From the NCBI RefSeq assembly GCF_000317285.1, contig NZ_AJLN01000152.1, positions 52,511 through 116,510 of the forward strand: 64,000 bases of DNA, read 5' to 3'. A program made the translations under genes and the position numbers. Under the pieces are notes generated by a model. It had not been told where the DNA came from, did no database searches, and was given only the letters and a program-made list of their open reading frames with translations. The DNA is from Chlorogloeopsis fritschii PCC 6912 (GTDB lineage Bacteria > Cyanobacteriota > Cyanobacteriia > Cyanobacteriales > Nostocaceae). Shown piece by piece: positions 1 to 64,000 of this stretch. Numbering within the stretch: the first letter of the stretch is position 1; every line of letters begins with the position of its first letter.

Positions 1-66
1 TGTACCACTGAGTCCCCCAACTACTGATGCTATGTATCCTTTTGATTTTTTATTTGCATAACTCAT
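1..66 (-). CDS. 5' end of an unidentified gene running off the window
   Basis: An ATG at 66 (minus strand) opens a frame that stays open to the window edge for 22 codons, beginning MSYANKKSK and rich in Lys then Gly. No product can be named. There is no convincing Shine-Dalgarno. Support comes from the block just upstream (61-125), which is closely similar to a block at 26406-26461 in the opposite orientation, suggesting a shared leader or repeat. It could equally be a chance open frame. Confidence 0.3.
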   Translation of the reverse strand, partial: MSYANKKSKGYIASVVGGLSGT

Positions 67-162
67 AAGTACTCAGACAGAATTAATGACACACATTGTT
101 TTCCTGTTCCTGTTCCCTATCTCACGAATGAATTTAATTTTGCCCAACTACCACTTGAACTT

Positions 163-1575
163 TTAACCTCTACCAGAACCAATAACACCAAGCAATTGCA
201 ACAAGTAGATAACCGCAAAAACAGCAAAAAATATTCCCGCGATCGCCGTACCACCAAAAATTATCTTCGATGGTCGTAGTTCCTTTGGCAACATCCGGTG
301 GTTGAGGAAGAGGGTAAGCCCAGTCACAATAGGAATATGAGCAGCTTCAATTGCACCTGCGGTTTGCAGCAAACCGACAGGTTGACCGAAGAACAGATAA
401 ACGGCGATTGGTAAAATTACCAGTAACACAACAATATAAACACGCTGCAAGAACTTCTCATTAGTCCAGCGTCCCCGCACGCCAAATCCTTGCAGAATAA
501 TCTGCGTACCATCAGCAAACATCCGCCCAAAACCATCTTCGACTGAAAGGACAGTGCTACAAAAGGTAATAAAAACAATCGCTACCATAAACCAGAAGCC
601 AAACGGCCCCCAAAGGTCGCCCAGCAAGGTTCCTAAAGTTTCTGCTACCTGATTTTCTTGTGGTACAAGTCCCTGGGGGCGCAGCAACTCGCCACCGAGA
701 ATCAAGAAAGATAATGCCGCCAATAGCGCACCAACCACAGCTAAAGTGTTGGATATAGTCATCAGATTTATCCAACCGCGCAGTTTCTTTTTTTCTTCTC
801 GGTTGAGTTGCTTGGGGTCTATCCTCTCTTTTCCCTTAACACTAGCAGCACCATAGCCTCTGGCTTCTACCCAGTAAGAATACCACATCAGTCCGGCTGC
901 TCCTGCTAGCATAAAACCCAGCCAAGGTAGTATTTCTTGATACCGTACATTTTGAGGAATTTGCGGTACTAATCCGGCTGCCAGTTGGCGAAAGCTGGGA
1001 AAAACAAGAATCGCAGCTGTTACCACTGCAATTGTACGAGCAATCCCCACATAAGAAGAAATTTTTTCTAATACGTTGTATTGCCCAAACAAAACAATCG
1101 CCGCCGTGACAACGATGATAATTACTGTCCACAGTTGGACACCTCCCCCTGTTACCAAAATCAGTGCCGTAGCCGCGGCTCCTGCCAATCCAGCAACAGT
1201 AGAAATTGCTACCACCAATTGTGGTAGCAATATCAGCCAGATAGCCCAGTTTTTCGGGCCGGGAAGTTGCTTAAAACCTTCGAGAATAGTTGCGCCCGTG
1301 CAAACTGAAAAGCGACCTACCTCACCGTTAATAAACCATTTCAGGATCACAGCAGCAAGTAGCGCCCATAGCAGAGAGTAACCATAGAATGCGGCAATGC
1401 GAGGTGTAAATAGTAACTCTCCTGAACCAGCAGCCGAAAGCATCCACAAAAAGCTTGGGCCGAGCCACTTTAAGTTTTCCCAACCTTGTGGTGACTCTGG
1501 TATGTTTATTGTGTTTTGTTCCTGTTGTTGGCTAGATATTTGCGCATTGGAATCGCGATCGCTTTTATTGCTCAT
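163..1575 (-). CDS. Nramp-family (SLC11-like) membrane transporter, divergent clade
   Basis: A 470-aa polytopic membrane protein with about 11 hydrophobic segments after a ~35-residue hydrophilic, Gln/Ser-rich N-terminus. The first membrane segment (around residues 38-72: GPSFLWML, then GYSLLWALL) aligns with TM1 of Nramp metal-ion/H+ symporters. The metal-binding DPGN motif of classical Nramps is replaced by GSGE (residues 50-53), as in a distant branch of the family whose substrate is not established. Manganese, iron or magnesium transport should therefore not be assumed. It is transcribed alone, with the next minus-strand gene ending 100 nt upstream. The ATG start has no strong ribosome-binding site. 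Family assignment is firm; substrate is unknown. Confidence 0.82.
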   Translation of the reverse strand: MSNKSDRDSNAQISSQQQEQNTINIPESPQGWENLKWLGPSFLWMLSAAGSGELLFTPRIAAFYGYSLLWALLAAVILKWFINGEVGRFSVCTGATILEGFKQLPGPKNWAIWLILLPQLVVAISTVAGLAGAAATALILVTGGGVQLWTVIIIVVTAAIVLFGQYNVLEKISSYVGIARTIAVVTAAILVFPSFRQLAAGLVPQIPQNVRYQEILPWLGFMLAGAAGLMWYSYWVEARGYGAASVKGKERIDPKQLNREEKKKLRGWINLMTISNTLAVVGALLAALSFLILGGELLRPQGLVPQENQVAETLGTLLGDLWGPFGFWFMVAIVFITFCSTVLSVEDGFGRMFADGTQIILQGFGVRGRWTNEKFLQRVYIVVLLVILPIAVYLFFGQPVGLLQTAGAIEAAHIPIVTGLTLFLNHRMLPKELRPSKIIFGGTAIAGIFFAVFAVIYLLQLLGVIGSGRG

Positions 1576-1674
1576 TGGTGCTATTGGGTTGAGAAGTGTA
1601 CTGGCTTACAAGATTGCTTTGATATTGCGCTAGTTCGGAATAGCAGCTATGTTGTAGTGATTTTCAATCTGTTC

Positions 1675-2133
1675 TTACTGCACTACTTCGGTAGATTCAG
1701 CAACAATCGCAGGTAGATTTTCTGAAAATGCTGGAATTGGACGAATTGCGTCTAAATTGTATTTTTTGGCTACCTCGTTTCTATCGAATCGACGCACAGT
1801 TCCTGTCACTTGAACACGACTACCCACTTGAATATTTTCTGCTGGAGTCGAATTGAGAACCAGCAAAAATTCATCACCAGCAAAATCTTCGTCATCCAGG
1901 GCAAATGCATTTTCATTGAGCACATTTTGAACTTCACCAGTTACGGTTACAGTTTTGCCCAAAAATGTGCTGGAGTTATCAATAATGTTATCTATCGTCA
2001 CCTCCCCTGGTTTTATTGCTGCACTTGGTTCTGAATTGGTCGTAGCTGTTGGTTTAGGAGTACAACTAGAGAGGATAAGTATGGCTAGAAGCAGTGGAAA
2101 GATTGCTCCTTGATGTTGACTGTTTGTGTTCAT
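1675..2133 (-). CDS. small lipoprotein with one OB-fold-like repeat
   Basis: A 152-aa protein with a lipoprotein signal: hydrophobic stretch then LSSC, the lipobox Cys lying near residue 24. The mature part has a PGEVTI start, a GKTVTVTGEV strand, a LDDEDFAGDE acidic turn and VQVTGTVRRF, which reads like a small beta-barrel resembling bacterial OB-fold proteins. The same unit occurs twice in the protein at 7142-7963, so the two genes are paralogues. It is probably anchored in a cell-envelope membrane. Function is unknown. The start is the only ATG before the signal peptide; the ribosome-binding site is weak. Confidence 0.68.
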   Translation of the reverse strand: MNTNSQHQGAIFPLLLAILILSSCTPKPTATTNSEPSAAIKPGEVTIDNIIDNSSTFLGKTVTVTGEVQNVLNENAFALDDEDFAGDEFLLVLNSTPAENIQVGSRVQVTGTVRRFDRNEVAKKYNLDAIRPIPAFSENLPAIVAESTEVVQ

Positions 2134-2719
2134 AAATCTTTAATAGTGCCAATTTTTTCACTAATAATGTTTGAGGAAAAACTGTAATTAATAAAATTCT
2201 TATTAGCAAAAATTTCAGAATAATTTGGAGCGAAATCTTGAATTATCAACAGTGTCATTACGTATCTCTTGTTGCTACAGTCAAATCTTGATGGATATCA
2301 GCCAAAAGTTCATCAGTCAAAGGTGAAGTTCCTATTTCTACCTTTAGTCTTGATTCAGATGCAATATCTCGTGATTAGCAACTATCTATATATGTACCTT
2401 GACAATCAGGCTGAATATTTTGGCTTGCTCTGATTAATCACGATGGTTTTTTAACGACAATTTATTATCGATATTTTCAACAAGAAAGCCACAAAAATTA
2501 CTTAAGTTTAACTGTAATATACTCAGTTTATACTAATACTTGCTAAAGCCGAGATTATTTTGGTTCTACATATTAAAACATACAAATTTTACAGATTGGA
2601 GACACATCTAAAATCTTAGATGGAGATAGATTTTATGATTTTTCAACACTTAAGATAGAGGTAAAAATATTGAGATTTGCAAAAATAAAATTAACTAGAT
2701 TAGATTAGGAGTAAATTCA
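2134..2719. other. gene-free AT-rich spacer (586 bp)
   Basis: The spacer between divergent genes 1675-2133 and 2720-3121 is strongly AT-rich. I see no open frame with coding character and no repeat of the window's families. Promoters for both flanking genes must lie here, but none matches the TCCAC module found elsewhere. Confidence 0.5.
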
Positions 2720-3121
2720 ATGAAAAAAAGAATTGTTAGGCTTTTCGGAGCTATAGTGGTTCTCCCTAGTTTAGCTAGCTTACTTCAACCACAGTTAGCT
2801 GTAGCATTAAATTCCAAGTCTGAAAAATTGAGTCTAGCTGACAATTCTCTCGTTCGGCTGGAAACTAGAACAATTAAAGATGACTACAAACTATTTTTTT
2901 CAAATCGCCAAAACACTTCTTCTGAAGTATTCGGGAATGTTCAGAACTACAATGCCTTTGGTGCCTTCAGTGATGGAGATGATGGGGTATGGCAAATTAA
3001 TGAAGATGTGAAATTGTTAGTTAACGAACCGCTAGTAGAGCGAAACAACATTCTTACTCCTAGACAAGATTTCTATGAGGGTATAGACAGAGTGGAGGTG
3101 CAGACTGAACTGTTTGAGTAG
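2720..3121 (+). CDS. secreted hypothetical protein
   Basis: A 133-aa protein with a clear Sec-type signal peptide (MKKR, then about 20 hydrophobic residues, probable cleavage after AVA near residue 28). The mature part is short, charged, without cysteines and without a recognised motif; it contains NAFGAFSDGDDGVW and an acidic C-terminus. An AGGAG ribosome-binding site lies 8 nt before the ATG. A strong Rho-independent terminator follows 25 nt after the stop, so this is a monocistronic unit. It is probably a periplasmic or exported protein. No function can be given. Confidence 0.6.
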   Translation: MKKRIVRLFGAIVVLPSLASLLQPQLAVALNSKSEKLSLADNSLVRLETRTIKDDYKLFFSNRQNTSSEVFGNVQNYNAFGAFSDGDDGVWQINEDVKLLVNEPLVERNNILTPRQDFYEGIDRVEVQTELFE

Positions 3122-3146
3122 ACTTATCAAACATTTTTTACAACCT

Positions 3147-3180
3147 TGGTAGAAAGCCAATTAGGCTTTCTACCATTTTT
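3147..3180 (+). terminator. Rho-independent terminator of the 2720-3121 gene
   Basis: A perfect 12-bp stem (TGGTAGAAAGCC / GGCTTTCTACCA, arms 3147-3158 and 3164-3175) with a 5-nt loop is followed directly by a T-run. It lies 25 nt after the stop codon. Confidence 0.85.
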
Positions 3181-3300
3181 GCGGCTGAATTATATTTCGG
3201 ACGGATCTAATTGAAGAAGAATTCAAAATTCAGAATTCAGTAGTCAGAATAAATTCTTTATTCTGGATTCTGGCTTCTGGCTTCTTTCTTGTTTAAATGG

Positions 3301-3774
3301 TTAACGGAGTGTAATTCGGGCTAAACCGTAGGGAAGCGTTTGATTAAGACCAATATGTCCACCAGCAACTCGGTAATTCACAATATTGGAGCCGATCGCC
3401 GGATTTATACCCGCGTCATCTAGTGCAATTTGCAGAGTAGTTCTAGGAGGTACTGGTTCGCTAAAAACAATCAGAAATCTGCCCTCATCTTTATAGACAA
3501 TTGAGTCGATTTCGCGATCGCCTTGCGTGACTTTAACATCGTTTGGGGCAATGTTAGCACCCTCTGGTGGGGTGAGCGTGATGAAGGACAAAGGCCCGTG
3601 AGAACCTGTATACACGTTAAAGTAATGGTCGTCATTGTATGCTTCAACATCGCTAATCCGAGGTGCGCTGGGATCGTATTGGACTTCTTGTGCTTGAGCA
3701 ACAGATGGAATACTAGGAACACCTATTGCAGCGATCGCGATCGCAAGAGTTGATAATCGAATTAAGTTTTTCAT
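3301..3774 (-). CDS. DUF2808-type exported protein
   Basis: About 157 aa with a Sec signal peptide ending VAQAQ. The mature part (ITLTPPEGANIAPNDVKV; PVPPRTTLQIALDD; NPAIGSNIVNYRVAG; LPYGLARI) matches my memory of the cyanobacterial DUF2808 family, small exported proteins of unknown function. The ATG at 3774 is chosen because AAGGAG sits 7 nt upstream; a longer frame from a TTG at 3792 would put that AAGGAG inside the gene. It lies 55 nt downstream of the PRC-barrel gene 3830-4336 on the same strand and is probably co-transcribed from the TCCAC-type promoter at 4396-4427. Confidence 0.72.
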   Translation of the reverse strand: MKNLIRLSTLAIAIAAIGVPSIPSVAQAQEVQYDPSAPRISDVEAYNDDHYFNVYTGSHGPLSFITLTPPEGANIAPNDVKVTQGDREIDSIVYKDEGRFLIVFSEPVPPRTTLQIALDDAGINPAIGSNIVNYRVAGGHIGLNQTLPYGLARITLR

Positions 3775-3829
3775 CACAAATCTCCTTAACAAAGTGAAGT
3801 AAATTTATTTGGGAAAAAAGCAGATCGGT

Positions 3830-4336
3830 TTATAGTAAGTCCGCTCTGCTATGGTTTCTTTTTGCTCGGAATCGGTCTTCATACCTTCTGAGATTCAGAT
3901 CGTTGAGAGCATAAAAGTAAGGTTCTTGCCGATAGTTATAGATATCGGCGGCATACATAAAACCTATATTCGGTGCTGTTGTGTAAGGGCGATAAACACC
4001 TCTAACTCGCTCTTCATAATCGTTGTCAATTGCCAAATCTTCAGTAAATTCAGGCAAATCTTCCACTTGCTGTTTAGTTAATACAGGGACATACACCCGC
4101 TTATTTTCGTAATCAATACGAGCCATGCCAACAGGCAGCAAAATTTTCTTACCAAAAACCCAAAAACCCGTATCAACGATGAAATAACGGAAATGAGCAT
4201 CATCGTCAATCATTATATTGGTTACAGAACCAACCTTATCATCTTGAGCATAAACATCAAAATTTTTGATGTCATAACCATCGAAAATATCATTTTGATA
4301 ATTAGGATAGTATTCATCCAGTTTATAAAGAGCCAT
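3830..4336 (-). CDS. PRC-barrel domain protein (paralogue 1)
   Basis: A 168-aa cytoplasmic protein. Residues ~1-95 form a PRC-barrel-like domain: FDVYAQDDKVGSV, IMIDDDAHFRYFIVDTGFW, GKKILLPVGMARID, then LTKQQVEDLPEF. A short Tyr-rich tail ends YEDRFRAKR. Two paralogues lie at 8805-9437 and 21190-22116 with the same core and different tails. PRC-barrels are small beta-barrels found in RNA-processing and photosynthetic proteins; many cyanobacterial members are stress- or dormancy-linked, but the biochemical role is unknown. GGAGAAG precedes the ATG. A TCCAC-module promoter lies about 60 nt upstream (4396-4427), and the DUF2808 gene follows in the same transcript. Confidence 0.85.
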   Translation of the reverse strand: MALYKLDEYYPNYQNDIFDGYDIKNFDVYAQDDKVGSVTNIMIDDDAHFRYFIVDTGFWVFGKKILLPVGMARIDYENKRVYVPVLTKQQVEDLPEFTEDLAIDNDYEERVRGVYRPYTTAPNIGFMYAADIYNYRQEPYFYALNDLNLRRYEDRFRAKRNHSRADLL

Positions 4337-4395
4337 GTTACTTCTCCAAAACTAGCAACCTTAACTATTGGCTAAATTGAACTGGTTATATTTTT

Positions 4396-4427
4396 AAGAT
4401 AGATAGAGATAGTGGAAAACTCGTGGA
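4396..4427 (-). promoter_or_regulatory. TCCAC-module promoter A (upstream of PRC-barrel 1)
   Basis: On the minus strand TCCACGAGTTTTCCAC (4427-4412) contains two TCCAC half-sites with an 11-nt period. It is followed by 10 nt and then TATCTT (4401-4396). The same layout occurs eight more times in the window. Predicted transcription start is about 50 nt before the ATG at 4336. Confidence 0.7.
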
Positions 4428-4798
4428 AAAAATTTAGATATAACTATGGACTGATTTTTATTATTTTTTCTATTTCAATAGGTGTAAAGTTTTAATTTGA
4501 AATCTTCAATAATTAACACATTGCACATATTCATAATTAATTAAATTCATAAAGATATTGCTAGATATTGTGTTCAATTTGTGCCCTGACAGTGTTTGGA
4601 AACACTCATTTTTCATGCTTTTATGCCTGCAAATTAGGAAAATTGAGAGTCATGCTTGCTGCTAAGTATTGGAGAGAATGCAGCAAGCGATCGCTCACGG
4701 AGGTGAGTTGGCTACTGACTTCTGACTCCTGAATTCTGTTTGATAAAATTGGATTTTACATTCAATCTATTATTTGCTGTGACTCAAGGTGAGTTTGG
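4428..4798. other. gene-free spacer
   Basis: AT-rich spacer upstream of promoter A and downstream of the gene ending at 4799. It contains one inverted repeat (CTTGCTGC at 4655-4662 and GCAGCAAG at 4680-4687) without a T-run, one GCGATCGC and nothing that looks coding. Confidence 0.5.
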
Positions 4799-5842
4799 CT
4801 AATTTACATTAGACGTAACTTGGAAACCAGTAGTAAAACGATAATATTTATGTGGATTTGCCGCTTGGTAGTTCTCGTTACCAGGTTGAACCTGGTAACG
4901 AGGGTTTCGAGGCTTTGCCTCCAGGCTGTTGGATTTGTCGCTTTGTCTGAGTGTGAAGAGAGTAATTTCAGGAGGGCAGTTAATCCGTATTGGTATGATA
5001 CTGAAACCAATTCCTCGGTTCACGTAAAGATGGTTTCCCGGCTGTCCATACCCATCGATCCAACCATCAGCATGAACCTCATCCTCCTTGGTAAAAGTCA
5101 ACCATGACCATTCTGGGGTGAATGGCAGACGAATTTGCCCTCCGTGGGTGTGCCCTGCCACAGCCACAGGTGCGGTGTTCGCAGGAAATTCAGCAAAGGA
5201 CTCAGGATGGTGCATCATTACAAATCTGGGTGCTGTATCTGGTACTTGTGCCAGAGCTACTTGGGGTTTATCTTTATCAGCCCAATGCGATCCAATACCT
5301 ACCAAGTATAAAACTGCTTGCTCATCTAGCTTGGTGGATGACGCCAAGGTTACAGCTTGATTTTGCAACATTTGCACGCCCACAGTTTCCAGAGATGCAG
5401 CTAGTTTAGTCGCTTGTGCTACATCGGGGGAAGCGTGCTTAGATTTCATGCCATAGTCATGATTACCTAAAACGGCATATGTAGGAATACCAGCAGCGGT
5501 TAATGGACGAACCAACTCAATTGCTTGATTAATTTCCGCGCTGGGGTTATCGCCTGCTTTGTATATAAAGTCACCAACAATCAGCACTGCGCTCGGACGT
5601 TCTTTAACTAATTGCGCAACAATTCTGCGGATGGTAGGGGTGTTTGCCAGCCACATTCCCACTTGCCAATCACCAATCACTGCAATTCGTTGCCCCACCC
5701 ATGCAGCAGGAAGACCGGGTATTACGGCGACTTGTGGTTCAATATCAATAAAATAGGGTTCGATTAAGCCGTAAATTAGAAGTGCAGCAATTAAACCCAA
5801 TAAACCTAATAATCCCAATAAAAAGTATTTGATTTTCTTCAT
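4799..5842 (-). CDS. membrane-anchored metallophosphoesterase
   Basis: A 347-aa calcineurin-like phosphoesterase with an N-terminal membrane anchor (residues ~5-28). The metal-ligand motifs appear in order: GDWQVG, VGDFIY, GNHDYG, MMHHPE and GHTHGGQ, followed by NRGIGFS. The first motif normally reads D-x-H; here the His is replaced by Trp, which removes one metal ligand, so activity should be tested. The last ~40 residues after LFTLRQSDKSN do not belong to the fold and are partly encoded by a palindromic intergenic repeat (4874-4921), suggesting the original stop was lost. It is probably a membrane-associated phosphatase or phosphodiesterase; the substrate is unknown. The PAP2 phosphatase gene lies just upstream on the same strand (51-nt gap), so an operon is likely. 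Confidence 0.82.
   Translation of the reverse strand: MKKIKYFLLGLLGLLGLIAALLIYGLIEPYFIDIEPQVAVIPGLPAAWVGQRIAVIGDWQVGMWLANTPTIRRIVAQLVKERPSAVLIVGDFIYKAGDNPSAEINQAIELVRPLTAAGIPTYAVLGNHDYGMKSKHASPDVAQATKLAASLETVGVQMLQNQAVTLASSTKLDEQAVLYLVGIGSHWADKDKPQVALAQVPDTAPRFVMMHHPESFAEFPANTAPVAVAGHTHGGQIRLPFTPEWSWLTFTKEDEVHADGWIDGYGQPGNHLYVNRGIGFSIIPIRINCPPEITLFTLRQSDKSNSLEAKPRNPRYQVQPGNENYQAANPHKYYRFTTGFQVTSNVN
4874..4921. repeat. double-hairpin palindromic repeat, copy 1 (inside a gene)
   Basis: The first hairpin (4874-4902) has a perfect 14-bp stem, CTCGTTACCAGGTT against AACCTGGTAACGAG, around one central base. The second is GAGGC-TTT-GCCTC (4909-4921). The element lies inside the 3' end of the metallophosphoesterase gene and is translated. 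A near-identical first hairpin recurs at 6807-6835. Confidence 0.88.
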
Positions 5843-5893
5843 ACTTAGCTTGCAAATTCTATTTTTGCCTGTTATTGAGCGATCGCCTCACAA

Positions 5894-6778
5894 CTAATAC
5901 TGAGTTCGGGGTAAATGCCTAGATAAACCCATACTTGCAAACAGTGCTGGTGCCAAGAACGCAATCCACAGCGCCGCAAAGCCAGATATCACAGCCTCAC
6001 GCACCAATCCACTGCTAATCATGAGGCGAAATACAATTACGAGCGTTACCAGTCCCCCCAAGCCGATCGCAACTTTCAGTACTTGCTTTCGGCGGGAAAT
6101 TTTCGCTGGGGAGTAGCGAACATACCAATATTCAAGCGGCATTCCAATTCCCAAACCTACTGCATAACCAAATAGTTCCCAACCTCTAGGAGAGAAACTG
6201 GTGAAAGGAAACACTGCAACAGGTGCTGAAAGACCAAGAACCAGGAAGAATTGAAATGTCCGTCCAGAGAACCAGCGCACAAGCATCGGCCAAAAACGCT
6301 GATAAGCGACTACCAAAATCAACGCGATCGCCGCGCCGCCAAGCAAGTCTGCTAGATAGTGTACACCGAGATATAGGCGAGATAGCATGACTAGAAGGAC
6401 AATACATACCGAAATTATTGCCGGAAGGCGACCAAAAGCAGTTAATGTGCCCCACAGAGTAGTTGCAGTTACTGTGTGTCCACTCGGAAACGACGGTACT
6501 CCTGGATGTGTGCGAATAATAATCTGGGGATTGTGGGGACGTGGTACAGGGAAGATTGTCCAAATCAGTACGTCTATCACTGTTCCTAAAAGCACGACAC
6601 CAAGCAAGCCATAGGCACGCTGTCGTCCCCAAACCCAGAGTGCTAAAGCAAACATCACTGTAACAGCCTTAGCTGTCCCAAATTGTGAGAGAGCCTCAAA
6701 CAACCAATTCCAACTGCTACCAAACAAGCGCTGAATAGTAATAATTGGCTCAGGACTCCAAAGTATGTCAACCGCCAT
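5894..6778 (-). CDS. PAP2-family membrane phosphatase
   Basis: About 294 aa with 7-8 membrane segments. The three phosphatase signature blocks of the PAP2/lipid-phosphate-phosphatase superfamily are visible: FPVPRPHNP, PSFPSGHT and SRLYLGVHYLADLL. Such enzymes hydrolyse lipid or prenyl (di)phosphates at the membrane. The ATG at 6778 is chosen because GAGGAAA lies just upstream; the longer frame from 6823 starts inside the palindromic repeat at 6807-6853 and its first 15 residues (MNLVTRVNLK...) are repeat-derived. Its neighbour downstream is a metallophosphoesterase, so the pair may act on related phospho-substrates (inference). Confidence 0.85.
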   Translation of the reverse strand: MAVDILWSPEPIITIQRLFGSSWNWLFEALSQFGTAKAVTVMFALALWVWGRQRAYGLLGVVLLGTVIDVLIWTIFPVPRPHNPQIIIRTHPGVPSFPSGHTVTATTLWGTLTAFGRLPAIISVCIVLLVMLSRLYLGVHYLADLLGGAAIALILVVAYQRFWPMLVRWFSGRTFQFFLVLGLSAPVAVFPFTSFSPRGWELFGYAVGLGIGMPLEYWYVRYSPAKISRRKQVLKVAIGLGGLVTLVIVFRLMISSGLVREAVISGFAALWIAFLAPALFASMGLSRHLPRTQY

Positions 6779-6806
6779 TTTCCTCAGAATTATTTTTAGA
6801 TTTACC

Positions 6807-6853
6807 CTCGTTACCAGGTTCAACCTGGTAACGAGAACTAGAGCCTCTGGCTC
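6807..6853. repeat. double-hairpin palindromic repeat, copy 2
   Basis: 6807-6835 repeats the 14-bp perfect stem of copy 1, differing only at the central base. It is followed by GAGCC-TCT-GGCTC (6841-6853). It sits between the PAP2 gene and a GH31 gene remnant. Confidence 0.88.
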
Positions 6854-6866
6854 CTCATCAGTTTAC

Positions 6867-7125
6867 TTATTGATTCGTCTCAAAGAGCCGAAAACGAACC
6901 TGCTGAAAGCGGTTACACTCCAAAACTTTCCCCTGATAGTTAACCTCTGTACCGTCCACCCATGCTTGTTCGGCTGCCATGCCATGAAGGTGTAATTGAA
7001 CACCTTCATAAGGAAAAGCATAATTTCCCTGTTCTTCCCAAGTTAGCTCCAGGTTATCCGAGTTCTGTATCATTCGGAATTGATCCAATCGCCACTCACC
7101 GTGAAATCCAACACTGAATCTAGAA
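6867..7125 (-). pseudogene. C-terminal remnant of a GH31 alpha-glucosidase
   Basis: The frame reads SVGFHGEWRLDQF, then LELTWEEQGNYAFPYEGVQL, then HGMAAEQAWVDG and FQQVRFRL. This aligns residue for residue with the last ~75 residues of the intact GH31 enzyme at 32959-35379 (FRLDKF, LEITWEQQGEFEFPYSSIQL, HGISIQQAWID, FKQVRLQF). The homology begins upstream of any start codon, after an in-frame stop, so this is the tail of a lost gene and not a small protein gene. Confidence 0.82.
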
Positions 7126-7141
7126 GATCATGCCAGACACT

Positions 7142-7963
7142 TTACTGCGGAATTGCTGAGGGATACACCTCATCAGCAATTAATACGGGTTTGTTGCTGT
7201 ATTCTGCTTCTAGCTGCCGCCTCACGTTCAAATCCCAAGTCAGGTTGTATTCCCGTTCTAAATCAGCAACAACAAACGGACGTAACACGCCCGTTACTGC
7301 AACCTTCTCATCTTCAGTCACCTTTGGTTGTGGTTTGGTATGCAAGACTAGTAAGTCTTGTCCTCCAAACAACTTGTCTTCATCGAGTGTAAATGAGTTC
7401 ACACCTGTAATATTTTCAACTTCACCTGTTACCGCTAGCCTTTTACCGTAGTATTGTTTGGGATCTGTAGTAATTTCGCCAGGTTTGGGTGCTTGCGCTA
7501 GTGACTGTGCAATAATTGCAGGTTTATTTTCGTACTCTACATATAACTCTGGCTCCAAGTCCAAATCAAATTCTCGTTCAATATCTGCCAGCACAAATTT
7601 GCGAACCGTGCCTGTCACTTGAATTGGTACATCATCGTCAGCTGGTAGGGCAAAAGGTTTACCTGTAGCATTTACAACTAGGATGGGTTCACTGCCAAAA
7701 AATTGCTGATCGCTAATTGTGAAAGTTGATGGAGCGATTTTTTTGATCGGTTCACTTCTGACAGTTACGGTTTTACCAATCAGTTTATTTGTACTATCAG
7801 CGACTTCCTCAGCAGTGACATTAGTTTCTGGTACTGCTGCCTCTCGTTCCAAGTTGTTGGTACAAGCTCCAAGCACCACAGCAGAGAGTACTAAAGCAAC
7901 AGCTGTATTGGCCTTCCATAGCTTTTGGATAAAATTGCCATTTTGGTTAAATTTACTAATCAT
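7142..7963 (-). CDS. lipoprotein with two OB-fold-like repeats
   Basis: A 273-aa protein. A hydrophobic segment ends in LGAC (lipobox, Cys near residue 34). The mature part holds two copies of a ~100-residue unit, each with a GKxxxVxxEx strand, an F(T)-x-D-x-x-x-FGG/FGS acidic turn with a hydrophobic ILVVNA/LLVLHT strand, and VTGxxRxFVxADxERE. The single-unit paralogue is at 1675-2133. It is probably an envelope lipoprotein; function is unknown. AAGGAG lies about 10 nt before the ATG. It follows the secreted-protein gene 8028-8663 by 64 nt and PRC-barrel 2 beyond that, so all three may be transcribed from promoter B. Confidence 0.75.
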   Translation of the reverse strand: MISKFNQNGNFIQKLWKANTAVALVLSAVVLGACTNNLEREAAVPETNVTAEEVADSTNKLIGKTVTVRSEPIKKIAPSTFTISDQQFFGSEPILVVNATGKPFALPADDDVPIQVTGTVRKFVLADIEREFDLDLEPELYVEYENKPAIIAQSLAQAPKPGEITTDPKQYYGKRLAVTGEVENITGVNSFTLDEDKLFGGQDLLVLHTKPQPKVTEDEKVAVTGVLRPFVVADLEREYNLTWDLNVRRQLEAEYSNKPVLIADEVYPSAIPQ

Positions 7964-8027
7964 TAAGAAAATCTCCTTAAATTTGCTGATAATTTTGCTG
8001 AAAAGTGGTTCAATTAGTTACCTTGAC

Positions 8028-8663
8028 CTAATTTAAAAAGACTTGACCATCGCTTTGAATTCTCAATACACCCTGATTGTCATCTAGCCTAGTCTCTTCA
8101 TCCATTGAAACTGCTAGCATCCCTGACTCTGTGGCAGCTACAGGCATGAATTTTAGCAGTCCTCCATCTTCACGCACGGCTGTAATCGTGACAGGCGTTG
8201 GTAAGTCTTGCAGAACAATTTCTTCCCCACCTGCGAGGATTCGAGGCTGGGTATGTGCGATCGCTTGATAGGTAATACGGGCATTGGTATTATTTTTCAA
8301 TCTCACATCCACTGTGCCTGCTGTTGGTGTGACGGTAGCGATGGGATCTTGTCGGGTTTCTGGAGCGGGTATTGGTTGACGATTGACAGGTAAACCCTCC
8401 GGCTTCACCAAAACTCTTGGCTGTACCACAACTCCTGCTTGTCCTCTTAGTCTGAGAGTTGCAGCATTCGGCGGACATCCCTCTGGAACCAAAACTCGAT
8501 TATTATGTGGTTCTTCATAGTAAATGCGAGGACAGGGATTGAGTGCAGAGGAAGGGGCTGCATTGACTGCCAGGGGTATTGCTGGCAAACCAATTAATAA
8601 ACTTCCAAAAATGCCTCCTAATAACCCAGCCTTTTTTTTGTTCGTCTGATTTTGTGGACTCAT
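8028..8663 (-). CDS. exported conserved hypothetical protein
   Basis: A 211-aa protein with a signal peptide (KKKAGLLGG, a hydrophobic core, VNAAP). A conserved-looking block, CPRIYYEEPHNNRVLVPEGC, contains two Cys, followed by a Pro-rich linker and a C-terminal beta-rich domain (VDVRLKNNTNARITYQAI; GVLRIQSDGQVFLN). The C-terminal half resembles in layout the secreted protein at 26712-27137, which also ends in an L.I.DG.V strand. A strong GGAGG precedes the ATG. It lies in a minus-strand series behind PRC-barrel 2. Function is unknown. Confidence 0.7.
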   Translation of the reverse strand: MSPQNQTNKKKAGLLGGIFGSLLIGLPAIPLAVNAAPSSALNPCPRIYYEEPHNNRVLVPEGCPPNAATLRLRGQAGVVVQPRVLVKPEGLPVNRQPIPAPETRQDPIATVTPTAGTVDVRLKNNTNARITYQAIAHTQPRILAGGEEIVLQDLPTPVTITAVREDGGLLKFMPVAATESGMLAVSMDEETRLDDNQGVLRIQSDGQVFLN

Positions 8664-8804
8664 AAATGCCTCCTATTTTGATAATAAAAATTGGGGAAAA
8701 TCTCAAATTTTTTGAATTTTAAAAACATTATTTTGTCCCAGAGTTTATGTAAAACTTATAACTGGAATTTCAATTGAATTCAGTGTCAAATTGTTTGCCA
8801 ATCA

Positions 8805-9437
8805 TTAACCCTCTGTTCTAAATAATTTTTTATTGGCAGCTAGCCATTCTTCTTGCAGTTTTAATCTTGGATGGTCTGTGTCATTAATTTCGTACAAATT
8901 TGGATAATGATGGTAGTTATAAGTAGCGCGAGCCTCAACAGCCTTATCCTCTTCTTCTGAGGAAACACAAGGCTTATTAACTCCCATTGGTTCATTTAAA
9001 ATAGCAACTTGATTGATTGCCATAGGAGAGTATGGCACTATAGGTACTACGGGATTGACGTAAGAATAAGTAGCTGGATTCATGCTGTAAGTATTTCTGA
9101 CCAGATCCTCATAGTCGTAATCAATTCTTAGGTCATCATTAAACTCAGGCAAATTTTTTGCATTCTCTTCAGTAAGTTCCTTAACATAAACTCGTTTTTC
9201 AGAGAAATTAATCCGAGAAAGACCAATTGGTAACAATACTTTCTTACCAAAAATCCAAAAGCCTAAGTCAATAATTAAATACCGGAACTTAGCTTCTGTC
9301 TCATCAACTAGAGTGTCATTAACAGTACCAATTTTCTCGTCAGAAACATTTGAATAAATACTAAAATCAATAATGTTGTCTTCACCAAATATCTCACGGT
9401 AATTTGGAACAATATCTGTGAGTTTTAATAGGGACAT
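8805..9437 (-). CDS. PRC-barrel domain protein (paralogue 2)
   Basis: About 210 aa. The N-terminal PRC-barrel core (ISxxDEKIGTV, LVDETEAKFRYLIIDLGFW, GKKVLLPIGLSRI, LTEENAKNLPEF) parallels the proteins at 3830 and 21190. The linker is Pro/Tyr/Val-rich and the tail ends in a charged helix. The ATG at 9437 is preferred because GGAG lies just upstream; a TTG start four codons earlier would include the ribosome-binding site. Promoter module B (9529-9560) lies about 90 nt upstream. The leader also holds a perfect 7-bp inverted repeat (GTTGAGC / GCTCAAC, near 9479-9494). Confidence 0.85.
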   Translation of the reverse strand: MSLLKLTDIVPNYREIFGEDNIIDFSIYSNVSDEKIGTVNDTLVDETEAKFRYLIIDLGFWIFGKKVLLPIGLSRINFSEKRVYVKELTEENAKNLPEFNDDLRIDYDYEDLVRNTYSMNPATYSYVNPVVPIVPYSPMAINQVAILNEPMGVNKPCVSSEEEDKAVEARATYNYHHYPNLYEINDTDHPRLKLQEEWLAANKKLFRTEG

Positions 9438-9528
9438 TTCATTCTCCAAAATTTTTTAGATGTGTAATTTGAGAAAAAGTTGAGCTGCTCAACTGTTAGA
9501 GGAGCTATGATTAACCGGCTGTAGTTTG

Positions 9529-9560
9529 AGCTTAAGCTTAAATAGTGGAAATCTAGTGAA
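9529..9560 (-). promoter_or_regulatory. TCCAC-module promoter B (upstream of PRC-barrel 2)
   Basis: The minus strand reads TTCACTAGATTTCCAC (9560-9545), 10 nt, then TAAGCT (9534-9529). The first half-site has one change (TTCAC); the second half, the spacing and the hexamer position match the other copies. Confidence 0.62.
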
Positions 9561-9659
9561 TAATTCAAGCTAATTTTTAAAACTACTGCTGAAGATATAG
9601 TGTTACTATTCCCAGTGAAATAGTTAACTACATAGAAATAGAATCAATACCTCTATCTA

Positions 9660-10229
9660 TTACTGCTCTACCCATTCAAGTAATCCAAGAGAGGTAACTC
9701 CACCAAAAAAGTGAGCGCCAATCATATTTATATTTGCCAGCATTACAAAAATATCTAGCGAACGAATGACATTTTCCTGGTTATAAACTGCTACTCCTTG
9801 CGGTTGGGCTAAAGCTTTCGCCAGTACAACAGCAACTGTCTCTTCAGATCCAATAAAAGCTATTAATAACCCTACTAGACTAACGATTAATCCAAATCTC
9901 AAAACCCGAATTATATCCTCTTTTTTTGGATGGATTTGAGGATTGGGGGCTTGTAAACGTTTAGCTAAACGTCTGTAACGGAAAGCCCAGTAAACCCGGA
10001 AGCACAACAGCAAAATTCCAATAATAGCTAGAAATATGCCAAAACCGATGCCAGGATTATTCGTTTGGGCAGTTATATTACGGCTAAAGGACGCAAATAA
10101 CAAAGCGAGAGCAGAAACACTACCTAGTGCTAACTGTACCCAAAAGCTAAATCGACTTACTACACGAAAAGTAGCGGCAAATTCTTGTTTAGTTGGTGGT
10201 TGTGAGAAAGGTTCTAAATTATTTAACAT
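9660..10229 (-). CDS. DUF3611-family membrane protein
   Basis: About 189 aa with four membrane segments and an N-terminal hydrophilic stretch (FSQPPTKQEFAATFRVVSRFSFWVQ in short blocks). The layout and RVVSRFSFW/LLCFRVYWAFRYR motifs match the cyanobacterial/plastid DUF3611 family of unknown function. The ATG at 10229 is preferred since AAAGGGTG lies 4-5 nt upstream; an in-frame ATG at 10253 lies inside a heptameric gtcattt repeat. Promoter module C is about 90 nt upstream. It is probably a thylakoid or plasma-membrane protein. Confidence 0.78.
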   Translation of the reverse strand: MLNNLEPFSQPPTKQEFAATFRVVSRFSFWVQLALGSVSALALLFASFSRNITAQTNNPGIGFGIFLAIIGILLLCFRVYWAFRYRRLAKRLQAPNPQIHPKKEDIIRVLRFGLIVSLVGLLIAFIGSEETVAVVLAKALAQPQGVAVYNQENVIRSLDIFVMLANINMIGAHFFGGVTSLGLLEWVEQ

Positions 10230-10313
10230 ATACACCCTTTGATTATTAGTCATTTGTCATTTGTCATTCGTCATTAATTATTAAGTATTAGACAAATAAC
10301 AAATGCTAGTTTT

Positions 10314-10345
10314 AAGTTAGGGTGTAATCGTGGAAAACTGGTGGA
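10314..10345 (-). promoter_or_regulatory. TCCAC-module promoter C (upstream of DUF3611 gene)
   Basis: The minus strand reads TCCACCAGTTTTCCAC (10345-10330), 10 nt, then TAACTT (10319-10314). Both half-sites are consensus. Confidence 0.7.
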
Positions 10346-10461
10346 GAATGCCTAAATTATAAAAAATTATTACTTAAGAGTTAACTTGCTATCTATCAAG
10401 AGACTTATCTGACATTTTGTACAAATTATTTATTTCTACCAACCCTATTTTTTTACACATT

Positions 10462-10833
10462 TCAGCCTAAAGCTGCTGCTACTTGAGTAGCAAGTTTTTG
10501 AGGATTAAAGGGTTTACTAATTACGCCTTTTACACCCAATTGAGTAAACTTATACGCTTCAGTACTACGCCCTCTAGCTGTCAGTAAAATTACAGGGATA
10601 TGCTTAGTCGTTGGATTTGCTTGTAAATTTTGAAAAGTACTTGTTCCATCCATATCGGGCATCATTACATCTAAAAGGATGGCATCAGGTTGAGCAGTTT
10701 GAGCCAATAGCAGTCCTTCAGTGCCACTTTTAGCAGTCAATACTTGCCAACCCCCCATGATTTCCAGGCAAGTTTGAATCAATTTACGGATATCGTCTTC
10801 ATCATCAATAACAAGGATTTGCTTGGCACTCAT
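10462..10833 (-). CDS. CheY-like single-domain response regulator
   Basis: A 123-aa stand-alone receiver domain. The phosphorylation site is D55 (ILLDVMMPDMDG), with the acidic pocket IDDEDD near residues 9-14, the switch Thr at T85 (ILLTARG) and the conserved Lys at K107 (VISKPF). With no output domain it probably relays phosphate or acts by protein-protein contact. AGGAAG precedes the ATG. It lies between two genes carrying TCCAC promoters, and ~1 kb from the hybrid kinase at 11920, a possible partner (inference). Confidence 0.9.
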   Translation of the reverse strand: MSAKQILVIDDEDDIRKLIQTCLEIMGGWQVLTAKSGTEGLLLAQTAQPDAILLDVMMPDMDGTSTFQNLQANPTTKHIPVILLTARGRSTEAYKFTQLGVKGVISKPFNPQKLATQVAAALG

Positions 10834-11098
10834 CGTTATTTTCTTCCTATCTTTGAATCACCAGGTAAAGGCGATCGCTTGCTATTAAAAATCTTCTAGT
10901 GTATGAAAGCCTTTAGTTAGAAAACGAGTATATGTATCTGAAATCAACATAATATTCAAGGCACCGCTGCTGTTAAGCAGCGGAGAGTGTTACTGTCTGC
11001 CAAGAAGTTACGGTTTGTAGGCGAGAGATATTTAACCTAAATAATTACACTCCACTAAGTTAGACTTTTTATCACTACTTAAGAGTGCCTTGAATCTA

Positions 11099-11446
11099 TC
11101 AGTCTAGATTCCAGTAATAACTCCCCGGTATTGTTACTACAACATTTTTTAGCCGATGGAGAGCATCATGGCAAATTGCTAAAGGAGCAGTTTTACCGTA
11201 AGTCTTTTTCTCTTTATCAAAGCTTACCGCAAAGGGTAGACCTGGGAAAGCATTAGACTCAAAACGAGAGATTTCAAAGTAAGCAGACTCAGAGTTTTCT
11301 AAAGTTTGAACAACCAGTTCTAAAGCTGCCCTCATATCTGTTGAATATGGGCGTAGAGGTAAGTTGAACTGTTGGGATACAACCTGGTCTAAATCTGCTA
11401 GTGAGTTTAGTTGAACAGTTGCAGTACGATATTGTGTTGTTTCCAT
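11099..11446 (-). CDS. hypothetical protein, TCCAC-module gene
   Basis: About 115 aa, soluble, with no signal peptide and no recognised motif; it ends PGSYYWNLD. The ATG at 11446 is chosen. A TTG nine codons upstream lacks a ribosome-binding site and would fall only ~20 nt after the predicted transcription start. Promoter module D lies ~50 nt before the ATG, placing this unknown gene in the same putative regulon as the PRC-barrel genes. It could be a small stress-induced protein; no function is claimed. Confidence 0.6.
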   Translation of the reverse strand: METTQYRTATVQLNSLADLDQVVSQQFNLPLRPYSTDMRAALELVVQTLENSESAYFEISRFESNAFPGLPFAVSFDKEKKTYGKTAPLAICHDALHRLKNVVVTIPGSYYWNLD

Positions 11447-11497
11447 TTTATACTTGCTTAAATTCTGCTGCAAAAAATTTTATGGTACTCATCCCTA

Positions 11498-11529
11498 AAA
11501 ATAGACTTCAAAAGTGGAAATCTGGTGTA
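11498..11529 (-). promoter_or_regulatory. TCCAC-module promoter D
   Basis: The minus strand reads TACACCAGATTTCCAC (11529-11514), 10 nt, then TATTTT (11503-11498). The first half-site has one substitution. Confidence 0.6.
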
Positions 11530-11919
11530 GAAATATAGAATTCCCAAGCACATGAACCTGAAAAGTTTTTGAGTGAATTATCCAGTACACCCATCAAAAA
11601 TTGGTTACCAGTTCATACGCTGTAACGCTTTGAAATTGCATAATTGCTCGCGAGGTTAGTTATTAGTCATTAATAACTAAGGACAAATGACGGTCTTAAC
11701 GAAAAAAGTACAATATGTATGCACTACAGCTTATTATCCTGATGTTATCGAGGAAATAAAGTGGCGTAGCTTTCTCAAGTATTCAATCTAATAAATTTGT
11801 TAAAAGTACAGCAATCTAGGGCTGTAGGAGGAAGAATTTTTCTATACAGGCGACATAATGGCAATGATAGATATCTCCTGCCCCAAGTACAACTACGGCG
11901 CGACCAAAGAGAAGAGAAA
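11530..11919. other. spacer between divergent genes
   Basis: It holds AT-rich sequence with one tandem 'ttagttattagtcattaataac' type heptameric stretch and probably the promoter of the hybrid kinase. A long in-frame extension of the kinase (from 11797) runs into it, but the encoded 41 residues are unlike the family. No other gene is seen. Confidence 0.4.
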
Positions 11920-14085
11920 ATGCAAAGATTGACGCGCTCCCAGCTAAAATGCTATGGCGTTGCTATCTTAACAGTTTTACTAGCACTGCTACTTACACAG
12001 TCGCTATGGCTAATGCATAGGTTTAGTGCTTACCCGCTATTTTTTGCCGCTGTTATGGTTAGCTCTTGGTATGGTGGTTTAGAACCGGGGCTACTAGCGA
12101 CTGTTCTGTCTGCTTTAGCTTGTGCATACTTTTTTTTACCTCCACTTTATTCGCTGGCTGTGATTGGATTTAATGCAGTGGGGCTGGTTCAGTTTGTTTT
12201 GGTGTCACTGCTGATTAGCATATTAAATCAGATGTTGCGTTCTGCCCAACAGCAAGCCGAAATCAATGCAATAGAAGCACAACACAACTACGATCGCCTA
12301 CGTCAAAGCCAAGAAAAATTGCACCAAAGCGAACAACGCTACCGTTTGTTTGTGGAAGGAGTAAAAGAATACGCAATTTTCATGCTCGATCCGAACGGAT
12401 TATTTATCAATTGGAATATTGGAGCAGAACGCATTTTAGGTTATCAGGAAGCAGAAATTATTGGTCGGCATTTCCGGTACATTTTTACACCAGACGCAAT
12501 TGAACGCGGACAACCGGAACAAGTACTGAGAACGGCAGTTAGGGAAGGTTTTTCTAAGGAAAATCGCTGGCATATTCGTAAGGATGGCACACATTTTTGG
12601 TCGTATTGTGTCATCATACCTTTACGAGATCGGGACGGAAATCTGCGCGGCTTTTCAAAAATTATGCAAGATTTGACTGAACGAAAACAGGCTGAGGAAG
12701 AGCGCGAGCAACTACTACTGCGCGAACAAGCCGCACGCGCTGTTAGCGAAGCGGCACTTTGTGCGGCAGAAGCAGCAAATCGTTCCAAAGATGATTTCTT
12801 AGCAGTAGTCTCTCATGAATTACGTACCCCCATGACCGCAATTTTGGGGTGGGTTGGAATGTTGCAAACAGGTAGGCTGGATGAAGCTAGAGCCAAAGAT
12901 GCGCTTGAGACGATTGAGCGCAACGCTAACTTGCAGATGCAACTGATTGAAGATCTACTTGATATTTCGCGCATTGTTCAGGGGAATCTCTCGTTGAATT
13001 TTGGCAGAGTTGATTTGGTAGAAGCGATCGCCCAAGCTTTAGAAGTTGTACAACCAGTGGCAGATGCTAAATCTATTCAAATTGAATCAGCGCTTGATAC
13101 CTCGGTAGAGCCGATTTGGGGTGACTCAGATCGTTTACAACAAGTCGTGTTGAATCTGCTTTCCAATGCAATCAAGTTTACACCCAATGGCGGACGGGTT
13201 GAGGTAAGGCTGTCAAAGGTACTAGAGACTAGGGACTGGGGACTAGGGACTAGGAAAAGGACAAGGAGACAAGGAGACAAGGAGACAAGGGGAGAAGACG
13301 TGAATTACGGCTCTGCACCTATTACCCAGTACCCAATACCCAATCCCCGATCCCCAATCTCTAACTATGCCCAAATCCAGGTGAGCGACACAGGTAAGGG
13401 TATTAGTCCAGATTTTCTACCGTATGTTTTTGAGCGTTTTCGTCAAGCAGACAGCACAAGCACCCGATCGAGTAAGGGTTTAGGTTTAGGACTGGCGATC
13501 GCTCGTCATTTGGTAGAGTTACACGGCGGCACTATTGCTGCCCAAAGCCAAGGAATAGGTCAAGGGGCAACATTCACAGTCAAGCTGCCGCTTACAGCCA
13601 TCCCCTCGTCAGAAGATGCTCAGACAAACAATACAGCCCAGATACAGCCGCCAACGATTACGGAAGATGCAGCACCATTAGACAATCCTCCAAAACTTGA
13701 CGGCTTACGCCTGCTGATTGTGGACGACGAAGCGGACACGCGCAAGTGGATTAGCACGGTACTGCAAGAGTGTGGAGCAGAAGTGATTGCCGTTGGCTCA
13801 ACAGGTGAAGCACTGGCATCGCTAGAACAATTTAAACCAGATGTGTTAGTGAGTGATATCAGTATGCCAGATGAGGATGGTTACACGCTTATCCGTAAAA
13901 TTAGGGAGCTTGAACCGGAAATGGGTGGACGCATTCCTGCTGTGGCACTTACAGGGTATGCGAGGGTAGAAGATTATAGACAGGCTATTGAAGCAGGCTT
14001 TCAGCTACACGTCGCTAAACCAGTTAGAGCAATCGAGTTAGTTGCAGTAGTTGCCAGCCTTGGCAGAATGTCTGGAAAACTATAG
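11920..14085 (+). CDS. hybrid sensor histidine kinase (DUF4118-like membrane region, PAS, HisKA, HATPase, receiver)
   Basis: About 721 aa from the ATG at 11920. In a numbering that starts 41 codons earlier: membrane region of 3-4 helices (~52-146, KdpD/DUF4118-like with YPLFFAAVMVSSWYGG), coiled coil, PAS domain (~185-298), HisKA with phospho-acceptor H340 (SHELRTPM), ATPase N-box (NLLSNAIKFTP), G1 (SDTGKGI) and G2 (GLGLGLAIA), and C-terminal receiver with D687 (VLVSDISMPDEDG). Residues ~475-523, between the N and G1 boxes, are a repeat-derived insertion (13219-13365) in a surface loop region. It is a membrane sensor feeding an internal receiver, with no DNA-binding output, so it needs partners. 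CheY-like 10462 and OmpR-type 23434 are nearby candidates. Confidence 0.9.
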   Translation: MQRLTRSQLKCYGVAILTVLLALLLTQSLWLMHRFSAYPLFFAAVMVSSWYGGLEPGLLATVLSALACAYFFLPPLYSLAVIGFNAVGLVQFVLVSLLISILNQMLRSAQQQAEINAIEAQHNYDRLRQSQEKLHQSEQRYRLFVEGVKEYAIFMLDPNGLFINWNIGAERILGYQEAEIIGRHFRYIFTPDAIERGQPEQVLRTAVREGFSKENRWHIRKDGTHFWSYCVIIPLRDRDGNLRGFSKIMQDLTERKQAEEEREQLLLREQAARAVSEAALCAAEAANRSKDDFLAVVSHELRTPMTAILGWVGMLQTGRLDEARAKDALETIERNANLQMQLIEDLLDISRIVQGNLSLNFGRVDLVEAIAQALEVVQPVADAKSIQIESALDTSVEPIWGDSDRLQQVVLNLLSNAIKFTPNGGRVEVRLSKVLETRDWGLGTRKRTRRQGDKETRGEDVNYGSAPITQYPIPNPRSPISNYAQIQVSDTGKGISPDFLPYVFERFRQADSTSTRSSKGLGLGLAIARHLVELHGGTIAAQSQGIGQGATFTVKLPLTAIPSSEDAQTNNTAQIQPPTITEDAAPLDNPPKLDGLRLLIVDDEADTRKWISTVLQECGAEVIAVGSTGEALASLEQFKPDVLVSDISMPDEDGYTLIRKIRELEPEMGGRIPAVALTGYARVEDYRQAIEAGFQLHVAKPVRAIELVAVVASLGRMSGKL
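13219..13365. repeat. intergenic-type tandem repeat inserted in frame in the histidine kinase
   Basis: The stretch consists of ggactaggg-type and acaaggag-type short repeats followed by acccaat/ccccgat-type repeats, a composition usual for cyanobacterial intergenic DNA. It is open in frame and encodes ~49 low-complexity residues (Arg/Lys/Thr/Gly, then Pro/Ile/Ser). Confidence 0.78.
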
Positions 14086-14127
14086 AATCCAAAAGCTTCA
14101 AGGATTATTGAATGAATTGCTCAATGC

Positions 14128-14159
14128 TCCACAAGATTTCCACTTTTTAGAGATATCTT
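14128..14159 (+). promoter_or_regulatory. TCCAC-module promoter E (upstream of SLH-fasciclin gene)
   Basis: TCCACAAGATTTCCAC (14128-14143), 10 nt, then TATCTT (14154-14159). Downstream, TAGAAGCAGTT (14165-14175) and TTAACCTCAA (14202-14211) recur at nearly the same offsets after promoter F, so the leader is also related. Confidence 0.72.
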
Positions 14160-14345
14160 CAAACTAGAAGCAGTTCAATTGCTGAACTAGCATCCAACAA
14201 CTTAACCTCAACATCATTTTTACCTGACTTTTAGGTATTGCACATTGGAAATGATTTAGAAAAAAAATACAGAATTCAATCATTTTTTGATTGTGCAATG
14301 CCTATTTCTTTTCCTGAGGTTGAGAAAACTCAGAGGATATTTTCT

Positions 14346-15611
14346 ATGTTTAGCTTCTTACGTTGGTCATCAGGTAGCGCCGCTTTGCTAGGAGTTACTA
14401 TGACATTTGGCGCGATCGCTCCTGTATTCATTTCTGCTCCCGCCGTTGCTCAAACGACTTCTCCATCTCCAAGTCCGGGTGCAGAGGTCAACTTTTCTGA
14501 TGTTGCACCTAATTTCTGGGCGCGACCATTTATTCAAGCTCTAGCTCAAAGAAACATCATTACAGGCTTTCCCAATGGAACCTTTAGACCACAGCAGCCT
14601 GTGGAACGTGCAGAATTTGCTGCCATGATTGCCAAAGCTTTTGAGCAGAATCAAGTTCGGCAGTTAGCTGAATCTGGATTTAGAGATGTCAAGAGCGGTT
14701 ACTGGGCGGCTTCTGAAATAGAAGAAGCTTTTCAAACAGGATTTATGAAAGGCTACGGTGGTGGACTGTTTTTGCCAGAGCAACCCATTCCCAGAGCACA
14801 GGCGATAACTGCTTTAGCAAATGGTTTGGGCTTGTCTGTTGATGGCACATCGGCAAATATTCTCAGAAGTTACTACCAAGATGCTGGATGGATACCTGCT
14901 TACGCTATCAATCCTATAGCTGCTGCCACACAAGCAAATATTGTGGTCAACTACCCAAATCTACGATCTCTCAATCCACTCCGAAATCTCACCCGTGCGG
15001 AAGCAGCAGCACTTTTATATCAAGCCTTGGTACAGCAAGGTAAAATAGAACCACTTGCTAGCAATGTTGCGGCTACTAATTACATTGTGGGTCGCAATAA
15101 TGGGGTCAGTCAAACCACTTCAACTACTACATCTAACACAACTACTTCAACGACTTCCACAACAGAGCCTGGTACCATTGGTGATATTTATGCTCTGTCT
15201 ACATTGAACTTTACAACATTGAGTTCTGCATTAAAAACAGCAGGTTTAGCAGATACTCTCAAGAGCAAAGGCCCTTATACAGTTTTTGCTCCGACTGATG
15301 AAGCCTTTGCTGCTTTACCTAAAGAAACTCTAAACCAATTGCTACAACCTAAGAATCGAGAAACGCTAGCTAGGATTTTGAGATACCATGTGGTGCTTGG
15401 TGAACTCACTAGCAATGAACTCAAGCGTGGAGAACTGAAAACACTCGCCGAAAGACCTGTCAATATTCAAATTAATCCCAGTACTAATCAAATCGCGGTG
15501 AATGATGCGAGTGTGACTCAACCAAACATCCAAGCAAGTAACGGTGTTATCCATGCGATTAATGAAGTTTTAATACCACCTAATCTCAATTTGAACCAGT
15601 TAGAGAAGTAA
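14346..15611 (+). CDS. SLH-domain and fasciclin (FAS1) surface protein
   Basis: About 421 aa from the ATG at 14346, which begins a proper signal peptide (MFSFLRW ... AVAQ) and has AGAGG upstream. A longer frame from 14238 would bury the signal. Three SLH repeats follow: VNFSDVAPNFWARPFI, FRDVKSGYWA and a more divergent third; then a Thr/Ser-rich linker (SQTTSTTTSNTTT); then one FAS1 domain (TIGDIYALST ... GPYTVFAPTDEAFAALP ... LRYHVVLGELTS ... GVIHAINEVLIPP). SLH domains bind cell-wall polymers and FAS1 is an adhesion fold, so an outer-membrane/wall-associated adhesive or structural role is likely. Its 3' end is included in a 144-bp tandem duplication. Confidence 0.88.
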   Translation: MFSFLRWSSGSAALLGVTMTFGAIAPVFISAPAVAQTTSPSPSPGAEVNFSDVAPNFWARPFIQALAQRNIITGFPNGTFRPQQPVERAEFAAMIAKAFEQNQVRQLAESGFRDVKSGYWAASEIEEAFQTGFMKGYGGGLFLPEQPIPRAQAITALANGLGLSVDGTSANILRSYYQDAGWIPAYAINPIAAATQANIVVNYPNLRSLNPLRNLTRAEAAALLYQALVQQGKIEPLASNVAATNYIVGRNNGVSQTTSTTTSNTTTSTTSTTEPGTIGDIYALSTLNFTTLSSALKTAGLADTLKSKGPYTVFAPTDEAFAALPKETLNQLLQPKNRETLARILRYHVVLGELTSNELKRGELKTLAERPVNIQINPSTNQIAVNDASVTQPNIQASNGVIHAINEVLIPPNLNLNQLEK

Positions 15612-15856
15612 CTGTACTGTGGTATCTAAAGCAGCAGGCAGCATTCCGGTTGATGCTTTCTTGGCTCCTCCAGAGTGAGAGATGAGGTATGAAAGGTATA
15701 AAAATAAACTCATTTAATACCACCTAATCTCAATTTGAACCAGTTAGAGAAGTAACTGTACTGTGGTATCTAAAGCAGCAGGCAGCATTCCGGTTGATGC
15801 TTTCTTGGCTCCTCCAGAGTGAGAGATGAGGTATGAAAGGTATAAAAATAAACTCA
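15569..15856. repeat. perfect 144-bp tandem duplication
   Basis: 15569-15712 is repeated at 15713-15856 without a visible mismatch. Each copy holds the last codons of the SLH-fasciclin gene, the spacer and the first ~8 codons of the gene at 15833. Only the outer copies of the stop and start contexts serve intact genes. Confidence 0.92.
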
Positions 15857-16708
15857 TTGATTTTGGCATTGGTAGCAGCCGTGAGCGTGTTTTTGCTCTC
15901 AACAACGGCTTTAGCACAAACTGATGTCAACATCAATAACAGTAATATCATCCGGTTTGGGGGTGATGTAATCGTCCCTCCTAACCAGGTTGTGGAAAAT
16001 GCCCACGCGATCGGCGGTGATGTGATGATTCAAGAAGGAGCAAGAGTTACCCAAACAGCGATCGCCATTGACGGAGACGTGATTCTAGAAAAGGGTGCTC
16101 GTGTTGACGGTGATGCTTACGCAGTGGGAGGAGAAATTATCACAGAGCCGGGAGCTACTATTGGCGGTGCTTCAGCCACAGTCTTAGAGAATGGTAGATG
16201 GGGGATGTATGGTAGGACGAGGGGAACTAGCAGCTTTGCGGTTCGCTATTTATTACATACTACTTTTCATCTTCTCAACGCACTCATCGGAACTATTATT
16301 GGTGTTTTAATTTTAGTTTGGCGACCAAATTTTTTGCTGAACTTGGCAGCGACTGTGAATCAGTATCCTCTGCAAAGTGGGTTGTGGGGTTTAGGGGGTT
16401 TGTTTGCTGTCATTTTGCTAGTTATCTTGCTAGCAGTGAGCTTAATTGGAATACCGTTGTTACCCCTAGTTGGTTTGGTAGTTGCCGTTACAGCTATACT
16501 CGGAACTCTTGGAGTTACTCTTTGGGTTGGGCAAAGAGCTTCGACTTCTGCACAGCGATCGCCCATGCAACAATTTTTCATCGGTGTGCTGATTTTAACT
16601 GTAATCGGTTTGATTCCGGTACTGGGAGGGTTGGTGTTGTCAGTGGTGAATATTTTTGGTTTTGGTGCATTACTGCTGTGGTTGTTCAATAAAAGGCGAT
16701 CAGCCTAG
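15833..16708 (+). CDS. bactofilin-like repeat protein with membrane domain
   Basis: A 291-aa protein. A signal peptide or anchor (ends ALAQ) is followed by a right-handed beta-helix-like segment of short repeats around GGDV, AIGGDVMIQEGARV, AIDGDVILEKGARV and AVGGEIITEPGATI (residues ~43-115), as in polymer-forming bactofilin-type proteins. Then come four membrane segments and a C-terminus FGALLLWLFNKRR. It lies 221 nt after the SLH-fasciclin gene and probably shares its transcript from promoter E. A truncated copy of its 3' end lies at 18393-18478. It is probably an envelope protein; the precise role is unknown. Confidence 0.72.
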   Translation: MKGIKINSLILALVAAVSVFLLSTTALAQTDVNINNSNIIRFGGDVIVPPNQVVENAHAIGGDVMIQEGARVTQTAIAIDGDVILEKGARVDGDAYAVGGEIITEPGATIGGASATVLENGRWGMYGRTRGTSSFAVRYLLHTTFHLLNALIGTIIGVLILVWRPNFLLNLAATVNQYPLQSGLWGLGGLFAVILLVILLAVSLIGIPLLPLVGLVVAVTAILGTLGVTLWVGQRASTSAQRSPMQQFFIGVLILTVIGLIPVLGGLVLSVVNIFGFGALLLWLFNKRRSA

Positions 16709-16964
16709 CGTGCCGTAGGTATTCGCAAGCTGTGGGGTAAACAAAACATAACTCAAGGCTGAGCGTACTCGGCAGTTTGTATGCCGAACAGTTGCAATAA
16801 TTCGGGCATAATATTTCGATTTTAACCAAAGGAAAAATAGGTAACACTACCATGCATCCTTTAGCAAGTATTAAACCACTGTGTGTATAGCTCTATTCTT
16901 GTGCAACTACAAAACAGACATAACAAAATTGTACTAATTAGTATTTGCTGTAACTACAAGAGAT

Positions 16965-17308
16965 TGAACAATGAATCTTTTCTTACAGGTGAATCTCGTC
17001 CCGTTCCCAAACATCAGGGAGATGAAGTAGTAGCTGGTTCGGTTAACGGTGAAGGTTCGGTAAAAGTTAAAGTTACTCGTATAGATGCGGTGAAAGCTTT
17101 AAATTTAGCACAGAAAACTTACAGCAAAATGATTCAAAATTTGGCATGGGCAACAGGTTACAATGTGATTGCCATTCCCCTGGCCGCTGGTGTGCTTTAT
17201 ACTTGGGGAATTTTACTTTCGCCAGCCGTGGGAGCATTGTTAATGAGTTTATCAACTGTGATTGTGGCAATTAACGCTGTGATGTTGCGACGGGCGAAGT
17301 TGGCTTGA
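16965..17308 (+). pseudogene. internally deleted P1B (copper-type) P-type ATPase
   Basis: The frame starts inside the actuator domain (NESFLTGESRPVPKHQGDEV, GSVNGEGSVKVKVTRI) and jumps directly to the last two membrane helices (KTYSKMIQNLAWATGYN, IPLAAGVLY, LSPAVGALLMSLSTVIVA, NAVMLRRAKL). The CPC helix, the DKTGT phosphorylation loop, the nucleotide-binding domain and the whole N-terminus are missing. It cannot be a functional pump. Confidence 0.88.
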
Positions 17309-17513
17309 TAGGACTTATGCAATAATTCTGTGAAAATCTGATGCCGTAATCATATCAGGCGTTGAATTAGGTGAAGCAGGCTCGAAGTGCAACACCATAT
17401 CTGTTCTGGACGTAAACCTAGAGATTCATACGTACCTCCTTCGCGATCACTAAACTCAACTACAAGAGAGTTTTAGGAACTTCAATCCTGCTAACAAATA
17501 ATTCTATTTACGA

Positions 17514-18311
17514 TTAGATAGACTGAAAATTACAACACTTTTGGCCGCCGTCCGTCACGTCATGGTCAAACAGCACTGTCAGTCCCACGTACTCACGAAC
17601 AACTATTTGCTCGTACACAATGCCAGGTCGTTTTGCGATCGCTCCCACCGCAATAATCAAGGGATGGATGCCGATGGGAATGCCCCAACTCATCCCACCT
17701 TGACCCACCATTCCCAGGGAGGTGACAGAGACTGTACCCATCATGCGTTTGAACAGAAAAGGATTGCGAAACAATGGTTGCCAGAAGAACTTTTCGCGCA
17801 CAAACCGTGGCAGCATCGTAAAGATTTTTGTCATCCAGGCGGCACGAGTCGAACCAATTTGCACTTCTGGTGCTGCTAGGGGTGATTGTTGCGCGGCGCG
17901 GATTTCGGAGTGGATGACAGCTACACTTTTCTCATTCGCTTTCCGAACGATGTAAGGCATCGGTAGCGTCTCGCCTGCGCCTGGTTCACCGACTGCTCGT
18001 TCCACGATTACCGTCACATCCACATCATCAAAAATCACTAACCGCCGTTTTCCCTTGCGGAGTGCATGGATGCACTTGTGTTCGCTGACTGCCTGAGCAA
18101 GACACTTAACGATCCAGCCCGTAAAACTGATGCTTTGACCAGTCTTTGCCTTCTGGTCACGGATGGTATCTCGTGCTGCCGTCACATCAATTTCTAGCAG
18201 GATGGGGACATGATGCCGTTTGCTGCCCCAAATCAGTGTATCGATTGTGGGGTTGCGAAAATCTGGAAACTTGCGCTCCTCAAAGCTTCCAATTAAATCT
18301 AGTTGGTGCAT
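17514..18311 (-). CDS. stand-alone 2-oxoacid dehydrogenase E2-type acyltransferase
   Basis: About 265 aa corresponding to the catalytic domain only of E2 (CoA-dependent acyltransferase) proteins, without lipoyl or E1-binding domains. Visible features are HVPILLEIDVTAAR, FTGWIVKCLAQAV, DVDVTVIVERAV and the catalytic-type block DHDVTDGG near the end (E2 consensus DHRxxDG, His and Asp kept). The ATG at 18311 has GAGGAGAC upstream; the longer frame from 18368 lacks one. The protein stops ~12 residues after DHDVTDGG with QKCCNFQSI, where relatives have a longer helix, so the 3' end may be frameshifted or truncated. Substrate is unknown. Confidence 0.75.
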   Translation of the reverse strand: MHQLDLIGSFEERKFPDFRNPTIDTLIWGSKRHHVPILLEIDVTAARDTIRDQKAKTGQSISFTGWIVKCLAQAVSEHKCIHALRKGKRRLVIFDDVDVTVIVERAVGEPGAGETLPMPYIVRKANEKSVAVIHSEIRAAQQSPLAAPEVQIGSTRAAWMTKIFTMLPRFVREKFFWQPLFRNPFLFKRMMGTVSVTSLGMVGQGGMSWGIPIGIHPLIIAVGAIAKRPGIVYEQIVVREYVGLTVLFDHDVTDGGQKCCNFQSI

Positions 18312-18392
18312 CTGTTGTCTCCTCAGATTGTATGATTCCCAATAGCAGCGCGATCGCGCTTGGTGCAACTATAATTTTAAGATTTCAAAGTT

Positions 18393-18478
18393 TTCGCTTT
18401 GGTGCATTACTGTTGTGGTTGGTGAGCAAACGGCGTACTGCAAAGCAGAGCCGTAGGCATTTGCAAACCTTGGACTAA
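18393..18478 (+). pseudogene. 3' fragment of the bactofilin-like gene
   Basis: The nucleotide sequence from ttttggtgcattactg onwards and the translation FRFGALLLWLVSKRR match the last codons of the gene at 15833-16708, and the similarity continues past that gene's stop codon (gccgtaggtattcgcaa against gccgtaggcatttgcaa). It is the end of a lost duplicate, lying directly upstream of promoter F, mirroring the arrangement around promoter E. Confidence 0.78.
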
Positions 18479-18522
18479 CACCAGTTTTACAACATAAGTA
18501 TTTTGGCTGTATTACTCAATAA

Positions 18523-18554
18523 TCCACCAGTTTTCCACTTTTTATAGATATATT
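18523..18554 (+). promoter_or_regulatory. TCCAC-module promoter F (upstream of 18702 and BON genes)
   Basis: TCCACCAGTTTTCCAC (18523-18538), 10 nt, then TATATT (18549-18554). It shares leader blocks TAGAAGCAGTT (18563) and TTAACCTCAA (18600) with promoter E. Confidence 0.72.
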
Positions 18555-18701
18555 TAACAAAATAGAAGCAGTTGAGTAAATTTACCGAGGTTCATTAAAT
18601 TAACCTCAATACTGTTTTTCACCAGTTGTTAGTTGTTACACACTTAATAGGCAGAAACATAGTTCTTCTGTCAAAGTTTTAGCTTCAGGATAAATGCTTT
18701 C

Positions 18702-19052
18702 ATGGTAAAAATCATCCAGAATAATTACAATTCTTTTCCAAAGTTTGGGAAAGATACTCCTTGGTTGTGGCGTCCAAATTTCCAAGATCTAAATTCAGCT
18801 CTGTTGGCTGTTTGTCTGTTAGAAGATGAATTAAATAAACGCTACACAATGCTTAAAAGTGTAAAGGTTGTGAATATTGACAACTACAATAATATAGCCG
18901 CTGAACCAATACCTCATATTGCCGTAGTATTCAAAAATAGTACTGATTTAATAGGAGAGAAAGAGCTGAAATCCCTCTTTGAATCTACTTGTCAGCGGAT
19001 AGTTGCAATGGGTAAGGCTGTCGGAATCCACTTAGTTTTAGGTCTGATCTAG
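18702..19052 (+). CDS. hypothetical protein, TCCAC-module gene
   Basis: A 116-aa soluble protein, no signal peptide, with DTPWLWRPNFQDLNSALLAVCLLEDELNKR in short blocks and a C-terminal helix ending GIHLVLGLI. No family is recognised. Promoter F lies ~150 nt upstream. The triple-BON gene follows 198 nt later on the same strand and may share the transcript. Confidence 0.6.
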   Translation: MVKIIQNNYNSFPKFGKDTPWLWRPNFQDLNSALLAVCLLEDELNKRYTMLKSVKVVNIDNYNNIAAEPIPHIAVVFKNSTDLIGEKELKSLFESTCQRIVAMGKAVGIHLVLGLI

Positions 19053-19250
19053 AGCCTTGTTGTAACTAGAGTCGGTGTCACTCACAATGAGCGATCGCAG
19101 AGTCGAGTTTACAGACTAAACCTTTATTTTACCTACTTTCATCTTTACTTCATAGCAGTTTTACTTGAGTGCACAATCTGATCCAAGATGTATTAGTTGT
19201 GCAATTTGCTATCACTATTGCTGTACAGAAAACAACAAACAGGTGTATTT

Positions 19251-19937
19251 ATGACTGTAACGACAGACGAGAAACTTAAAACTATAGTCATGGATAAACT
19301 TTGCTGGGACAAGCGTGTGAACGCAGCTGAAGTTAATGTAATAGTTGAGAATTGCAAAATAACCCTCAAAGGTAAAGTGTCAAACTATAGAGCCAAACGT
19401 ATTGTCGAGGACGATGTAAAAGAAGTAGTTGGAAAAATTGAAATAGATAATCAACTACAGGTGCATTATCCACCGATGACTCCTCTCCCTACAGATGAAG
19501 AAATCGCATTAAAGGTGACGAATGCTCTGACTGAGAATCCAGAAATTGATACTAGTAAGATTAATGTCAGCGTTATTGGGGGCTTTCTCACTCTCCAAGG
19601 CATAGTAGATGCTTTTTGGAAGAAATTTCAGGCACAAAAAACTGCCTATGCGATCACTGGGGTTATTGATGTTGTTAATGAACTAGCAATTGTACCTACT
19701 CAGGAAGCTCAAGATGAGGAGATTGCAAAATGTATTGGGAATGCCTTGGAACACAACATGGATGTAGAAACTGGGGATGTAAACGTAATAGTAGAGAATG
19801 GTAGAGTTTCCCTATCAGGTTTTGTTTCTAATTGGGCAGCATGGCGAGCAGTACATAACACAGTTTCCCGTACCACAGGAGTCATTATGGTAGTAGATAA
19901 GCTTATCATTCGGCAGATAGTTGAATATACACTCTAA
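19251..19937 (+). CDS. triple BON-domain protein
   Basis: About 228 aa made of three BON repeats (~5-70, ~82-150, ~155-222). Each has a short helix, a VNVIVENCKITLKGKV / INVSVIGGFLTLQGIV / VNVIVENGRVSLSGFV strand pair, then a helix rich in Ala/Arg and a V.V.N.L/V.D.L ending. BON domains bind phospholipids and occur in osmotic-shock proteins such as OsmY. No signal peptide is seen, so it is probably cytoplasmic or membrane-peripheral. The ATG at 19251 (AGGTG upstream) is preferred over a frame start at 19197. Its position behind promoter F links it to the putative stress regulon. Confidence 0.85.
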   Translation: MTVTTDEKLKTIVMDKLCWDKRVNAAEVNVIVENCKITLKGKVSNYRAKRIVEDDVKEVVGKIEIDNQLQVHYPPMTPLPTDEEIALKVTNALTENPEIDTSKINVSVIGGFLTLQGIVDAFWKKFQAQKTAYAITGVIDVVNELAIVPTQEAQDEEIAKCIGNALEHNMDVETGDVNVIVENGRVSLSGFVSNWAAWRAVHNTVSRTTGVIMVVDKLIIRQIVEYTL

Positions 19938-19997
19938 CCTTAAACAGAGTATATTGTTAATTGTTTTTTCTACGATTGACTTCCAAAGCTAGAATTA

Positions 19998-20657
19998 TCA
20001 ATTTATCATTGCTTCGATACTGCCTTGATTGTTCGCTAGTTGATTAGAAAGCCACCCTGCAAATTGTTCCTCATATTTATTAGCCTCTTTTTCCAGTTTA
20101 TTCTTTTCGTACCTCTGACCAGCCTTTTTAAACTCCCTGAAATAATAGTATCCAAACTTATCTGCACCACCTAATTGCTCACACTGCCTAGAGTGTGTAA
20201 GCTCATGAGCTAACAGTTTAAGCTGATCAAAATCACCAAGTTTGTATGAATCTTTAACATAAATACGTTTGCAATAGGTTTGAGCAATAGAATCAACCTG
20301 ACCAATATCTATTTTGAATTCAGCATACAACCAGTCATCCATCAATTGGGCATTATAGATGACCACAACACGGTCAACTAAATCTCCAAAATAGGTTCGC
20401 AAATATCGTTTCTGTGTCTTATCTAAGTATTGACTAGTAGCATTGCTAGTACGCATCCATTGAGCTGCTGCTGGATATGCTATTGCACCTGCCTGACCCC
20501 ATGCTTCTTCAGTCAGATCCTTGATATACGAATGACAATTAATGTCTGCCCAATTACAGGATTTGGCATAAAATGCTTGCAACTTTAAATCCCCAAAGCC
20601 TATTATATTTAATGCTATTAAAATGCTAATTAAACCTAAGTGAATGATTTTTTTCAT
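19998..20657 (-). CDS. exported HExxH putative zinc peptidase-like protein
   Basis: About 219 aa with a signal peptide (MKKIIHLG then a hydrophobic core). The centre contains LLAHELTHSRQCEQLGG, an HExxH-type metal site with a Cys after it, as in the DUF4157-like putative metallopeptidases. Downstream is a Lys/Glu-rich helix with YEEQFAGWLSNQL, possibly carrying the third ligand Glu. The ATG at 20657 starts the signal peptide; the frame is open 46 codons further upstream but that part overlaps a hairpin. The substrate is unknown and activity is an inference. Confidence 0.62.
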   Translation of the reverse strand: MKKIIHLGLISILIALNIIGFGDLKLQAFYAKSCNWADINCHSYIKDLTEEAWGQAGAIAYPAAAQWMRTSNATSQYLDKTQKRYLRTYFGDLVDRVVVIYNAQLMDDWLYAEFKIDIGQVDSIAQTYCKRIYVKDSYKLGDFDQLKLLAHELTHSRQCEQLGGADKFGYYYFREFKKAGQRYEKNKLEKEANKYEEQFAGWLSNQLANNQGSIEAMIN

Positions 20658-20709
20658 AACATTGTGATTGATTTGATTTAAACCTTGTATAAACCTCCTA
20701 TTTAGAATT

Positions 20710-20736
20710 GAAAGCCTTAGGTCAGCTAAGGCTTTC
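20710..20736. terminator. terminator-like hairpin
   Basis: A perfect 11-bp stem (GAAAGCCTTAG / CTAAGGCTTTC) has a 5-nt loop and is followed by CTTTTGG on the plus strand. It lies between the frameshifted WGxxGxxG gene and the peptidase-like gene and may terminate the former or act as a leader hairpin of the latter. Confidence 0.55.
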
Positions 20737-20828
20737 TTTTGGTGATGACATATTAGAACTCGCAGCATTGTTTCCAAACTATGGAAACATCCCAAAAATC
20801 AATTTCTAGAATAATAAACTGGGAGGTG

Positions 20829-21103
20829 CTAATCTCTATATTCAGTACGGACTGTACTAGGTTCACGATAAGCAGTTGGCTCTTGGCGACGGCTTTTTCC
20901 AGCCAAACCAAATAAACCAACCAAACTAATTAATCCCAGCCTACCCCAATCGAAATCATCATCTTCATAAATTTCTATCTGTTCATATGGTTCTCCAACT
21001 CCGGGTTCAACTTGAGCCGTAGCAGGAAGAGTTAAGGGTATAATTGCCGTGGACAATGTGAGAGTGTAACTCCAATCATTTTGAAAAAATTAGCACGTAG
21101 CAT
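20829..21103 (-). pseudogene. WGxxGxxG-type small exported protein, frameshifted in the signal peptide
   Basis: The 3' frame encodes LSTAIIPLTLPATAQVEPG ... DDDFDWGRLGLISLVGLFGLAGKSRR and a charged tail, the layout of cyanobacterial WGxxGxxG membrane-anchored proteins. The 5' frame starts with ATG at 21103 (TAGGAAAA upstream) and encodes MLRANFFKMIGVTLS. The two join into a perfect signal peptide if two bases are removed near 21056-21060, so this is either a recent 2-nt insertion or a sequencing error. A TTG at 21056 could start only a signal-less product. Confidence 0.7.
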
Positions 21104-21189
21104 GATTAAATTTTCCTATCATTCGTGAAGTAATATCGAAGCCAAATTGCATTTATCTAAAACCACAGAATGTGTGATTTAAGAATTCG

Positions 21190-22116
21190 TCACCTATTTT
21201 TATCTACAATCGGACGGCCTTCGGTATCTATATCTAGCTCTTCTCGACGAACTTGTTCTTCTGAGCTAACCATTTCTTGCTCCACTTGTTTCTTGATTCT
21301 GACTTCTTCACGCACGACAGCTTCTTTGTGAATATCTGGCTTCTCTTCGTAGATATCCATATGTGCAACTTCTCCAGAGCGGAAAGTAACTTCCCCAGGA
21401 GAAACAGGTTTGCCAGTATTTTCTGGAGTCACTCGCTCAATCACAACTCGCTCTTTTTCTACTGGTACTGAAACTCGTTCTGTTTCTGTTTCAACGTGTT
21501 TACCAATTGTTACTTCTCCAGCCTTGTGGCGGGTTTTATTAGCAACCAGCCGTTCTTCGTACAGTTTGAGCGTTTGATGATCCCGCTCATTCATCTCATA
21601 TAAATCCGGTTCTTGTTGGTAGGTGTATGCATTGCGATCATAATCAACCTTTCTAGCTGCAACCGGAGTAGCTTCTGGTTCAGGTGCTTTGTAAGGTGTG
21701 GGCGCTACAGGTGCATCTAAAGGAGCCGATGTCTCTAAAGGTGTTGATGCCTCTAAAGGCTCAGTGCGATAAACTTCCCGCACTCGCTCTTCATAATCGT
21801 AATCAATTCTCAAGTCTTCACTGAATTCAGGCAAATCTTCTGCTTGCTCTTTGGTAAACCCTACAGCATAAACGCGGCGATCGCCTTGATCAATTCGGGT
21901 GCGACCAACTGGTAGTAATACTTGCTTGCCAAAGATCCAAAAACCAGTGTCAATGACCAAATACCGAAAATGACCTGACTCGTCAACTAATATATTTTGA
22001 ATGGTGCCGACTTTTTCATTATCTCTATCTGAATAGACATCATAACCCTTGATGTCCTCACTACCAAAAGAGTGTTGATAGTTTGGGTCAAATTCCTCAA
22101 GTTTGTAAAGAACCAT
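21190..22116 (-). CDS. PRC-barrel and DUF2382 protein (paralogue 3)
   Basis: A 308-aa protein. Residues ~1-105 form the PRC-barrel core (YDVYSDRDNEKVGTI, LVDESGHFRYLVIDTGFW, GKQVLLPVGRTRID, TKEQAEDLPEF), followed by a Pro/Ala linker and a C-terminal DUF2382 domain (~195-300: GEVTIGKHVETETERVSVPV, EKERVVIERV, VREEVRIKKQVE, RREELDIDTEG). This PRC+DUF2382 arrangement is typical of bacterial stress proteins; the function is not defined. AGGAAGAA precedes the ATG. Promoter module G lies ~280 nt upstream, with a decayed PDZ domain in between, so the leader is unusually long or the original promoter spacing was disrupted. Confidence 0.87.
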   Translation of the reverse strand: MVLYKLEEFDPNYQHSFGSEDIKGYDVYSDRDNEKVGTIQNILVDESGHFRYLVIDTGFWIFGKQVLLPVGRTRIDQGDRRVYAVGFTKEQAEDLPEFSEDLRIDYDYEERVREVYRTEPLEASTPLETSAPLDAPVAPTPYKAPEPEATPVAARKVDYDRNAYTYQQEPDLYEMNERDHQTLKLYEERLVANKTRHKAGEVTIGKHVETETERVSVPVEKERVVIERVTPENTGKPVSPGEVTFRSGEVAHMDIYEEKPDIHKEAVVREEVRIKKQVEQEMVSSEEQVRREELDIDTEGRPIVDKNR

Positions 22117-22214
22117 TTTGTAATTCTTCCTGTATTCTCATCAACTCAATATCTATCGCATATTCCAAGTGTCAAGCTAATTTTTACATTCAAGCTAAAT
22201 CATTTGTGCTCGCA

Positions 22215-22380
22215 TAGCGGTGAGCACGACACGTCACAGAAGAGTTTGGAGTCACTTCTACAATCAAAACTCCTCGGTTTTGATTTACCTTGAAACCAAA
22301 CTTACTTTGGTTGGTTTCCTGCCAAGATCAAGGGTTAACTCAACTAGACGAATACCTAAATATGAATGCTCCACTCGAAA
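22215..22380 (-). pseudogene. remnant of an HtrA/Deg-protease PDZ domain
   Basis: On the minus strand one frame reads VEHSYLGIRLVELT, matching the start of HtrA PDZ domains (HPYLGIxMxxLTPE). Another frame then reads RGVLIVEVTPNSS, matching the following strand (GVLIxxVxPNSPA). Stops and a frame change lie between. No protease domain is nearby. Confidence 0.62.
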
Positions 22381-22398
22381 GTTTGAAGATATAAGTCT

Positions 22399-22430
22399 AA
22401 GTTAGCTAGCAAAAGTGGAAAACTTGTGGA
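22399..22430 (-). promoter_or_regulatory. TCCAC-module promoter G
   Basis: The minus strand reads TCCACAAGTTTTCCAC (22430-22415), 10 nt, then TAACTT (22404-22399). It points at the PDZ remnant and, beyond it, the PRC-DUF2382 gene. Confidence 0.68.
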
Positions 22431-22551
22431 AATTAGGAATTTTCATAAAAAGTACCACTTAAGAAATAGACTTTAAACTCGACAAAATTTATTCAGGCAT
22501 GTGTACTTTAGCAATGGACAAATAAACCCAAGAACTAATTCTAGAAAACTT

Positions 22552-22978
22552 TTAAAACACCAAAGAGCATCTTGAATGTTGACGGCGGCGATTGGACTTG
22601 GAATTTTTGGTATGGACACTTTTATCTCGCATGTCTGTATTGCAAACCGTGACTTTACCTGTGGTAGATTTTAACAACCCTGCAATGTGCTTGACTACGG
22701 TCGTCTTACCTGCACCATTGTGACCAACGATCGCATGAACTTCACCTGCACGGATCTGGATATTTATGTTTGCGATCGCTTTATTATCATCTGAGTAGCT
22801 GGGGATCTATCGCCAGAGTGGCAGCGATCGCCATGCATAGCGTTGTCTTCCCAGCTCCGAGAGGCCCTATAATTCCAATAACCTCTCCCTGCTTCATCTC
22901 AAAGGAAATACCGTCAATGGTAGTTTCATCAGCTGCTGGGTAGGTGAATGTAAAATCTTTTGCGTTTACTATCGACAT
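22552..22978 (-). pseudogene. broken tandem ABC ATPase (ECF/cobalt-type)
   Basis: The frame from ATG 22978 encodes the first half of an ABC ATPase (FTFTYPAADETTIDGISFEM, Walker A GPLGAGKTTL) and stops at 22787. A second frame then encodes the start of another ABC domain (YSDDNKAIANINIQIRAGEV, Walker A GHNGAGKTTVVKHIAGLL) and ends at 22552. Both lack signature, Walker B and H-loop. This is best explained as a two-domain ATPase with a deletion joining the domains out of frame plus a 3' truncation. Confidence 0.82.
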
Positions 22979-23010
22979 TCCTTACTCCTTTGCTAAAAAA
23001 CTGGGCAATC

Positions 23011-23310
23011 CTAACTTACACGAGCGGCGTTGCGAGTGCGTTTTTGCTCTCTATTCCGTTCTTTGCCACGAGGTGCGAAGCCAAAGTAGCGCTCAACCCT
23101 ACCGTAAAGGTGTGGCATTATTAAAACCAACAGAATCGCACCCATAATTAGACCGTCAGTGATAGTATTTCCAATTGCAGCCCAGACAGCAACGTTGAAA
23201 GTTTCTGTGCTGAAGATAATAAAGGTTGTTGCCTCAATTACTGCGTGAACAAATCCTGCTACGATTGCTGCAATAAAAAGACGAATCTTATTTAGGGGGT
23301 TACTGGTTGA
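23011..23310 (-). pseudogene. C-terminal fragment of a membrane protein linked to the ABC ATPase
   Basis: An open frame of ~99 codons without an ATG, GTG or TTG start near its 5' end encodes two hydrophobic segments (LFIAAIVAGFVHAVIEA; WAAIGNTITDGLIMGAILLV) and a basic tail (KERNREQKRTRNAARVS). The stop lies 33 nt before the ATG of the broken ATPase, which has AAAGGAG upstream. It is probably the membrane (substrate-binding) partner of the ABC system, lacking its N-terminus. The family is not certain. Confidence 0.5.
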
Positions 23311-23433
23311 TCAATGCGAACCCTTTGGCTAGGCATTGCCTTTGATAGATTTTTTCTAGCTCTAATCCAGGCAAAATAAATTTGTACAAACTAGCATTCG
23401 CTATTAGGTTACTTCTGCAAGTAAACATTTTTC

Positions 23434-25260
23434 ATGAGAATTCTTTTGGTGGAGGACGATGATTCGCTTGCTCAAGCGGTGGCGGCTGTTCTGAGCAAGC
23501 AAAATTATGTAGTGGATATTGCTGCTGACGGTGAAGCTGGTTGGGAGTTGGTGACTGTTTGCAACTATGACTTAATTTTGTTAGATGTCATCTTACCCAA
23601 GTTAGATGGTATTAGCCTTTGTCGGCAACTACGACAAGAAGGCTATAAGATGCCAATTCTACTGCTAACGGCAAAAGATAGTAGAACTGATAAAGTTATG
23701 GGTTTAGATGCTGGAGCAGATGACTATGTTGTTAAACCCTTTGACTTTGGGGAGTTGTCAGCTCGAATTCGCGCGTTAGGACGTCGGGGAAATTCTTCCT
23801 TACCTCCGGTTTTAGAATGGGGAAACTTACGCCTCGATCCTAGTAGTTGTGAGGTGACTTATGCAGGCAACGTTTTGCATATAACAGCCAAGGAATATAG
23901 TATTTTGGAGCTTTTTTTACGCAATAACCAACGCACTTTTAGCCGCAGCGCGATCGTAGATCACCTTTGGGGTGCTGATACAGATCCACCAGCAGATGAC
24001 ACTATTAAATCTCACATTAAAAGTTTGCGGCAGAAACTCAAAGCAGCAGGCGCACCCTATAATTTTATAGAAACGGTTTATGGATTGGGTTATCGCCTCA
24101 AGCCTGATGCCAAAAAGCAAAAGTCTCAGGAAAGCAAAGAAGAGCCAACTCCAACGCAGCAAGAAATTTTTTCGGCAGCTGTTGCCAAAGCACGGGAAGA
24201 TTTTCAAGCTAAGGTTGGTTCGCGTATTACTGTGCTGGAGCAAGCAAGTAATGCCCTTAAAGAAGGTACGCTCAACTCTGGGCTGCAACAAAACGCAGAG
24301 CAAGAAGCTCACAAGCTGGCGGGTTCGTTAGGAAGTTTTGGTTTTGCTCGTGGATCGCTATTGGCTGAAAAAATAGAGAGTATACTTCAGAGTCAAACGC
24401 CAATTAATCAAGTTCAGTCTCAACATCTTTGTGAACTCGTGACGGAGTTACAACGGGAGCTAGAAAAAACGACGACTGATGAGCAAATTTTGAGTGAACA
24501 ACGGCAGAAGATGCTGTTGATAGTGAGCGGCGATCGCCAAGTAGTTGAGCAGTTAGTAAAAGAGGCTGCGACACAGGGAATGCATATAGACATTGCTATT
24601 AATACTGCTGATGCTAGGAGTGCTATAGAATCCTCAAGTCCTGATGTGGTGCTACTCGATCTTGATTGTTCTGATGAGGTTAAGGATAGTTTGAAGTTAT
24701 TAACAGAATTGTCCAACCGAACACCGCCAATACCAGTACTAGTTTTCACCGATCGAAGTAATTTTGCCGAGCGTTTAGAAGTAGCGCGAGCAGGCGGGCG
24801 TAGTTTTTTACATAAGTCCATGCCTCCTAAACAAATGTTAGAGCTAGTTATCCAGACGATTCAATCAATAAGTGTTTCTAAAACCAGAGTAATGGTTGTA
24901 GATGACGATCCACAGGTGTTAACTCTTATATGGAATTTACTAGAACCTTGGGGAATTAAGCTGACAACTCTTGAAGATCCGCGTCGCTTCTGGGAAACCC
25001 TGACAGAGTTTTCCCCTGATTTACTGGTGCTAGATATAAAAATGCCTCATGTAAATGGAATTGAATTATGTCAAGTGGTACGTAATGACCCCTACTGGAG
25101 CAAACTACCAGTACTGTTTCTTACTGCCCATGTCACAGCAGATACTGTTGATCGGATATTTGCAGCTGGAGCTGATGATTGTATCAGCAAACCAATAGAG
25201 GGAGCAAAATTAATCACTCGCATCTTCAAACGTTTAGAGCTGATTAGTAAAAAAACCTAA
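23434..25260 (+). CDS. OmpR-type response regulator with Hpt and two further receivers
   Basis: A 608-aa protein. Receiver 1 (residues 1-117) has D51 (LLDVILPKLDG), T79 and K101. A winged-helix Trans_reg_C domain (~125-223) has TAKEYSILELF, TIKSHIKSLRQKL and ETVYGLGYRL. An Hpt domain (~245-345) carries H293 (EAHKLAGSLGSFGF). Receiver 2 (~360-478) looks degenerate at the Lys end (D409 in LLDLDCS, FLHKSMPP). Receiver 3 (~485-602) has D534 (VLDIKMPHVNG) and K586. It is a DNA-binding regulator with an internal phosphorelay. OmpR-family winged helices bind direct repeats with ~11-nt period, the geometry of the nine TCCAC modules here, so it is a candidate regulator (inference). No kinase is adjacent. 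Confidence 0.9.
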   Translation: MRILLVEDDDSLAQAVAAVLSKQNYVVDIAADGEAGWELVTVCNYDLILLDVILPKLDGISLCRQLRQEGYKMPILLLTAKDSRTDKVMGLDAGADDYVVKPFDFGELSARIRALGRRGNSSLPPVLEWGNLRLDPSSCEVTYAGNVLHITAKEYSILELFLRNNQRTFSRSAIVDHLWGADTDPPADDTIKSHIKSLRQKLKAAGAPYNFIETVYGLGYRLKPDAKKQKSQESKEEPTPTQQEIFSAAVAKAREDFQAKVGSRITVLEQASNALKEGTLNSGLQQNAEQEAHKLAGSLGSFGFARGSLLAEKIESILQSQTPINQVQSQHLCELVTELQRELEKTTTDEQILSEQRQKMLLIVSGDRQVVEQLVKEAATQGMHIDIAINTADARSAIESSSPDVVLLDLDCSDEVKDSLKLLTELSNRTPPIPVLVFTDRSNFAERLEVARAGGRSFLHKSMPPKQMLELVIQTIQSISVSKTRVMVVDDDPQVLTLIWNLLEPWGIKLTTLEDPRRFWETLTEFSPDLLVLDIKMPHVNGIELCQVVRNDPYWSKLPVLFLTAHVTADTVDRIFAAGADDCISKPIEGAKLITRIFKRLELISKKT

Positions 25261-25374
25261 AGAAGACTGAATCTGGCTTTACTCAAGTTATAGGCTAAAT
25301 CGAGTGTAGTTATGTTGTTGTCGATGAGCCGTCTACCTGCGATAGAAAATCCGCACCGCAAACCCTACCCAAGT

Positions 25375-25666
25375 GACTGAAGCGATGCCGAATGGTTAAT
25401 TCTTAAGCCTCTTTTACTTACACCCAAGGGATTTGGGCATCCTGTAGAAGTAGATTTACGAGAAATTTTGAATGCCATTTTCTACGTGCAACGTACCGGA
25501 TGTCAGTGGGAAATGCACACCGAGTGACCTTCCTCCTTACACAACGGTGTATGGTTACTTCCAGAAATGGCAGCGCAAGGGCATTTGGCAGAAAATTCAT
25601 GACCAAGTACGTCATCAACTGCGACAAGATTTGGGGCGTTCCGGACAATCTACCGTATGGAAATAA
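25375..25666 (+). mobile_element. IS5-family transposase 5' remnant
   Basis: The frame DAEWLILKPLLLTPKGFGHP, EVDLREILNAIFYVQRTGCQWEM and, after a frameshift near 25515, PSDLPPYTTVYGYFQKWQRKGIWQKIHDQVR matches the N-terminal third of IS5-type transposases (DUF4096 region). The catalytic DDE part is absent. The remnant overlaps the 3' end of the opposing methyltransferase frame. No terminal inverted repeats were identified. Confidence 0.82.
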
Positions 25667-26332
25667 ACGCTTGGTTTGCTGACAATAAGATTGATATTCC
25701 TCACCGAAGCGTTCTTCTAACATCTGCTCTTCAATTGCAATGCGGTTACCAAACCAAATAACACAGACTATTAACAATAATCCAGAACTCCATAAGCTCT
25801 GTAACATAATGCAAAAGCCGAGAAAAAGAAGAATGTAACTCGTGTAGATGGGATGTCTAATTAAACTATAAATACCCTCAGTCACTAAGTGATGATCTGA
25901 TTTAATCGTAAGACGGTCAAAGAATTTTCCTAAAGTTTTGATGGCAACCTGACTAACAATAATTGCAGCACAAATCAGGACAATAGCAGTTACAGTTAAA
26001 CATAGATCAACTGCTGTATTCAAAGTCTGGTTTTGAACTGAAAAGGTGTATAGCGTTAGCCAGTGTACGCTCAGTAACCCAACAACAGTAATTAGCGAAG
26101 CTACGCGTCCAGAAGTAGCTTGAACTTGGCGATCATCTTGACGACTTGCTAGTTTACCATATCGAACAACTCGCCAAACCGTTCCCAAAAAGAAAACAAA
26201 GTAGCTGATTGATAAAAAGACTACTCTCCAGTTTCCTGCAACTCCAAATTGTGCAGCTGGAATGACAATCAAAACAGCGATAACAGCCAGTAAGGCGAAA
26301 ATCAATCCCATAGGTTTCAGGAACACTGACAT
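25418..26332 (-). CDS. isoprenylcysteine carboxyl methyltransferase (ICMT)-family protein with IS-derived tail
   Basis: The 304-codon frame has six or so membrane helices and, around residues 140-225, the ICMT-like SAM-binding block (VTEGIYSLIRHPIYTSYILLF; EEQMLEERFGEEYQSYCQQTKRLFPY). From about residue 226 the sequence is simply the antisense of the IS5 transposase remnant (25375-25666), so the native C-terminus, normally only a few residues more, has been replaced by ~78 foreign residues. AAGGAGC precedes the ATG. It methylates an unknown substrate (membrane lipid or prenyl thiol are usual for the family). Function may or may not survive. Confidence 0.72.
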   Translation of the reverse strand: MSVFLKPMGLIFALLAVIAVLIVIPAAQFGVAGNWRVVFLSISYFVFFLGTVWRVVRYGKLASRQDDRQVQATSGRVASLITVVGLLSVHWLTLYTFSVQNQTLNTAVDLCLTVTAIVLICAAIIVSQVAIKTLGKFFDRLTIKSDHHLVTEGIYSLIRHPIYTSYILLFLGFCIMLQSLWSSGLLLIVCVIWFGNRIAIEEQMLEERFGEEYQSYCQQTKRLFPYGRLSGTPQILSQLMTYLVMNFLPNALALPFLEVTIHRCVRRKVTRCAFPTDIRYVARRKWHSKFLVNLLLQDAQIPWV

Positions 26333-26711
26333 GAATACAAGCTCCTTCGCAATGAACTATGTAAGTAGTTGTGCAAAATTAAATTCATTCGTGCAGACAG
26401 GGTTGGGGGAACAGGGAACAGCAAAAGAATGTGTGTAATTAATTCTGTTTAAGTACTTATATTTAGACCGGAAGTTGAAGATCGATAAACAGGCTGAGAC
26501 TATTTTCACACAAACAAATTGCAGCCGTAAGTTTCAAACATTAATTGCTGCGATCGCACATTGCTGTTTGTGCTACCAAGCTACTGAGGAATTATATCTC
26601 AAATATTAGGTAACTTTATTTACATCAAATCTACACAAATTACAGTTTGTAATGTTAGGCTAAAGTATCAAAATTCACACTTCCTAGCTCACAAGCATAA
26701 GTCTCTATTCT
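26333..26711. other. spacer with a leader-like repeat
   Basis: No gene is seen. The segment 26406-26461 (ggaacagggaacagc ... gtgtaattaattctg ... agtacttat) is closely similar to the reverse complement of 61-125, which leads directly into the ATG of the partial gene at 66. The remainder contains one HIP1-like site and AT-rich DNA upstream of the 26712 gene. Confidence 0.6.
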
Positions 26712-27137
26712 ATGTCTAAGTTCGTCTCCGCCACCTTAATCGCAACATTCCTACTTCTCGCATCAGCTAAGTATTCCAGTCCTACACTGGCTGGTACTTG
26801 TGCTTCCAAATGCGGCCCCCGTCCCATTCAATTTAAGCCTGGGCAAAATATTATACTGGAAGTTGTAAACAATACTTATAATACCGTAAAATTACAGAAG
26901 CCATATACTACCAGTCCAATTACTCTCCAACCTGGAGAAAAATTACAGTTAGAGCAGGGAGATGGTACAGAGCCAAATATCTCTCTTTTGTTTTGGAATG
27001 AGGCTGGATTGCCACTCAAAGCGACTGTCTCCAAGGCGAACTTTGCTACTTTGCGAGTGGAATTTCGTCCAACTTGGTATGCTCCAGGCGATCGCGCAAT
27101 TTATATCCTTGATGATGGTAGGGTGAATATGCTGTGA
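26712..27137 (+). CDS. exported hypothetical protein
   Basis: A 141-aa protein. A signal peptide (MSKFVSATLIATFLLLASA) is followed by a short Cys motif (CASKCGPRP) and an all-beta-looking domain (IILEVVNNTYNTVKLQK; ITLQPGEKLQLEQGDGTEPN; LRVEFRPTWYAPGDRAIYI; DDGRVNML). The end resembles the last strand of the exported protein at 8028-8663. It is probably periplasmic or surface exposed. No function is recognised. Confidence 0.62.
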   Translation: MSKFVSATLIATFLLLASAKYSSPTLAGTCASKCGPRPIQFKPGQNIILEVVNNTYNTVKLQKPYTTSPITLQPGEKLQLEQGDGTEPNISLLFWNEAGLPLKATVSKANFATLRVEFRPTWYAPGDRAIYILDDGRVNML

Positions 27138-27228
27138 AAGTTAGAAGCAGGGCAAGTTTATTTCGATTAAGACGATAATTTATTTGTTGAACCTGCTCGT
27201 ACAGTAGTTATAAGTTATAAGTTATTAA

Positions 27229-29496
27229 TTGAAGAATTTTTATGTATGGGCGAAGATAACAGCGCCCCAATTTTTACTTATAACTCTAACTGTGCTAGAC
27301 CAAACTCCGATTGCACCAGTGAAAACCCGTCGGCGCTTGCCCAACCAGCGTTGGCAGATTTACCCACAAAAAATAGAATTAGCACAAAATTTGGTCGAGG
27401 CGACAAATTTATCGCCTCTCGTTAATCAATTATTAATTAATCGGGGTATTGATACGCCTCTGGCAGCACAAGCTTTTTTAGATCCAGAATCTGTAAACTT
27501 GCCTTCGCCATTAGAGGAATTTCCAGATCTGGCAGTCAGTTTGGAATTGTTGCAAGATAGCGTTACCCGTAAAGAAAAAATCGCCATTTGTGGAGACTAT
27601 GATGCAGATGGCATGACTAGTACTGCTTTATTGTTACGTTGTTTGCGTTGGTTGGGTGCTGAGGTAGATTACGCTATTCCCAGTCGGATGCATGAAGGCT
27701 ATGGCATTAATAAACGCATTGTTGAAGAATTCAAGAGTGAAGGTGTGGGATTAGTCCTCACTGTTGATAATGGTATTTCTGCTGTTGAACCCATAGCTAG
27801 AGCTAGAGAACTCGGTTTAAGGGTAATTGTCACCGATCACCACGACATTCCTCAAAATTTACCTCCAGCCAACGCCATCCTCAATCCTAAATTACTACCA
27901 GAATCTTCACTTTATCGCGGTGTGGCAGGTGTTGGTGTTGCCTACATTTTGGCGGTGTCTCTAGCACAACAGTTAGGTAAAACTAATAGCGGCATTATCA
28001 AGCCACTGCTGGAACTATTTACATTAGGAACCATTGCCGACTTAGCTCCTTTAACTGGGGTAAATCGCCGTTGGGTAAAACGCGGTTTGCAGGAATTACC
28101 CCAATCAAAATTGCCGGGAGTGCAGGCGTTAATTCAAATGTCTGGGGTGCAGTCAAGGCAGGGAACAGAGAGAACTCTGAGCGGAGGTTTCCTCCGAACT
28201 TCTGATCGGAGGAACGGGGAACTCTTAACGGGGAATATTTTTGATAATTTCTCCGCGTCTCCCACTCACCGCGTTACTGCGTCTTCTAACACGGTATCTG
28301 CGTCTTCAGCAAAATCATTAAAGCCGGAAGATATTGGCTTTCGTTTGGGGCCGCGCATTAATGCTATTGGTAGAATTGGCGATCCTCAAATTGTGATTGA
28401 ACTACTAACTACGGATGATATGGGGATAGCGCTGGAAAGAGCTATGCGGTGCGAAGCAATTAATTTGCATCGCCAGCAGATGTGCGAGCAAATTGAACAA
28501 GAAGCGATCGCATTAGTTGAAACAGAATATGTGGCATCTCTACAGCAAAATCGTGTTTTGGTTGTAGTTCAACCCAACTGGCACCACGGCGTAATTGGGA
28601 TTGTTGCTTCGCGGTTGGTAGAACGCTACGGTGTGCCTGTGTTTATTGGCACCTATGAAGATGACAATCATATTCGCGGTTCGGCACGAGGAATACCAGA
28701 GTTTCACGTATTCGCAGCTTTGGAATATTGCCAAGACTTGCTCGGCAAATTTGGCGGGCATAAAGCCGCTGGTGGATTTTCTTTACCAGCTGAAAATTTG
28801 GCAGCACTGCGATCGCGTTTAGGAAAATTCGCCAACCAATGTCTTGAACTTCAGCATCTCAAACCACTACTCAAAATAGACGTTCAAGCCAACCTCAATC
28901 AAATTGATCGACAACTTTATCAACAGCTGCACGCTTTAGAACCCTGTGGAATTGACAACCCCGATCCTGTTTTTTGGACTCCTAATGTGCAAGTTATCGA
29001 ACAGCAAATCGTTGGCAAAGGACACCTTAAGCTGACAGTTGCTCAAACTATCGATGATTTACAATTTCAAATTAAAGCGATCGCTTGGCGGTGGCGTGAC
29101 TATTTTCCTTTACCAAAACGAGTGGATATTGCTTATAAATTGCGAGAAAACAATTTTAATGGCAACACAACTATTGAATTGGAATTGCTTGGCGTTAGAC
29201 TACCAGAGCGATCGCAGCTATTTTTTGCCTCTGCCCCTACTCCCATCAAAACCAGTTTTGAACATAACCAGCGTCAATATACCTGTGGCATTTATCAAAA
29301 TGGTTCTTTACCAGAATTAAGAATTAAAAACCCTGAAGGCAAAGTCTTAGCTGTTTTGCAAGGACATCATATTGGTTTATTGGGAACTCATCGTGAGAAC
29401 GCACAAGAGATTGATGTTACTCAACCCCAGTATGACAGCATTATTCAGGCTGCTCTTGAGGCTTTAGGTAGGTTGGCAGAAAAGTTACGCGATTAG
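27229..29496 (+). CDS. recJ: single-stranded-DNA-specific exonuclease RecJ
   Basis: About 720-755 aa with DHH/DHHA1 architecture: GDYDADGMTSTALLL, LVLTVDNGIS, VTDHHDIP, NPKL, YRGVAGVGVAYILA (DHH domain), GFRLGPRINAIGRIGDP, and DHHA1 with RGSARGIPEF and GKFGGHKAAGGFS, then an OB-like C-terminal domain. RecJ degrades ssDNA 5' to 3' in recombination and repair. The start is uncertain: a TTG at 27229 or, more consistent with RecJ N-termini, a TTG at 27337 before PNQRWQIYP; no ATG is available in frame. Residues encoded by 28153-28311 are a repeat-derived insert between GVQALIQMSGVQ and KSLKPEDIGFRLGPR, a junction that is continuous in other RecJ proteins. Confidence 0.92.
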   Translation: MKNFYVWAKITAPQFLLITLTVLDQTPIAPVKTRRRLPNQRWQIYPQKIELAQNLVEATNLSPLVNQLLINRGIDTPLAAQAFLDPESVNLPSPLEEFPDLAVSLELLQDSVTRKEKIAICGDYDADGMTSTALLLRCLRWLGAEVDYAIPSRMHEGYGINKRIVEEFKSEGVGLVLTVDNGISAVEPIARARELGLRVIVTDHHDIPQNLPPANAILNPKLLPESSLYRGVAGVGVAYILAVSLAQQLGKTNSGIIKPLLELFTLGTIADLAPLTGVNRRWVKRGLQELPQSKLPGVQALIQMSGVQSRQGTERTLSGGFLRTSDRRNGELLTGNIFDNFSASPTHRVTASSNTVSASSAKSLKPEDIGFRLGPRINAIGRIGDPQIVIELLTTDDMGIALERAMRCEAINLHRQQMCEQIEQEAIALVETEYVASLQQNRVLVVVQPNWHHGVIGIVASRLVERYGVPVFIGTYEDDNHIRGSARGIPEFHVFAALEYCQDLLGKFGGHKAAGGFSLPAENLAALRSRLGKFANQCLELQHLKPLLKIDVQANLNQIDRQLYQQLHALEPCGIDNPDPVFWTPNVQVIEQQIVGKGHLKLTVAQTIDDLQFQIKAIAWRWRDYFPLPKRVDIAYKLRENNFNGNTTIELELLGVRLPERSQLFFASAPTPIKTSFEHNQRQYTCGIYQNGSLPELRIKNPEGKVLAVLQGHHIGLLGTHRENAQEIDVTQPQYDSIIQAALEALGRLAEKLRD
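28153..28311. repeat. intergenic-type repeat inserted in frame in recJ
   Basis: About 159 nt containing the hairpin CGGAGGTTTCCTCCG (28182-28196), ggaacgggg-type motifs and the ctccgcgtctccc / actgcgtcttc motif common in cyanobacterial spacers. It encodes ~53 Ser/Thr/Arg-rich residues and keeps the recJ frame open. Confidence 0.78.
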
Positions 29497-29559
29497 AAAT
29501 TGGTATTTGAGTTTATTTAGAAAGATAATATTCACTCAATGTTATCACCATAATTCAGT

Positions 29560-29771
29560 ACCAGCGTGTAACAAGCGGCGCGACTAGCCAGCATGAGAGC
29601 AGCACGGCGGCACCGTCACCAAAGGGAAGAAGTGTGACCATAGATGCCAAGAGTGAGACCTGCTGATAAGCAAGCGCGAGACCTAACGGCAAAACGCAGT
29701 GACGGTGGGTAACCTCGCGACCTCACAAGTAACTTTCATCCGTCCGCTGCCGTGAAGTGTTAGCCTGAAGC
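29560..29771. other. GC-rich, structured-looking block of unknown nature
   Basis: Compared with its AT-rich flanks this stretch is GC-rich, without a plausible open frame, and contains complementary pieces such as GTCAC ... GTGAC around a purine-rich loop, GAGACCTGCTGA and CGTAGCC-like helices. The style recalls a group II intron domain I or another structured RNA, but I cannot match it to a defined family. It abuts the 3' end of the toxin gene at 29772. Confidence 0.25.
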
Positions 29772-30113
29772 TCACCAGGAAATATATTTCACTACAGACT
29801 TAACTGAGGAAGACACAACTAGACTGAACAACACCCAGAAGAAACGAACTAGAATTTGATTCGTCAACTTCTTATTTGTTCTCTCAAATTCATCGGTGGC
29901 TTTTTTGTCACCCCTTGTGATAGAAAATCTGGGATGTTCTTCAAATTTATCAATATCAATCGCAGCATACCGGGTTGGAGTTTCCCTGATCCGATAGACT
30001 GTATCCTCAATTGCGTTTATGAACGCTTGAGCCAGCTCAACTCGCTGCTCTGTGTAGTATTGAACAGCCTCAGCGTATTCATTCAGCGCTTCAGGATGAA
30101 ATACATACCTCAT
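29772..30113 (-). CDS. ParE/RelE-type toxin, C-terminus replaced
   Basis: The first ~57 residues (YVFHPEALNEYAEAVQYYTE, AFINAIEDTVYRIRETPTRYAAIDID) are a classic ParE/RelE start. In relatives the chain continues with a short beta-sheet ending in a catalytic or DNA-gyrase-binding part (R-R-x-x-x-x-FPYxxxY). Here it continues with unrelated KFEEHPRFSITRGDKK and a hydrophobic tail FFWVLFSLVVSS. The toxin is therefore probably inactive or neo-functional. Its ATG overlaps the antitoxin stop (ATGA), the usual coupling. Confidence 0.7.
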   Translation of the reverse strand: MRYVFHPEALNEYAEAVQYYTEQRVELAQAFINAIEDTVYRIRETPTRYAAIDIDKFEEHPRFSITRGDKKATDEFERTNKKLTNQILVRFFWVLFSLVVSSSVKSVVKYISW

Positions 30114-30340
30114 GGCTCAATCAGCCGTCTGACTTGCGCTAAAGCATCTTCACCTGAAATTGGTTGAACAGAGCCATTTCGCACCTCATCTCTCCGGCGC
30201 TTGGCTTCAGTCACCCAAACTGTCTGAATTACTGGATCAGTGTCGAACTCCAAGCTTTCTACCAACTTGTCTGCAAGAAGCGCTCTTGATGCGCTCGGCA
30301 AGGACAGTATTTCTTCCGTCAGTTGCTCAATTGACCGCAT
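30110..30340 (-). CDS. addiction-module antitoxin (TIGR02574-like)
   Basis: About 76 aa: MRSIEQLTEEILSLP, SRALLADKLVESLE, then TEAKRRRDEVRNGSVQPISGEDALAQV. This is the layout of the small antitoxin family that precedes ParE/RelE toxins (putative addiction module component). GAGGG precedes the ATG at 30340. It overlaps the toxin start by 4 nt, and the pair forms one transcript on the minus strand. Confidence 0.85.
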   Translation of the reverse strand: MRSIEQLTEEILSLPSASRALLADKLVESLEFDTDPVIQTVWVTEAKRRRDEVRNGSVQPISGEDALAQVRRLIEP

Positions 30341-30541
30341 AATCCCTCGCAGAAAGCTAAATTCTAAGCAAAATTGTAGCAAAATCTGATGTGAGTAGAG
30401 CTTGATGAAGCAGTCACCAGCATCAGGGACTGTGCTGTGTGACTAGATACGCTACTTTAAGACTTTGTCAGGTTTTGATATATTCTGTATGATTGCGAAT
30501 TCAAATTTTCTAGGTTAGACGAGTACCTCTCGAAAGTAAAT

Positions 30542-30879
30542 ATGAGTCCTGAGCAACGACTAGACTACCTTTATAAAGAGTATGTTCGACTAAGCCAACT
30601 AATAAATTTGGTACTTTTATAGTTTGGGATAATAAAAGGAAAGAAGTAAATCCTAAAGAGCTTGTGGAAACGGTAGAGAAATTTTCTAAGCAAAATGCTC
30701 AAGATGTATTGTTGGTAATTAATTATAGTTCTAGCAATTCTAGAAAAAAATATGTTAAAGCTTTAATGACTGAATTTATTAATTCTCCTATCAGCATTTA
30801 TCAACTAAATAGTTTTGATAAAAGTATCACTTTGGACGAAAATTACAAATTGTATATGATTAAGTATAGAGCTAGTTGA
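30542..30879 (+). pseudogene. frameshifted small hypothetical gene
   Basis: The ATG at 30542 opens MSPEQRLDYLYKEYVRLSQL and stops after 26 codons. In another frame the text continues NKFGTFIVWDNKRKEVNPKE, then LVETVEKFSKQNAQDVLLVI to the stop at 30879. A single frameshift near 30600 (around ctaataaatttgg) would join them into a ~112-aa soluble protein. No family is recognised. A slippage site or sequencing error cannot be excluded. Confidence 0.55.
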
Positions 30880-30999
30880 TCCTTGTAGACATATTCTGTT
30901 CAAGCTGAAGGTAAGCTAAAGGTTTTCTAACTCGTACACTCAAATCAACCAAAATTCTTGTGGGGAAGCTACTGTGCTAGTTTAATATAGGACACACAT

Positions 31000-31143
31000 A
31001 TGGCACTTGATAAGGCTAAAACTCACTTTTACCAAATCGATGAAACTATAGTTACGTTAGTCCAGCAGTTTGAAGCCTGTGCCTTCATCTGCGCTCCGCG
31101 TAATTGCTCTGGAAAACAGGCTAACAGTCAAACTTTTACCTAA
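31000..31143 (+). pseudogene. short 5' gene fragment
   Basis: A 47-codon frame (MALDKAKTHFYQIDETIVTL, VQQFEACAF ...) with AGGACA upstream resembles the start of a longer cyanobacterial protein with an LVQAFE(A/S)C motif, recalled but not verified. It ends abruptly with low-complexity NSQTFT. It is more likely a truncated gene than a functional peptide. Confidence 0.35.
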
Positions 31144-31170
31144 TTAACTTTATTTTTAAATACATTTTTT

Positions 31171-32613
31171 TCAATTTTTTCTAACCCATTGAACCGGGTA
31201 TCGCCTACCTGCTTGCGTTAAAAAAGTGTCTAATTGTTCAAGTGATAATGCCTTTGGCATGGGATAACGTCCATCCAGATTCTTCATATCTGTATAGTGA
31301 CGAATAAAGGAAGCTAAATCATTTGGGTAAGTTTGTTCATTCACGCCCAAGAACTGTCCATGCTTGTGTGCTCGATTTAGGAGCGATCGCCATTGTTCAA
31401 TCGAAGCCAGCCCCAGTGAACGAATGCCATTAGAAAATAGGGTTAAATAGATTTCGTCAAAAGGTTTGGTTCCATCGAGATAGTTACTGAGTCGATCGGC
31501 AGAGGTTTGATCGTTAAACACTATCCAGTAGGGAACGAGTCCCAGGCGTAACGTCCACCACGGTTGTAGATACACAAACGATTCAACAAATAATCGATTG
31601 CTCGGTAAGCCTCGTTGCTCGTACCACCATCGATAGAGATCCGCCACTAGAAAACTTAAATCCTGTGGATAATCGAAAACAATGTGGCAAACCCGAAAAT
31701 TGTGCTCACGGGCAAAGTCTTCTACATCTTGGCGCAGGGTTGGATCAAATCCCCATTCCGACTCTGGAAACCAACCATCTGGATCTGGTGGATTCCAGCG
31801 CTGGTGATTCGATTTATTTTGCTTTAAGAAGTCCCTAATTTTTTGGCTATCTTGAAAATACTCTTGCGGGGTTAAACCACCTTTGCCCCCAAACTGAAAC
31901 AGATGACGCTCTTGAACACGAGTTGCAAGCCAAGTATTCTGGCTCTCCAGTAAAAATATCGTTGCACCTGGTGCTAGATTCTCAGTTAAGAACTGCTTGT
32001 ATGCTTTACCAAGCCGGAGTCTTTTCAAACGGAAGTAGCCTACACGGGGAACCTTAATGCGATCCTGATTGGGATCGTGCATTTGATAAATGGCAAGGTC
32101 AGGATTGTTGTTGAGTAACCGTCGCGCGAGTTCCCTTGACGACTCTAATACGGATCTGGGATCGTCTGGATCGGCAGCATGTTGAAAACAAAATAAAAGC
32201 GTCTGGGGCAACCAGGGAATTCCCAATGCTGCTCCTAAATGTACCGCAGCCCCATTTGATGACCCAATCATGACAGCAGGATATTGTTGTTGACGGGGAT
32301 ATTGACTGATGACCCAGTGGGACATCGTTTCTGCCCGCACTTGATCGACTACTTTTTGGGGGGATGCATTTATCCAGCCTCCCCAAGTTGAGAGACCTTG
32401 AGAAATCGATTTGGCAAGATGACTGCCGACTTCTGCAGCAAAAGTTTTAACTGACGGAGCCATGCCTCCAGAAGGAAAATCCTTACCCTTAAGATAGCTA
32501 CCGAGTGATTGTAGAGCCACGGTTGCCGAATCAAGACCAGTGATGTAACCTGGTTTCCTGCCAAATGATGCCGCAACATCTACAATTGTTAGTTTGAGTG
32601 AGGAAGATTGCAT
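31171..32613 (-). CDS. unrecognised ~480-aa protein family, copy 1
   Basis: A 480-aa soluble protein without signal peptide. A paralogue of the same length lies at 49922-51358 and a broken N-terminal copy at 40690-41028. Shared blocks: PGYITGLDSA near residue 20-30; WVISQYPRQQQYPAVMIGSSNGAAVHLGAALGIPWLPQT (~95-135, given here in part), where a Gly-rich turn recalls a hydrolase nucleophile elbow but the central Ser is not conserved between copies; YQMHDPNQDR; VGYFRLKRLRLGKAYKQFL; HLFQFGGKGG; RWNPPDPDG ... ESEWGFDPTLRQD; VESFVYLQPWWTLRLG. It is divergent from the GH31 glucosidase gene, with 345 nt between. No function can be named; an enzyme is likely from the conserved His/Asp/Asn blocks. Confidence 0.7.
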   Translation of the reverse strand: MQSSSLKLTIVDVAASFGRKPGYITGLDSATVALQSLGSYLKGKDFPSGGMAPSVKTFAAEVGSHLAKSISQGLSTWGGWINASPQKVVDQVRAETMSHWVISQYPRQQQYPAVMIGSSNGAAVHLGAALGIPWLPQTLLFCFQHAADPDDPRSVLESSRELARRLLNNNPDLAIYQMHDPNQDRIKVPRVGYFRLKRLRLGKAYKQFLTENLAPGATIFLLESQNTWLATRVQERHLFQFGGKGGLTPQEYFQDSQKIRDFLKQNKSNHQRWNPPDPDGWFPESEWGFDPTLRQDVEDFAREHNFRVCHIVFDYPQDLSFLVADLYRWWYEQRGLPSNRLFVESFVYLQPWWTLRLGLVPYWIVFNDQTSADRLSNYLDGTKPFDEIYLTLFSNGIRSLGLASIEQWRSLLNRAHKHGQFLGVNEQTYPNDLASFIRHYTDMKNLDGRYPMPKALSLEQLDTFLTQAGRRYPVQWVRKN

Positions 32614-32958
32614 CGCTCTCTGTGGTCTCCAATTTGACTACGGTTCTCTCTACTGTCGTTAGATTAATTTGCAAAGTATGGAAACTAAAACTGATAACTG
32701 TTTTGGAGATTTCAGTCTCCTTTGGGGAACTGCGAAGCACTGTTTAGCGGTTATTTAGCGAATTGGTATTACGACACTCAGCATTTTAAACCTATTTCGT
32801 CTATGCTTTGGGGTGAATCACTCCGCAGGCTGATTTAGCTGTGGCTAACGGCTGGGTCTTAATTCAAGCTTTTGATAGAGACAGAGGTTGATCTATTAGT
32901 GGAAGGATTACAGAAACTTAGCGATTAGCGTTAATGATGTAGCATTCTTGCGAGAAAT

Positions 32959-35379
32959 ATGGAATTCTTGAACAAGATTTCACAGAAGTTTAGGTTTTTG
33001 CTGAAGTCGCTGTTTTATTTGCAATATATTCCGCAAGCATTTTTGTATTCATTAAAGCGCGATCGCTACGAGCGCTACTATCTTCCCAAGCGTGGTTCTG
33101 AATCATTAGTTACCCCTGGAAAACTTCTGCAAATTAAACCTAGCGAAAGAGGATTTCACATCTATTTTGAACAAGCAGAACTTGAAATTGATTTCCTGAC
33201 TCACGATTTAGTCCGACTGAATTGGTCGCCTGGTCTTCTCCCCATTCCTTATGCCATTGCTACTCAAGATTGGGATTTGGTTGAAGTTTCTTTAGAAGAA
33301 AAAGAAGATTGCGCCATTATTAAAAGTGATAGTTTGACTATAGAAGTTACTGTTAATGGATATGTTAGGTTCTTCAATCAAGCGGTCGAAGTTCTCAGAG
33401 AAGAACTTCCGCCTCAATGGTATGGTGAACGTTTGGTGCATCAAGCTCAATTACGCTCAGAAGAACATATTTATGGATTAGGCGAACGTGCCTCTACACT
33501 AAATTTACGGGCTGCAAAAAATCCTCAGCAAAAGCCTAAAACCTACCAGATGTGGAACTATGATCCGGCTGGCTACGGTTCGGGAATAGATCCGATGTAT
33601 ATCTGTATCCCGGTTTATATGGGCTTACATCAGGCAGGAAGTTATCTTGTTTTTTATGAGAATTCCTTTCGCGCCGAATTCACGTTTGCTGATGTTACTA
33701 CCGCAGCGTTTGCAGGCGGATCGCTTCGCTATTACATGACTATTGGCGAACCTGCTGACTTGATTGAACGCTACACTCAATTAACCGGTCGTGCATCCCT
33801 GCCACCCCGTTGGGCATTGGGCTATCATCAATCCCGTTGGGGCTACTATACTGAAGCGGCAATTCGCCAAGAAGTTGCAGCCTTTCAAAACAATAAGTTG
33901 CCTTTGAGTGCCGTTCATCTCGATATTGACTGTCAGGTTGCCCATCGCCCATTTACAATCGACCCGATTCGTTTCCCGGATCTCGACGGCTTTATTCAAG
34001 AGTTATTGCAATTAGGCGTTCACGTCATTGCCATCAATAATCCCGGTGTGAAATTTAGCCGAGCCAGTAATTTATTTATCGAAGGACAAATTCTCAATGC
34101 CTTTTGCAAGTATCCCGATGGACAACTTGTCATCGCACCCGTGTGGGCAGGCGGAAAAGCGTTCCCTGATTTTACTAATCCCAAGGTGCGATTGTGGTGG
34201 AGCCGTCAATATGCTTACCTCTTAGACATTGGTGTGGCAGGCTTTTGGCACGATATGAATGAACCTGCAACGTTTGTCTCTTGGGGCGATCGCACACTTC
34301 CTCAAGTGGCTCAACACAGCATGGAAGGAAGAGGGGGCAATCATCGCGAGGCACACAATCTCTACGGAATGCTCGAAGCAGAAGCCGCCTACGAAAGTCT
34401 CCGTCAATTTCGTCCAGAGCAACGCCCGTTTATTGTATCGCGATCGGGGTGGGCTGGGCTGCAACGCTATGCCTGGACGTGGACGGGCGATGTTGCAAGT
34501 ACTTGGGATGCTTTACGACAAACGATCTCAATCATTGTGGGATTGGGGCTGTCTGGAATTCCCTATAGTGGCTCTGACATTGGCGGCTTTCAAGGCAATC
34601 CAACCGCAGAACTTTATCTGCGCTGGTTTCAGATGGCGACGTTTTTCACCTTCTATCGAACCCACTGCGCGATTAGTGTTGTCCCGCGTACTCCATGGAC
34701 TTATGGTGAACCGTATTTGAGCATCCTGCGTCGATTCCTTCAGTTACGCGATCGCTTAATGCCCTACTTCTACACGTTAGCTTGGGAGACTACTCAGAAA
34801 GGATATCCACCCGTGCGCCCGCTTTTTTGGTCAGATTGGACGGATTCACAGTTATGGGATGTGGAAGATGCGTTCTGCCTTGGTGATGCGCTACTAGTAT
34901 GTCCCATTGTCCAGCCAGGGAGCGATTCCCGCACGATTTATCTTCCCAAGGAACACTGGTATGATTTCTGGAACGATACGTTAATTCGGGGAAGGCAAAC
35001 GATTGATTTAGAAGCACCCCTGGATTGTATTCCGTTACTCGTAAAAGCAGGCAGTATTTTGCCCATGCAAGACGGCGAGCAACTGATTCTCCATGTTTAC
35101 CCACCCGTGTCTGGTAATAATGAAGGCTGTGTCTATAGTGATGCAGGGGATGGGTATGGCAAGTTTCGGCTCGACAAATTTTATCTCAACCGAAGTGAAA
35201 CAGGGTTAGAAATTACCTGGGAACAGCAGGGAGAGTTTGAGTTTCCTTACTCATCCATTCAATTGCAAGTTCATGGTATATCCATTCAGCAGGCATGGAT
35301 TGATGAACAAGAAGTTTTAACACCAAGGCAACAAATTGAGTGTCGCTTATTCAAACAAGTCCGCTTGCAGTTCAATTAA
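32959..35379 (+). CDS. glycoside hydrolase family 31 (alpha-glucosidase/xylosidase type)
   Basis: An 806-aa protein, cytosolic by the lack of a signal peptide. GH31 motifs are complete: N-terminal beta-sandwich with GERASTLNLR, barrel start WALGYHQSRWGYYTEA, HLDIDCQVAHRPFTID, catalytic nucleophile D432 in FWHDMNEPATF, acid/base D511 in WTGDVAST, and SGIPYSGSDIGGF, FFTFYRTHC, then C-terminal beta domains. It hydrolyses alpha-linked glucosides or xylosides; exact specificity is not readable. Its last ~75 residues are duplicated as a remnant at 6867-7125, so the genome once had a second copy. The divergent neighbour is the unknown 480-aa protein. Confidence 0.92.
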   Translation: MEFLNKISQKFRFLLKSLFYLQYIPQAFLYSLKRDRYERYYLPKRGSESLVTPGKLLQIKPSERGFHIYFEQAELEIDFLTHDLVRLNWSPGLLPIPYAIATQDWDLVEVSLEEKEDCAIIKSDSLTIEVTVNGYVRFFNQAVEVLREELPPQWYGERLVHQAQLRSEEHIYGLGERASTLNLRAAKNPQQKPKTYQMWNYDPAGYGSGIDPMYICIPVYMGLHQAGSYLVFYENSFRAEFTFADVTTAAFAGGSLRYYMTIGEPADLIERYTQLTGRASLPPRWALGYHQSRWGYYTEAAIRQEVAAFQNNKLPLSAVHLDIDCQVAHRPFTIDPIRFPDLDGFIQELLQLGVHVIAINNPGVKFSRASNLFIEGQILNAFCKYPDGQLVIAPVWAGGKAFPDFTNPKVRLWWSRQYAYLLDIGVAGFWHDMNEPATFVSWGDRTLPQVAQHSMEGRGGNHREAHNLYGMLEAEAAYESLRQFRPEQRPFIVSRSGWAGLQRYAWTWTGDVASTWDALRQTISIIVGLGLSGIPYSGSDIGGFQGNPTAELYLRWFQMATFFTFYRTHCAISVVPRTPWTYGEPYLSILRRFLQLRDRLMPYFYTLAWETTQKGYPPVRPLFWSDWTDSQLWDVEDAFCLGDALLVCPIVQPGSDSRTIYLPKEHWYDFWNDTLIRGRQTIDLEAPLDCIPLLVKAGSILPMQDGEQLILHVYPPVSGNNEGCVYSDAGDGYGKFRLDKFYLNRSETGLEITWEQQGEFEFPYSSIQLQVHGISIQQAWIDEQEVLTPRQQIECRLFKQVRLQFN

Positions 35380-35873
35380 CTTGACACAAACAAGAATTTA
35401 TGCATACTTAATTTTGGTAATGAAGCAGCAATTGTTCTAAGAATTTCAATAGACCGAAAAGTTACGCGATCGCCTTACCCGACGGTTAAAAGTACACATA
35501 GCACTCTGTCGGAAAAATAGGCATTTTATTTAGTTGCGCGGAGCGATCGCCAAAAAACAGTAGTTTCAGCCATATTATACTTTTATTGCAAATTGTAACG
35601 AAGCTATGGTATGCTTGCGTTAACGTAATAAACGCCTTGTCATTATTCAATAGCCAGCAGGTTCGGTTCATGTTGCAGGTAACAATCTCTTCTTTCGCCT
35701 TAAATAGTTGTGATTGTCCACCTTAAGGTGCAGCGTCAGCCTTGCAGCGATCGGAAGTATTTGCAGTAAGTGGTGTAGGAAACTAGGCGAACTCTAAATC
35801 AGCATTGGCGCGATCGCCCTTTGGGACTTTGGGAGCATCGTATCCAACGAGTTTAGCCTATTAATTTGGCTGC
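35380..35873. other. gene-free spacer
   Basis: Nearly 500 bp with several HIP1-like sites and no coding frame of quality. A perfect 12-bp palindrome CACCTTAAGGTG (35719-35730) lies in it, reminiscent of a MerR-type operator but with no regulator gene next to it. Confidence 0.4.
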
Positions 35874-35990
35874 TTATAGTCTAACGTACCATTTGATGTA
35901 TAACTGCATTAATTTTTGTCGCTGTGGTCTGCTATCTTGTAACGCTTCGTAGATACTTGGCCACTTGCGTCTAAATACTGGTGATAGCGA
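35874..35990 (-). other. possible transposase N-terminal fragment joined to prfC
   Basis: Immediately after the truncated prfC frame the minus strand encodes [20 protein letters not shown] and PQRQKLMQLYIK in another frame, with no relation to prfC. The style recalls the start of a cyanobacterial transposase, but I cannot verify this. It marks the breakpoint where prfC was cut. Confidence 0.25.
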
Positions 35991-37074
35991 TAAATACTTC
36001 CACGGTATCCCGTTCTTGAGCAAACAACTTTTGGGGATGAGATAACCGGATAGTTTTACCTGTACGGGCATGGTTAACTAGCATGTCTTTTTCAAACTTA
36101 CCAGAGCAGACCCGCAAAAAAGCAATGCGATCGCGGTGTTTGGGGTCCATGTTGGCTTGTAACTTGAACACAAACCCAGAAAACTCTGGATAGGTAGGGG
36201 GAATTTGACCTTTGTTACTTTCGTGGGGAGTTGGCTTAAGTCCATATTCCAAAAATGACTCTAGGAACAACTCCACACCAAAGTTGTTCATGGCGCTGCC
36301 AAAAAACACTGGTGTCATCTTACCCTGATGCACTGCTTCTAAGTCGAAGGTCGAACCTACCCCATCAAGAATCTCTAGGTCTTCTTTGAGCTGGTAGTAT
36401 AACTCTGGCTCTAGAAGCGACTCAATCCTTGGATCTCCCAAGGAGATAGTGGTATCTGCGGCTTTTTTGCTGCCATGAGCAGCTGTCTTTTGAAACAGAT
36501 GAATTTGCTGATGGCGACGGTCAAAAACCCCTCGAAATTGGTCACCCGTACCAATAGGCCAATTGATAACATAAGTTGAAAGTCCTAACTCTCGCTCAAT
36601 TTCATCAATTAGTTCTAAAGGTGACATACTGGGACGATCCAGCTTGTTAATAAAGGTGAAGATAGGCAGAGAACGCAATCGGCAAACTTCAAATAGTTTG
36701 CGAGTTTGTGTTTCCAATCCCTTAGCAGCATCAATAAGCATAACTGCATTATCGGCAGCCGCTAGGGTTCGGTAAGTATCTTCACTGAAATCTTGGTGTC
36801 CTGGCGTATCTAGTAGATTAAGTAGAAACCCTTGGTACTCGAATTGTAAGACTGTTGAAGTGATGGAGATACCCCGTTGTTGCTCCATTGCCATCCAATC
36901 TGAGGTAGCGTGGCGTTGGGCGCGACGGGCTTTTACAGAACCGGCTTGCTGAATAGCTCCTCCGTAGAGTAGCAGCTTTTCGGTAAGTGTCGTTTTACCT
37001 GCGTCTGGGTGAGAGATGATCGCAAAGTTACGCCGACGATCTATTTCTTGCGGGGCGATCGCATCCCGTAATTC
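35971..37074 (-). pseudogene. prfC: truncated peptide chain release factor 3
   Basis: The frame holds the complete GTPase region of RF3: [20 protein letters not shown] (P-loop), [17 protein letters not shown] (switch), [22 protein letters not shown] and later [13 protein letters not shown] and [19 protein letters not shown]. It ends at [10 protein letters not shown] followed by a foreign tail, leaving ~365 codons of a family length near 530. At the 5' end the frame has no start codon; the nearest ATG (37085) is out of frame. So both ends are damaged. RF3 recycles RF1/RF2 and is dispensable in bacteria. Confidence 0.85.
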
Positions 37075-37099
37075 TCAAATTTCATGAAAATTTTTGAGA

Positions 37100-37705
37100 T
37101 TAGAAAAGGTTTTCTAGTTGGTCATAAGAAAAGTAAGCGTTTAGACCAGCTCCAGTATATCCAGTAAACAACCACAACAATGCACGACCGCTATCAAGTA
37201 GAGTAAATAACCAAGCTTCTGTTGGTCGTTTGGTTGGAATGGCAACAGGTGTAAAAGCAATCCCTTGATTACCCAAGACAATCGTGGCAATAGCCTTAGC
37301 TCGTGGCATATGAAAATCAGATGTTATTAAGTAAACATGGCGAATCTCATGGCGTTTGAAATTATCAATTAGGGTAGTAAAGTTCGTCACAGTATCGACA
37401 GCTTCATAATTCAGATGTATCCGATTTTTTGATATATTGGCTTCTCGAAAAATGGGACGTACTTGCTCAGGAGGTAAACCAGAAGAAACCCAAATATCTA
37501 AAGAAGAATGCCTCTGGGCAAATTGAGCCGTAAACTTTGGCCGAGTAGGGCTACCCCCTAGCATGAGAATAGCTTGAGGACGAGGTGCTTGATAATAAGC
37601 TACGCTCAACCGGAAAATAATGATGCTATAAACCCAAAGAGGGATAGCAGCAATGATAAGAAAAAGGAAATGGTACTTCTTGAGCTTTTTATAAGTAAAA
37701 ATCAT
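37100..37705 (-). CDS. YdcF/SanA-family (DUF218) membrane protein
   Basis: About 201 aa. An N-terminal membrane anchor (YHFLFLIIAAIPLWVYSIII) is followed by the DUF218 domain: AILMLGG near the start, WVSSGLPPEQ, NYEAVDTVTNF, VYLITSDFHMPRAKAI, as in the YdcF/ElyC/SanA family tied to envelope integrity. The ATG at 37705 has AGAGGGCAG upstream and is preferred over 37738. Promoter module H lies ~220 nt upstream. It is divergent from the serine-hydrolase gene, which carries its own module I. Confidence 0.85.
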   Translation of the reverse strand: MIFTYKKLKKYHFLFLIIAAIPLWVYSIIIFRLSVAYYQAPRPQAILMLGGSPTRPKFTAQFAQRHSSLDIWVSSGLPPEQVRPIFREANISKNRIHLNYEAVDTVTNFTTLIDNFKRHEIRHVYLITSDFHMPRAKAIATIVLGNQGIAFTPVAIPTKRPTEAWLFTLLDSGRALLWLFTGYTGAGLNAYFSYDQLENLF

Positions 37706-37928
37706 CTGCCCTCTTATAAAGCTTTTATCAGTCCACATTCAGTTTTTCACCTAGTAGAGAGTGTAAATGAATAGTTAAAAAGCTTACCTACAATTAAAAT
37801 TTGATTTTCTTAATCCAATTTTCTCTATTGTTCAAATTACTCCGTGAAGAAGTAGCTGAACAGCGTAGCACAAAAGAATAATCATCAACTTAAAAATTAC
37901 ATCAATGCTGGAAATCCCCATAGCTAGA

Positions 37929-37960
37929 AAGTTAAGTATAGATAGTGGAAATATAGTGGA
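37929..37960 (-). promoter_or_regulatory. TCCAC-module promoter H (upstream of YdcF gene)
   Basis: The minus strand reads TCCACTATATTTCCAC (37960-37945), 10 nt, then TAACTT (37934-37929). Half-sites, period and spacing agree with the other copies; the AG at the centre of the repeat is AT here. Confidence 0.65.
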
Positions 37961-38253
37961 TAAATTATTATTACGTGCCCAATTCTTACCTAAGATATAA
38001 TTTGGCTATTTCTTTAGAGAGAGTTAATATTTCCACAAACAAAAAGAAGTTATCAATATCTTAGCGAATGCTTTATAATCCTAAAAATTTAAAAATACTT
38101 ACCATATGTTTCTGTAATCAAATAATTTTGATTCTTCTATATTTAAGATATTGGCGCTATAACAGTAATATCTATCTCTAGGTAAAAATATTTAATTCAA
38201 ACGACAGAAATTAAAAAGCAGGTTGGTTTTGAGGAGAGAAACATAAGCGAGCC

Positions 38254-38285
38254 TCCACGGATTTTCCACTATTTAGACTTAATTT
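38254..38285 (+). promoter_or_regulatory. TCCAC-module promoter I (upstream of serine hydrolase gene)
   Basis: TCCACGGATTTTCCAC (38254-38269), 10 nt, then TAATTT (38280-38285). Predicted transcription start is ~55 nt before the ATG at 38349. Confidence 0.68.
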
Positions 38286-38348
38286 AAATCTAAAACCTAT
38301 AAGTTAATCAGTAATGCTCTTGTCTAAATAGTCGGTTGATAAAAACGT

Positions 38349-40364
38349 ATGTATAATCTCAGAAAGCTGATTTGTTGGGTAATGGTAGGCATCCTATTTT
38401 TTTCCCTGCCTGCTTTACCTGGCTGGACTCAAGATACACCCAATTTTCCGCTTTCAGAACCTCAACAGCAACAACCTATTACACCAGAACCACCTGTACA
38501 ACCATCTCCTACTGCACCTGGATTAAATGAACCCCAGGAATTTGAAGCCTTTGTAGACAAAATCATCAATGAGGAACTGTCAAAGTCTCACATCCCTGGC
38601 GCAGTCATTTCTGTAGTTAAAGATGGGAAACTCTTTTTTGCTAAAGGCTACGGCTACGCGAACGTAGAAAAAAAGATACCAGTAGTTGCAGATAAAACCC
38701 TGTTTCGCCTAGCCTCTATTTCAAAGCTATTTACAGCTACAGCCGCAATGCAGTTGTACGAACGAGGAAAGCTTGACTTAGATGCTCCTGTTAACAACTA
38801 CCTGACAGACTTCCAGCTGGAAAACCCTTACCCTGAACCAGCCAAAGTTGCTCAGTTGATGACCCACACTGACGGTACGACGAAGCGACGAATCAGTATT
38901 GCAGCTCGTACAGAAGCCGAAATGATACCTTTAGTCGATTACTTACCTAAGTATATGCCACCGATTGTGTGGCCTCCTGGTAAAATATATAGCTATTCCA
39001 GCCATAGCACCGCTTTATTAGGCTATTTAGTGGAAAAAATTTCTGGTATTCCCTTCATTGAATATATTGACAAAAACATCTTCCAGCCATTGTCCATGCG
39101 TCGGAGTACGTTTCTTCAGCCACCCCCGCCAGCTTTAGTTAATGATTTGGCTGTGGGCTATCAGTATCAAAATGGCAACTTTAAACCTGTTCCATATTTG
39201 TATTTGAATATTGCCCCAGCTGCGGCTATGAGTGCAACGGCTACAGATATGGCTCGCTTTATGATTGCTCACCTACTGCTTGGTCGCTACGAAAACTCGC
39301 GCATTTTGGAAGAAGATACTGTAAGGCTGATGCATGAACAGCACTTCACCCACCATCCCAAATTACCGGGTACTGGCTACAGTTTTCGCGAACGTTTGGA
39401 AAACAACATTCGCATGATTGGACATGTGGGAAGCTTGCGGGGGTATTCTAGCTCTCTCACCCTCATGCCGGAGCAAAATATTGGTATTTTTATTGCTACT
39501 AACAGCTTTAGTGGAGTGCATGGAGAATTCCTAACTAAATTTTTAGACCGCTATTTTCCAATTACCGAAAAACCTGCACCTGTTAAACCACTTACCCTTA
39601 CCGATGCTCAACTTGAACGCTTCACTGGCACTTACCGAGATTTAGAGTATCCCCGCCACACCTTCGCTAAGGTAACTGCACCGTTTGAGCATATCAATAT
39701 TAACAAAGGTGACAACGGTACTTTGGTGATTAGTACCCCTGGTTTGTTCTTCCTGGGAAATGCTCCAAAATTGCGGTTAGTACCTGTGGAACCAATGTTA
39801 TTCAAGAGAGTTGATGATGACGCTTATACAGCCTTTGGTGAGGATAGCACGGGCAATATTGCCTTTGCCTTTAATCCACTTTGGCCCAAAATCGGAGCCT
39901 TTGAGCGAGTACCGTGGTATGAAACTATTTGGGTACTATTAGGAATTGTTGGCTTTTGTGCGATTGTTTTTGTATCAGCCGTCATAGTCTATCCAATACG
40001 CCCTCTCATTCGTCGTCTGAGAAGAAAGCGTATTACGTCTCAACAGCAGTTAAATAATGCTTGGGTAGTAGCTGGTCTGGTTAGTATTTTAAATTTAGTG
40101 TTTTTAATTGGCTTACCTTTGTCACTTTGGATAATTGGCTTATGGAAGCTGGTGTATGGTGTTCCTAGTATTGTAGTAGCGTTACTTTGTCTGCCACTGA
40201 TAACTACTATTCTGTCTTTGGGGTTATTGATGTTTACAGTATTAGCTTGGTTTAAGAATTATTGGTCTTTGAGCAGACGAATTCACTATTCTTTAATTAC
40301 TTTAGCCGCATTAATTTTTATTCCTTGGTTGGCTTACTGGAATTTATTAGGATTTAAATTTTAA
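38349..40364 (+). CDS. exported beta-lactamase-family serine hydrolase with C-terminal membrane domain
   Basis: A 671-aa protein with a signal peptide (ends LPGWTQ), a Pro/Gln-rich linker, then a class-C beta-lactamase/DD-peptidase-like domain: S123-x-x-K126 (LASISKLF), Y216-S-S (the usual Asn replaced by Ser) and HVGSLRG for the third motif. A beta-barrel-like region (~430-520) and four C-terminal membrane helices follow. It is probably a periplasmic peptidase or esterase anchored in the membrane and acting on peptidoglycan or small esters (inference). Promoter module I places it in the putative regulon. Confidence 0.87.
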   Translation: MYNLRKLICWVMVGILFFSLPALPGWTQDTPNFPLSEPQQQQPITPEPPVQPSPTAPGLNEPQEFEAFVDKIINEELSKSHIPGAVISVVKDGKLFFAKGYGYANVEKKIPVVADKTLFRLASISKLFTATAAMQLYERGKLDLDAPVNNYLTDFQLENPYPEPAKVAQLMTHTDGTTKRRISIAARTEAEMIPLVDYLPKYMPPIVWPPGKIYSYSSHSTALLGYLVEKISGIPFIEYIDKNIFQPLSMRRSTFLQPPPPALVNDLAVGYQYQNGNFKPVPYLYLNIAPAAAMSATATDMARFMIAHLLLGRYENSRILEEDTVRLMHEQHFTHHPKLPGTGYSFRERLENNIRMIGHVGSLRGYSSSLTLMPEQNIGIFIATNSFSGVHGEFLTKFLDRYFPITEKPAPVKPLTLTDAQLERFTGTYRDLEYPRHTFAKVTAPFEHININKGDNGTLVISTPGLFFLGNAPKLRLVPVEPMLFKRVDDDAYTAFGEDSTGNIAFAFNPLWPKIGAFERVPWYETIWVLLGIVGFCAIVFVSAVIVYPIRPLIRRLRRKRITSQQQLNNAWVVAGLVSILNLVFLIGLPLSLWIIGLWKLVYGVPSIVVALLCLPLITTILSLGLLMFTVLAWFKNYWSLSRRIHYSLITLAALIFIPWLAYWNLLGFKF

Positions 40365-40689
40365 CAACATTGTTAATTTTTATCTCTAAAAAGATTGCTA
40401 AAGTTGATCGAGATTCACTCAGGTTCAGGTAATTATAAAATTGCACAAATTCATAACAAATTAATTTCAGCAAAGCTCTGCATTCCTACCCTGCGGGAAG
40501 GCGTTCACGTAGCGTGTCGCTTTGCGACTCAGCGCCTAATGCGCTTACTCTGTGTTCCTCTGCATTTAAAAAAAGCTCAGATTTAACGTAAAGCGGAAGG
40601 TAAACCCATTAACAGATAGAAGAGCAATATTAGCTAGAGATTTAAATTGAAAAAAGTGAGATTTCTTTCCAAAGGTATACTCTATATAA
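40365..40689. other. gene-free spacer with repeat-like block
   Basis: Contains a GC-rich block (40480-40545: ctgcgggaaggcg, cgtagcgtgtcgctttg) of the kind dispersed in Nostocales spacers; otherwise nothing is seen. Confidence 0.4.
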
Positions 40690-41028
40690 TTTCCCCCAAC
40701 AGCTCCGAAAATAACTAAACTACTGGCATCAAGAGGAGTCAGACCTCCCTATATTACAAGTATTGACTCTGCAACGGCAGTACTGCGTGCGCTTGGTAAA
40801 TATCTTCATGGCAAAGAATTACGTTCAGGGAACATTGCACCATTGCTTGTAGCTTCATTAACAGATACTATGAGCTATCATCTTCCTAACCAACTTGTTG
40901 AAACTCTGACTACTTGGGGAGGATGGATGAGTGCATCATCGCCCAAAGCTGTAGACAATGTGCGCTCAGAAATCATCTCTCGCTGGGTAGTAAAGCAATA
41001 TCCCCAACGACCACCTCAAGAAACTTGA
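40690..41028 (+). pseudogene. N-terminal fragment of the unrecognised 480-aa family, copy 3
   Basis: Open from just after a TAA at 40687, with no start codon, the frame reads KITKLLASRGVRPPYITSID, SATAVLRALGKYLHGKELRS, then LTTWGGWMSASSPKAVDNVR and SEIISRWVVKQYPQRPPQET and stops. It aligns with residues ~5-105 of the proteins at 31171 and 49922, then is cut before the Gly-rich block. It is closer to copy 1 (the TWGGW motif is shared). Confidence 0.85.
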
Positions 41029-41053
41029 TGGACGTTACCTAAATAATATTTTT

Positions 41054-41398
41054 ATGACTATCAAAGAAATTCTGCTCCAAGAAATTGAATCCTCTCCAGA
41101 GTCCCTCCTAGAAGAAACTCTTGATTTTCTACGCTTTTTGAAGACTAAGCAAGAATCAGCCAAAAAAGATACGCAATCCCCGCACATTAAGCCAGAAACA
41201 CCAGGTTCCGATACCCTAAATCAACCACAAGAAAAACCGACAGACAATTCTCAACTACCTTACCGTCCGGCTTCCGGCCGTTCCATTCTCAGACACGCAG
41301 GCACCTGGGCAGGTGATGACTTCGATGAGTGTCTTCAGTCTGTTTACGCCACTCGTGGCAAAGCCAAGTTCGATTATGACTTAAATCCTTTTGAGTAA
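41054..41398 (+). CDS. VapB-like antitoxin of a PIN toxin pair
   Basis: A 114-aa protein. The N-terminus ([32 protein letters not shown]) resembles DUF2281-type antitoxins. A Gln/Pro-rich linker is followed by a C-terminal toxin-binding-like segment ([20 protein letters not shown]). Its stop overlaps the ATG of the PIN gene, the typical antitoxin-toxin coupling. It neutralises the PIN RNase and probably represses the pair. Confidence 0.78.
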
Positions 41399-41760
41399 TG
41401 TACCTGCTAGATACTAATCACTGTAGTGCTATCATTCTTGGCGAACCAAACGTCATTCGTCGAATAACTGAGGTTGGAGAATTAAACATCGCTACCTGTG
41501 TAATTGTGCAGGGAGAACTTACATATATGATGGAAAATTCTGCACAAAGGGAAACTAATCTTGTTAGGTTGACAGAATTTATTGAAGATATACGTATTTA
41601 CTCTTTGATTGAGGATACTGCTATCATATATGGTCAACTCAAAGCAGCCTTAATGAGACAATTTGGACCCAAGGAAAAAAGCAAGCGGAGAAAAATTCAG
41701 GTGACAGACCTGGGCTTTGATGAAAATGACCTTTGGATTGCTGCTGTAGCTCTACTTTGA
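41398..41760 (+). CDS. VapC-like PIN-domain toxin, C-terminally truncated
   Basis: A 120-aa PIN domain: [12 protein letters not shown] (first Asp), [10 protein letters not shown] (Glu), and [14 protein letters not shown] (third acidic block). PIN toxins usually run ~20 residues further to a V-S-x-D-x-D-F strand that carries the last metal ligand; here a stop follows AVALL. The RNase active site is therefore probably incomplete. Downstream sequence has no obvious continuation in another frame. Confidence 0.8.
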
Positions 41761-41784
41761 AGAATTGGTATTAAGGGTCTGGTG

Positions 41785-42050
41785 ATGTTGCCCATCATGC
41801 TTCCCTTGGTGGCGATCGTCAGTTAGCTGCAAAAACCTTTCTCACTGCGGCAGAACACAGCCTGCGATTGCTTGCCTATACAGAGGCTTCCGAACTTGCC
41901 CAACGCGGTGTTGAGCACTGCCAGTATCTCAATGACAGCTTGAGAGTGCGATCGCATCTAAGATTGCTCAAGATTTATGTCATGGCAGGGGTGAGGCGCG
42001 ATCGCACTTTTATCCTCGAAAAATTAAACGTGATAAGCAGTTATTACTAA
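41785..42050 (+). pseudogene. fragment of a large ATPase/TPR regulator
   Basis: The frame reads VAHHASLGGDRQLAAKTFLT, AAEHSLRLLAYTEASELAQR, GVEHCQYLNDSLRVRSHLRL. This helical repeat style is found C-terminal to AAA-type ATPases in LuxR/BTAD-like bacterial regulators. It has no start and no ATPase part, and ends in unrelated sequence. Confidence 0.5.
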
Positions 42051-42186
42051 ACTTTTATCAGAACTATATATTGCTTCCACCCTTGGATATTGGTCATGCA
42101 CCCACCAGACTTTGATTCTGTTACCTTTTCTTGGGGCGCTACCAGACAAAATTTAACCAGCGTTTTGCATCATCTGAGCAAACTGA

Positions 42187-42528
42187 CTAGATGGCATCAC
42201 TTTGACGCTCAACGGTGGTAGTCCTTGAATCTGGTGTTTCTCTAGGGTCATACGTACCCTGGTATGTAGTAAATATTTTGTACCCAGGTAATACTAACGC
42301 AATACCATAAGCATCATGAATTGTTCCAGGGTATCTGTATGGTTCATCATCTGGAGTGTTGCCACCTAAACGAATTTTTAATCCAGGGAACCAAATGTAC
42401 AAGCCAGGAATTAATAAGTCCATGCTGTATGCAATAGCTCTCAAATCCTCTTCATCTTTGTTTAGAGAGGTTGATTTAGTAGAGGTATTGATTTTCGTAA
42501 AGATAGACATGGATTTTTTACTAATCAT
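42187..42528 (-). CDS. hypothetical protein
   Basis: A 113-aa soluble protein with an N-terminal Ser/Thr/Lys-rich stretch and a central block SMDLLIPGLYIWFPGLKIRL, then DDEPYRYPGTIHDAYGIALV and LPGYKIFTTYQGTYD. No signal peptide and no known motif. An internal ATG seven codons in (MSIFTKI) is an equally possible start. It lies alone between gene fragments. Function is unknown. Confidence 0.45.
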   Translation of the reverse strand: MISKKSMSIFTKINTSTKSTSLNKDEEDLRAIAYSMDLLIPGLYIWFPGLKIRLGGNTPDDEPYRYPGTIHDAYGIALVLPGYKIFTTYQGTYDPRETPDSRTTTVERQSDAI

Positions 42529-42549
42529 CTAACTTAATACTGCCTTATA

Positions 42550-42768
42550 TTGCATTTGGTATCCACTAATTATTTAGATCATGCGTGCCAAATCCGATCG
42601 CCCCACGAACCCGTGTATCCCCAAGTGCGATCGCTCGTTTCCCCTGACTATCATCGGATTATTTGCGAATTTAATGCACCCGATGCAGAGGCATTGCGAG
42701 AATCATATCGTCACCTTGGTATCAATTTTGATCAACTGTGGCTCGCAGAAGTGTACGAAGCCACTTAG
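42550..42768 (+). CDS. DUF4242-like small protein, probably N-terminally degraded
   Basis: A 72-codon frame whose C-terminal half (SLVSPDYHRIICEFNAPDAE, ALRESYRHLGINFDQLWLAE) matches my memory of DUF4242-type ferredoxin-fold proteins. The N-terminal ~28 residues (NYLDHACQIRSPHEPVYPQV) do not look like the family, and no ribosome-binding site is visible. It may be a remnant. Confidence 0.45.
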   Translation: MHLVSTNYLDHACQIRSPHEPVYPQVRSLVSPDYHRIICEFNAPDAEALRESYRHLGINFDQLWLAEVYEAT

Positions 42769-43118
42769 GCGTGTCGTGGAGAACAACTCAAAGGTATTTT
42801 TCTTTGCCTATCTGGATTGTTCCAACTTCAATATCAAAATCGTTATTTTTGAGCAATTGTTTTGAGAAGTTGCAGACTGAATGCGATCGCGCCTGAATTT
42901 TAGGATCGGAGATTGCAATCTTCTGCAAATTTTTTTGGGAATGTCCTAGTCTGGGTTGTTTCCTAATTTAGCAGACTGGATTGTAATAGGGACTAAGGAC
43001 GCTCGAAGAGAAGGGGGAGAGAGGGAGAGTAGGAAAAATCTTTGTCCTCGTGTCTCCTTGTCTTCTTTTCCCAATTCCCTATCCCCAATTCCTGATACCC
43101 ACTAAAAGGAAAGTGACA

Positions 43119-43646
43119 ATGAAAAAAGTAGCGGTGTTTGGTAATGCTGGAGGCGGGAAATCAACTCTCAGCAAGAGATTATACCAAATCACTGGTTTAC
43201 CACTTCACATCTTGGACAAGATTCAGTTTCAATCAGGAGGTGCTGAGGTTCCACATGAAGATTATAAGCGTGCCCATCAGCAAATTTTAGTGACTGACCG
43301 ATGGATTATTGACGGGTTTGGTTGCATGGAAACCCTCTGGCAACGACTGAACGAGGCAGATACTCTGGTTTTTGTCGATTTACCGCTATATGTGCATGGA
43401 TGGTGGGTAACTAAACGATTCATCACAGGTTACTTTAAACCGCCAGAAGGCTGGCCTCAAAATAGTCCAATCTTGAGGAGTTCGCTGACTAGCTACCGCG
43501 TGCTTTGGTTATGTCACAAATATTTGACTCCAAAATATCGTGAATATATCAAGCAGGCTCAAAACGTCAAAAGTGTTTATCATCTACGCTCGACTAAAGA
43601 GATTTCGCAATTTATTGAATTAATAGAAACTGGTGCATCAGCCTAA
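43119..43646 (+). CDS. P-loop NTPase, adenylate-kinase/FlaR-like
   Basis: A 175-aa protein with Walker A GNAGGGKS at residues ~8-15, LPLHILDKIQF, DRWIIDGFG (lid/acceptor-type motif) and DTLVFVDLPL. This matches the small 'topology modulation'/adenylate-kinase-like family of uncertain substrate. The ATG at 43119 has AAGGAAAG upstream. The open frame continues upstream to 43050, but that part is translated from the spacer repeat (ctccttgtcttc / ccccaattcc) and is not part of the protein. Confidence 0.82.
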   Translation: MKKVAVFGNAGGGKSTLSKRLYQITGLPLHILDKIQFQSGGAEVPHEDYKRAHQQILVTDRWIIDGFGCMETLWQRLNEADTLVFVDLPLYVHGWWVTKRFITGYFKPPEGWPQNSPILRSSLTSYRVLWLCHKYLTPKYREYIKQAQNVKSVYHLRSTKEISQFIELIETGASA

Positions 43647-43783
43647 CCGAGCTTTTATGCGATCGCCTCGACCGGATTGAGCGAATACTTGAAAGCCTAA
43701 GCACTAATCAACTCACATCTGGCAATTAGGCGGAGCTATTAGTCATATCTATCCACAAGACACAGCTTTTGGCAACCGTAGGC

Positions 43784-45100
43784 TTAAAGCAGCCTTAACT
43801 GAGAATTTGTAGTACCGACTGGTAACTGATTGTCCAAATTAGAGCCTTCTTCACCCAAACTGGTTTCTAGCCAATCTTCCTCGTTCACAGCTAATAACTT
43901 GTGGGCTGCTTCTAGCATTGATGCTGCAATCTCTTTTAAATCTTCGCGGTTGTTTAAATATGTTTTCAGTGCTTCTATCGGATCTATGCTGTTACTGGCA
44001 CTTAATTCAGGAACGCGCGGTCTAGCTAACTGGCTCACTAATTCTGGCTGAATTGTGTAGTTGTGAGCTAAACTCAAAGCCTTATGCAGTGCGGCGTTAT
44101 CTATTAAATCTAGCTGTTCGGAACGAAGCTTGTAAATTAATCTGACAACTGCTTCTTCAATATTATGTTTGGCGATCGCTTTGGCAATTGCAGCTTGGGG
44201 ATCTTCTGCTTTTGATACATCCACCTCGATAGTGCAAAAACTCCGTACTGGCAAAGGACAAAATTCCCACTTAACATTACCCCGTTCCAACTCAACCATT
44301 ACATAGCCTTTGTCTTCCTTCTCTTCGCTAAAATCCACCCGCTCAATACTACCCGGATAAACCATCGGGGGATTATTTGATTTATTCAAGTTTTGATGGC
44401 GGTGGATGTGTCCTAAAGCTACGTAGTCAAAACAAGGTCGTGCCAAAGTTGACAAGGGAATTGTAAAGCCTTTACCTACTGCCAAAAAACGCTCGGCTCC
44501 CAAGCTGGCATTATCTACCATCAAGTGACCCAAAAGAATAGTTGGTAACTTCGGATCGAGGCGACGAATTTCTCCTTCCAAAACAACTTGCAGGCGTTCA
44601 ATTAACAGTTGATGAACTTCCGCTAGAGATAAACCTTCAGTTTCTCGGCGCGTCATCAATGCAGAACGAGTCAGCCAAGGTAAAGTAATTACTTGCACCG
44701 CACCATTGCGGGTTTGGATGCAGTGAGTAGTTAACTTATCACCTACAACAACTCCCGGCACGCCTAAAGTTCGGTAAATACATAAACTTGCCCCTCCTTG
44801 CCCTTGCGAATGTTGATCGTGGTTGCCCACCAGCAACACGGTAGGAATTTGAGCATCTACAAGGCGACGAAACTGACTGGCAAAAGCTTCCTGAACGTAG
44901 GGTGGCGGTGTGGCATCGGGAAAAGCATCCCCGCCAAAGATAACCAAATCAACAGGTTCTGCCAGCGCTCGATCCATACAACGAGACAAAGTATTAACAA
45001 AATCTTCTAATCGTGTATTTGTGCCTGTCTCTGGATTGATACGTCCGTGGGAAAAGCCGCTTCCCATATGGATATCCGAAAGGTGGAGAAGCTTAATCAT
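43784..45100 (-). CDS. sbcD: SbcD-type DNA repair exonuclease subunit
   Basis: A 438-aa Mre11/SbcD-like nuclease: LSDIHMGSG (metal ligands), VIFGGDAF, LVGNHDQH, LLGHLMVDNA, ALGHIHRHQ, then the capping domain and a cyanobacterial-style C-terminal extension. With SbcC it would process DNA ends and hairpins; no sbcC is visible in the window. An N-terminal ATG starts directly at the MIKLLHLSDIH strand. The gene is transcribed alone on the minus strand; its upstream region holds a 7-bp repeat array. Confidence 0.88.
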   Translation of the reverse strand: MIKLLHLSDIHMGSGFSHGRINPETGTNTRLEDFVNTLSRCMDRALAEPVDLVIFGGDAFPDATPPPYVQEAFASQFRRLVDAQIPTVLLVGNHDQHSQGQGGASLCIYRTLGVPGVVVGDKLTTHCIQTRNGAVQVITLPWLTRSALMTRRETEGLSLAEVHQLLIERLQVVLEGEIRRLDPKLPTILLGHLMVDNASLGAERFLAVGKGFTIPLSTLARPCFDYVALGHIHRHQNLNKSNNPPMVYPGSIERVDFSEEKEDKGYVMVELERGNVKWEFCPLPVRSFCTIEVDVSKAEDPQAAIAKAIAKHNIEEAVVRLIYKLRSEQLDLIDNAALHKALSLAHNYTIQPELVSQLARPRVPELSASNSIDPIEALKTYLNNREDLKEIAASMLEAAHKLLAVNEEDWLETSLGEEGSNLDNQLPVGTTNSQLRLL

Positions 45101-45152
45101 ATTCTTAAGTTGCGATTTGCTAGTTACTTATAGCTAATTGTTAATTAATTAT

Positions 45153-45184
45153 TAGCCATTAGCTATTAGCTATTAGCTATTATT
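45153..45184. repeat. heptameric tandem repeat (attagct)
   Basis: More than four consecutive copies of the 7-mer attagct/attagcc lie upstream of sbcD. Heptameric short tandem repeats of this kind are usual in heterocystous cyanobacteria. Confidence 0.85.
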
Positions 45185-45310
45185 TTTAAGTAATTACCCT
45201 TGCTTTTACTAAGATAAGTAACGCTATTTTAAGTTTTACTGGTTTTTTATTGATAAATATACTGATTTTGATATTGTAGGTAGAATCCGCAAAAATAAAA
45301 AATTCTAAAA

Positions 45311-45415
45311 ATGAACGAATCAAAAACTCCAAACCAACTAGGTCAATCTCTTGTCCTGGGAGCATTGGTAATGGTAACTAGCGCTAGTATCATTACAATC
45401 ATGAGTTTGTTCTAA
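45311..45415 (+). CDS. 34-aa single-pass membrane protein
   Basis: MNESKTPNQLGQSLVLGALV followed by MVTSASIITIMSLF: a short polar N-terminus and one transmembrane helix. A possible promoter (TTGATA, 16 nt, TATTGT) lies upstream, and a strong terminator follows 38 nt after the stop, so the small unit looks like a complete transcript. There is no clear ribosome-binding site. Small single-helix proteins are frequent photosynthetic or respiratory complex subunits in cyanobacteria, but I do not recognise this one. Confidence 0.5.
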   Translation: MNESKTPNQLGQSLVLGALVMVTSASIITIMSLF

Positions 45416-45452
45416 ACCCAAGGGATAAAAATTTTAGCAAAAAAAAGTTTAC

Positions 45453-45482
45453 AAAACCCCACTCGGTAATGAGAGGGGTTTT
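45453..45482 (+). terminator. Rho-independent terminator
   Basis: AAAACCCC-a-CTC / GAG-a-GGGGTTTT (45453-45482) forms a near-perfect stem ending in a T-run, just after the 34-aa membrane protein gene. It is A-rich on the other side and could work in both directions. Confidence 0.8.
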
Positions 45483-45724
45483 AAAATTTGTAATATGGCA
45501 TTTAGCAATCGTCTTCCCGATTTGGTTCCGCTAATACCAAATGTTCGCAACGTACTGGGTACGATTACTCTAGGACAAATGATTGAAATTGGAGATTCCT
45601 AAAATTTGCGTAGTTGTGATTTGACAAGTTCCTATAATTCAAAAATCTTTGGTGCCATCAAACGTTAAGTAATAGGCTAGGACTGCTTTGCAGTCCCATG
45701 TTATGCTGAGTCAGCAAACTTTAG

Positions 45725-46627
45725 ATGCCGTCAAGCTTTGAGTATATGCCATTAGGCGTTGAGCAAACTTCTGGACAAAAACTGCGACAGTTGCTTGCAC
45801 GTCCGGAAATTCTTGTAATTCCCGGAGTTTACGACTGTCTGGGAGCTAAGTTAGTGGAACAACTAGGCTTTGATGTAGTTGCTACCAGTGGCTTTGGTAT
45901 TGCTGCTTCCAACCTCGGTTTACCAGATTATGGTTTTCTGACTGTCACAGAAATGCTATACACTGTCGGGCGAATAGCTCAGTCAGTAAGCATTCCGTTG
46001 ATTGCCGATATGGATACTGGCTACGGCAATGCCTTAAATGTGATTCGTACAGTCAAAGAGGCTGTACAGTTAGGTGTGGCAGGAGTGATTTTAGAAGACC
46101 AAGAATGGCCGAAAAAATGCGGTCATTTTGAGGGAAAGCGAGTCATTTCGATGGCAGAACACGCAGGAAAAATTCGGGCGGCAGTACAGGCAAGGGGTGA
46201 TAGCGGTTTAGTGATTATTGCCCGTACTGATGCTCGTGCCCAACTAGGTTTAGAGGAAGCAATTCGGCGTGGCAGTACATACATAGAAGCTGGGGCAGAT
46301 GCACTATTTGTGGAAGCACCCCAATCTGTTGAGGAACTGCAAACCATAGCCTCTGCTTTCCCTGATGTGCCACTGATTGCAAACATTGTCGAAGGCGGCA
46401 AAACCCCTCAGATTTCTGCATCCGAGTTACAGCAGTTGGGTTTTAAGATAGTATTTTTTCCAGTCACTGCTCTTTTGGCAGTAACGCAGACTATGACTGC
46501 TTGTTTGCGGCACATTAAAGAACAGGGAACTACAGCTAATTTACAAGATTTGGTTAAGTTTAAAGATTTTCAAGAACTGATGGGCGTTCCCAAATATCTG
46601 CAAATGGAGAAGCAGTTTGGTGGTTAG
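45725..46627 (+). CDS. isocitrate lyase/PEP mutase-family C-C lyase
   Basis: A 300-aa TIM-barrel of the ICL/PEPM superfamily: VIPGVYDCLGAKLVEQ, VATSGFGIAAS, IPLIADMDTGYGNALNV (metal/substrate Asp), GVILEDQEWPKKCGHFEGK (the KKCGH active-site loop, with catalytic Cys) and IIARTDARAQLGLEEAI. Members include methylisocitrate lyase, oxaloacetate decarboxylase and carboxyvinyl-phosphonate mutases; the specific reaction cannot be read from the sequence. No methylcitrate-cycle genes are nearby. The gene is isolated. Confidence 0.85.
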   Translation: MPSSFEYMPLGVEQTSGQKLRQLLARPEILVIPGVYDCLGAKLVEQLGFDVVATSGFGIAASNLGLPDYGFLTVTEMLYTVGRIAQSVSIPLIADMDTGYGNALNVIRTVKEAVQLGVAGVILEDQEWPKKCGHFEGKRVISMAEHAGKIRAAVQARGDSGLVIIARTDARAQLGLEEAIRRGSTYIEAGADALFVEAPQSVEELQTIASAFPDVPLIANIVEGGKTPQISASELQQLGFKIVFFPVTALLAVTQTMTACLRHIKEQGTTANLQDLVKFKDFQELMGVPKYLQMEKQFGG

Positions 46628-46782
46628 GAGTTGGTTATGTGGGCGATCGCAAGGAATGATTTTGCTTAGGTTTAGTGTGTGTTGACTAAGTATTTATATA
46701 AGTCATCCCAAAGTTACTGCATCTGTGATGCGATCGCGCTAGCTTGGTTACATAGCAAAATAACTTTACAAAGCACCTGCTA

Positions 46783-47970
46783 ATGAATCAAAGCTTAAGC
46801 GTTGCTCCTACTATAAGTAAAGACAGCACAACAGAAAATCTTGTTAAGCAACAGCAATTTCTCAAGCAACTAGTAGTCCTTGCGTTAGAACTGCTTTTAG
46901 CTTTACCTTTAGGTTTAGCCCTCTCCCACTTTAACGTTGGGGGAATTGCCTGGATCTTCGGTGGAATTGCCTCCGGTGCGGCGGTACTGCAAACTTGTCG
47001 GGTTTTTTACAACTATTCTCCTAAACCGAATCGAACTGCCAGAAAAATCGGCATGGCGCTTGTTGGCTTAAATGTTGGCTTTTCTATTGCTCATGGGAAT
47101 CTGGCGGGTGCTGTATTTAGTATTCCTGTTTTTATTTTTCTCACTTTATTCTTACTGTTGTGTGGCAGTCTAATTGGCTACATTTATTCTCGTTTAAGCA
47201 ATACTAATTTGTTGACAGCGATGCTGGCTACAGTTCCTGGTGGTGTAGGGCCAATGTCAGCGATCGCCGCCGATTACAATCGAAATGTGAACCTTGTGTC
47301 ATTAGTTCAAGCGCTGCGCGTCACTTGCGTAGTTTTTTTGATTCCTTTATTTATTAAGACATTTTATTCTGGGAATTTAATTTATCCGCAACCACGCTCT
47401 ATTAGGGGTGCTTTGCTTAATCTTGATGCATCTGGGATTGAATTACTCTTGTTGGCACTGCTGCTGTGTGGATTAGGAGTTTATTTGGCTGTATTGTGCA
47501 AAATTCCTGCTGGCGATTTTTTTGGGGCATTGTTAGTTGGAATTGTATTTAATCCTTTACTTAATTGGTTACATTTAGTTGGTGATGTTAACTTTATTCC
47601 CCCTCCTCTAGTAAATTTACTAGGTCAAATGCTTTTGGGGATTACCATCGGTGAGTATTGGGGTGAAAAACCCATCTTAGGGAAACGAACTATAGGATAT
47701 GCCTTAATATCTGTGGCAATGACTCTCGCAACAGGAGCGATCGCTGCCATGCTTGCCATGCAACTAACATCTTGGGATTGGTTAACCTGTCTTTTGGTAA
47801 CAGCACCAGGAGGATCTGCAGAGATGATTTTAGTAGCCTTGGCATTAAATCATAATGTGGAAGTTGTCACGGCAAGCCATTTAGTACGACTCATTGCCAT
47901 TAACAGTTCCTTGCCGATTTGGCTGTTTCTATTTCGTCATCTTGACAATCAAACAGAGGAATCATTTTAA
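46783..47970 (+). CDS. AbrB-family (PF05145-type) membrane protein
   Basis: A 395-aa protein with ~10 membrane helices arranged as two similar halves (first: GNLAGAVFSIPVFIFLTLFL ... LATVPGGVGPMSAIAADYNR; second: IPAGDFFGALLVGIVFNP ... LLVTAPGGSAEMILVALALN). The repeated PGG-x-x-x-M motif is typical of this family, often mis-annotated as ammonia monooxygenase or AbrB regulator. Transport or regulation of an unknown substrate is inferred. It stands alone. Confidence 0.82.
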   Translation: MNQSLSVAPTISKDSTTENLVKQQQFLKQLVVLALELLLALPLGLALSHFNVGGIAWIFGGIASGAAVLQTCRVFYNYSPKPNRTARKIGMALVGLNVGFSIAHGNLAGAVFSIPVFIFLTLFLLLCGSLIGYIYSRLSNTNLLTAMLATVPGGVGPMSAIAADYNRNVNLVSLVQALRVTCVVFLIPLFIKTFYSGNLIYPQPRSIRGALLNLDASGIELLLLALLLCGLGVYLAVLCKIPAGDFFGALLVGIVFNPLLNWLHLVGDVNFIPPPLVNLLGQMLLGITIGEYWGEKPILGKRTIGYALISVAMTLATGAIAAMLAMQLTSWDWLTCLLVTAPGGSAEMILVALALNHNVEVVTASHLVRLIAINSSLPIWLFLFRHLDNQTEESF

Positions 47971-48134
47971 AGTTCTGAAAAGTTGCTAAAAATTATCAAT
48001 AAACTTTAAATGCGTGAAAAAAACATTTTCACTCGCTAGGGAGAGGAAATTTGATTGCAGACAAACTTTCCATTAAGAAAAGTGGACATTCACTCTTAAC
48101 AAGTGCGATCGCCACAAAATAAGGAGACAGCCAT

Positions 48135-49103
48135 ATGCCACGAGCAATCAAAGATTCAGTCATCGTGATTACGGGTGCGTCAAGCGGAATTGGGCGCGCC
48201 ACGGCGTTGGAGTTTGCCAAACAACGTGCGACATTACTGTTGGCAGCTCGACGCGAAGCTGCTTTGCAAGAAGTTGCCCAGGAGTGCGATCGCTTGGGCG
48301 GAAAGGCTTTAGCTGTGCCAACCGATGTGACAATTGAATCAGAAGTTCAATCACTGGCACGGCGTGCAATTGAAAATTTTGGTCGCTTGGATGTGTGGGT
48401 AAACAATGCTGCCGTTAGTTTGTTTGCTCGTTTTGAGCAAGTGCCAATGGAGTCTTTTCGACGGGTAATCGATACTAATTTATTTGGTTACATTCACGGT
48501 GCGCGTGCAGCTTTACCTTATTTCCGCGAGCAGGGAAGCGGTACCTTGATTAATGTTTCCTCGGTTGTAGCTATAACCGGTCAGCCATACACTAGCCCTT
48601 ATACCATTAGCAAATATGCAATTCGCGGACTTTCCGATTCCCTACGCATGGAGTTGTACCTAGACAACGCACCCGACATTCACGTCTGTACTGTGTTGCC
48701 AGCCTCAATTGATACACCGATATTTCAGCACGCAGCAAATTACACTGGTCGCAAAACCAAAGCACTTAGCCCCGTCTATCCTGCCAAAGATGTCGCTGAT
48801 GCGATCGTTGGATTGGTGGAAAAACCGCAGCGCGAAATTATTGTCGGACAAGCTGGTTATCTTCTCGCCTTAGAAAAAACCGTAGCACCCGATTTAGAAG
48901 AGCGGATGATGGCACGGCAAGTCGATGAGGATCACTTCCAAGACTACAAACCAGCCACGCCAACAGATGGCAATTTGTTTGAGCCAATGCAAGATTATAC
49001 AGGTATCAGTGGCAATTGGCTGGGTACTGGCGGCATCACAACGCAAGATGTTTGGGACTTGGCAAGGCGGGCTGCAAAGGTACTAGGTATACCAATTTAC
49101 TAA
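48135..49103 (+). CDS. short-chain dehydrogenase/reductase (SDR)
   Basis: A 322-aa classical SDR with a C-terminal extension. NAD(P) motif TGASSGIGRA (residues ~14-23), NNAAV, catalytic Ser in NVSSVV and Y-x-x-x-K in YTISKYA. Basic residues after the second strand (AARRE) suggest NADP(H). AAGGAG lies before the ATG. It is the first gene of a co-oriented run with an alpha/beta hydrolase (34-nt gap) and the unknown 480-aa protein (20-nt overlap), so the three probably form one pathway unit. Confidence 0.87.
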   Translation: MPRAIKDSVIVITGASSGIGRATALEFAKQRATLLLAARREAALQEVAQECDRLGGKALAVPTDVTIESEVQSLARRAIENFGRLDVWVNNAAVSLFARFEQVPMESFRRVIDTNLFGYIHGARAALPYFREQGSGTLINVSSVVAITGQPYTSPYTISKYAIRGLSDSLRMELYLDNAPDIHVCTVLPASIDTPIFQHAANYTGRKTKALSPVYPAKDVADAIVGLVEKPQREIIVGQAGYLLALEKTVAPDLEERMMARQVDEDHFQDYKPATPTDGNLFEPMQDYTGISGNWLGTGGITTQDVWDLARRAAKVLGIPIY

Positions 49104-49137
49104 GCATAGTTAATTGTTAATGGCTAATAGCTAAAAT

Positions 49138-49941
49138 ATGAACCTACGCAAAGGAAGATTGGAAAGCCAGTACACGAATGTAAATGGTTTGTGGATGCAT
49201 TCACGCGTATCCGTGGATGTACTTCTCCAGGATGCTCCTGTGGTGATTTTGGTGCATGGGGTGGTAGTTTCCAGCCGTTATATGATTCCTACTGCTGAGT
49301 TGCTGGCACCTTATTACCATGTCTATGCACCAGATTTCCCCGGTTATGGTGAAAGTGACAAGCCAAAGCACGTATTAGAGTTGCCAGAGTTGGCAGATAC
49401 TTTATGCCGATGGATGGATGCGATGGGAATTGAGCGGGCAACAATGCTCGGCAATTCCTTCGGTTGTCAAATTATCGCAGAGTTTGCCGTGCGCTATGGC
49501 GATCGCCTTGAGCGAGCCGTGTTACAGGGGCCGACAATTGATCGACACGCACGCAATTTACCGCAACAACTTTGGCGTTTTATGCTCAACGCCCCTTTGG
49601 AAGATCCTTCCCAAACTCCCATTCAAATTTATGATTACTGGCTGGCTGGCTTGCCACGCTTTGCCCGTACTGTTCAGATGGCGCTAACAGATCCCATCGA
49701 AACCAAACTCCCCTACGTGCGTGTGCCTACCCTCGTCGTGCGCGGTAAAGAAGATCCGGTTGTGTCCCAAGAGTGGGCACAAGAAGTCGTAAATCTCTTG
49801 CCCGATGCTCGACTGGTTGTGATTCCGGGTGGAGGACACACTCTCAATTACAGTAAACCTTTGGAACTATCCCGTGTGACCAGAGCGTTTATCGACGCTA
49901 CAGAACAAAAGGAGAAGTTTAATGCAAACACCCTTGTTTAA
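49138..49941 (+). CDS. alpha/beta hydrolase
   Basis: A 267-aa alpha/beta hydrolase: oxyanion region LVHGVVVSSRYM, DFPGYGESDKP, nucleophile elbow GNSFGC (Ser), then VVRGKEDPVVS (acid Asp) and GGGHTLNYSKP (His). The lid is of the lipase/haloperoxidase kind. The substrate is unknown. It lies 34 nt after the SDR and overlaps the start of the 480-aa protein gene, which has its AAGGAGAAG inside this gene's 3' end: tight translational coupling. Confidence 0.87.
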   Translation: MNLRKGRLESQYTNVNGLWMHSRVSVDVLLQDAPVVILVHGVVVSSRYMIPTAELLAPYYHVYAPDFPGYGESDKPKHVLELPELADTLCRWMDAMGIERATMLGNSFGCQIIAEFAVRYGDRLERAVLQGPTIDRHARNLPQQLWRFMLNAPLEDPSQTPIQIYDYWLAGLPRFARTVQMALTDPIETKLPYVRVPTLVVRGKEDPVVSQEWAQEVVNLLPDARLVVIPGGGHTLNYSKPLELSRVTRAFIDATEQKEKFNANTLV

Positions 49942-51358
49942 TCGGAATGTGGCTTCTTTAGCTGCTAAATTTAGGATCGCACCACCCTACATTGCCAATT
50001 TTGATTCCGGTTCAGCCATGCTGCGTGCTACTGCGGCTTATCTGCGGGGAGAAGATTTTCCCGGCATGGGCACAACACCACCTGCCGCAGAACCGATCGC
50101 AACTTTGATTAACAAACTACCCCGACAAGTCCAAGAATTTATCTACACAGTGGGTAGTGCAGGCGAGGCAATTCTTCCCCAACAGTTGTCAGGTGTAAGT
50201 GCTGAGGTAGTTTCTCAGTGGATGGTGAGCGAGTATCCCCAGCGCCAATATCCAGCAGTTGCAATTGGTTCTGCCAGTGGTGCGCTCGTTCACCTGAGTG
50301 CGGCATTGGATATGCCTTGGCTGCCACAAACCTTTATGATCCCGGTTTTGCATCCGGAGATGAATCCAGACAATCCTAAAGAGGCGATGGAGTGGGGTAG
50401 GCAAGTTGCAAAGCCTCTCCTTGATGCTAACCCTGACTTGGTATTGCATCATATGTATGACCCCAACCAAGATCGTTTGACTTTGCGGGGTATGGATTAT
50501 TTCCGCGTCAAGCGCCTGCGCCTTGGTGAAACTTACAAGCGGTTTTTGCAAGATTGTCTGCCCAGGGGCGGCACTATTTTTATTGTCGAGTGTCAGCGCA
50601 CCTGGCCGACGACGCAAGTTAGCGATCGCCACATTTTCCAGTTTGGGGCGCTGGGTGGCGCGACACCAGAAGAGTTTATTCACGGTAGCGATCGCGTGCC
50701 AGAATACTTGGAGCGTTACAACGTACCCAAGCAGCAGTGGAATCCGCCTACACCCGATGGCGATCGCCCTGAAGCCGAATGGGGTTTTGAGCCTAGCTTG
50801 CGCAATGATATAAAAAATTTCGCTCGCGATCGCGGCTATCAAATCCGGCGGATTGTCTTTCAAGAACCAGAGCATCTCAGTCCTTTTGTAGCTGAACTTT
50901 ATCGCCACTGGTACAAACAGCGCGGTATGCTTGCCAACCGTTTGCTGGTGGAATCATTTATTCTTCTAGAACCAATGTGGGCTTTGCGTACTGGTTCCGT
51001 GCCGTTTTGGATGAAGTTTAATATGCAGCCTTCGCTAGAGTGGATTGAAAATTATTTGGAAAACACCGATCCCTACGATGAAATTTATATGATGCTTTTC
51101 TCCCACGGGGTAGATGCGGTAGGCTTACCTAGCATCGAATCCTGGCGTCAGGTTTTCAGGCGAGCTCGCAAGCGCGGTGAGTTTATTGGAGTGGAAGAGG
51201 ATAAATTCCCCAGGAATTTTGCTACGCTAATTCGCTATTACACCGATTTAAAACGAGTTATTCCATCACGCTACCCGCTCCCTGGTTCGTTAACTTTAGA
51301 GCAACTAGATCGGTTTGTTCAAGAAACGGGCGATCGCTTCCCGGTGAACTGGGAATAA
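49922..51358 (+). CDS. unrecognised ~480-aa protein family, copy 2
   Basis: A 478-aa protein, full-length paralogue of 31171-32613. Shared blocks: PPYIANFDSGSAMLRA, WMVSEYPQRQYPAVAIGSAS, ALDMPWLPQTFMIPV, HHMYDPNQDRLTLRGMDYFR, VKRLRLGETYKRFL, RHIFQFGALGGATPEEF, EAEWGFEPSLRND, RHWYKQRGMLANRLLVESFI, FSHGVDAVGLPSIESWR. The GSASG turn here lacks the middle Ser present in copy 1 (GSSNG), arguing against a simple serine hydrolase. The preceding SDR and hydrolase suggest a role in lipid or secondary metabolism (inference). AAGGAGAAG precedes the ATG. Confidence 0.72.
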   Translation: MQTPLFNRNVASLAAKFRIAPPYIANFDSGSAMLRATAAYLRGEDFPGMGTTPPAAEPIATLINKLPRQVQEFIYTVGSAGEAILPQQLSGVSAEVVSQWMVSEYPQRQYPAVAIGSASGALVHLSAALDMPWLPQTFMIPVLHPEMNPDNPKEAMEWGRQVAKPLLDANPDLVLHHMYDPNQDRLTLRGMDYFRVKRLRLGETYKRFLQDCLPRGGTIFIVECQRTWPTTQVSDRHIFQFGALGGATPEEFIHGSDRVPEYLERYNVPKQQWNPPTPDGDRPEAEWGFEPSLRNDIKNFARDRGYQIRRIVFQEPEHLSPFVAELYRHWYKQRGMLANRLLVESFILLEPMWALRTGSVPFWMKFNMQPSLEWIENYLENTDPYDEIYMMLFSHGVDAVGLPSIESWRQVFRRARKRGEFIGVEEDKFPRNFATLIRYYTDLKRVIPSRYPLPGSLTLEQLDRFVQETGDRFPVNWE

Positions 51359-51555
51359 TAGTAGTTCGCTACGCAAAGATTCAACTTCTTGCACCTATTA
51401 CTATAGTGAATACAAGTCAGCTATTCACGCCCAGTTTTGGCACAAACCTTGCCATGAAAATGCCTCTTTCTGTTCCCTGTTAAGAGTCCCCTATTTTCAA
51501 GCTAGACGGTCATGTAATAAATCACACAACGCTCGTCATGAAAATCTCTCTTCTC

Positions 51556-51577
51556 TAGCCCCTAGCCCCTAGCCCCT
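51556..51577. repeat. heptameric tandem repeat (tagcccc)
   Basis: Three copies of tagcccc lie in the spacer between 51358 and 51658. The phrase cccctattttcaag also occurs twice nearby (around 51487 and 51573). The rest of this spacer has no gene. Confidence 0.85.
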
Positions 51578-51657
51578 ATTTTCAAGACAGTTCTAGATTA
51601 GTCGAGCAAATGAATTGATGACTACTTCAACAGGAGGTAAAACTAAAGGAGATTTAG

Positions 51658-52569
51658 ATGAATCAGGTTCTTAAGAGCAAAGTAGCTCTGGTGGCTGGAG
51701 CAACACGCGGGGCGGGTCGTGGCATCGCCACTGAACTAGGTGCAACTGGTGCAATTGTTTATGTCACAGGTCGAACCACCCACGCTCATCGCTCCGAATA
51801 CAACCGTTCTGAAACTATTGAACAGACAGCAGACCTAGTGAATCAAGCGGGCGGTCAGGGCATCCCTGTTCAGGTTGATCATCTTGATCCGAAACAGGTT
51901 CAGGCTCTGGTGGCACGAATTGAGAGCGAACAAGGGCGGTTGGATATTTTGGTCAACGATATCGGCGCAGAATACCTAGTGGATTTGAACAAGCCTATTT
52001 GGGAGCTTTCTTTGGATCGGGGGCTACGAATGCTGAGGTTGGCGATCGACACGCATATCATTACCAGCCACTTTGCACTGCCGCTGTTAATCAAAAATCC
52101 GGGCGGACTGGTTATCGAAATCACCGATGGCACGGCAGAATACAACGAAAAAAACTATCGACTGTCGCTGTTTTACGATCTAGCAAAAACATCAGTAATC
52201 CGCATGGCTTGGGCACTGGCGCAAGAGCTTCAACCCCATAAATGCACAGCCGTTGCATTGACTCCAGGCTGGTTGCGCTCAGAAATTATGTTGGATCACT
52301 TTGAGGTGAGCGAAGCAAACTGGCAGGATGCCACAGCAAAAGAGCCTCACTTCGTTATCTCTGAAACCCCCCGTTATATCGGTCGTGCCGTTGCCTGTCT
52401 TGCCCAAGATCCCGATGTTGCTCGCTGGAATGGTCAGTCGCTATCGAGCGGTCAACTGGCTAAGGTTTATGGCTTTACAGATCTGGATGGTTCGCAGCCT
52501 GATGCTTGGCGCTACATCCGTGAGGTTGCAGATGTTGGTAAACCTGCTGACGCAACTGGATATAGGTAG
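51658..52569 (+). CDS. SDR-family oxidoreductase
   Basis: A 303-aa protein: cofactor motif AGATRGAGRGIA (GxxxGxG type), ILVNDIGAEY, and the catalytic Y-x-x-x-K in FYDLAKTS with EITDGTAEYNE before it, where the usual Ser is replaced by Thr/Asp-type residues. C-terminal TPGWLRSEIMLDHF and a long tail follow. It looks like the SDR subgroup with unassigned substrates. AAGGAG precedes the ATG. It follows the SDR/hydrolase/480-aa cluster after 299 nt on the same strand, so association with that cluster is possible. Confidence 0.85.
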   Translation: MNQVLKSKVALVAGATRGAGRGIATELGATGAIVYVTGRTTHAHRSEYNRSETIEQTADLVNQAGGQGIPVQVDHLDPKQVQALVARIESEQGRLDILVNDIGAEYLVDLNKPIWELSLDRGLRMLRLAIDTHIITSHFALPLLIKNPGGLVIEITDGTAEYNEKNYRLSLFYDLAKTSVIRMAWALAQELQPHKCTAVALTPGWLRSEIMLDHFEVSEANWQDATAKEPHFVISETPRYIGRAVACLAQDPDVARWNGQSLSSGQLAKVYGFTDLDGSQPDAWRYIREVADVGKPADATGYR

Positions 52570-52666
52570 CGTCATCCGAGGTATTTCAGAAATTGTGATG
52601 GATGTGCGAATATACTCATTGGCCTTACCAAACTACTATAGTAGTCCTAAATCATTCATGAAAAAA

Positions 52667-52699
52667 AGATCCCCGACTTTTTTGAAAAGTCGGGGATCT
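52667..52699. terminator. strong hairpin after the SDR gene
   Basis: AGATCCCCGACTTTT / AAAAGTCGGGGATCT (arms 52667-52681 and 52685-52699) is a perfect 15-bp stem preceded by an A-run. As read on the minus strand it ends in a T-run; the same hairpin type is dispersed in cyanobacteria, so it is both a repeat and a likely terminator. Confidence 0.78.
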
Positions 52700-52821
52700 G
52701 TGTCTTTAAATTTTTCCAAATAAAATACGATTGCTATATTTACTGATATTCGAGGATTTAAGAGATTGAAGATATATCCTAGTAGCTATTGTTAATTTAG
52801 GTAATTGCAAGGAAGCTCAAA

Positions 52822-53640
52822 ATGGTTGCCCAAATTCAAGAATTAGATGCCTCGTGCTGGGTTAAAACTCGTTCATCCCTCGATCCTAACGAATCCAGTT
52901 TCTTAATCTGGACAGGTAAAATTTACGCTTTTATGCCCGGTGAAAAGCGAACACTTTTATTTAAAATGGTCGGCATGAATGTCAGTAGGTGTATTCCCAC
53001 TGAAGAGGGTAGCTGGGATTTTACCTCTAGAGAACTGACTTACTACCTCGATCCCCAAACAGAGGAGATTTTACATAAGTGGGATAATCCTTGGACGGGA
53101 GAAACAGTTCCGATCATGCACGTCGCCAATAGTCCAGTGCAAGGCAATTTTAAGGGGAAGTTTCCGGCGCTAGTAGACGGTGATACTACAACTTTTATGT
53201 TTGATATATTTCCTACTTATGATAATCCTCTGACAGAAGATTCTAAATTAGCTCAATACAGTCCACAATCTACTTACCAAGCTGCGGAGTTGTTTAAAAT
53301 CACTGTCCCCACCGCAGATTTATTTAATGAGAAAATGTCTTCAGTTTCTCAACTCAGGCTGAGTTGGGATAGGATTGGTCAATGGTTACCCTGGATGAAC
53401 ATGGGCGATCGCCCTGGTTATCTCATCTATAGTGCTTACGGTAGCAAAGTTAGTGGCTTTAACGAATTACCACAACTGCTTCAAGATGAAATTAATACCC
53501 GCGTTCCTTTATATAAAAATGCTCCAAAATCCTGTTCAGATGAAGTGGAAGATATGACATCATGGCTTTACTTTCAACAACATTTTGATGCTTACTTGGC
53601 TGGCGAAAGATTTCCACTACCAGTTGCAGAAGAAGATTAA
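52822..53640 (+). CDS. DUF1838-like protein
   Basis: A 272-aa soluble protein without signal peptide. WKTG-like start WVKTRSSLDPNESSFLIWTG, GKIYAFMPGEKRTLLFKMVG, SWDFTSRELTYYLDPQTEEI, WDNPWTGETVPIMHVANSPV and WLPWMNMGDRPGYLIYSAYG match my memory of the DUF1838 family, in which a lipocalin-like beta-barrel is plausible. AAGGAAG precedes the ATG. Function is unknown. Confidence 0.72.
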   Translation: MVAQIQELDASCWVKTRSSLDPNESSFLIWTGKIYAFMPGEKRTLLFKMVGMNVSRCIPTEEGSWDFTSRELTYYLDPQTEEILHKWDNPWTGETVPIMHVANSPVQGNFKGKFPALVDGDTTTFMFDIFPTYDNPLTEDSKLAQYSPQSTYQAAELFKITVPTADLFNEKMSSVSQLRLSWDRIGQWLPWMNMGDRPGYLIYSAYGSKVSGFNELPQLLQDEINTRVPLYKNAPKSCSDEVEDMTSWLYFQQHFDAYLAGERFPLPVAEED

Positions 53641-53672
53641 GGAATTCCAAAAAATAAATTATTCAATCAAAT

Positions 53673-53704
53673 GTAGGGTGGGTTACGCTTCGCTAACCCA
53701 CTAT
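53673..53704. repeat. gggtgggttacgc-type hairpin repeat
   Basis: GTAGGGTGGGTTA-cgcttcgc-TAACCCACTAT forms a hairpin belonging to a dispersed cyanobacterial repeat family; related ends occur at 56405, 57332 and 63919. Confidence 0.78.
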
Positions 53705-54028
53705 TTTTGGGAGGGTTGATGTTGCGTTACGAACTATCGTCCTAACACACTCTACTACTACAAATTGGAGATTTTTTATGGCGATCGCTTCCATACATTT
53801 CTCAATATACCTCATCATGAGAGCCTATATCAATTAGCACAATCACATCCTCATCTTCATCAGGATTTGGCTGAAATGTGTAGATAATACGGCAATCATA
53901 CTCAACCCAACAAGCCCACAAAGGATTTGCTGAAATGCAAAGTTACTATGCTTGGCAATTTTGAGGAGAAGCGATCGCCATCACTTGTCACTTCATCAAA
54001 ACAACAAATAAAGTCAATTTCAATAAAC
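53705..54028. other. gene-free spacer
   Basis: It holds no supportable gene. The frame around 53800-53910 on the minus strand (a short Tyr/Ile-rich peptide ending ECDYRIIYTF-like) resembles the end of a small toxin of the RelE type, but is too short and damaged to call. Confidence 0.3.
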
Positions 54029-54264
54029 AAAATGCCCGATCGCTTTCTCGTTTTGCCAAAATGCTTACTCAAAATGCCTGATCGCTTTCTCATTTTGGTG
54101 TTTTCCGCAAGCAAAAAGGCATATTGCTTACTTAAAATGCTTGAATGCTTTCTCATTTCAGTAATTCACGCACTCCTAAAGGTGTTTTCCGCAAGCAAAA
54201 AGGCATATTGCTTACTCAAAATGCTTAAATGCTTTCTCATTTCAGTAATTCACGCACTCATGAG
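54029..54264. repeat. degenerate tandem repeat in multiples of 21 bp
   Basis: An 84-bp unit (ggtgttttccgcaagc ... cacgcactc) occurs at 54097-54180 and 54181-54264 with only a few differences. Upstream, the core aaaatgc(c/t)(t/c)gatcgctttctc is repeated at 54029 and 54071 (42 bp). Core spacings are 42, 63 and 84, all multiples of 21. Confidence 0.85.
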
Positions 54265-54419
54265 AGCGATCGCCTTCACGGGCTTTGTTTGTGAGCAAAA
54301 CCTTCTAGTACAGCAGGCGCGTAAATAAAAACACCATTTAAAATGGTGCAAAGGCCCGGAATACAATTCTTTTGACTTCCACCTTGCGGTACTAAAGTGA
54401 AGGCGAAGGGCGCTCAACA

Positions 54420-54644
54420 TTATAGAGAATTGGTGTAGTAACGTTGCTCAATCCACATCCGAATTTCTTCTTCAGAACCAAAACAAGCATGGTTTCCCGT
54501 GACAGGATCGTAGGCGTGCCAACAAAAAGGATGACCGTGACTGTCTGATTCCTGCCATACTTGTAATTCAGAACCACTAGCTATCCAATTGGCGATCACT
54601 TGCCAAATATTTTGGCAAATTAATAAAAAATTCTGTTTTTTCAT
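54420..54644 (-). CDS. small conserved-looking hypothetical protein
   Basis: A 74-aa soluble protein with regular composition: FLLICQNIWQVIANWIASGS, ELQVWQESDSHGHPFCWHAY, DPVTGNHACFGSEEEIRMWI. It has three Cys and four His, compatible with a metal or redox site (inference). A large hairpin (54653-54695) lies directly upstream, and its arm contains the AGGA expected to serve as ribosome-binding site. No function is recognised. Confidence 0.6.
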   Translation of the reverse strand: MKKQNFLLICQNIWQVIANWIASGSELQVWQESDSHGHPFCWHAYDPVTGNHACFGSEEEIRMWIEQRYYTNSL

Positions 54645-54652
54645 AGTAAAAA

Positions 54653-54695
54653 ATCCTGGTGAATTGCGAACTATATCTTTACGTTCACCCAGGAT
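54653..54695. promoter_or_regulatory. hairpin leader upstream of the 74-aa gene
   Basis: ATCCTGGTGAA and TTCACCCAGGAT (11-12 bp with one bulge) are separated by 20 nt, flanked by A/T runs on both sides. On the minus strand the hairpin ends in a T-run 5 nt before the ATG at 54644 and contains the CCAGGA segment. It could be an attenuator, a ribosome-binding-site switch or a terminator used from either side. Confidence 0.5.
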
Positions 54696-54730
54696 TTTTA
54701 ATTAGAGAAGGTACAAATTAGCCCAGATTG

Positions 54731-54765
54731 ACTAGTACAGTTTTTGTAATTGCAACTGTACTAGT
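54731..54765. promoter_or_regulatory. palindromic operator upstream of the MocR gene
   Basis: ACTAGTACAGTT (54731-54742) and AACTGTACTAGT (54754-54765) form a perfect 12-bp inverted repeat with an 11-nt spacer, ~90 nt before the regulator's likely start. CTGTAC-type palindromes are known targets of several MocR regulators, so autoregulation is likely. It may also control the divergent 74-aa gene. Confidence 0.72.
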
Positions 54766-54857
54766 TGAAATTCACCCAATTGTACGATGTGAACCTCAGC
54801 AAAATCGCTTATAGTGCCAATAGCCAAGCTTTTGTAGTGATTAGTGAGTGCCCAATT

Positions 54858-56345
54858 GTGAAAATTTTTTTAGATCGGCAGTCACCTCAACCAATCTATT
54901 TGCAAATTCGCGATCGCATTAGTAGTCTGATTAAATCTGGAGCATTACAACCAGGCGATCGGCTTCCCTCGATCCGTTCTCTGGCAGAGAGTTTACAAGT
55001 TAATAAACTAACTATTATTGAGGCTTATAATGTCTTAGAAGCAGACGGTGCAATCTGTGCGCGTCAGGGTTCTGGTTATTTTGTTAGCACTCAAATTGTT
55101 CCTTATGCAAACCTGCAACCAACCTTTTCTCCTGCTCAAGAAGTAATCATCAAAGAGCCAGGTAGCAATTCTTTTTTTGATATGCACGTATCTGGTGTAC
55201 ACGCACAGAGGCAACCAGGAATGATAGATTTAAGCTTTGGTTGCCCTCGCCCCCCCAAGAATTTAACGCAAATTGCTAAACGAGCGCTGAACCAAGCAGA
55301 TGCACTATCCAAATACGACTTGCCTCAAGGACAGTTAACATTACGCAGACAAATTACTCAAATGTTGGTACATCAAGGATTAAATGTATCAACTGAAAAT
55401 TTAATTGTTACTAATGGCTCTGAGCAAGCTTTGTCTTTAGCAATTTATCATTTTGTGCGCCCAGGAGATTGGGTAATTGTAGAAGCTCCCACATATTTTG
55501 GAGTTATTGCCATCCTAGAAAGTTTAGGAGCAAAAATCATTGGTATTCCCATGACTCCTGAGGGAATGAATCTAGAATTATTAGAACAATATCTGTGCAG
55601 TCATCGCCCGAAATTAATTTACACCATTAGTACTCTACACAATCCTACAGGTTTGACTACCACCCAAGCCCATCGTCAAAAATTGCTTGCCCTAGCCGAA
55701 CAATATGAATGCCCGATTTTGGAAGATAATGCCTACGAAGGATTAAATTTTGAACCTGTTCCAGCCCCAATCAAGGCTTTAGATAAAAATAATTGGGTAA
55801 CATATGTCGGTACATTTTCTAAAACTTTAGTACCTGGATTAAGAGTCGGCTACATGGTAGTTACGGGCGAGCATTATCAAGCAATTCTGGAGCGGAAATT
55901 ATTCCATGATGTTCATGTATCCACATTTTCTCAGGCAATAGTGAGTGAGTATCTAGCATCAGGGCATTACCGCCGTCATCTCAGCCAATTGCGAGCAGAA
56001 AATATTCAAAGCCGCAATATTATGCTACAAGCAATAGAGCATTATTTTCCAGAAGAAGCAAGATGGACTGTTCCCAAAGGAGGTTTATTTCTTTGGGTGC
56101 AATTACCAGGAGATATACCCATTCAGGAAATTACCAAAGAAGCTTTATCACAAAATATTCTAATTTTTTGTGGTTCGCCATTTTTCCCAGATAAACAGGG
56201 ATATCCAGCGATGCGACTAACTTTCGCTAACTCAGCAGAGGATATTGAAAAAGGTATTTCTATTTTGGGTAATTTGCTGAAAAAATATCTTTCCAGAGGA
56301 CGTAAAAGTATATCTGATTATCAACCGCTTGTTCATATTAGCTAG
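54858..56345 (+). CDS. MocR/PdxR-family regulator (GntR helix-turn-helix plus aminotransferase domain)
   Basis: About 495 aa from a GTG at 54858, which starts at the family's usual position (KIFLDRQSPQPIYLQIRDRI). A longer frame from a TTG at 54765 begins in the palindromic operator. N-terminal winged helix: ALQPGDRLPSIRSLAESLQV, RQGSGYFV. The C-terminal class-I aminotransferase-like domain has VTNGSEQALSLAIYHF, YTISTLHNPTGLTTT, EDNAYEGLNFE and the PLP Lys in GTFSKTLVPGLRVGYMV. Such regulators sense vitamin B6 or amino compounds. No adjacent metabolic gene reveals the target. Confidence 0.88.
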   Translation: MKIFLDRQSPQPIYLQIRDRISSLIKSGALQPGDRLPSIRSLAESLQVNKLTIIEAYNVLEADGAICARQGSGYFVSTQIVPYANLQPTFSPAQEVIIKEPGSNSFFDMHVSGVHAQRQPGMIDLSFGCPRPPKNLTQIAKRALNQADALSKYDLPQGQLTLRRQITQMLVHQGLNVSTENLIVTNGSEQALSLAIYHFVRPGDWVIVEAPTYFGVIAILESLGAKIIGIPMTPEGMNLELLEQYLCSHRPKLIYTISTLHNPTGLTTTQAHRQKLLALAEQYECPILEDNAYEGLNFEPVPAPIKALDKNNWVTYVGTFSKTLVPGLRVGYMVVTGEHYQAILERKLFHDVHVSTFSQAIVSEYLASGHYRRHLSQLRAENIQSRNIMLQAIEHYFPEEARWTVPKGGLFLWVQLPGDIPIQEITKEALSQNILIFCGSPFFPDKQGYPAMRLTFANSAEDIEKGISILGNLLKKYLSRGRKSISDYQPLVHIS

Positions 56346-56404
56346 TACGAACAAAGCAATCATAGGCTGTGTTAACGCATTTTCTATCTCCTTTCTCAAT
56401 TAGC

Positions 56405-56472
56405 GTAGGGTGGGCATTGCCCGCAACGCCAAAATAAGGTTTTGAACCAAATCTAAGCAATGCCCACCTTAC
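56405..56472. repeat. gtagggtgggcattgc inverted-repeat element, copy 1
   Basis: GTAGGGTGGGCATTGC (56405-56420) and GCAATGCCCACCTTAC (56457-56472) are 16-bp ends with one mismatch around ~36 bp. An element with the same ends lies at 63919-63982. It resembles a small non-autonomous (MITE-like) element. Confidence 0.8.
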
Positions 56473-56477
56473 TAGTG

Positions 56478-56957
56478 CTAAACGTTATGCGATACATTCG
56501 TGCCCGCTATTTTATTTGGAATAATCAGCCCATAGTAACCAGCAGCGATCGCTGTCAGGGCATTTAGCCAAACGTTGTTACCAAAAATAGGCATCAATCC
56601 AAACATCGTCTTACCAAAGGGCAGTAATCCCATGATGGCAATGATAATATAGGCAACTGCAAAAGCAGCATTGAAAAGTCGCGCACTAGTGGCATTAGTA
56701 TAGGAAGCAATTCCTAACAAACCCACGGCACAGTGTACAAGGTTATGCAAGAAGTTAGTGGGGAAAAGCCCAAATACATAGCCAAATCCGGCAGAATAGG
56801 CACCATGAGCCATATTAGCGGGAATATAAGATGCTGTTGTTCCTGGTAATGAAACAAAAGCTGGTATAAATCCAGCGATACCAAGAATGAGAAAGAGAAC
56901 GCCAATCACTAAAGCACAGTAACGCTCTGTCAGTCTTGCGGCGTTAATGTTTTCCAT
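56478..56957 (-). CDS. DUF4383-type membrane protein
   Basis: About 159 aa with four membrane helices: YCALVIGVLFLILGIAGFIP, FLHNLVHCAVGLLGIASY, AFAVAYIIIAIMGLLPF, WLNALTAIAAGYYGLI. The HxxH-type NFLHNLVHCAVG motif and length match DUF4383. The ATG at 56957 has AGGGG upstream; the frame extends to 57080 without family resemblance. It is a membrane protein of unknown function, with a possible divergent relation to the composite repeat at 57332. Confidence 0.75.
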   Translation of the reverse strand: MENINAARLTERYCALVIGVLFLILGIAGFIPAFVSLPGTTASYIPANMAHGAYSAGFGYVFGLFPTNFLHNLVHCAVGLLGIASYTNATSARLFNAAFAVAYIIIAIMGLLPFGKTMFGLMPIFGNNVWLNALTAIAAGYYGLIIPNKIAGTNVSHNV

Positions 56958-56972
56958 TTGATTACCCCTGAT

Positions 56973-57331
56973 TTGTGCAAATCTTAGCTGTATCTCGGCA
57001 AATTGTAGAAATAATATTGCAACCGATTTCTTACAGAGATTTAAAGATAAATACTCTTGTATCGGCTGATTGCAAGACACAATACTTCTAATTCAACTCA
57101 AATAAATTTGATTTATCTCTATCAAAAGAAAGGATTAAAAATTACAACCCAGTGTCTTTACCTATACTAATAGTTTGATATTTTTAATTCTTCTCATCTT
57201 TTATTTATCAAACAAATTAAAATCAAAACTATATTTGTGAAGTTGCCGCTACATCAAAAAGTCTGAATAAGAGATGATTTATAAAATAAACCTTAAATTG
57301 TAGTGGGTCAAGGCTAAAATGGTGTATCAGG
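56973..57331. other. gene-free AT-rich spacer
   Basis: Apart from a spurious upstream extension of the DUF4383 frame, no gene is seen. The sequence is AT-rich and leads into the composite repeat at 57332-57477. Confidence 0.4.
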
Positions 57332-57477
57332 TGTAGGTTGGGGAGCCAGTGCGGTGAAGCAGCCCCCCAGAAAGGCGGTTCCCCGCGTTGAAGCACCTGG
57401 CGTCACCTGGCATTTAAGCGCAGCGCAACCCAACATGAATTGGAACGTTGGGTCTCGTAAACTCGGCTCAACCTACA
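57332..57477. repeat. composite repeat: one repeat inserted in another
   Basis: Outer ends GTAGGTTGG (57332) and CTCAACCTAC (57468-57477) with an inner aacccaacatg / cgttgggtc pair are the dispersed 'gtaggttgggtt' hairpin family. Between them (57341-57410) lies a GC-rich block (ggagccagtgcggtgaagcag ... cacctggcgtcacctgg) that looks like a second repeat type inserted into the first. Confidence 0.65.
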
Positions 57478-57530
57478 AAATATCATGCACTAAATTAGTC
57501 GTGTCTTTTTCATAGCGACTGGCTTAAGAG

Positions 57531-58595
57531 TTAACCAAGCTTGAATATATCTGCTATGACACCACCATCATCTACCAACCTAGCCTTTGCTGGGGAGTCA
57601 TACACCACCAAGAGCGAAGGTTCTCCAAATAAATCTTGAGCTAGCGTTATACCCTCAGCATGATCTTCCCGATTTCCATAGGGAATTTTTTGTACTAACT
57701 CTGGGCTATGAAGGACATTTTCTTGCAAATGAACGCCTCCTGGCAAACAGTATAGTTGCACCGGGCCATCTAAATCCATTGTCGGGCCTGCTAAGATTAA
57801 CAAGTCTTCTCCATGCACGCACAAGTCCCTAATTCCTAAACCATTCAAGAACATAAAATGCTTTTTGTACTGCCTTCCCTCTTCTGAAATATTCTTTAAT
57901 CTCAACACTCCGGTTTGAGAAGATTCTACTTCTATTTCCAACATTACAGCCCAACCACGCAGCACAGGGCCGCGCAAACCCATAAAAATACGGTTTTGAT
58001 AGACTGTTATACCTTCTATATCAAAACCATTGTCTTTTCCGGGAATTTCTGCTTTGACAAAGAATCCTAAATGAGGATCATCTGCTAAAGCTTCCATCAG
58101 TAAGTTTCCCTGCTGCGTTACTTCTAATTTGCTAGCAGTTAACTGCACATTAGAATCTTGCGGATGGGTACAAGATTTTTGTAATTCACCGTCAACAAGA
58201 GGAATGCGAGCTAAAATATAGCGGTTTGGTTCCGATTCAACTTTTGTTAATCTTTTAATGTTTTTGCTGTCAGATTTGTCGGGTTTTGGTTTTTTGCGTT
58301 TCCAGCTATGGGAACCAACTATCCACAGATAATAACCACTATAATCAATACCTTCAATATCAATTTCTTCCTCTTCTGGTGCGGGTAAATCGATATATTC
58401 TGCTACACGAAATTGTTTGTGCTGGGCAAAATTATGATTATCCCAACACAGACGTTCAATACTTGAGGTTTCATCCGATCCCAACCACAAATACTTTTTA
58501 TCTGTCAGCATTACCGCAGATAAGTCTTCCCTGTGTTCTTTAAAACTATTAGTAAATGTAAGTAAAACTTGATTTAGCAAAATTGAGTCTTGCAT
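57531..58595 (-). CDS. DUF3616-family beta-propeller-like protein
   Basis: About 354 aa, soluble: LSAVMLTDKKYLWLGSDETS, IDIEGIDYSGYYLWIVGSHS, GFDIEGITVYQNRIFMGLRG, RDLCVHGEDLLILAGPTMDL and EDHAEGITL. The repeating I-E-G-I and W/F-L-x-G-S motifs are typical of DUF3616, suggesting a propeller fold, with the D-I-E-G-I repeats as possible metal or phosphate sites (inference). The ATG at 58595 has AGAGGGTG upstream. It is divergent from the CHAD gene, a polyphosphate-linked family. Confidence 0.8.
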   Translation of the reverse strand: MQDSILLNQVLLTFTNSFKEHREDLSAVMLTDKKYLWLGSDETSSIERLCWDNHNFAQHKQFRVAEYIDLPAPEEEEIDIEGIDYSGYYLWIVGSHSWKRKKPKPDKSDSKNIKRLTKVESEPNRYILARIPLVDGELQKSCTHPQDSNVQLTASKLEVTQQGNLLMEALADDPHLGFFVKAEIPGKDNGFDIEGITVYQNRIFMGLRGPVLRGWAVMLEIEVESSQTGVLRLKNISEEGRQYKKHFMFLNGLGIRDLCVHGEDLLILAGPTMDLDGPVQLYCLPGGVHLQENVLHSPELVQKIPYGNREDHAEGITLAQDLFGEPSLLVVYDSPAKARLVDDGGVIADIFKLG

Positions 58596-58604
58596 TTTAC
58601 ACAC

Positions 58605-58908
58605 CCTCTACTTAGATAGATTTCATTTATAATTTTTTGTATATTAAAGTACTCAGCTTTAGGATTGTTGATAAAAATTGATAAAAATATTAAGCAGTAG
58701 CTATTTTGAAATACAAAAATGCCAAAATAAAATTGTTGTTAAATTACTTTACAAATCAAAAATTTTTGATTATTGGAATCTAAAAAGTAAATATGACAAT
58801 AATTCGCATTAATTAATCTAAACATCATGAAGTTAAAAAACAATGCAAAATTATAATCAATGCTATTATTTAATATATTGTATTCAATTATTTATTTTTG
58901 TCTAAGGT
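58605..58908. other. divergent promoter region, AT-rich
   Basis: About 300 bp of very AT-rich sequence between DUF3616 and CHAD genes. No repeat or recognisable operator is seen. Confidence 0.5.
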
Positions 58909-58920
58909 GTGTCAATTCCT

Positions 58921-59907
58921 ATGACCTTAGCTAGCAACTCAAAAGTACAAAGCAACGTGAAAAGTTTAGGATACTATGCTTATTCAGCAATTCAAAAGCA
59001 CTTTAAAAAGACTTTGAAATGGGAAACAGAAGTAAAAAAAGATAAAGATCCAGAAGCACTGCATCAAATGCGAGTAGGTATACGTCGCCTGCGAACTGCT
59101 GTTACTAGGTTTGATCAAGCGTTAAATTTGCCGAAGTTAGTTAACGATAAAAGTCTTGGTAAAATTGCGCGTCGTCTTGGCAATTTGCGAGATTTAGATG
59201 TGCTAAAAGAAACTTTAGAAAATCTCGATCAACCAGATTTACCGAAAAAAGAACGGCAATCTTTACAAACAGCTTTTGATGCTTTGGAAAAACAACGTGA
59301 AAAAGCACTACAAGATGTGCGCACAACATTTAAAGATGAGCGTTACAAATCCATAAAGCAAAGCTTACAAGATTGGTTGGATGAACCTAGCTATCAACCC
59401 CTAGCATCTTTACCGATGCAAGAAGTTTTACCAGATTTACTTTTGCCAGAGATCAGTAGTTTCTTGCTGCATCCAGGTTGGTTAGTTGGAACTCAAGTGG
59501 AACATTTAGGAGTAATTATCTCACAAGACTGGGAAGCAGAAACAATAGAACACGAATTGACAACCAATGGTAAGCTTCTTCATAGTTTGCGGAAACAAAC
59601 TAAACGCCTGCGTTACCAAATGGAACTATTTAGTGACTTATATGGCGAATCTTACACAAATTATGTTGCCCAAGTAAAAGGCATCCAAGATATTTTGGGA
59701 GGTATGCAAGATAGTGTGGTTTTAAGTGAGTGGCTTGTAGATGTTTTCAAATGCGAACTTCACACTCAACTTCCTACGCTGGCGAATATATTAGCCCAAA
59801 ACCGTTATCAAATGTGGCAACAGTGGCAACCTCTGCAAGAGCAGTATCTGAAAACTGAAACCAAACAAGAATTGCGTTTAACAATACTTCAGCCTCTCAA
59901 AGACTAA
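58921..59907 (+). CDS. CHAD-domain protein
   Basis: About 328 aa, all-helical. The CHAD signature is clear: ALHQMRVGIRRLRTAVTRFD, LGNLRDLDVLKETLENL, LHSLRKQTKRLRYQMELFSD and LGGMQDSVVLSEWL. The conserved His and the many Arg/Lys line a basic pocket; CHAD proteins bind inorganic polyphosphate granules in other bacteria. The ATG at 58921 is preferred over a GTG at 58909. The stop overlaps the convergent LtrA gene by 4 nt. Confidence 0.9.
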   Translation: MTLASNSKVQSNVKSLGYYAYSAIQKHFKKTLKWETEVKKDKDPEALHQMRVGIRRLRTAVTRFDQALNLPKLVNDKSLGKIARRLGNLRDLDVLKETLENLDQPDLPKKERQSLQTAFDALEKQREKALQDVRTTFKDERYKSIKQSLQDWLDEPSYQPLASLPMQEVLPDLLLPEISSFLLHPGWLVGTQVEHLGVIISQDWEAETIEHELTTNGKLLHSLRKQTKRLRYQMELFSDLYGESYTNYVAQVKGIQDILGGMQDSVVLSEWLVDVFKCELHTQLPTLANILAQNRYQMWQQWQPLQEQYLKTETKQELRLTILQPLKD

Positions 59908-61085
59908 ATTCCTGGCTCAACCAAGCGGGTAGTGGGGCGGCTCTGATATAAGTCTTGCACAACTTGTACAGCACAAGCTACAGTTACAAGTCCGATGACT
60001 GCAACAGGTAACAATCCTTTACCGAACAAAGCGATCGCTATTACCACAACAGTTGTTCCGATTCTATACTTAGAGCGGATTTTACAGTAGCGAATGACGC
60101 CAGTGCGGTGAAGAATACCTAAAGCTAGGTAACATAAACCCACAGAGCCGCACAGCAACCATCGTGTCGCATCAGCAAGTGGTAATGTTTGCTTACTCAA
60201 CAACACTTCTTCTACACCAACTCCCGCCGCAGCAATACCAATGACTAAAGGTAAATGGGTATACAGCCAGATTGCAACTATACTAATTTTTCCTTCTGCT
60301 CGCGCCGTTTGAATTGGTGTACCACCAAGATTGTCAAAATAAACCCACCACAAGCTAAAAGCAATACAAAGACCGAATATAGCAGCAATTACGCTCAAAA
60401 CATCCCATTTCTGCTGAGAAACACCATCAACCACAGCAATAATTGCTTCGCCTAAAACAATGATTGTAAATAGCCCAAAACGTTCTGGCAGGTGGGAAGC
60501 GTGAGGGAGTAGTTTAAGTTGAAACTTTGTCGCTGTAAAGGGTGTCACCAAATCGACGACAATTCCCACTCCCCAAAGAACAAAACGCCAAGGTGGGCTG
60601 ATAAATGCAGATAGCAGCCATAACATAGCAGCAATGGTAAAACCTGTAGCATAGCGTGTTGTTAGGGGGCGCGCTGCGGGAATGTGTATACCAGCGCGGA
60701 CGTATTCTACAATCAATACAGCTCGCCCAAGAGCATAGGAAAGGGCAAAGCCTGGTGCACTTTCACCCAAGCCGTAGTGGATGTTAACAGCCAGTGCTGC
60801 CACTGTCAGCATTTGTAAAGCAACCAGCAAACGCCGTCCAATGTCATCGCTATCAAAGCGGTTAGCATACATAGTAGTGCCAATCCACGACCACCACACG
60901 GGTATAAATAGAAAGACAAAACCTAAAAATCCTGATAGTGAAACATCTTCTTCGAGATTGTGGGCGAGTTGAGAAACTGCAACCACAAACACCAAATCAT
61001 AAAATAGTTCTAGCCAAGTGGCGTGTCGATGTTCTTCACTATCTTCACTGGTACGTAAGCGTGGAGGTTGGAGAAAATTTGTCAT
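59904..61085 (-). CDS. low-temperature-requirement A (LtrA)-family membrane protein
   Basis: A 393-aa protein with ~10 membrane helices. The family signature is at the start: HRHATWLELFYDLVFVVAVS, then WIGTTMYANRFDSDD and HLPERFGLFTIIVLGEAIIA. Function is unknown in bacteria; the family was first linked to growth at low temperature in Listeria. The gene converges on CHAD with a 4-nt overlap. No clear ribosome-binding site; the ATG at 61085 begins directly before a soluble, basic N-terminus. Confidence 0.87.
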   Translation of the reverse strand: MTNFLQPPRLRTSEDSEEHRHATWLELFYDLVFVVAVSQLAHNLEEDVSLSGFLGFVFLFIPVWWSWIGTTMYANRFDSDDIGRRLLVALQMLTVAALAVNIHYGLGESAPGFALSYALGRAVLIVEYVRAGIHIPAARPLTTRYATGFTIAAMLWLLSAFISPPWRFVLWGVGIVVDLVTPFTATKFQLKLLPHASHLPERFGLFTIIVLGEAIIAVVDGVSQQKWDVLSVIAAIFGLCIAFSLWWVYFDNLGGTPIQTARAEGKISIVAIWLYTHLPLVIGIAAAGVGVEEVLLSKQTLPLADATRWLLCGSVGLCYLALGILHRTGVIRYCKIRSKYRIGTTVVVIAIALFGKGLLPVAVIGLVTVACAVQVVQDLYQSRPTTRLVEPGI

Positions 61086-61225
61086 GGTGTTGATTGTTAA
61101 TTGTTAATTGTTTTTTAGGCGTTGCTGATTCAAAGTATGAATTTGTCTCACGCAGAGCCGCAGAGAGTAAGAGTTTTAAATGTCTGATTTTTAAATTTCA
61201 TACCTCTATTCAGCAACGCCGTTTT

Positions 61226-63844
61226 TTAACTAGATACGATTATCTGCCACATACTCGCTCCTAAACCAATAGCTGCTAAATGTTGCCACAGCAGCACGCG
61301 CAACGGTTGCCGAGCAATTTTTTGGGTTAGTAATATCGATAAGAAAACAGAAAAAATCAAGGTAGTTCCCTGTAAAAAAGCAATTACAGCTGGATGTGCT
61401 ACGACAACTGGCAATTGTTCACCATTTAAACCAAACGTAGCAAAAAATACTGGTAATACCCGCCCTCCTTCTTGTAAGCCCAAACGCAGATAATGAGCCA
61501 AGTTACCACCCAGTACCAATGGTAAGTAACCATAAGCTAACTCTACAAAACCTCGCGGCTTGATCCGATTTGGGACTTTTATCGTAGAAGTAACAGAAAA
61601 ACTCTTTGTGTTCTTTGTGTCCTTTGTGGTTCGTAACTGTTTAATGTAATTATTCAACCAGCAATAAACCTTTATCAATCCATATCCCAGAAAAGGAATA
61701 GCCACGGGAATAATCAAAGCCAGCAGCGATAATCCCAAATGCGGCAAAAACTGAGTTAAATCTACTTGTATTCCCAGCCAAGATTGCAACTCCGGCAGAC
61801 GATGCAAATATACTCCACCTAACAGTAAAAACAACAGTGCTACTTCATAACTACGAGGTATGTGAGTTGTCCACAATTCAATTCCAGGGGGACGTAAATT
61901 AAACTCAACGGAACGATGAGGACAAGCCTTCAGGCAAGTCATGCATAACACGCAGTCTCTGTTATCTTCTAGCTGTGCCGGGTGAGAGTATAAGGGACAT
62001 CCATCAGTTTCCATCCCTTCACCTTTTTGCGGGCCTCCTTTATAACATTGATAGGTGGTGCAAGTAGCAGAACAAATACCCTGTTGCGCCCGTAGTTCCG
62101 TCATTGAGAGTTTGGCATATAAACCATTCATGCCACCAATTGGGCAAAGATAACGACACCAAAACCGCCTCTCAAAAATGGCAGAGAAAATCATTGCTCC
62201 AGCTGTAATTAACAGCAGCAAACAAGCAGAGAGATAAGCAGTATTTTCTAAGTGCCAGAGTTCTTCCCACAAAAAAATTAGGGTAAACAACCCAAACAAA
62301 AACCATCCGCCCCATTTTTCAGCTTTTTCTCGTGGCCAGCGCTTAAGTTGTCTGGGAAACAGCCACGTCGATAATTTCTGCGTGATTTCACCGTAAATCA
62401 TGAACGGGCAAACGGCACACCAGATCCTGCCAAGAAAGGGAAATAGGAAAAGAAATACAGGCCACCACCAAGCCCAAAATAGATTTAAAGCAAAATTGCG
62501 ATCGCGTGTTTGCGGCCCCACAAATAATACCGCGATAATAAAGGCAAAGGCTACGGTAGTAAAGCCATAATTAATGCGATCGGGCCACCACGAACTGCGT
62601 AGAAACTTCCGCAAACTAGGATAGGCATTGAGAAGATTCACCCGAAATCGCTTTTTCTTTGTTTCCGCTGCCCAGAAAATTTCTTCTGTTAACTCTTTTG
62701 CCTCCCCGGCTTGGACAATTGCCCGTTCCACCAAGTTTTGTAACTCTTTGATATTGCCGGGGAAATCATAGGACTGTAAGCGACGTAAAGCTTCTGGGGT
62801 GACGTGCCGTTTGGCAATACCTCTAGCGCGAGTGTAAAGACTGATATAATATTCAACTTGAGCATTAATATCGGCTTTTCGTACCCGTAGCGGTGGCACT
62901 TTAATAATTCGACCAACACAGCGCTCAATTTGTGGCTGGGCTTTTTCCGCAACTATCATAATCCGGGCACGATTAGTGCGGGGTTCGCCGGGTGAATCTC
63001 CTGAACGAGTGACGGGAATATAGGTATTATCTTGAAGTAATTTTTTGACTTGTGGCAACAACTCAGGCGGAATTTCCTGGATGTTGTTAAGAACAAGAGT
63101 ACCTTCCCCCAGCCATTCCAAAAGTCCGGGTTTGCCACCAGCACGCCCAAACAATTCGGCACCGCTCGTTTGGAGAATACCGCAGTTAATTTTGATAATT
63201 GGTTCTCGTCTCTGTTTAGAACCAAAATGAATCAGAGCAGCGATATTGTCTTTTTCTAATCCTGGTTCACCGAAAATCAAAACTGACTTGCGATCGCTTG
63301 CTGCTTCCCGAATTTGTTCGCGCAGACGTACCGCATAACGACTCGTCCCCACAATACCCCGTCGCGCCTTTGTGACTAAATAAGGACGCAATGCTAAAGA
63401 GCGTTCTTGCTCGTAGTTAAAAGCAGATGCTAGCTGCGCCAACTCCTGTGCTAGCATCCGCGATACAACTTGAGCAATTTCTGGATATTGATTGATTACT
63501 TCTCGAAATTGAGCAGCAGGTACAACCCAAAAGCGACATTCTGTAATAGTAGTAATTGTGCGCTGAGGCAACTCATCCAACAGTATTTCTTGTAAGTGAA
63601 TAACAGAACCGGGGAGAAAACCAACAGCTAAACTTGGGTTATTTTTATTACTGCTATTGCTTTCGAGCTTACCTTCCAAAAGAATATAAAGCGCCTCTGG
63701 AGGAGTACCTTCAGTAGCGATATTGTGGTTTGCCGGAAAAACTTTTTCTTCGAGGATTTGAGCGATCGCACTTAAGGGTTCAGGTGAGAGAATTCCTAAA
63801 GCCGTGCGTTCCTGTAGCCATATCACTGTCTGTTGTGAGTTCAT
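61226..63844 (-). CDS. cNMP-binding/degenerate AAA+/polyferredoxin membrane fusion protein
   Basis: An 872-aa protein. Residues ~17-135 form a CRP-like cyclic-nucleotide-binding domain. Residues ~160-390 form a sigma54-activator-like AAA+ domain (VPPLRVRKADINAQVEYYIS; YDFPGNIKELQNLVERAIV) that lacks GAFTGA, has a poor Walker A (GEPGLEKD, 192-199) and NN in place of Walker-B DE (TLVLNNIQE). From ~425 a NosR/polyferredoxin-like membrane part follows, with helices, C476/C479, C563/C567, C591/C595/C600/C616 and a 4Fe-4S motif C631-x2-C634-x2-C637-x3-C641. It probably couples a redox or nucleotide signal at the membrane to an unknown output. The segment near residue 738-748 (TTKDTKNTK) is repeat-derived (61602-61633). 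Confidence 0.88.
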   Translation of the reverse strand: MNSQQTVIWLQERTALGILSPEPLSAIAQILEEKVFPANHNIATEGTPPEALYILLEGKLESNSSNKNNPSLAVGFLPGSVIHLQEILLDELPQRTITTITECRFWVVPAAQFREVINQYPEIAQVVSRMLAQELAQLASAFNYEQERSLALRPYLVTKARRGIVGTSRYAVRLREQIREAASDRKSVLIFGEPGLEKDNIAALIHFGSKQRREPIIKINCGILQTSGAELFGRAGGKPGLLEWLGEGTLVLNNIQEIPPELLPQVKKLLQDNTYIPVTRSGDSPGEPRTNRARIMIVAEKAQPQIERCVGRIIKVPPLRVRKADINAQVEYYISLYTRARGIAKRHVTPEALRRLQSYDFPGNIKELQNLVERAIVQAGEAKELTEEIFWAAETKKKRFRVNLLNAYPSLRKFLRSSWWPDRINYGFTTVAFAFIIAVLFVGPQTRDRNFALNLFWAWWWPVFLFLFPFLGRIWCAVCPFMIYGEITQKLSTWLFPRQLKRWPREKAEKWGGWFLFGLFTLIFLWEELWHLENTAYLSACLLLLITAGAMIFSAIFERRFWCRYLCPIGGMNGLYAKLSMTELRAQQGICSATCTTYQCYKGGPQKGEGMETDGCPLYSHPAQLEDNRDCVLCMTCLKACPHRSVEFNLRPPGIELWTTHIPRSYEVALLFLLLGGVYLHRLPELQSWLGIQVDLTQFLPHLGLSLLALIIPVAIPFLGYGLIKVYCWLNNYIKQLRTTKDTKNTKSFSVTSTIKVPNRIKPRGFVELAYGYLPLVLGGNLAHYLRLGLQEGGRVLPVFFATFGLNGEQLPVVVAHPAVIAFLQGTTLIFSVFLSILLTQKIARQPLRVLLWQHLAAIGLGASMWQIIVSS
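61602..61633. repeat. acaaagracacaaag-type repeat inside the polyferredoxin gene
   Basis: The minus strand reads cgaaccacaaaggacaca then aagaacacaaagag, a tandem motif frequent in cyanobacterial spacers, translated here as RTTKDTKNTK in a loop between membrane helices. Confidence 0.72.
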
Positions 63845-63918
63845 GGCAATTGTTCCCCTCTCAGCCCTGCTGTATATAAAGAATTATCTCGTTGACAAGA
63901 CCTTTGAGCAAGGTAGAG

Positions 63919-63982
63919 GTAGGGTGGGCATTTTCTAAAATCTTTAAATCTTTTCTATGAAGCTCAGTAATGCCCACCTTAC
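63919..63982. repeat. gtagggtgggcattgc inverted-repeat element, copy 2
   Basis: GTAGGGTGGGCATT (63919-63932) and AATGCCCACCTTAC (63969-63982) have the same ends as copy 1 at 56405-56472, around a different AT-rich centre. It lies upstream of the fusion-protein gene. Confidence 0.8.
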
Positions 63983-64000
63983 TTTTATAGAGGTAGTAGT

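Follow-up and report, generated by a model that had tools for sequence, protein, structure and literature searches.

The question raised by this locus is what reads the nine similar promoter boxes found within a 64,000-nucleotide stretch of the Chlorogloeopsis fritschii PCC 6912 genome (the window). When the window sequence was re-read, T[C/T/A]CAC-N4-TTTCCAC-N10-TAnnnT was present at all nine sites, each with a repeat period of 11 nt and then 10 nt to TAnnnT, confirming the TCCAC-type repeats described in the first-pass annotation. The half-sites are also, as had been claimed, unlike that of the cyanobacterial Pho box, being of the TCCAC type rather than CTTAACCT (the letters given in that annotation). 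All nine lie in intergenic DNA, and the first called ORF after eight of them runs in the same direction. Between the ninth, 22399-22430, and the AvaK-like gene at 21190-22116 stands just one ORF, of 73 codons and on the opposite strand, which is probably spurious; with this one interruption, all sites face the next gene as claimed. The earlier coordinates were left edges, and the six minus-strand sites start at 4427, 9560, 10345, 11529, 22430 and 37960.

The genes downstream, identified by Pfam, are varied. On the minus strand, box 1 (4396-4427; TCCACGAGTTTTCCACTATCTCTATCTATCTT) lies 59 nt upstream of a PRC-barrel gene (3830-4336), box 2 (9529-9560; first half-site TTCAC) upstream of another (8805-9449), box 3 (10314-10345) upstream of a DUF3611 gene (9660-10253) and box 4 (11498-11529; first half-site TACAC) upstream of a gene (11099-11473) that encodes a 124-aa protein with a weak Phage_ABA_S match under the Pfam cut-off and precedes, in the same orientation, a lone receiver gene (10462-10833). 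Box 5 (14128-14159) and box 6 (18523-18554), both on the plus strand, precede respectively an SLH-fasciclin gene (14238-15611) and a pair (18702-19937) comprising a 116-aa gene (18702-19052) and a BON-domain gene (19197-19937). Box 7 (22399-22430, minus) is upstream of the minus-strand gene 21190-22116, whose PRC-barrel and DUF2382 domain pair we take to be AvaK-like; box 8 (37929-37960, minus) is upstream of a DUF218 (YdcF-type) gene (37100-37738, minus), and box 9 (38254-38285, plus) of a gene for a beta-lactamase-fold serine hydrolase (38349-40364, plus). As a gene-family control, DUF3611 genes were compared: eight copies in islands of this kind have a box nearby, while none of at least 16 bits was found for 22 other retrieved copies. 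Targets vary strongly among islands, as the 99 proteins drawn from 107 sites (the next same-strand gene, repeats merged) fall into 33 clusters. No phycobiliprotein Pfam was found in the window proteins scanned or in representatives of the 29 of these 33 clusters that were scanned.

Within the 7.75-Mb genome the box is confined to this locus. Allowing at most one mismatch, the 32-mer pattern matches exactly the nine window sites, all within 34 kb. At exactly two mismatches there are 15 additional matches, which are taken as background because the reversed pattern, at up to two mismatches, yields 12. With the cut set at 12 bits, a weight matrix built from the nine sites found no tenth anywhere in the 64 kb of the window; in Markov resamples of five windows, two matches exceeded 12 bits and none exceeded 16. 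The possibility, raised in the first-pass annotation, that the motif might be as common within genes or randomly oriented was checked and the opposite found: nine sites only, intergenic and oriented to the next gene.

The bare pair TCCACN4TTTCCAC, by contrast with the full pattern, has nine exact matches genome-wide, seven within the window. Of the two outside, one sits between DnaN-type and DnaA-type genes near more TTTTCCACA boxes and the other just upstream of an MFS gene, and in both an A follows the second half-site in the fashion of a DnaA box. This location near dnaA, together with the cyanobacterial DnaA box being TTTTCCACA in the excerpt of PMC4674748 available, with TTTTCCAC shared with the half-site, would suit a reading of the sites as DnaA boxes, with DnaA acting as a transcription factor on TTTTCCACA-like repeats. 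However, where DnaA needs an A as the last base, eight of the nine window sites have T behind the second CCAC and one has G; A is found there at none of these nine and at 1/107 sites overall, and the full TT[A/T]TNCACA likewise in just 1/107. The tandem period and spacing to the -10 are fixed, the position is that of a promoter, and DnaA is expected in every genome, whereas box sets track one regulator. DnaA can therefore be virtually dismissed as the reader. The loose pair, tried on 149 relatives, matched 126 genomes; since it picks up DnaA-type pairs too, as well as a repeated element in genome G029, it gave way to patterns that include the -10 and a T following CCAC.

The same promoter layout recurs in relatives. 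In stretches selected for holding boxes or the regulator described below, and with matches under 16 bits excluded, the window-derived matrix found 98 sites across 17 other islands, and none when reversed. A further 18 stretches (fragments, exceptions and second clusters) gave 37 sites, 34 of them intergenic and 30 pointing at the next gene. Among island repeat pairs, 67 have a period of 11 and at most one has any other given period from 6 to 25, and TAnnnT lies at exactly 10 nt in 86/91. A TTGACA-like -35 (up to two mismatches, spacer 15-19) occurs at 3/107 sites, against 22.5% of random positions. A fixed two-part promoter shared among stress genes is what sigma regulons typically show, and SigJ (reportedly linked to desiccation tolerance in Anabaena) or another alternative sigma factor might read TTTCCAC as a -35 and TAnnnT as a -10. 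The usual spacer between these elements is 16-18 nt, however, and the 10 nt between the end of TTTCCAC and the hexamer is too short; moreover, the upstream TCCAC recurs at exactly 11 nt, and none of the 40 window proteins scanned (reaching approximately 49 kb) has a sigma-factor domain. Recognition by a sigma factor is accordingly very improbable.

In promoters of the PhoB type, the activator's box replaces the -35 element and leaves a 10-nt gap to the -10. The 11-nt direct repeats found here likewise stand in place of the -35, as expected for an OmpR/PhoB-family regulator. As this arrangement is that of an activator, it argues against repression, in which the regulator would cover the promoter and silence the island; such a role is improbable. 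Against this, RcaC both activates and represses according to the location of the L box, in the part of PMC8256508 consulted.

The window itself contains a candidate reader. The gene at 23434-25260 (plus strand) encodes a 608-aa OmpR-type response regulator with the order REC-wHTH-HPt-REC-REC, in which Response_reg and Trans_reg_C both score above the Pfam cut-off, and whose best PDB matches include PhoB, RegX3 and BaeR. Its designation as the predicted master regulator draws on Pfam, co-occurrence, the recognition helix and a tree (computed without N_G045b, the second, truncated copy of genome G045). Nearby are a hybrid histidine kinase, DUF4118-PAS-HisKA-HATPase-REC (11797-14085, plus), the predicted sensor on the evidence of Pfam and homologues, and the 123-aa lone receiver (10462-10833, minus), assigned by Pfam and its box-preceded copies as a predicted relay intermediate under box control. 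The kinase may truly start at an ATG about 41 codons in, because homology begins at residues 24-47. The first-pass annotation mentioned none of these three genes, nor the half-site's resemblance to DnaA boxes. Of 26 lone receiver genes, 24 have a box in front of them, a probable feedback present in nearly all islands. A box precedes 3/31 regulator genes and 0/29 kinase genes, which counts against the regulon proposed below.

The distribution of the regulator closely follows that of the boxes. An orthologue was found in 31 of the 434 genomes searched, in six families of the order; 13 of the 31 are short, with the C-terminal receivers missing. In the first set of 149 relatives, 20 carriers held 137 strict boxes, with 19 having at least two, while 129 non-carriers held 57, with nine having at least two. 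Many of the hits in these nine look like background: either a DnaA-type pair with A behind it or a recurrent sequence like ..ACCACTTGAGGAGATTAAACT. Across 388 genomes of the order, at least two boxes were present in 15/15 carriers and 1/373 non-carriers, and among the 285 genomes new to this search in 11/11 and 0/274, although P values on this co-occurrence are descriptive because the genomes compared are related. Two seeming exceptions, genomes G105 and G130, actually have a short orthologue. Genomes G031 and G058 lack an orthologue but retain a single exact box apiece, and G009 has the orthologue yet a single weak box on a different contig. Boxes, regulator and kinase or receiver share one stretch in most islands; in the stretch from genome G023, which has regulator and boxes, neither a close kinase nor a close receiver turned up.

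Since islands inherited as blocks would give high co-occurrence for any island gene, the local regulator might be a passenger and the boxes read by a different OmpR-type protein elsewhere, such as an RcaC-like paralogue. At E<=1e-130 the regulator does have five matches in the source genome, and in a locus of genome G014 with two paralogous regulators (47-49%), a 56% receiver gene is directly followed by a tandem pair of box-like sites, of 27.5 and 20.8 bits. Genomes G070 and G051 contain three box-like sites in total (18.7-26.8 bits), with no close regulator nearby; because of the sites in these three genomes, paralogous relays may use a similar box. However, paralogues are common in genomes without boxes: 90/149 have a match at E<=1e-130, of which 20 are orthologue carriers. 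In the 12 genera with both carriers and non-carriers, the carriers are richer in boxes in 11 and equal in one, and genomes G019, G045 and G006 have boxes away from the regulator gene. Furthermore, the recognition helix TIKS..K S is common to the orthologues alone when compared with 15 paralogues: all 31 orthologues have T190, K192 and S193, and 30 have I191 and S197, while K192 or S197 occurs in 0/15 paralogues. In the alignment, T190, S193 and S197 lie opposite PhoB T194, V197 and R201, which touch DNA bases according to the section of PMC3973317 consulted. A reader elsewhere is hence unlikely.

The proposal of the first-pass annotation, a single OmpR-type regulator in control of a local regulon, therefore gains support from the absent TTGACA-like -35, the single period of 11, the 10-nt gap and co-occurrence with one such regulator. 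The nine boxes probably make up a single regulon under the response regulator 23434-25260, which is predicted to bind the 11-nt repeats and recruit RNA polymerase in place of a -35; that it likely switches the cluster on follows from box sets occurring almost only in genomes with its gene among the 434. A signal would probably pass from the hybrid kinase to this regulator, with the lone receiver as phosphorelay intermediate between them in the style of RcaE-RcaF-RcaC. Once phosphorylated, the regulator would bind each direct repeat as a head-to-tail pair and, replacing the -35 element, recruit RNA polymerase to envelope and stress genes, including those for PRC-barrel/AvaK-like, fasciclin, BON and DUF3611 proteins, proteases and channels. 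DNA binding by the regulator, activation as opposed to repression and the order of phosphotransfer are what we infer here. The signal is a guess: gene content suggests envelope, osmotic or drying (desiccation, dormancy) stress.

Several known systems resemble this putative circuit in part. The pho box is an 11-nt-period direct repeat about 10 nt before the -10, and the present system shares its head-to-tail layout and distance as well as the OmpR/PhoB winged helix, but differs from PhoB in half-site, domain order and helix residues (S193 and S197 here, V197 and R201 in PhoB); no Pst or phosphatase operon lies under a box in the window. The L box, TTGCACA-N4-TTGCACA, likewise has an 11-nt period. 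It belongs with the RcaE-RcaF-RcaC system, described in the available portions of PMC8256508 and PMC4390838 as a kinase, a lone receiver and a multi-receiver winged-helix regulator with an OmpR-class direct-repeat promoter element. The window cluster also has a kinase, a lone receiver and a receiver-wHTH-HPt-receiver regulator, but its sensor has DUF4118 and PAS without a photoreceptor (bilin-binding) GAF, its half-site is TCCAC, and pigment genes are absent among the targets scanned. RfpA-RfpB-RfpC form a trio within the FaRLiP gene cluster that they are thought to control, with the regulator lacking the C-terminal receiver in some lineages (PMC4390838, same portion). Here too a sensor-receiver-regulator trio lies inside its own predicted target cluster and short forms occur among the regulator's orthologues; by contrast, the targets are envelope and stress rather than photosynthesis genes and the sensor is not a phytochrome, neither a phytochrome sensor nor psa/psb/apc paralogues being found among the window proteins scanned with Pfam.

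A dehydration and osmotic theme is shared with the OrrA regulon. Kimura et al. 2022 reportedly found an AvaK gene to be an OrrA target in Anabaena, and through this link OrrA was the first candidate reader. It was set aside because OrrA of Nostoc is classed as a LuxR-family factor in the accessible text of PMC13131328, in which no OrrA binding sequence was found. The box here tracks an OmpR-type gene. The same text describes Nostoc flagelliforme as amenable to targeted knock-out, and close regulator homologues (the best 120 of 2920 matches, from a database search scoring 7996 candidates) are named in this species and in Chlorogloeopsis, Fischerella, Calothrix and Nostoc punctiforme. A search for related loci returned a single one from cyanobacteria, at 48%, together with three bacterial ones that are unrelated. 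Carriage on a plasmid was also rejected, as the closest plasmid relatives are at most 53% identical.

No paper on the box or regulon was found in the open-licence literature searched. There is about an even chance that the locus represents a self-contained and so far undescribed island for envelope and drying stress in heterocystous and related cyanobacteria, in which a membrane sensor kinase, a lone receiver with positive feedback and an RcaC-like activator with its own TCCAC-N6-TCCAC box would govern AvaK-type, fasciclin, BON and protease genes; it would be a non-photosynthetic counterpart of FaRLiP that keeps sensor, relay, box and targets together. Comparison alone has tied an apparently undescribed promoter box to a single regulator, along with its probable sensor and relay, and offers a candidate circuit controlling AvaK-like genes and other stress genes that are poorly understood. 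If the island reading is true, RcaC/RfpB-type relays would be a general means by which cyanobacteria control clustered regulons, every one through a box of its own.

The nine PhoB-box-like sites read from sequence alone in the first-pass annotation are all present as described, and comparison supports the local regulon it proposed. The pattern TCCACN4TTTCCACN10TAnnnT has nine matches with at most one mismatch in the 7.75-Mb genome, all of them confined to 34 kb of the window; allowing two mismatches adds 15 matches to this 32-mer, against 12 for the reversed control. The bare half-site pair (TCCACN4TTTCCAC) has two further exact matches elsewhere in the genome. One is in the likely origin region, at about 1440-1600 of locus L002 (G000:C96:18392-21407), beside other TTTTCCACA boxes and between a dnaN-type gene (DNA polymerase III beta domain) and a dnaA-type gene (DnaA domain), while the other, at about 1500 of locus L001 (G000:C50:156503-159518), shortly precedes a gene for an MFS transporter. 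In each the next base is A, which is also the base found there in the DnaA box (PMC4674748). As the full pattern is confined to 34 kb and the extra bare pairs are DnaA-like, the regulon is strictly local. The bare pair also marks DnaA-type double boxes, and many relatives contain TCCACAGAGTTTCCAC-type pairs.

A matrix built from the nine sites found 98 sites of at least 16 bits in 17 islands of other genomes, these being stretches that hold boxes, the regulator or both; the reversed matrix found none and permuted columns a mean of 0.6. A motif equally frequent inside genes or randomly oriented had been named as the refutation, but the outcome was the opposite: of the 107 sites, including those of the window, 103 are intergenic in stretches of which 10-26% is non-coding, and 101 are oriented towards the next called gene. 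Fifteen stretches from 11 new genomes gave 76 sites (69 intergenic, 70 facing) and none with the reversed matrix. As stretches were picked for holding boxes or regulator, per-stretch counts are biased; position and orientation are unaffected by this choice. The consensus of the 107 sites is TTC-TCCAC-nAGT-TTTCCAC-TWTT-N6-TAnnnT. Pairs of TCCAC and TTTCCAC number 67 at a period of 11 and at most one at each other period from 6 to 25, and among 91 repeat pairs found without requiring a -10, TAnnnT lies exactly 10 nt away in 86 (the next offset, 4 nt, has 17). TTGACA-like -35 elements are scarce, at 3/107 sites versus 22.5% of random positions. PhoB-type activators bind direct repeats with this 11-nt period, a 10-nt gap to the -10 and no -35; the fixed spacings and scarce -35 therefore make the arrangement, as judged from sequence, that expected of a PhoB-type activator site.

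The likely regulator of the nine boxes is encoded in the window itself: a 608-residue protein (23434-25260, + strand) with the Pfam architecture REC-wHTH-HPt-REC-REC, whose predicted domains place it in the OmpR/PhoB family. A hybrid kinase (DUF4118-PAS-HisKA-HATPase-REC, 11797-14085) and a lone receiver of 123 residues (10462-10833) were also identified by Pfam. Orthologues, defined by at least 62% identity over residues 1-349 (next matches at most 58%), are found in 20 of 149 relatives. Strict boxes number 137 in these carriers (1 to 23 per genome, two or more in 19) and 57 in the 129 non-carriers, nine of which have at least two. In a second set, which covered 388 genomes of the order and included 285 new ones, a stricter box pattern and the same protein were used, with orthologues at 60% or more (G218 reaches no more than 58% by tblastn, yet falls within the clade in the tree). 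At least two boxes occur in each of the 15 carriers (98 in total; reversed-control matches, 0) and in one of 373 non-carriers, G016, whose two matches are scattered; non-carriers total 16 matches versus 13 for the reversed control. Among the new genomes, two or more boxes occur in 11/11 carriers versus 0/274 non-carriers, and in 12 genera with both states carriers are box-richer in 11 and tied in one (g19). The association has P = 4e-26 and 5e-20, values to be taken as descriptive, given that the genomes share ancestry and so are not independent samples.

G105 and G130, both rich in boxes, seemed at first to be exceptions lacking the regulator, but tblastn against the retrieved stretches revealed a short orthologue (REC-wHTH-HPt, 61-63%; wHTH 75%) next to a kinase and receiver. 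In the nine non-carriers with at least two matches, many of these are sequences common to several genomes or DnaA-type pairs with A as the next base; some are box-like. In G014 (contig C35; L184 10269, 10426), two tandem box-like sites of 27.5 and 20.8 bits directly follow a 56% receiver gene at a locus that also encodes a kinase and two paralogous RcaC-like regulators (47-49%); this may be a sister relay whose box is almost the same. Two box-like sites in G070 and one in G051 have no close regulator in the stretch; with those of G014, they suggest that a paralogous relay may use a similar box. A relay since lost may have left the one exact box each of G031 (C68:169302) and G058 (C499:4215), genomes that lack the orthologue while congeners (G076, G006) carry it. 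In G009, which does carry the orthologue, the one box present is weak and lies on a different contig. A second box cluster in G019 (G019:C1:5553738-5575371; L171, L172), which has separate copies of the receiver (81%) and kinase (54%), is apparently controlled in trans, as the assembly's only regulator orthologue is more than 5 Mb distant.

The orthologues (18 long, 13 short) form a single clade (support 100/98), and seven winged-helix positions distinguish them from 15 paralogues. Five of these lie in the recognition helix (T190, I191, K192, S193 and S197), of which T190, S193 and S197 align with PhoB T194, V197 and R201, residues that contact bases in the PhoB complex (PMC3973317). S197 is not strictly needed, since some other homologues among the matches listed, including the G084 orthologue, have G there. 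Short orthologues of about 345-380 residues, missing the two C-terminal receivers, are found in 13 genomes (G105, G130, G186, G203, G217, G218, G230, G242, G255, G276, G410, G254 and G009), 12 of which have two or more boxes; they parallel RfpB, for which C-terminal receiver loss is reported (PMC4390838). Also among the matches listed, eight close homologues (P0025-P0029, P0031, P0041 and P0052; 64-70%) have the TIKSHIKGLR helix and an added C-terminal GGDEF, so that the regulator may be coupled to c-di-GMP in some lineages. By database name, homologues among the matches listed come from Chlorogloeopsis (90-94%), Fischerella (80-88%), Hapalosiphon and Calothrix, and also Nostoc punctiforme and N. 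flagelliforme (65%).

A same-strand box lies 125-1044 nt upstream of the lone receiver gene in 24/26 copies, so this relay intermediate appears, from gene order, to be a core regulon member, its box apparently providing feedback on the relay. No box lies upstream of the kinase gene in any of 29 copies, and the regulator gene has one within 1.6 kb upstream in just 3/31. DUF3611 served as a gene-family control: a box occurs in the fetched 1.5 kb flanks of eight island copies, and none of at least 16 bits (best 14.1) at 22 other fetched loci, among them copies of 79% and 76% identity from genomes without the orthologue. Three window ORFs match part of a family only and are possibly fragments or have misplaced starts: 16883-17308 is a P-type ATPase piece, 17514-18368 a 2-oxoacid dehydrogenase acyltransferase domain, and 35971-36894 a translation GTPase that starts at profile position 47. 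A small addiction-module-type protein (Unstab_antitox, 30110-30382) and a DUF2281-PIN pair (41054-41760) are toxin-antitoxin-like.

The open-licence literature searched contained nothing on this box or regulon. The predicted relay would work similarly to RcaE-RcaF-RcaC and RfpA-RfpB-RfpC, which are relays of kinase, lone receiver and multi-receiver regulator (PMC8256508, PMC4390838); unlike in them, the kinase has no photoreceptor domain and no pigment genes appear among the targets scanned, so that it is counted in neither. By Pfam, seven of the nine boxes stand before genes for two PRC-barrel proteins, one PRC-barrel/DUF2382, DUF3611, SLH-fasciclin, DUF218/YdcF and a beta-lactamase-fold hydrolase; the remaining two precede a 124-residue protein upstream of the lone receiver, and a 116-residue protein followed by a BON protein. 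In the other islands, where Pfam was applied to representatives of 29/33 clusters, box-preceded genes include those for YflT, BON, DUF389, an AI-2E-type transporter, chloride and other ion channels, BrkB, M48, M50, S9, Rce1, HtrA-like and signal peptidases, Nramp, DUF1206 and a luciferase-like enzyme. Expression of PRC-barrel/AvaK, CsbD and BON genes increases in alkane-overproducing N. punctiforme (PMC7660261). Going by these predicted families, the box-preceded genes look like a set for envelope and stress functions.
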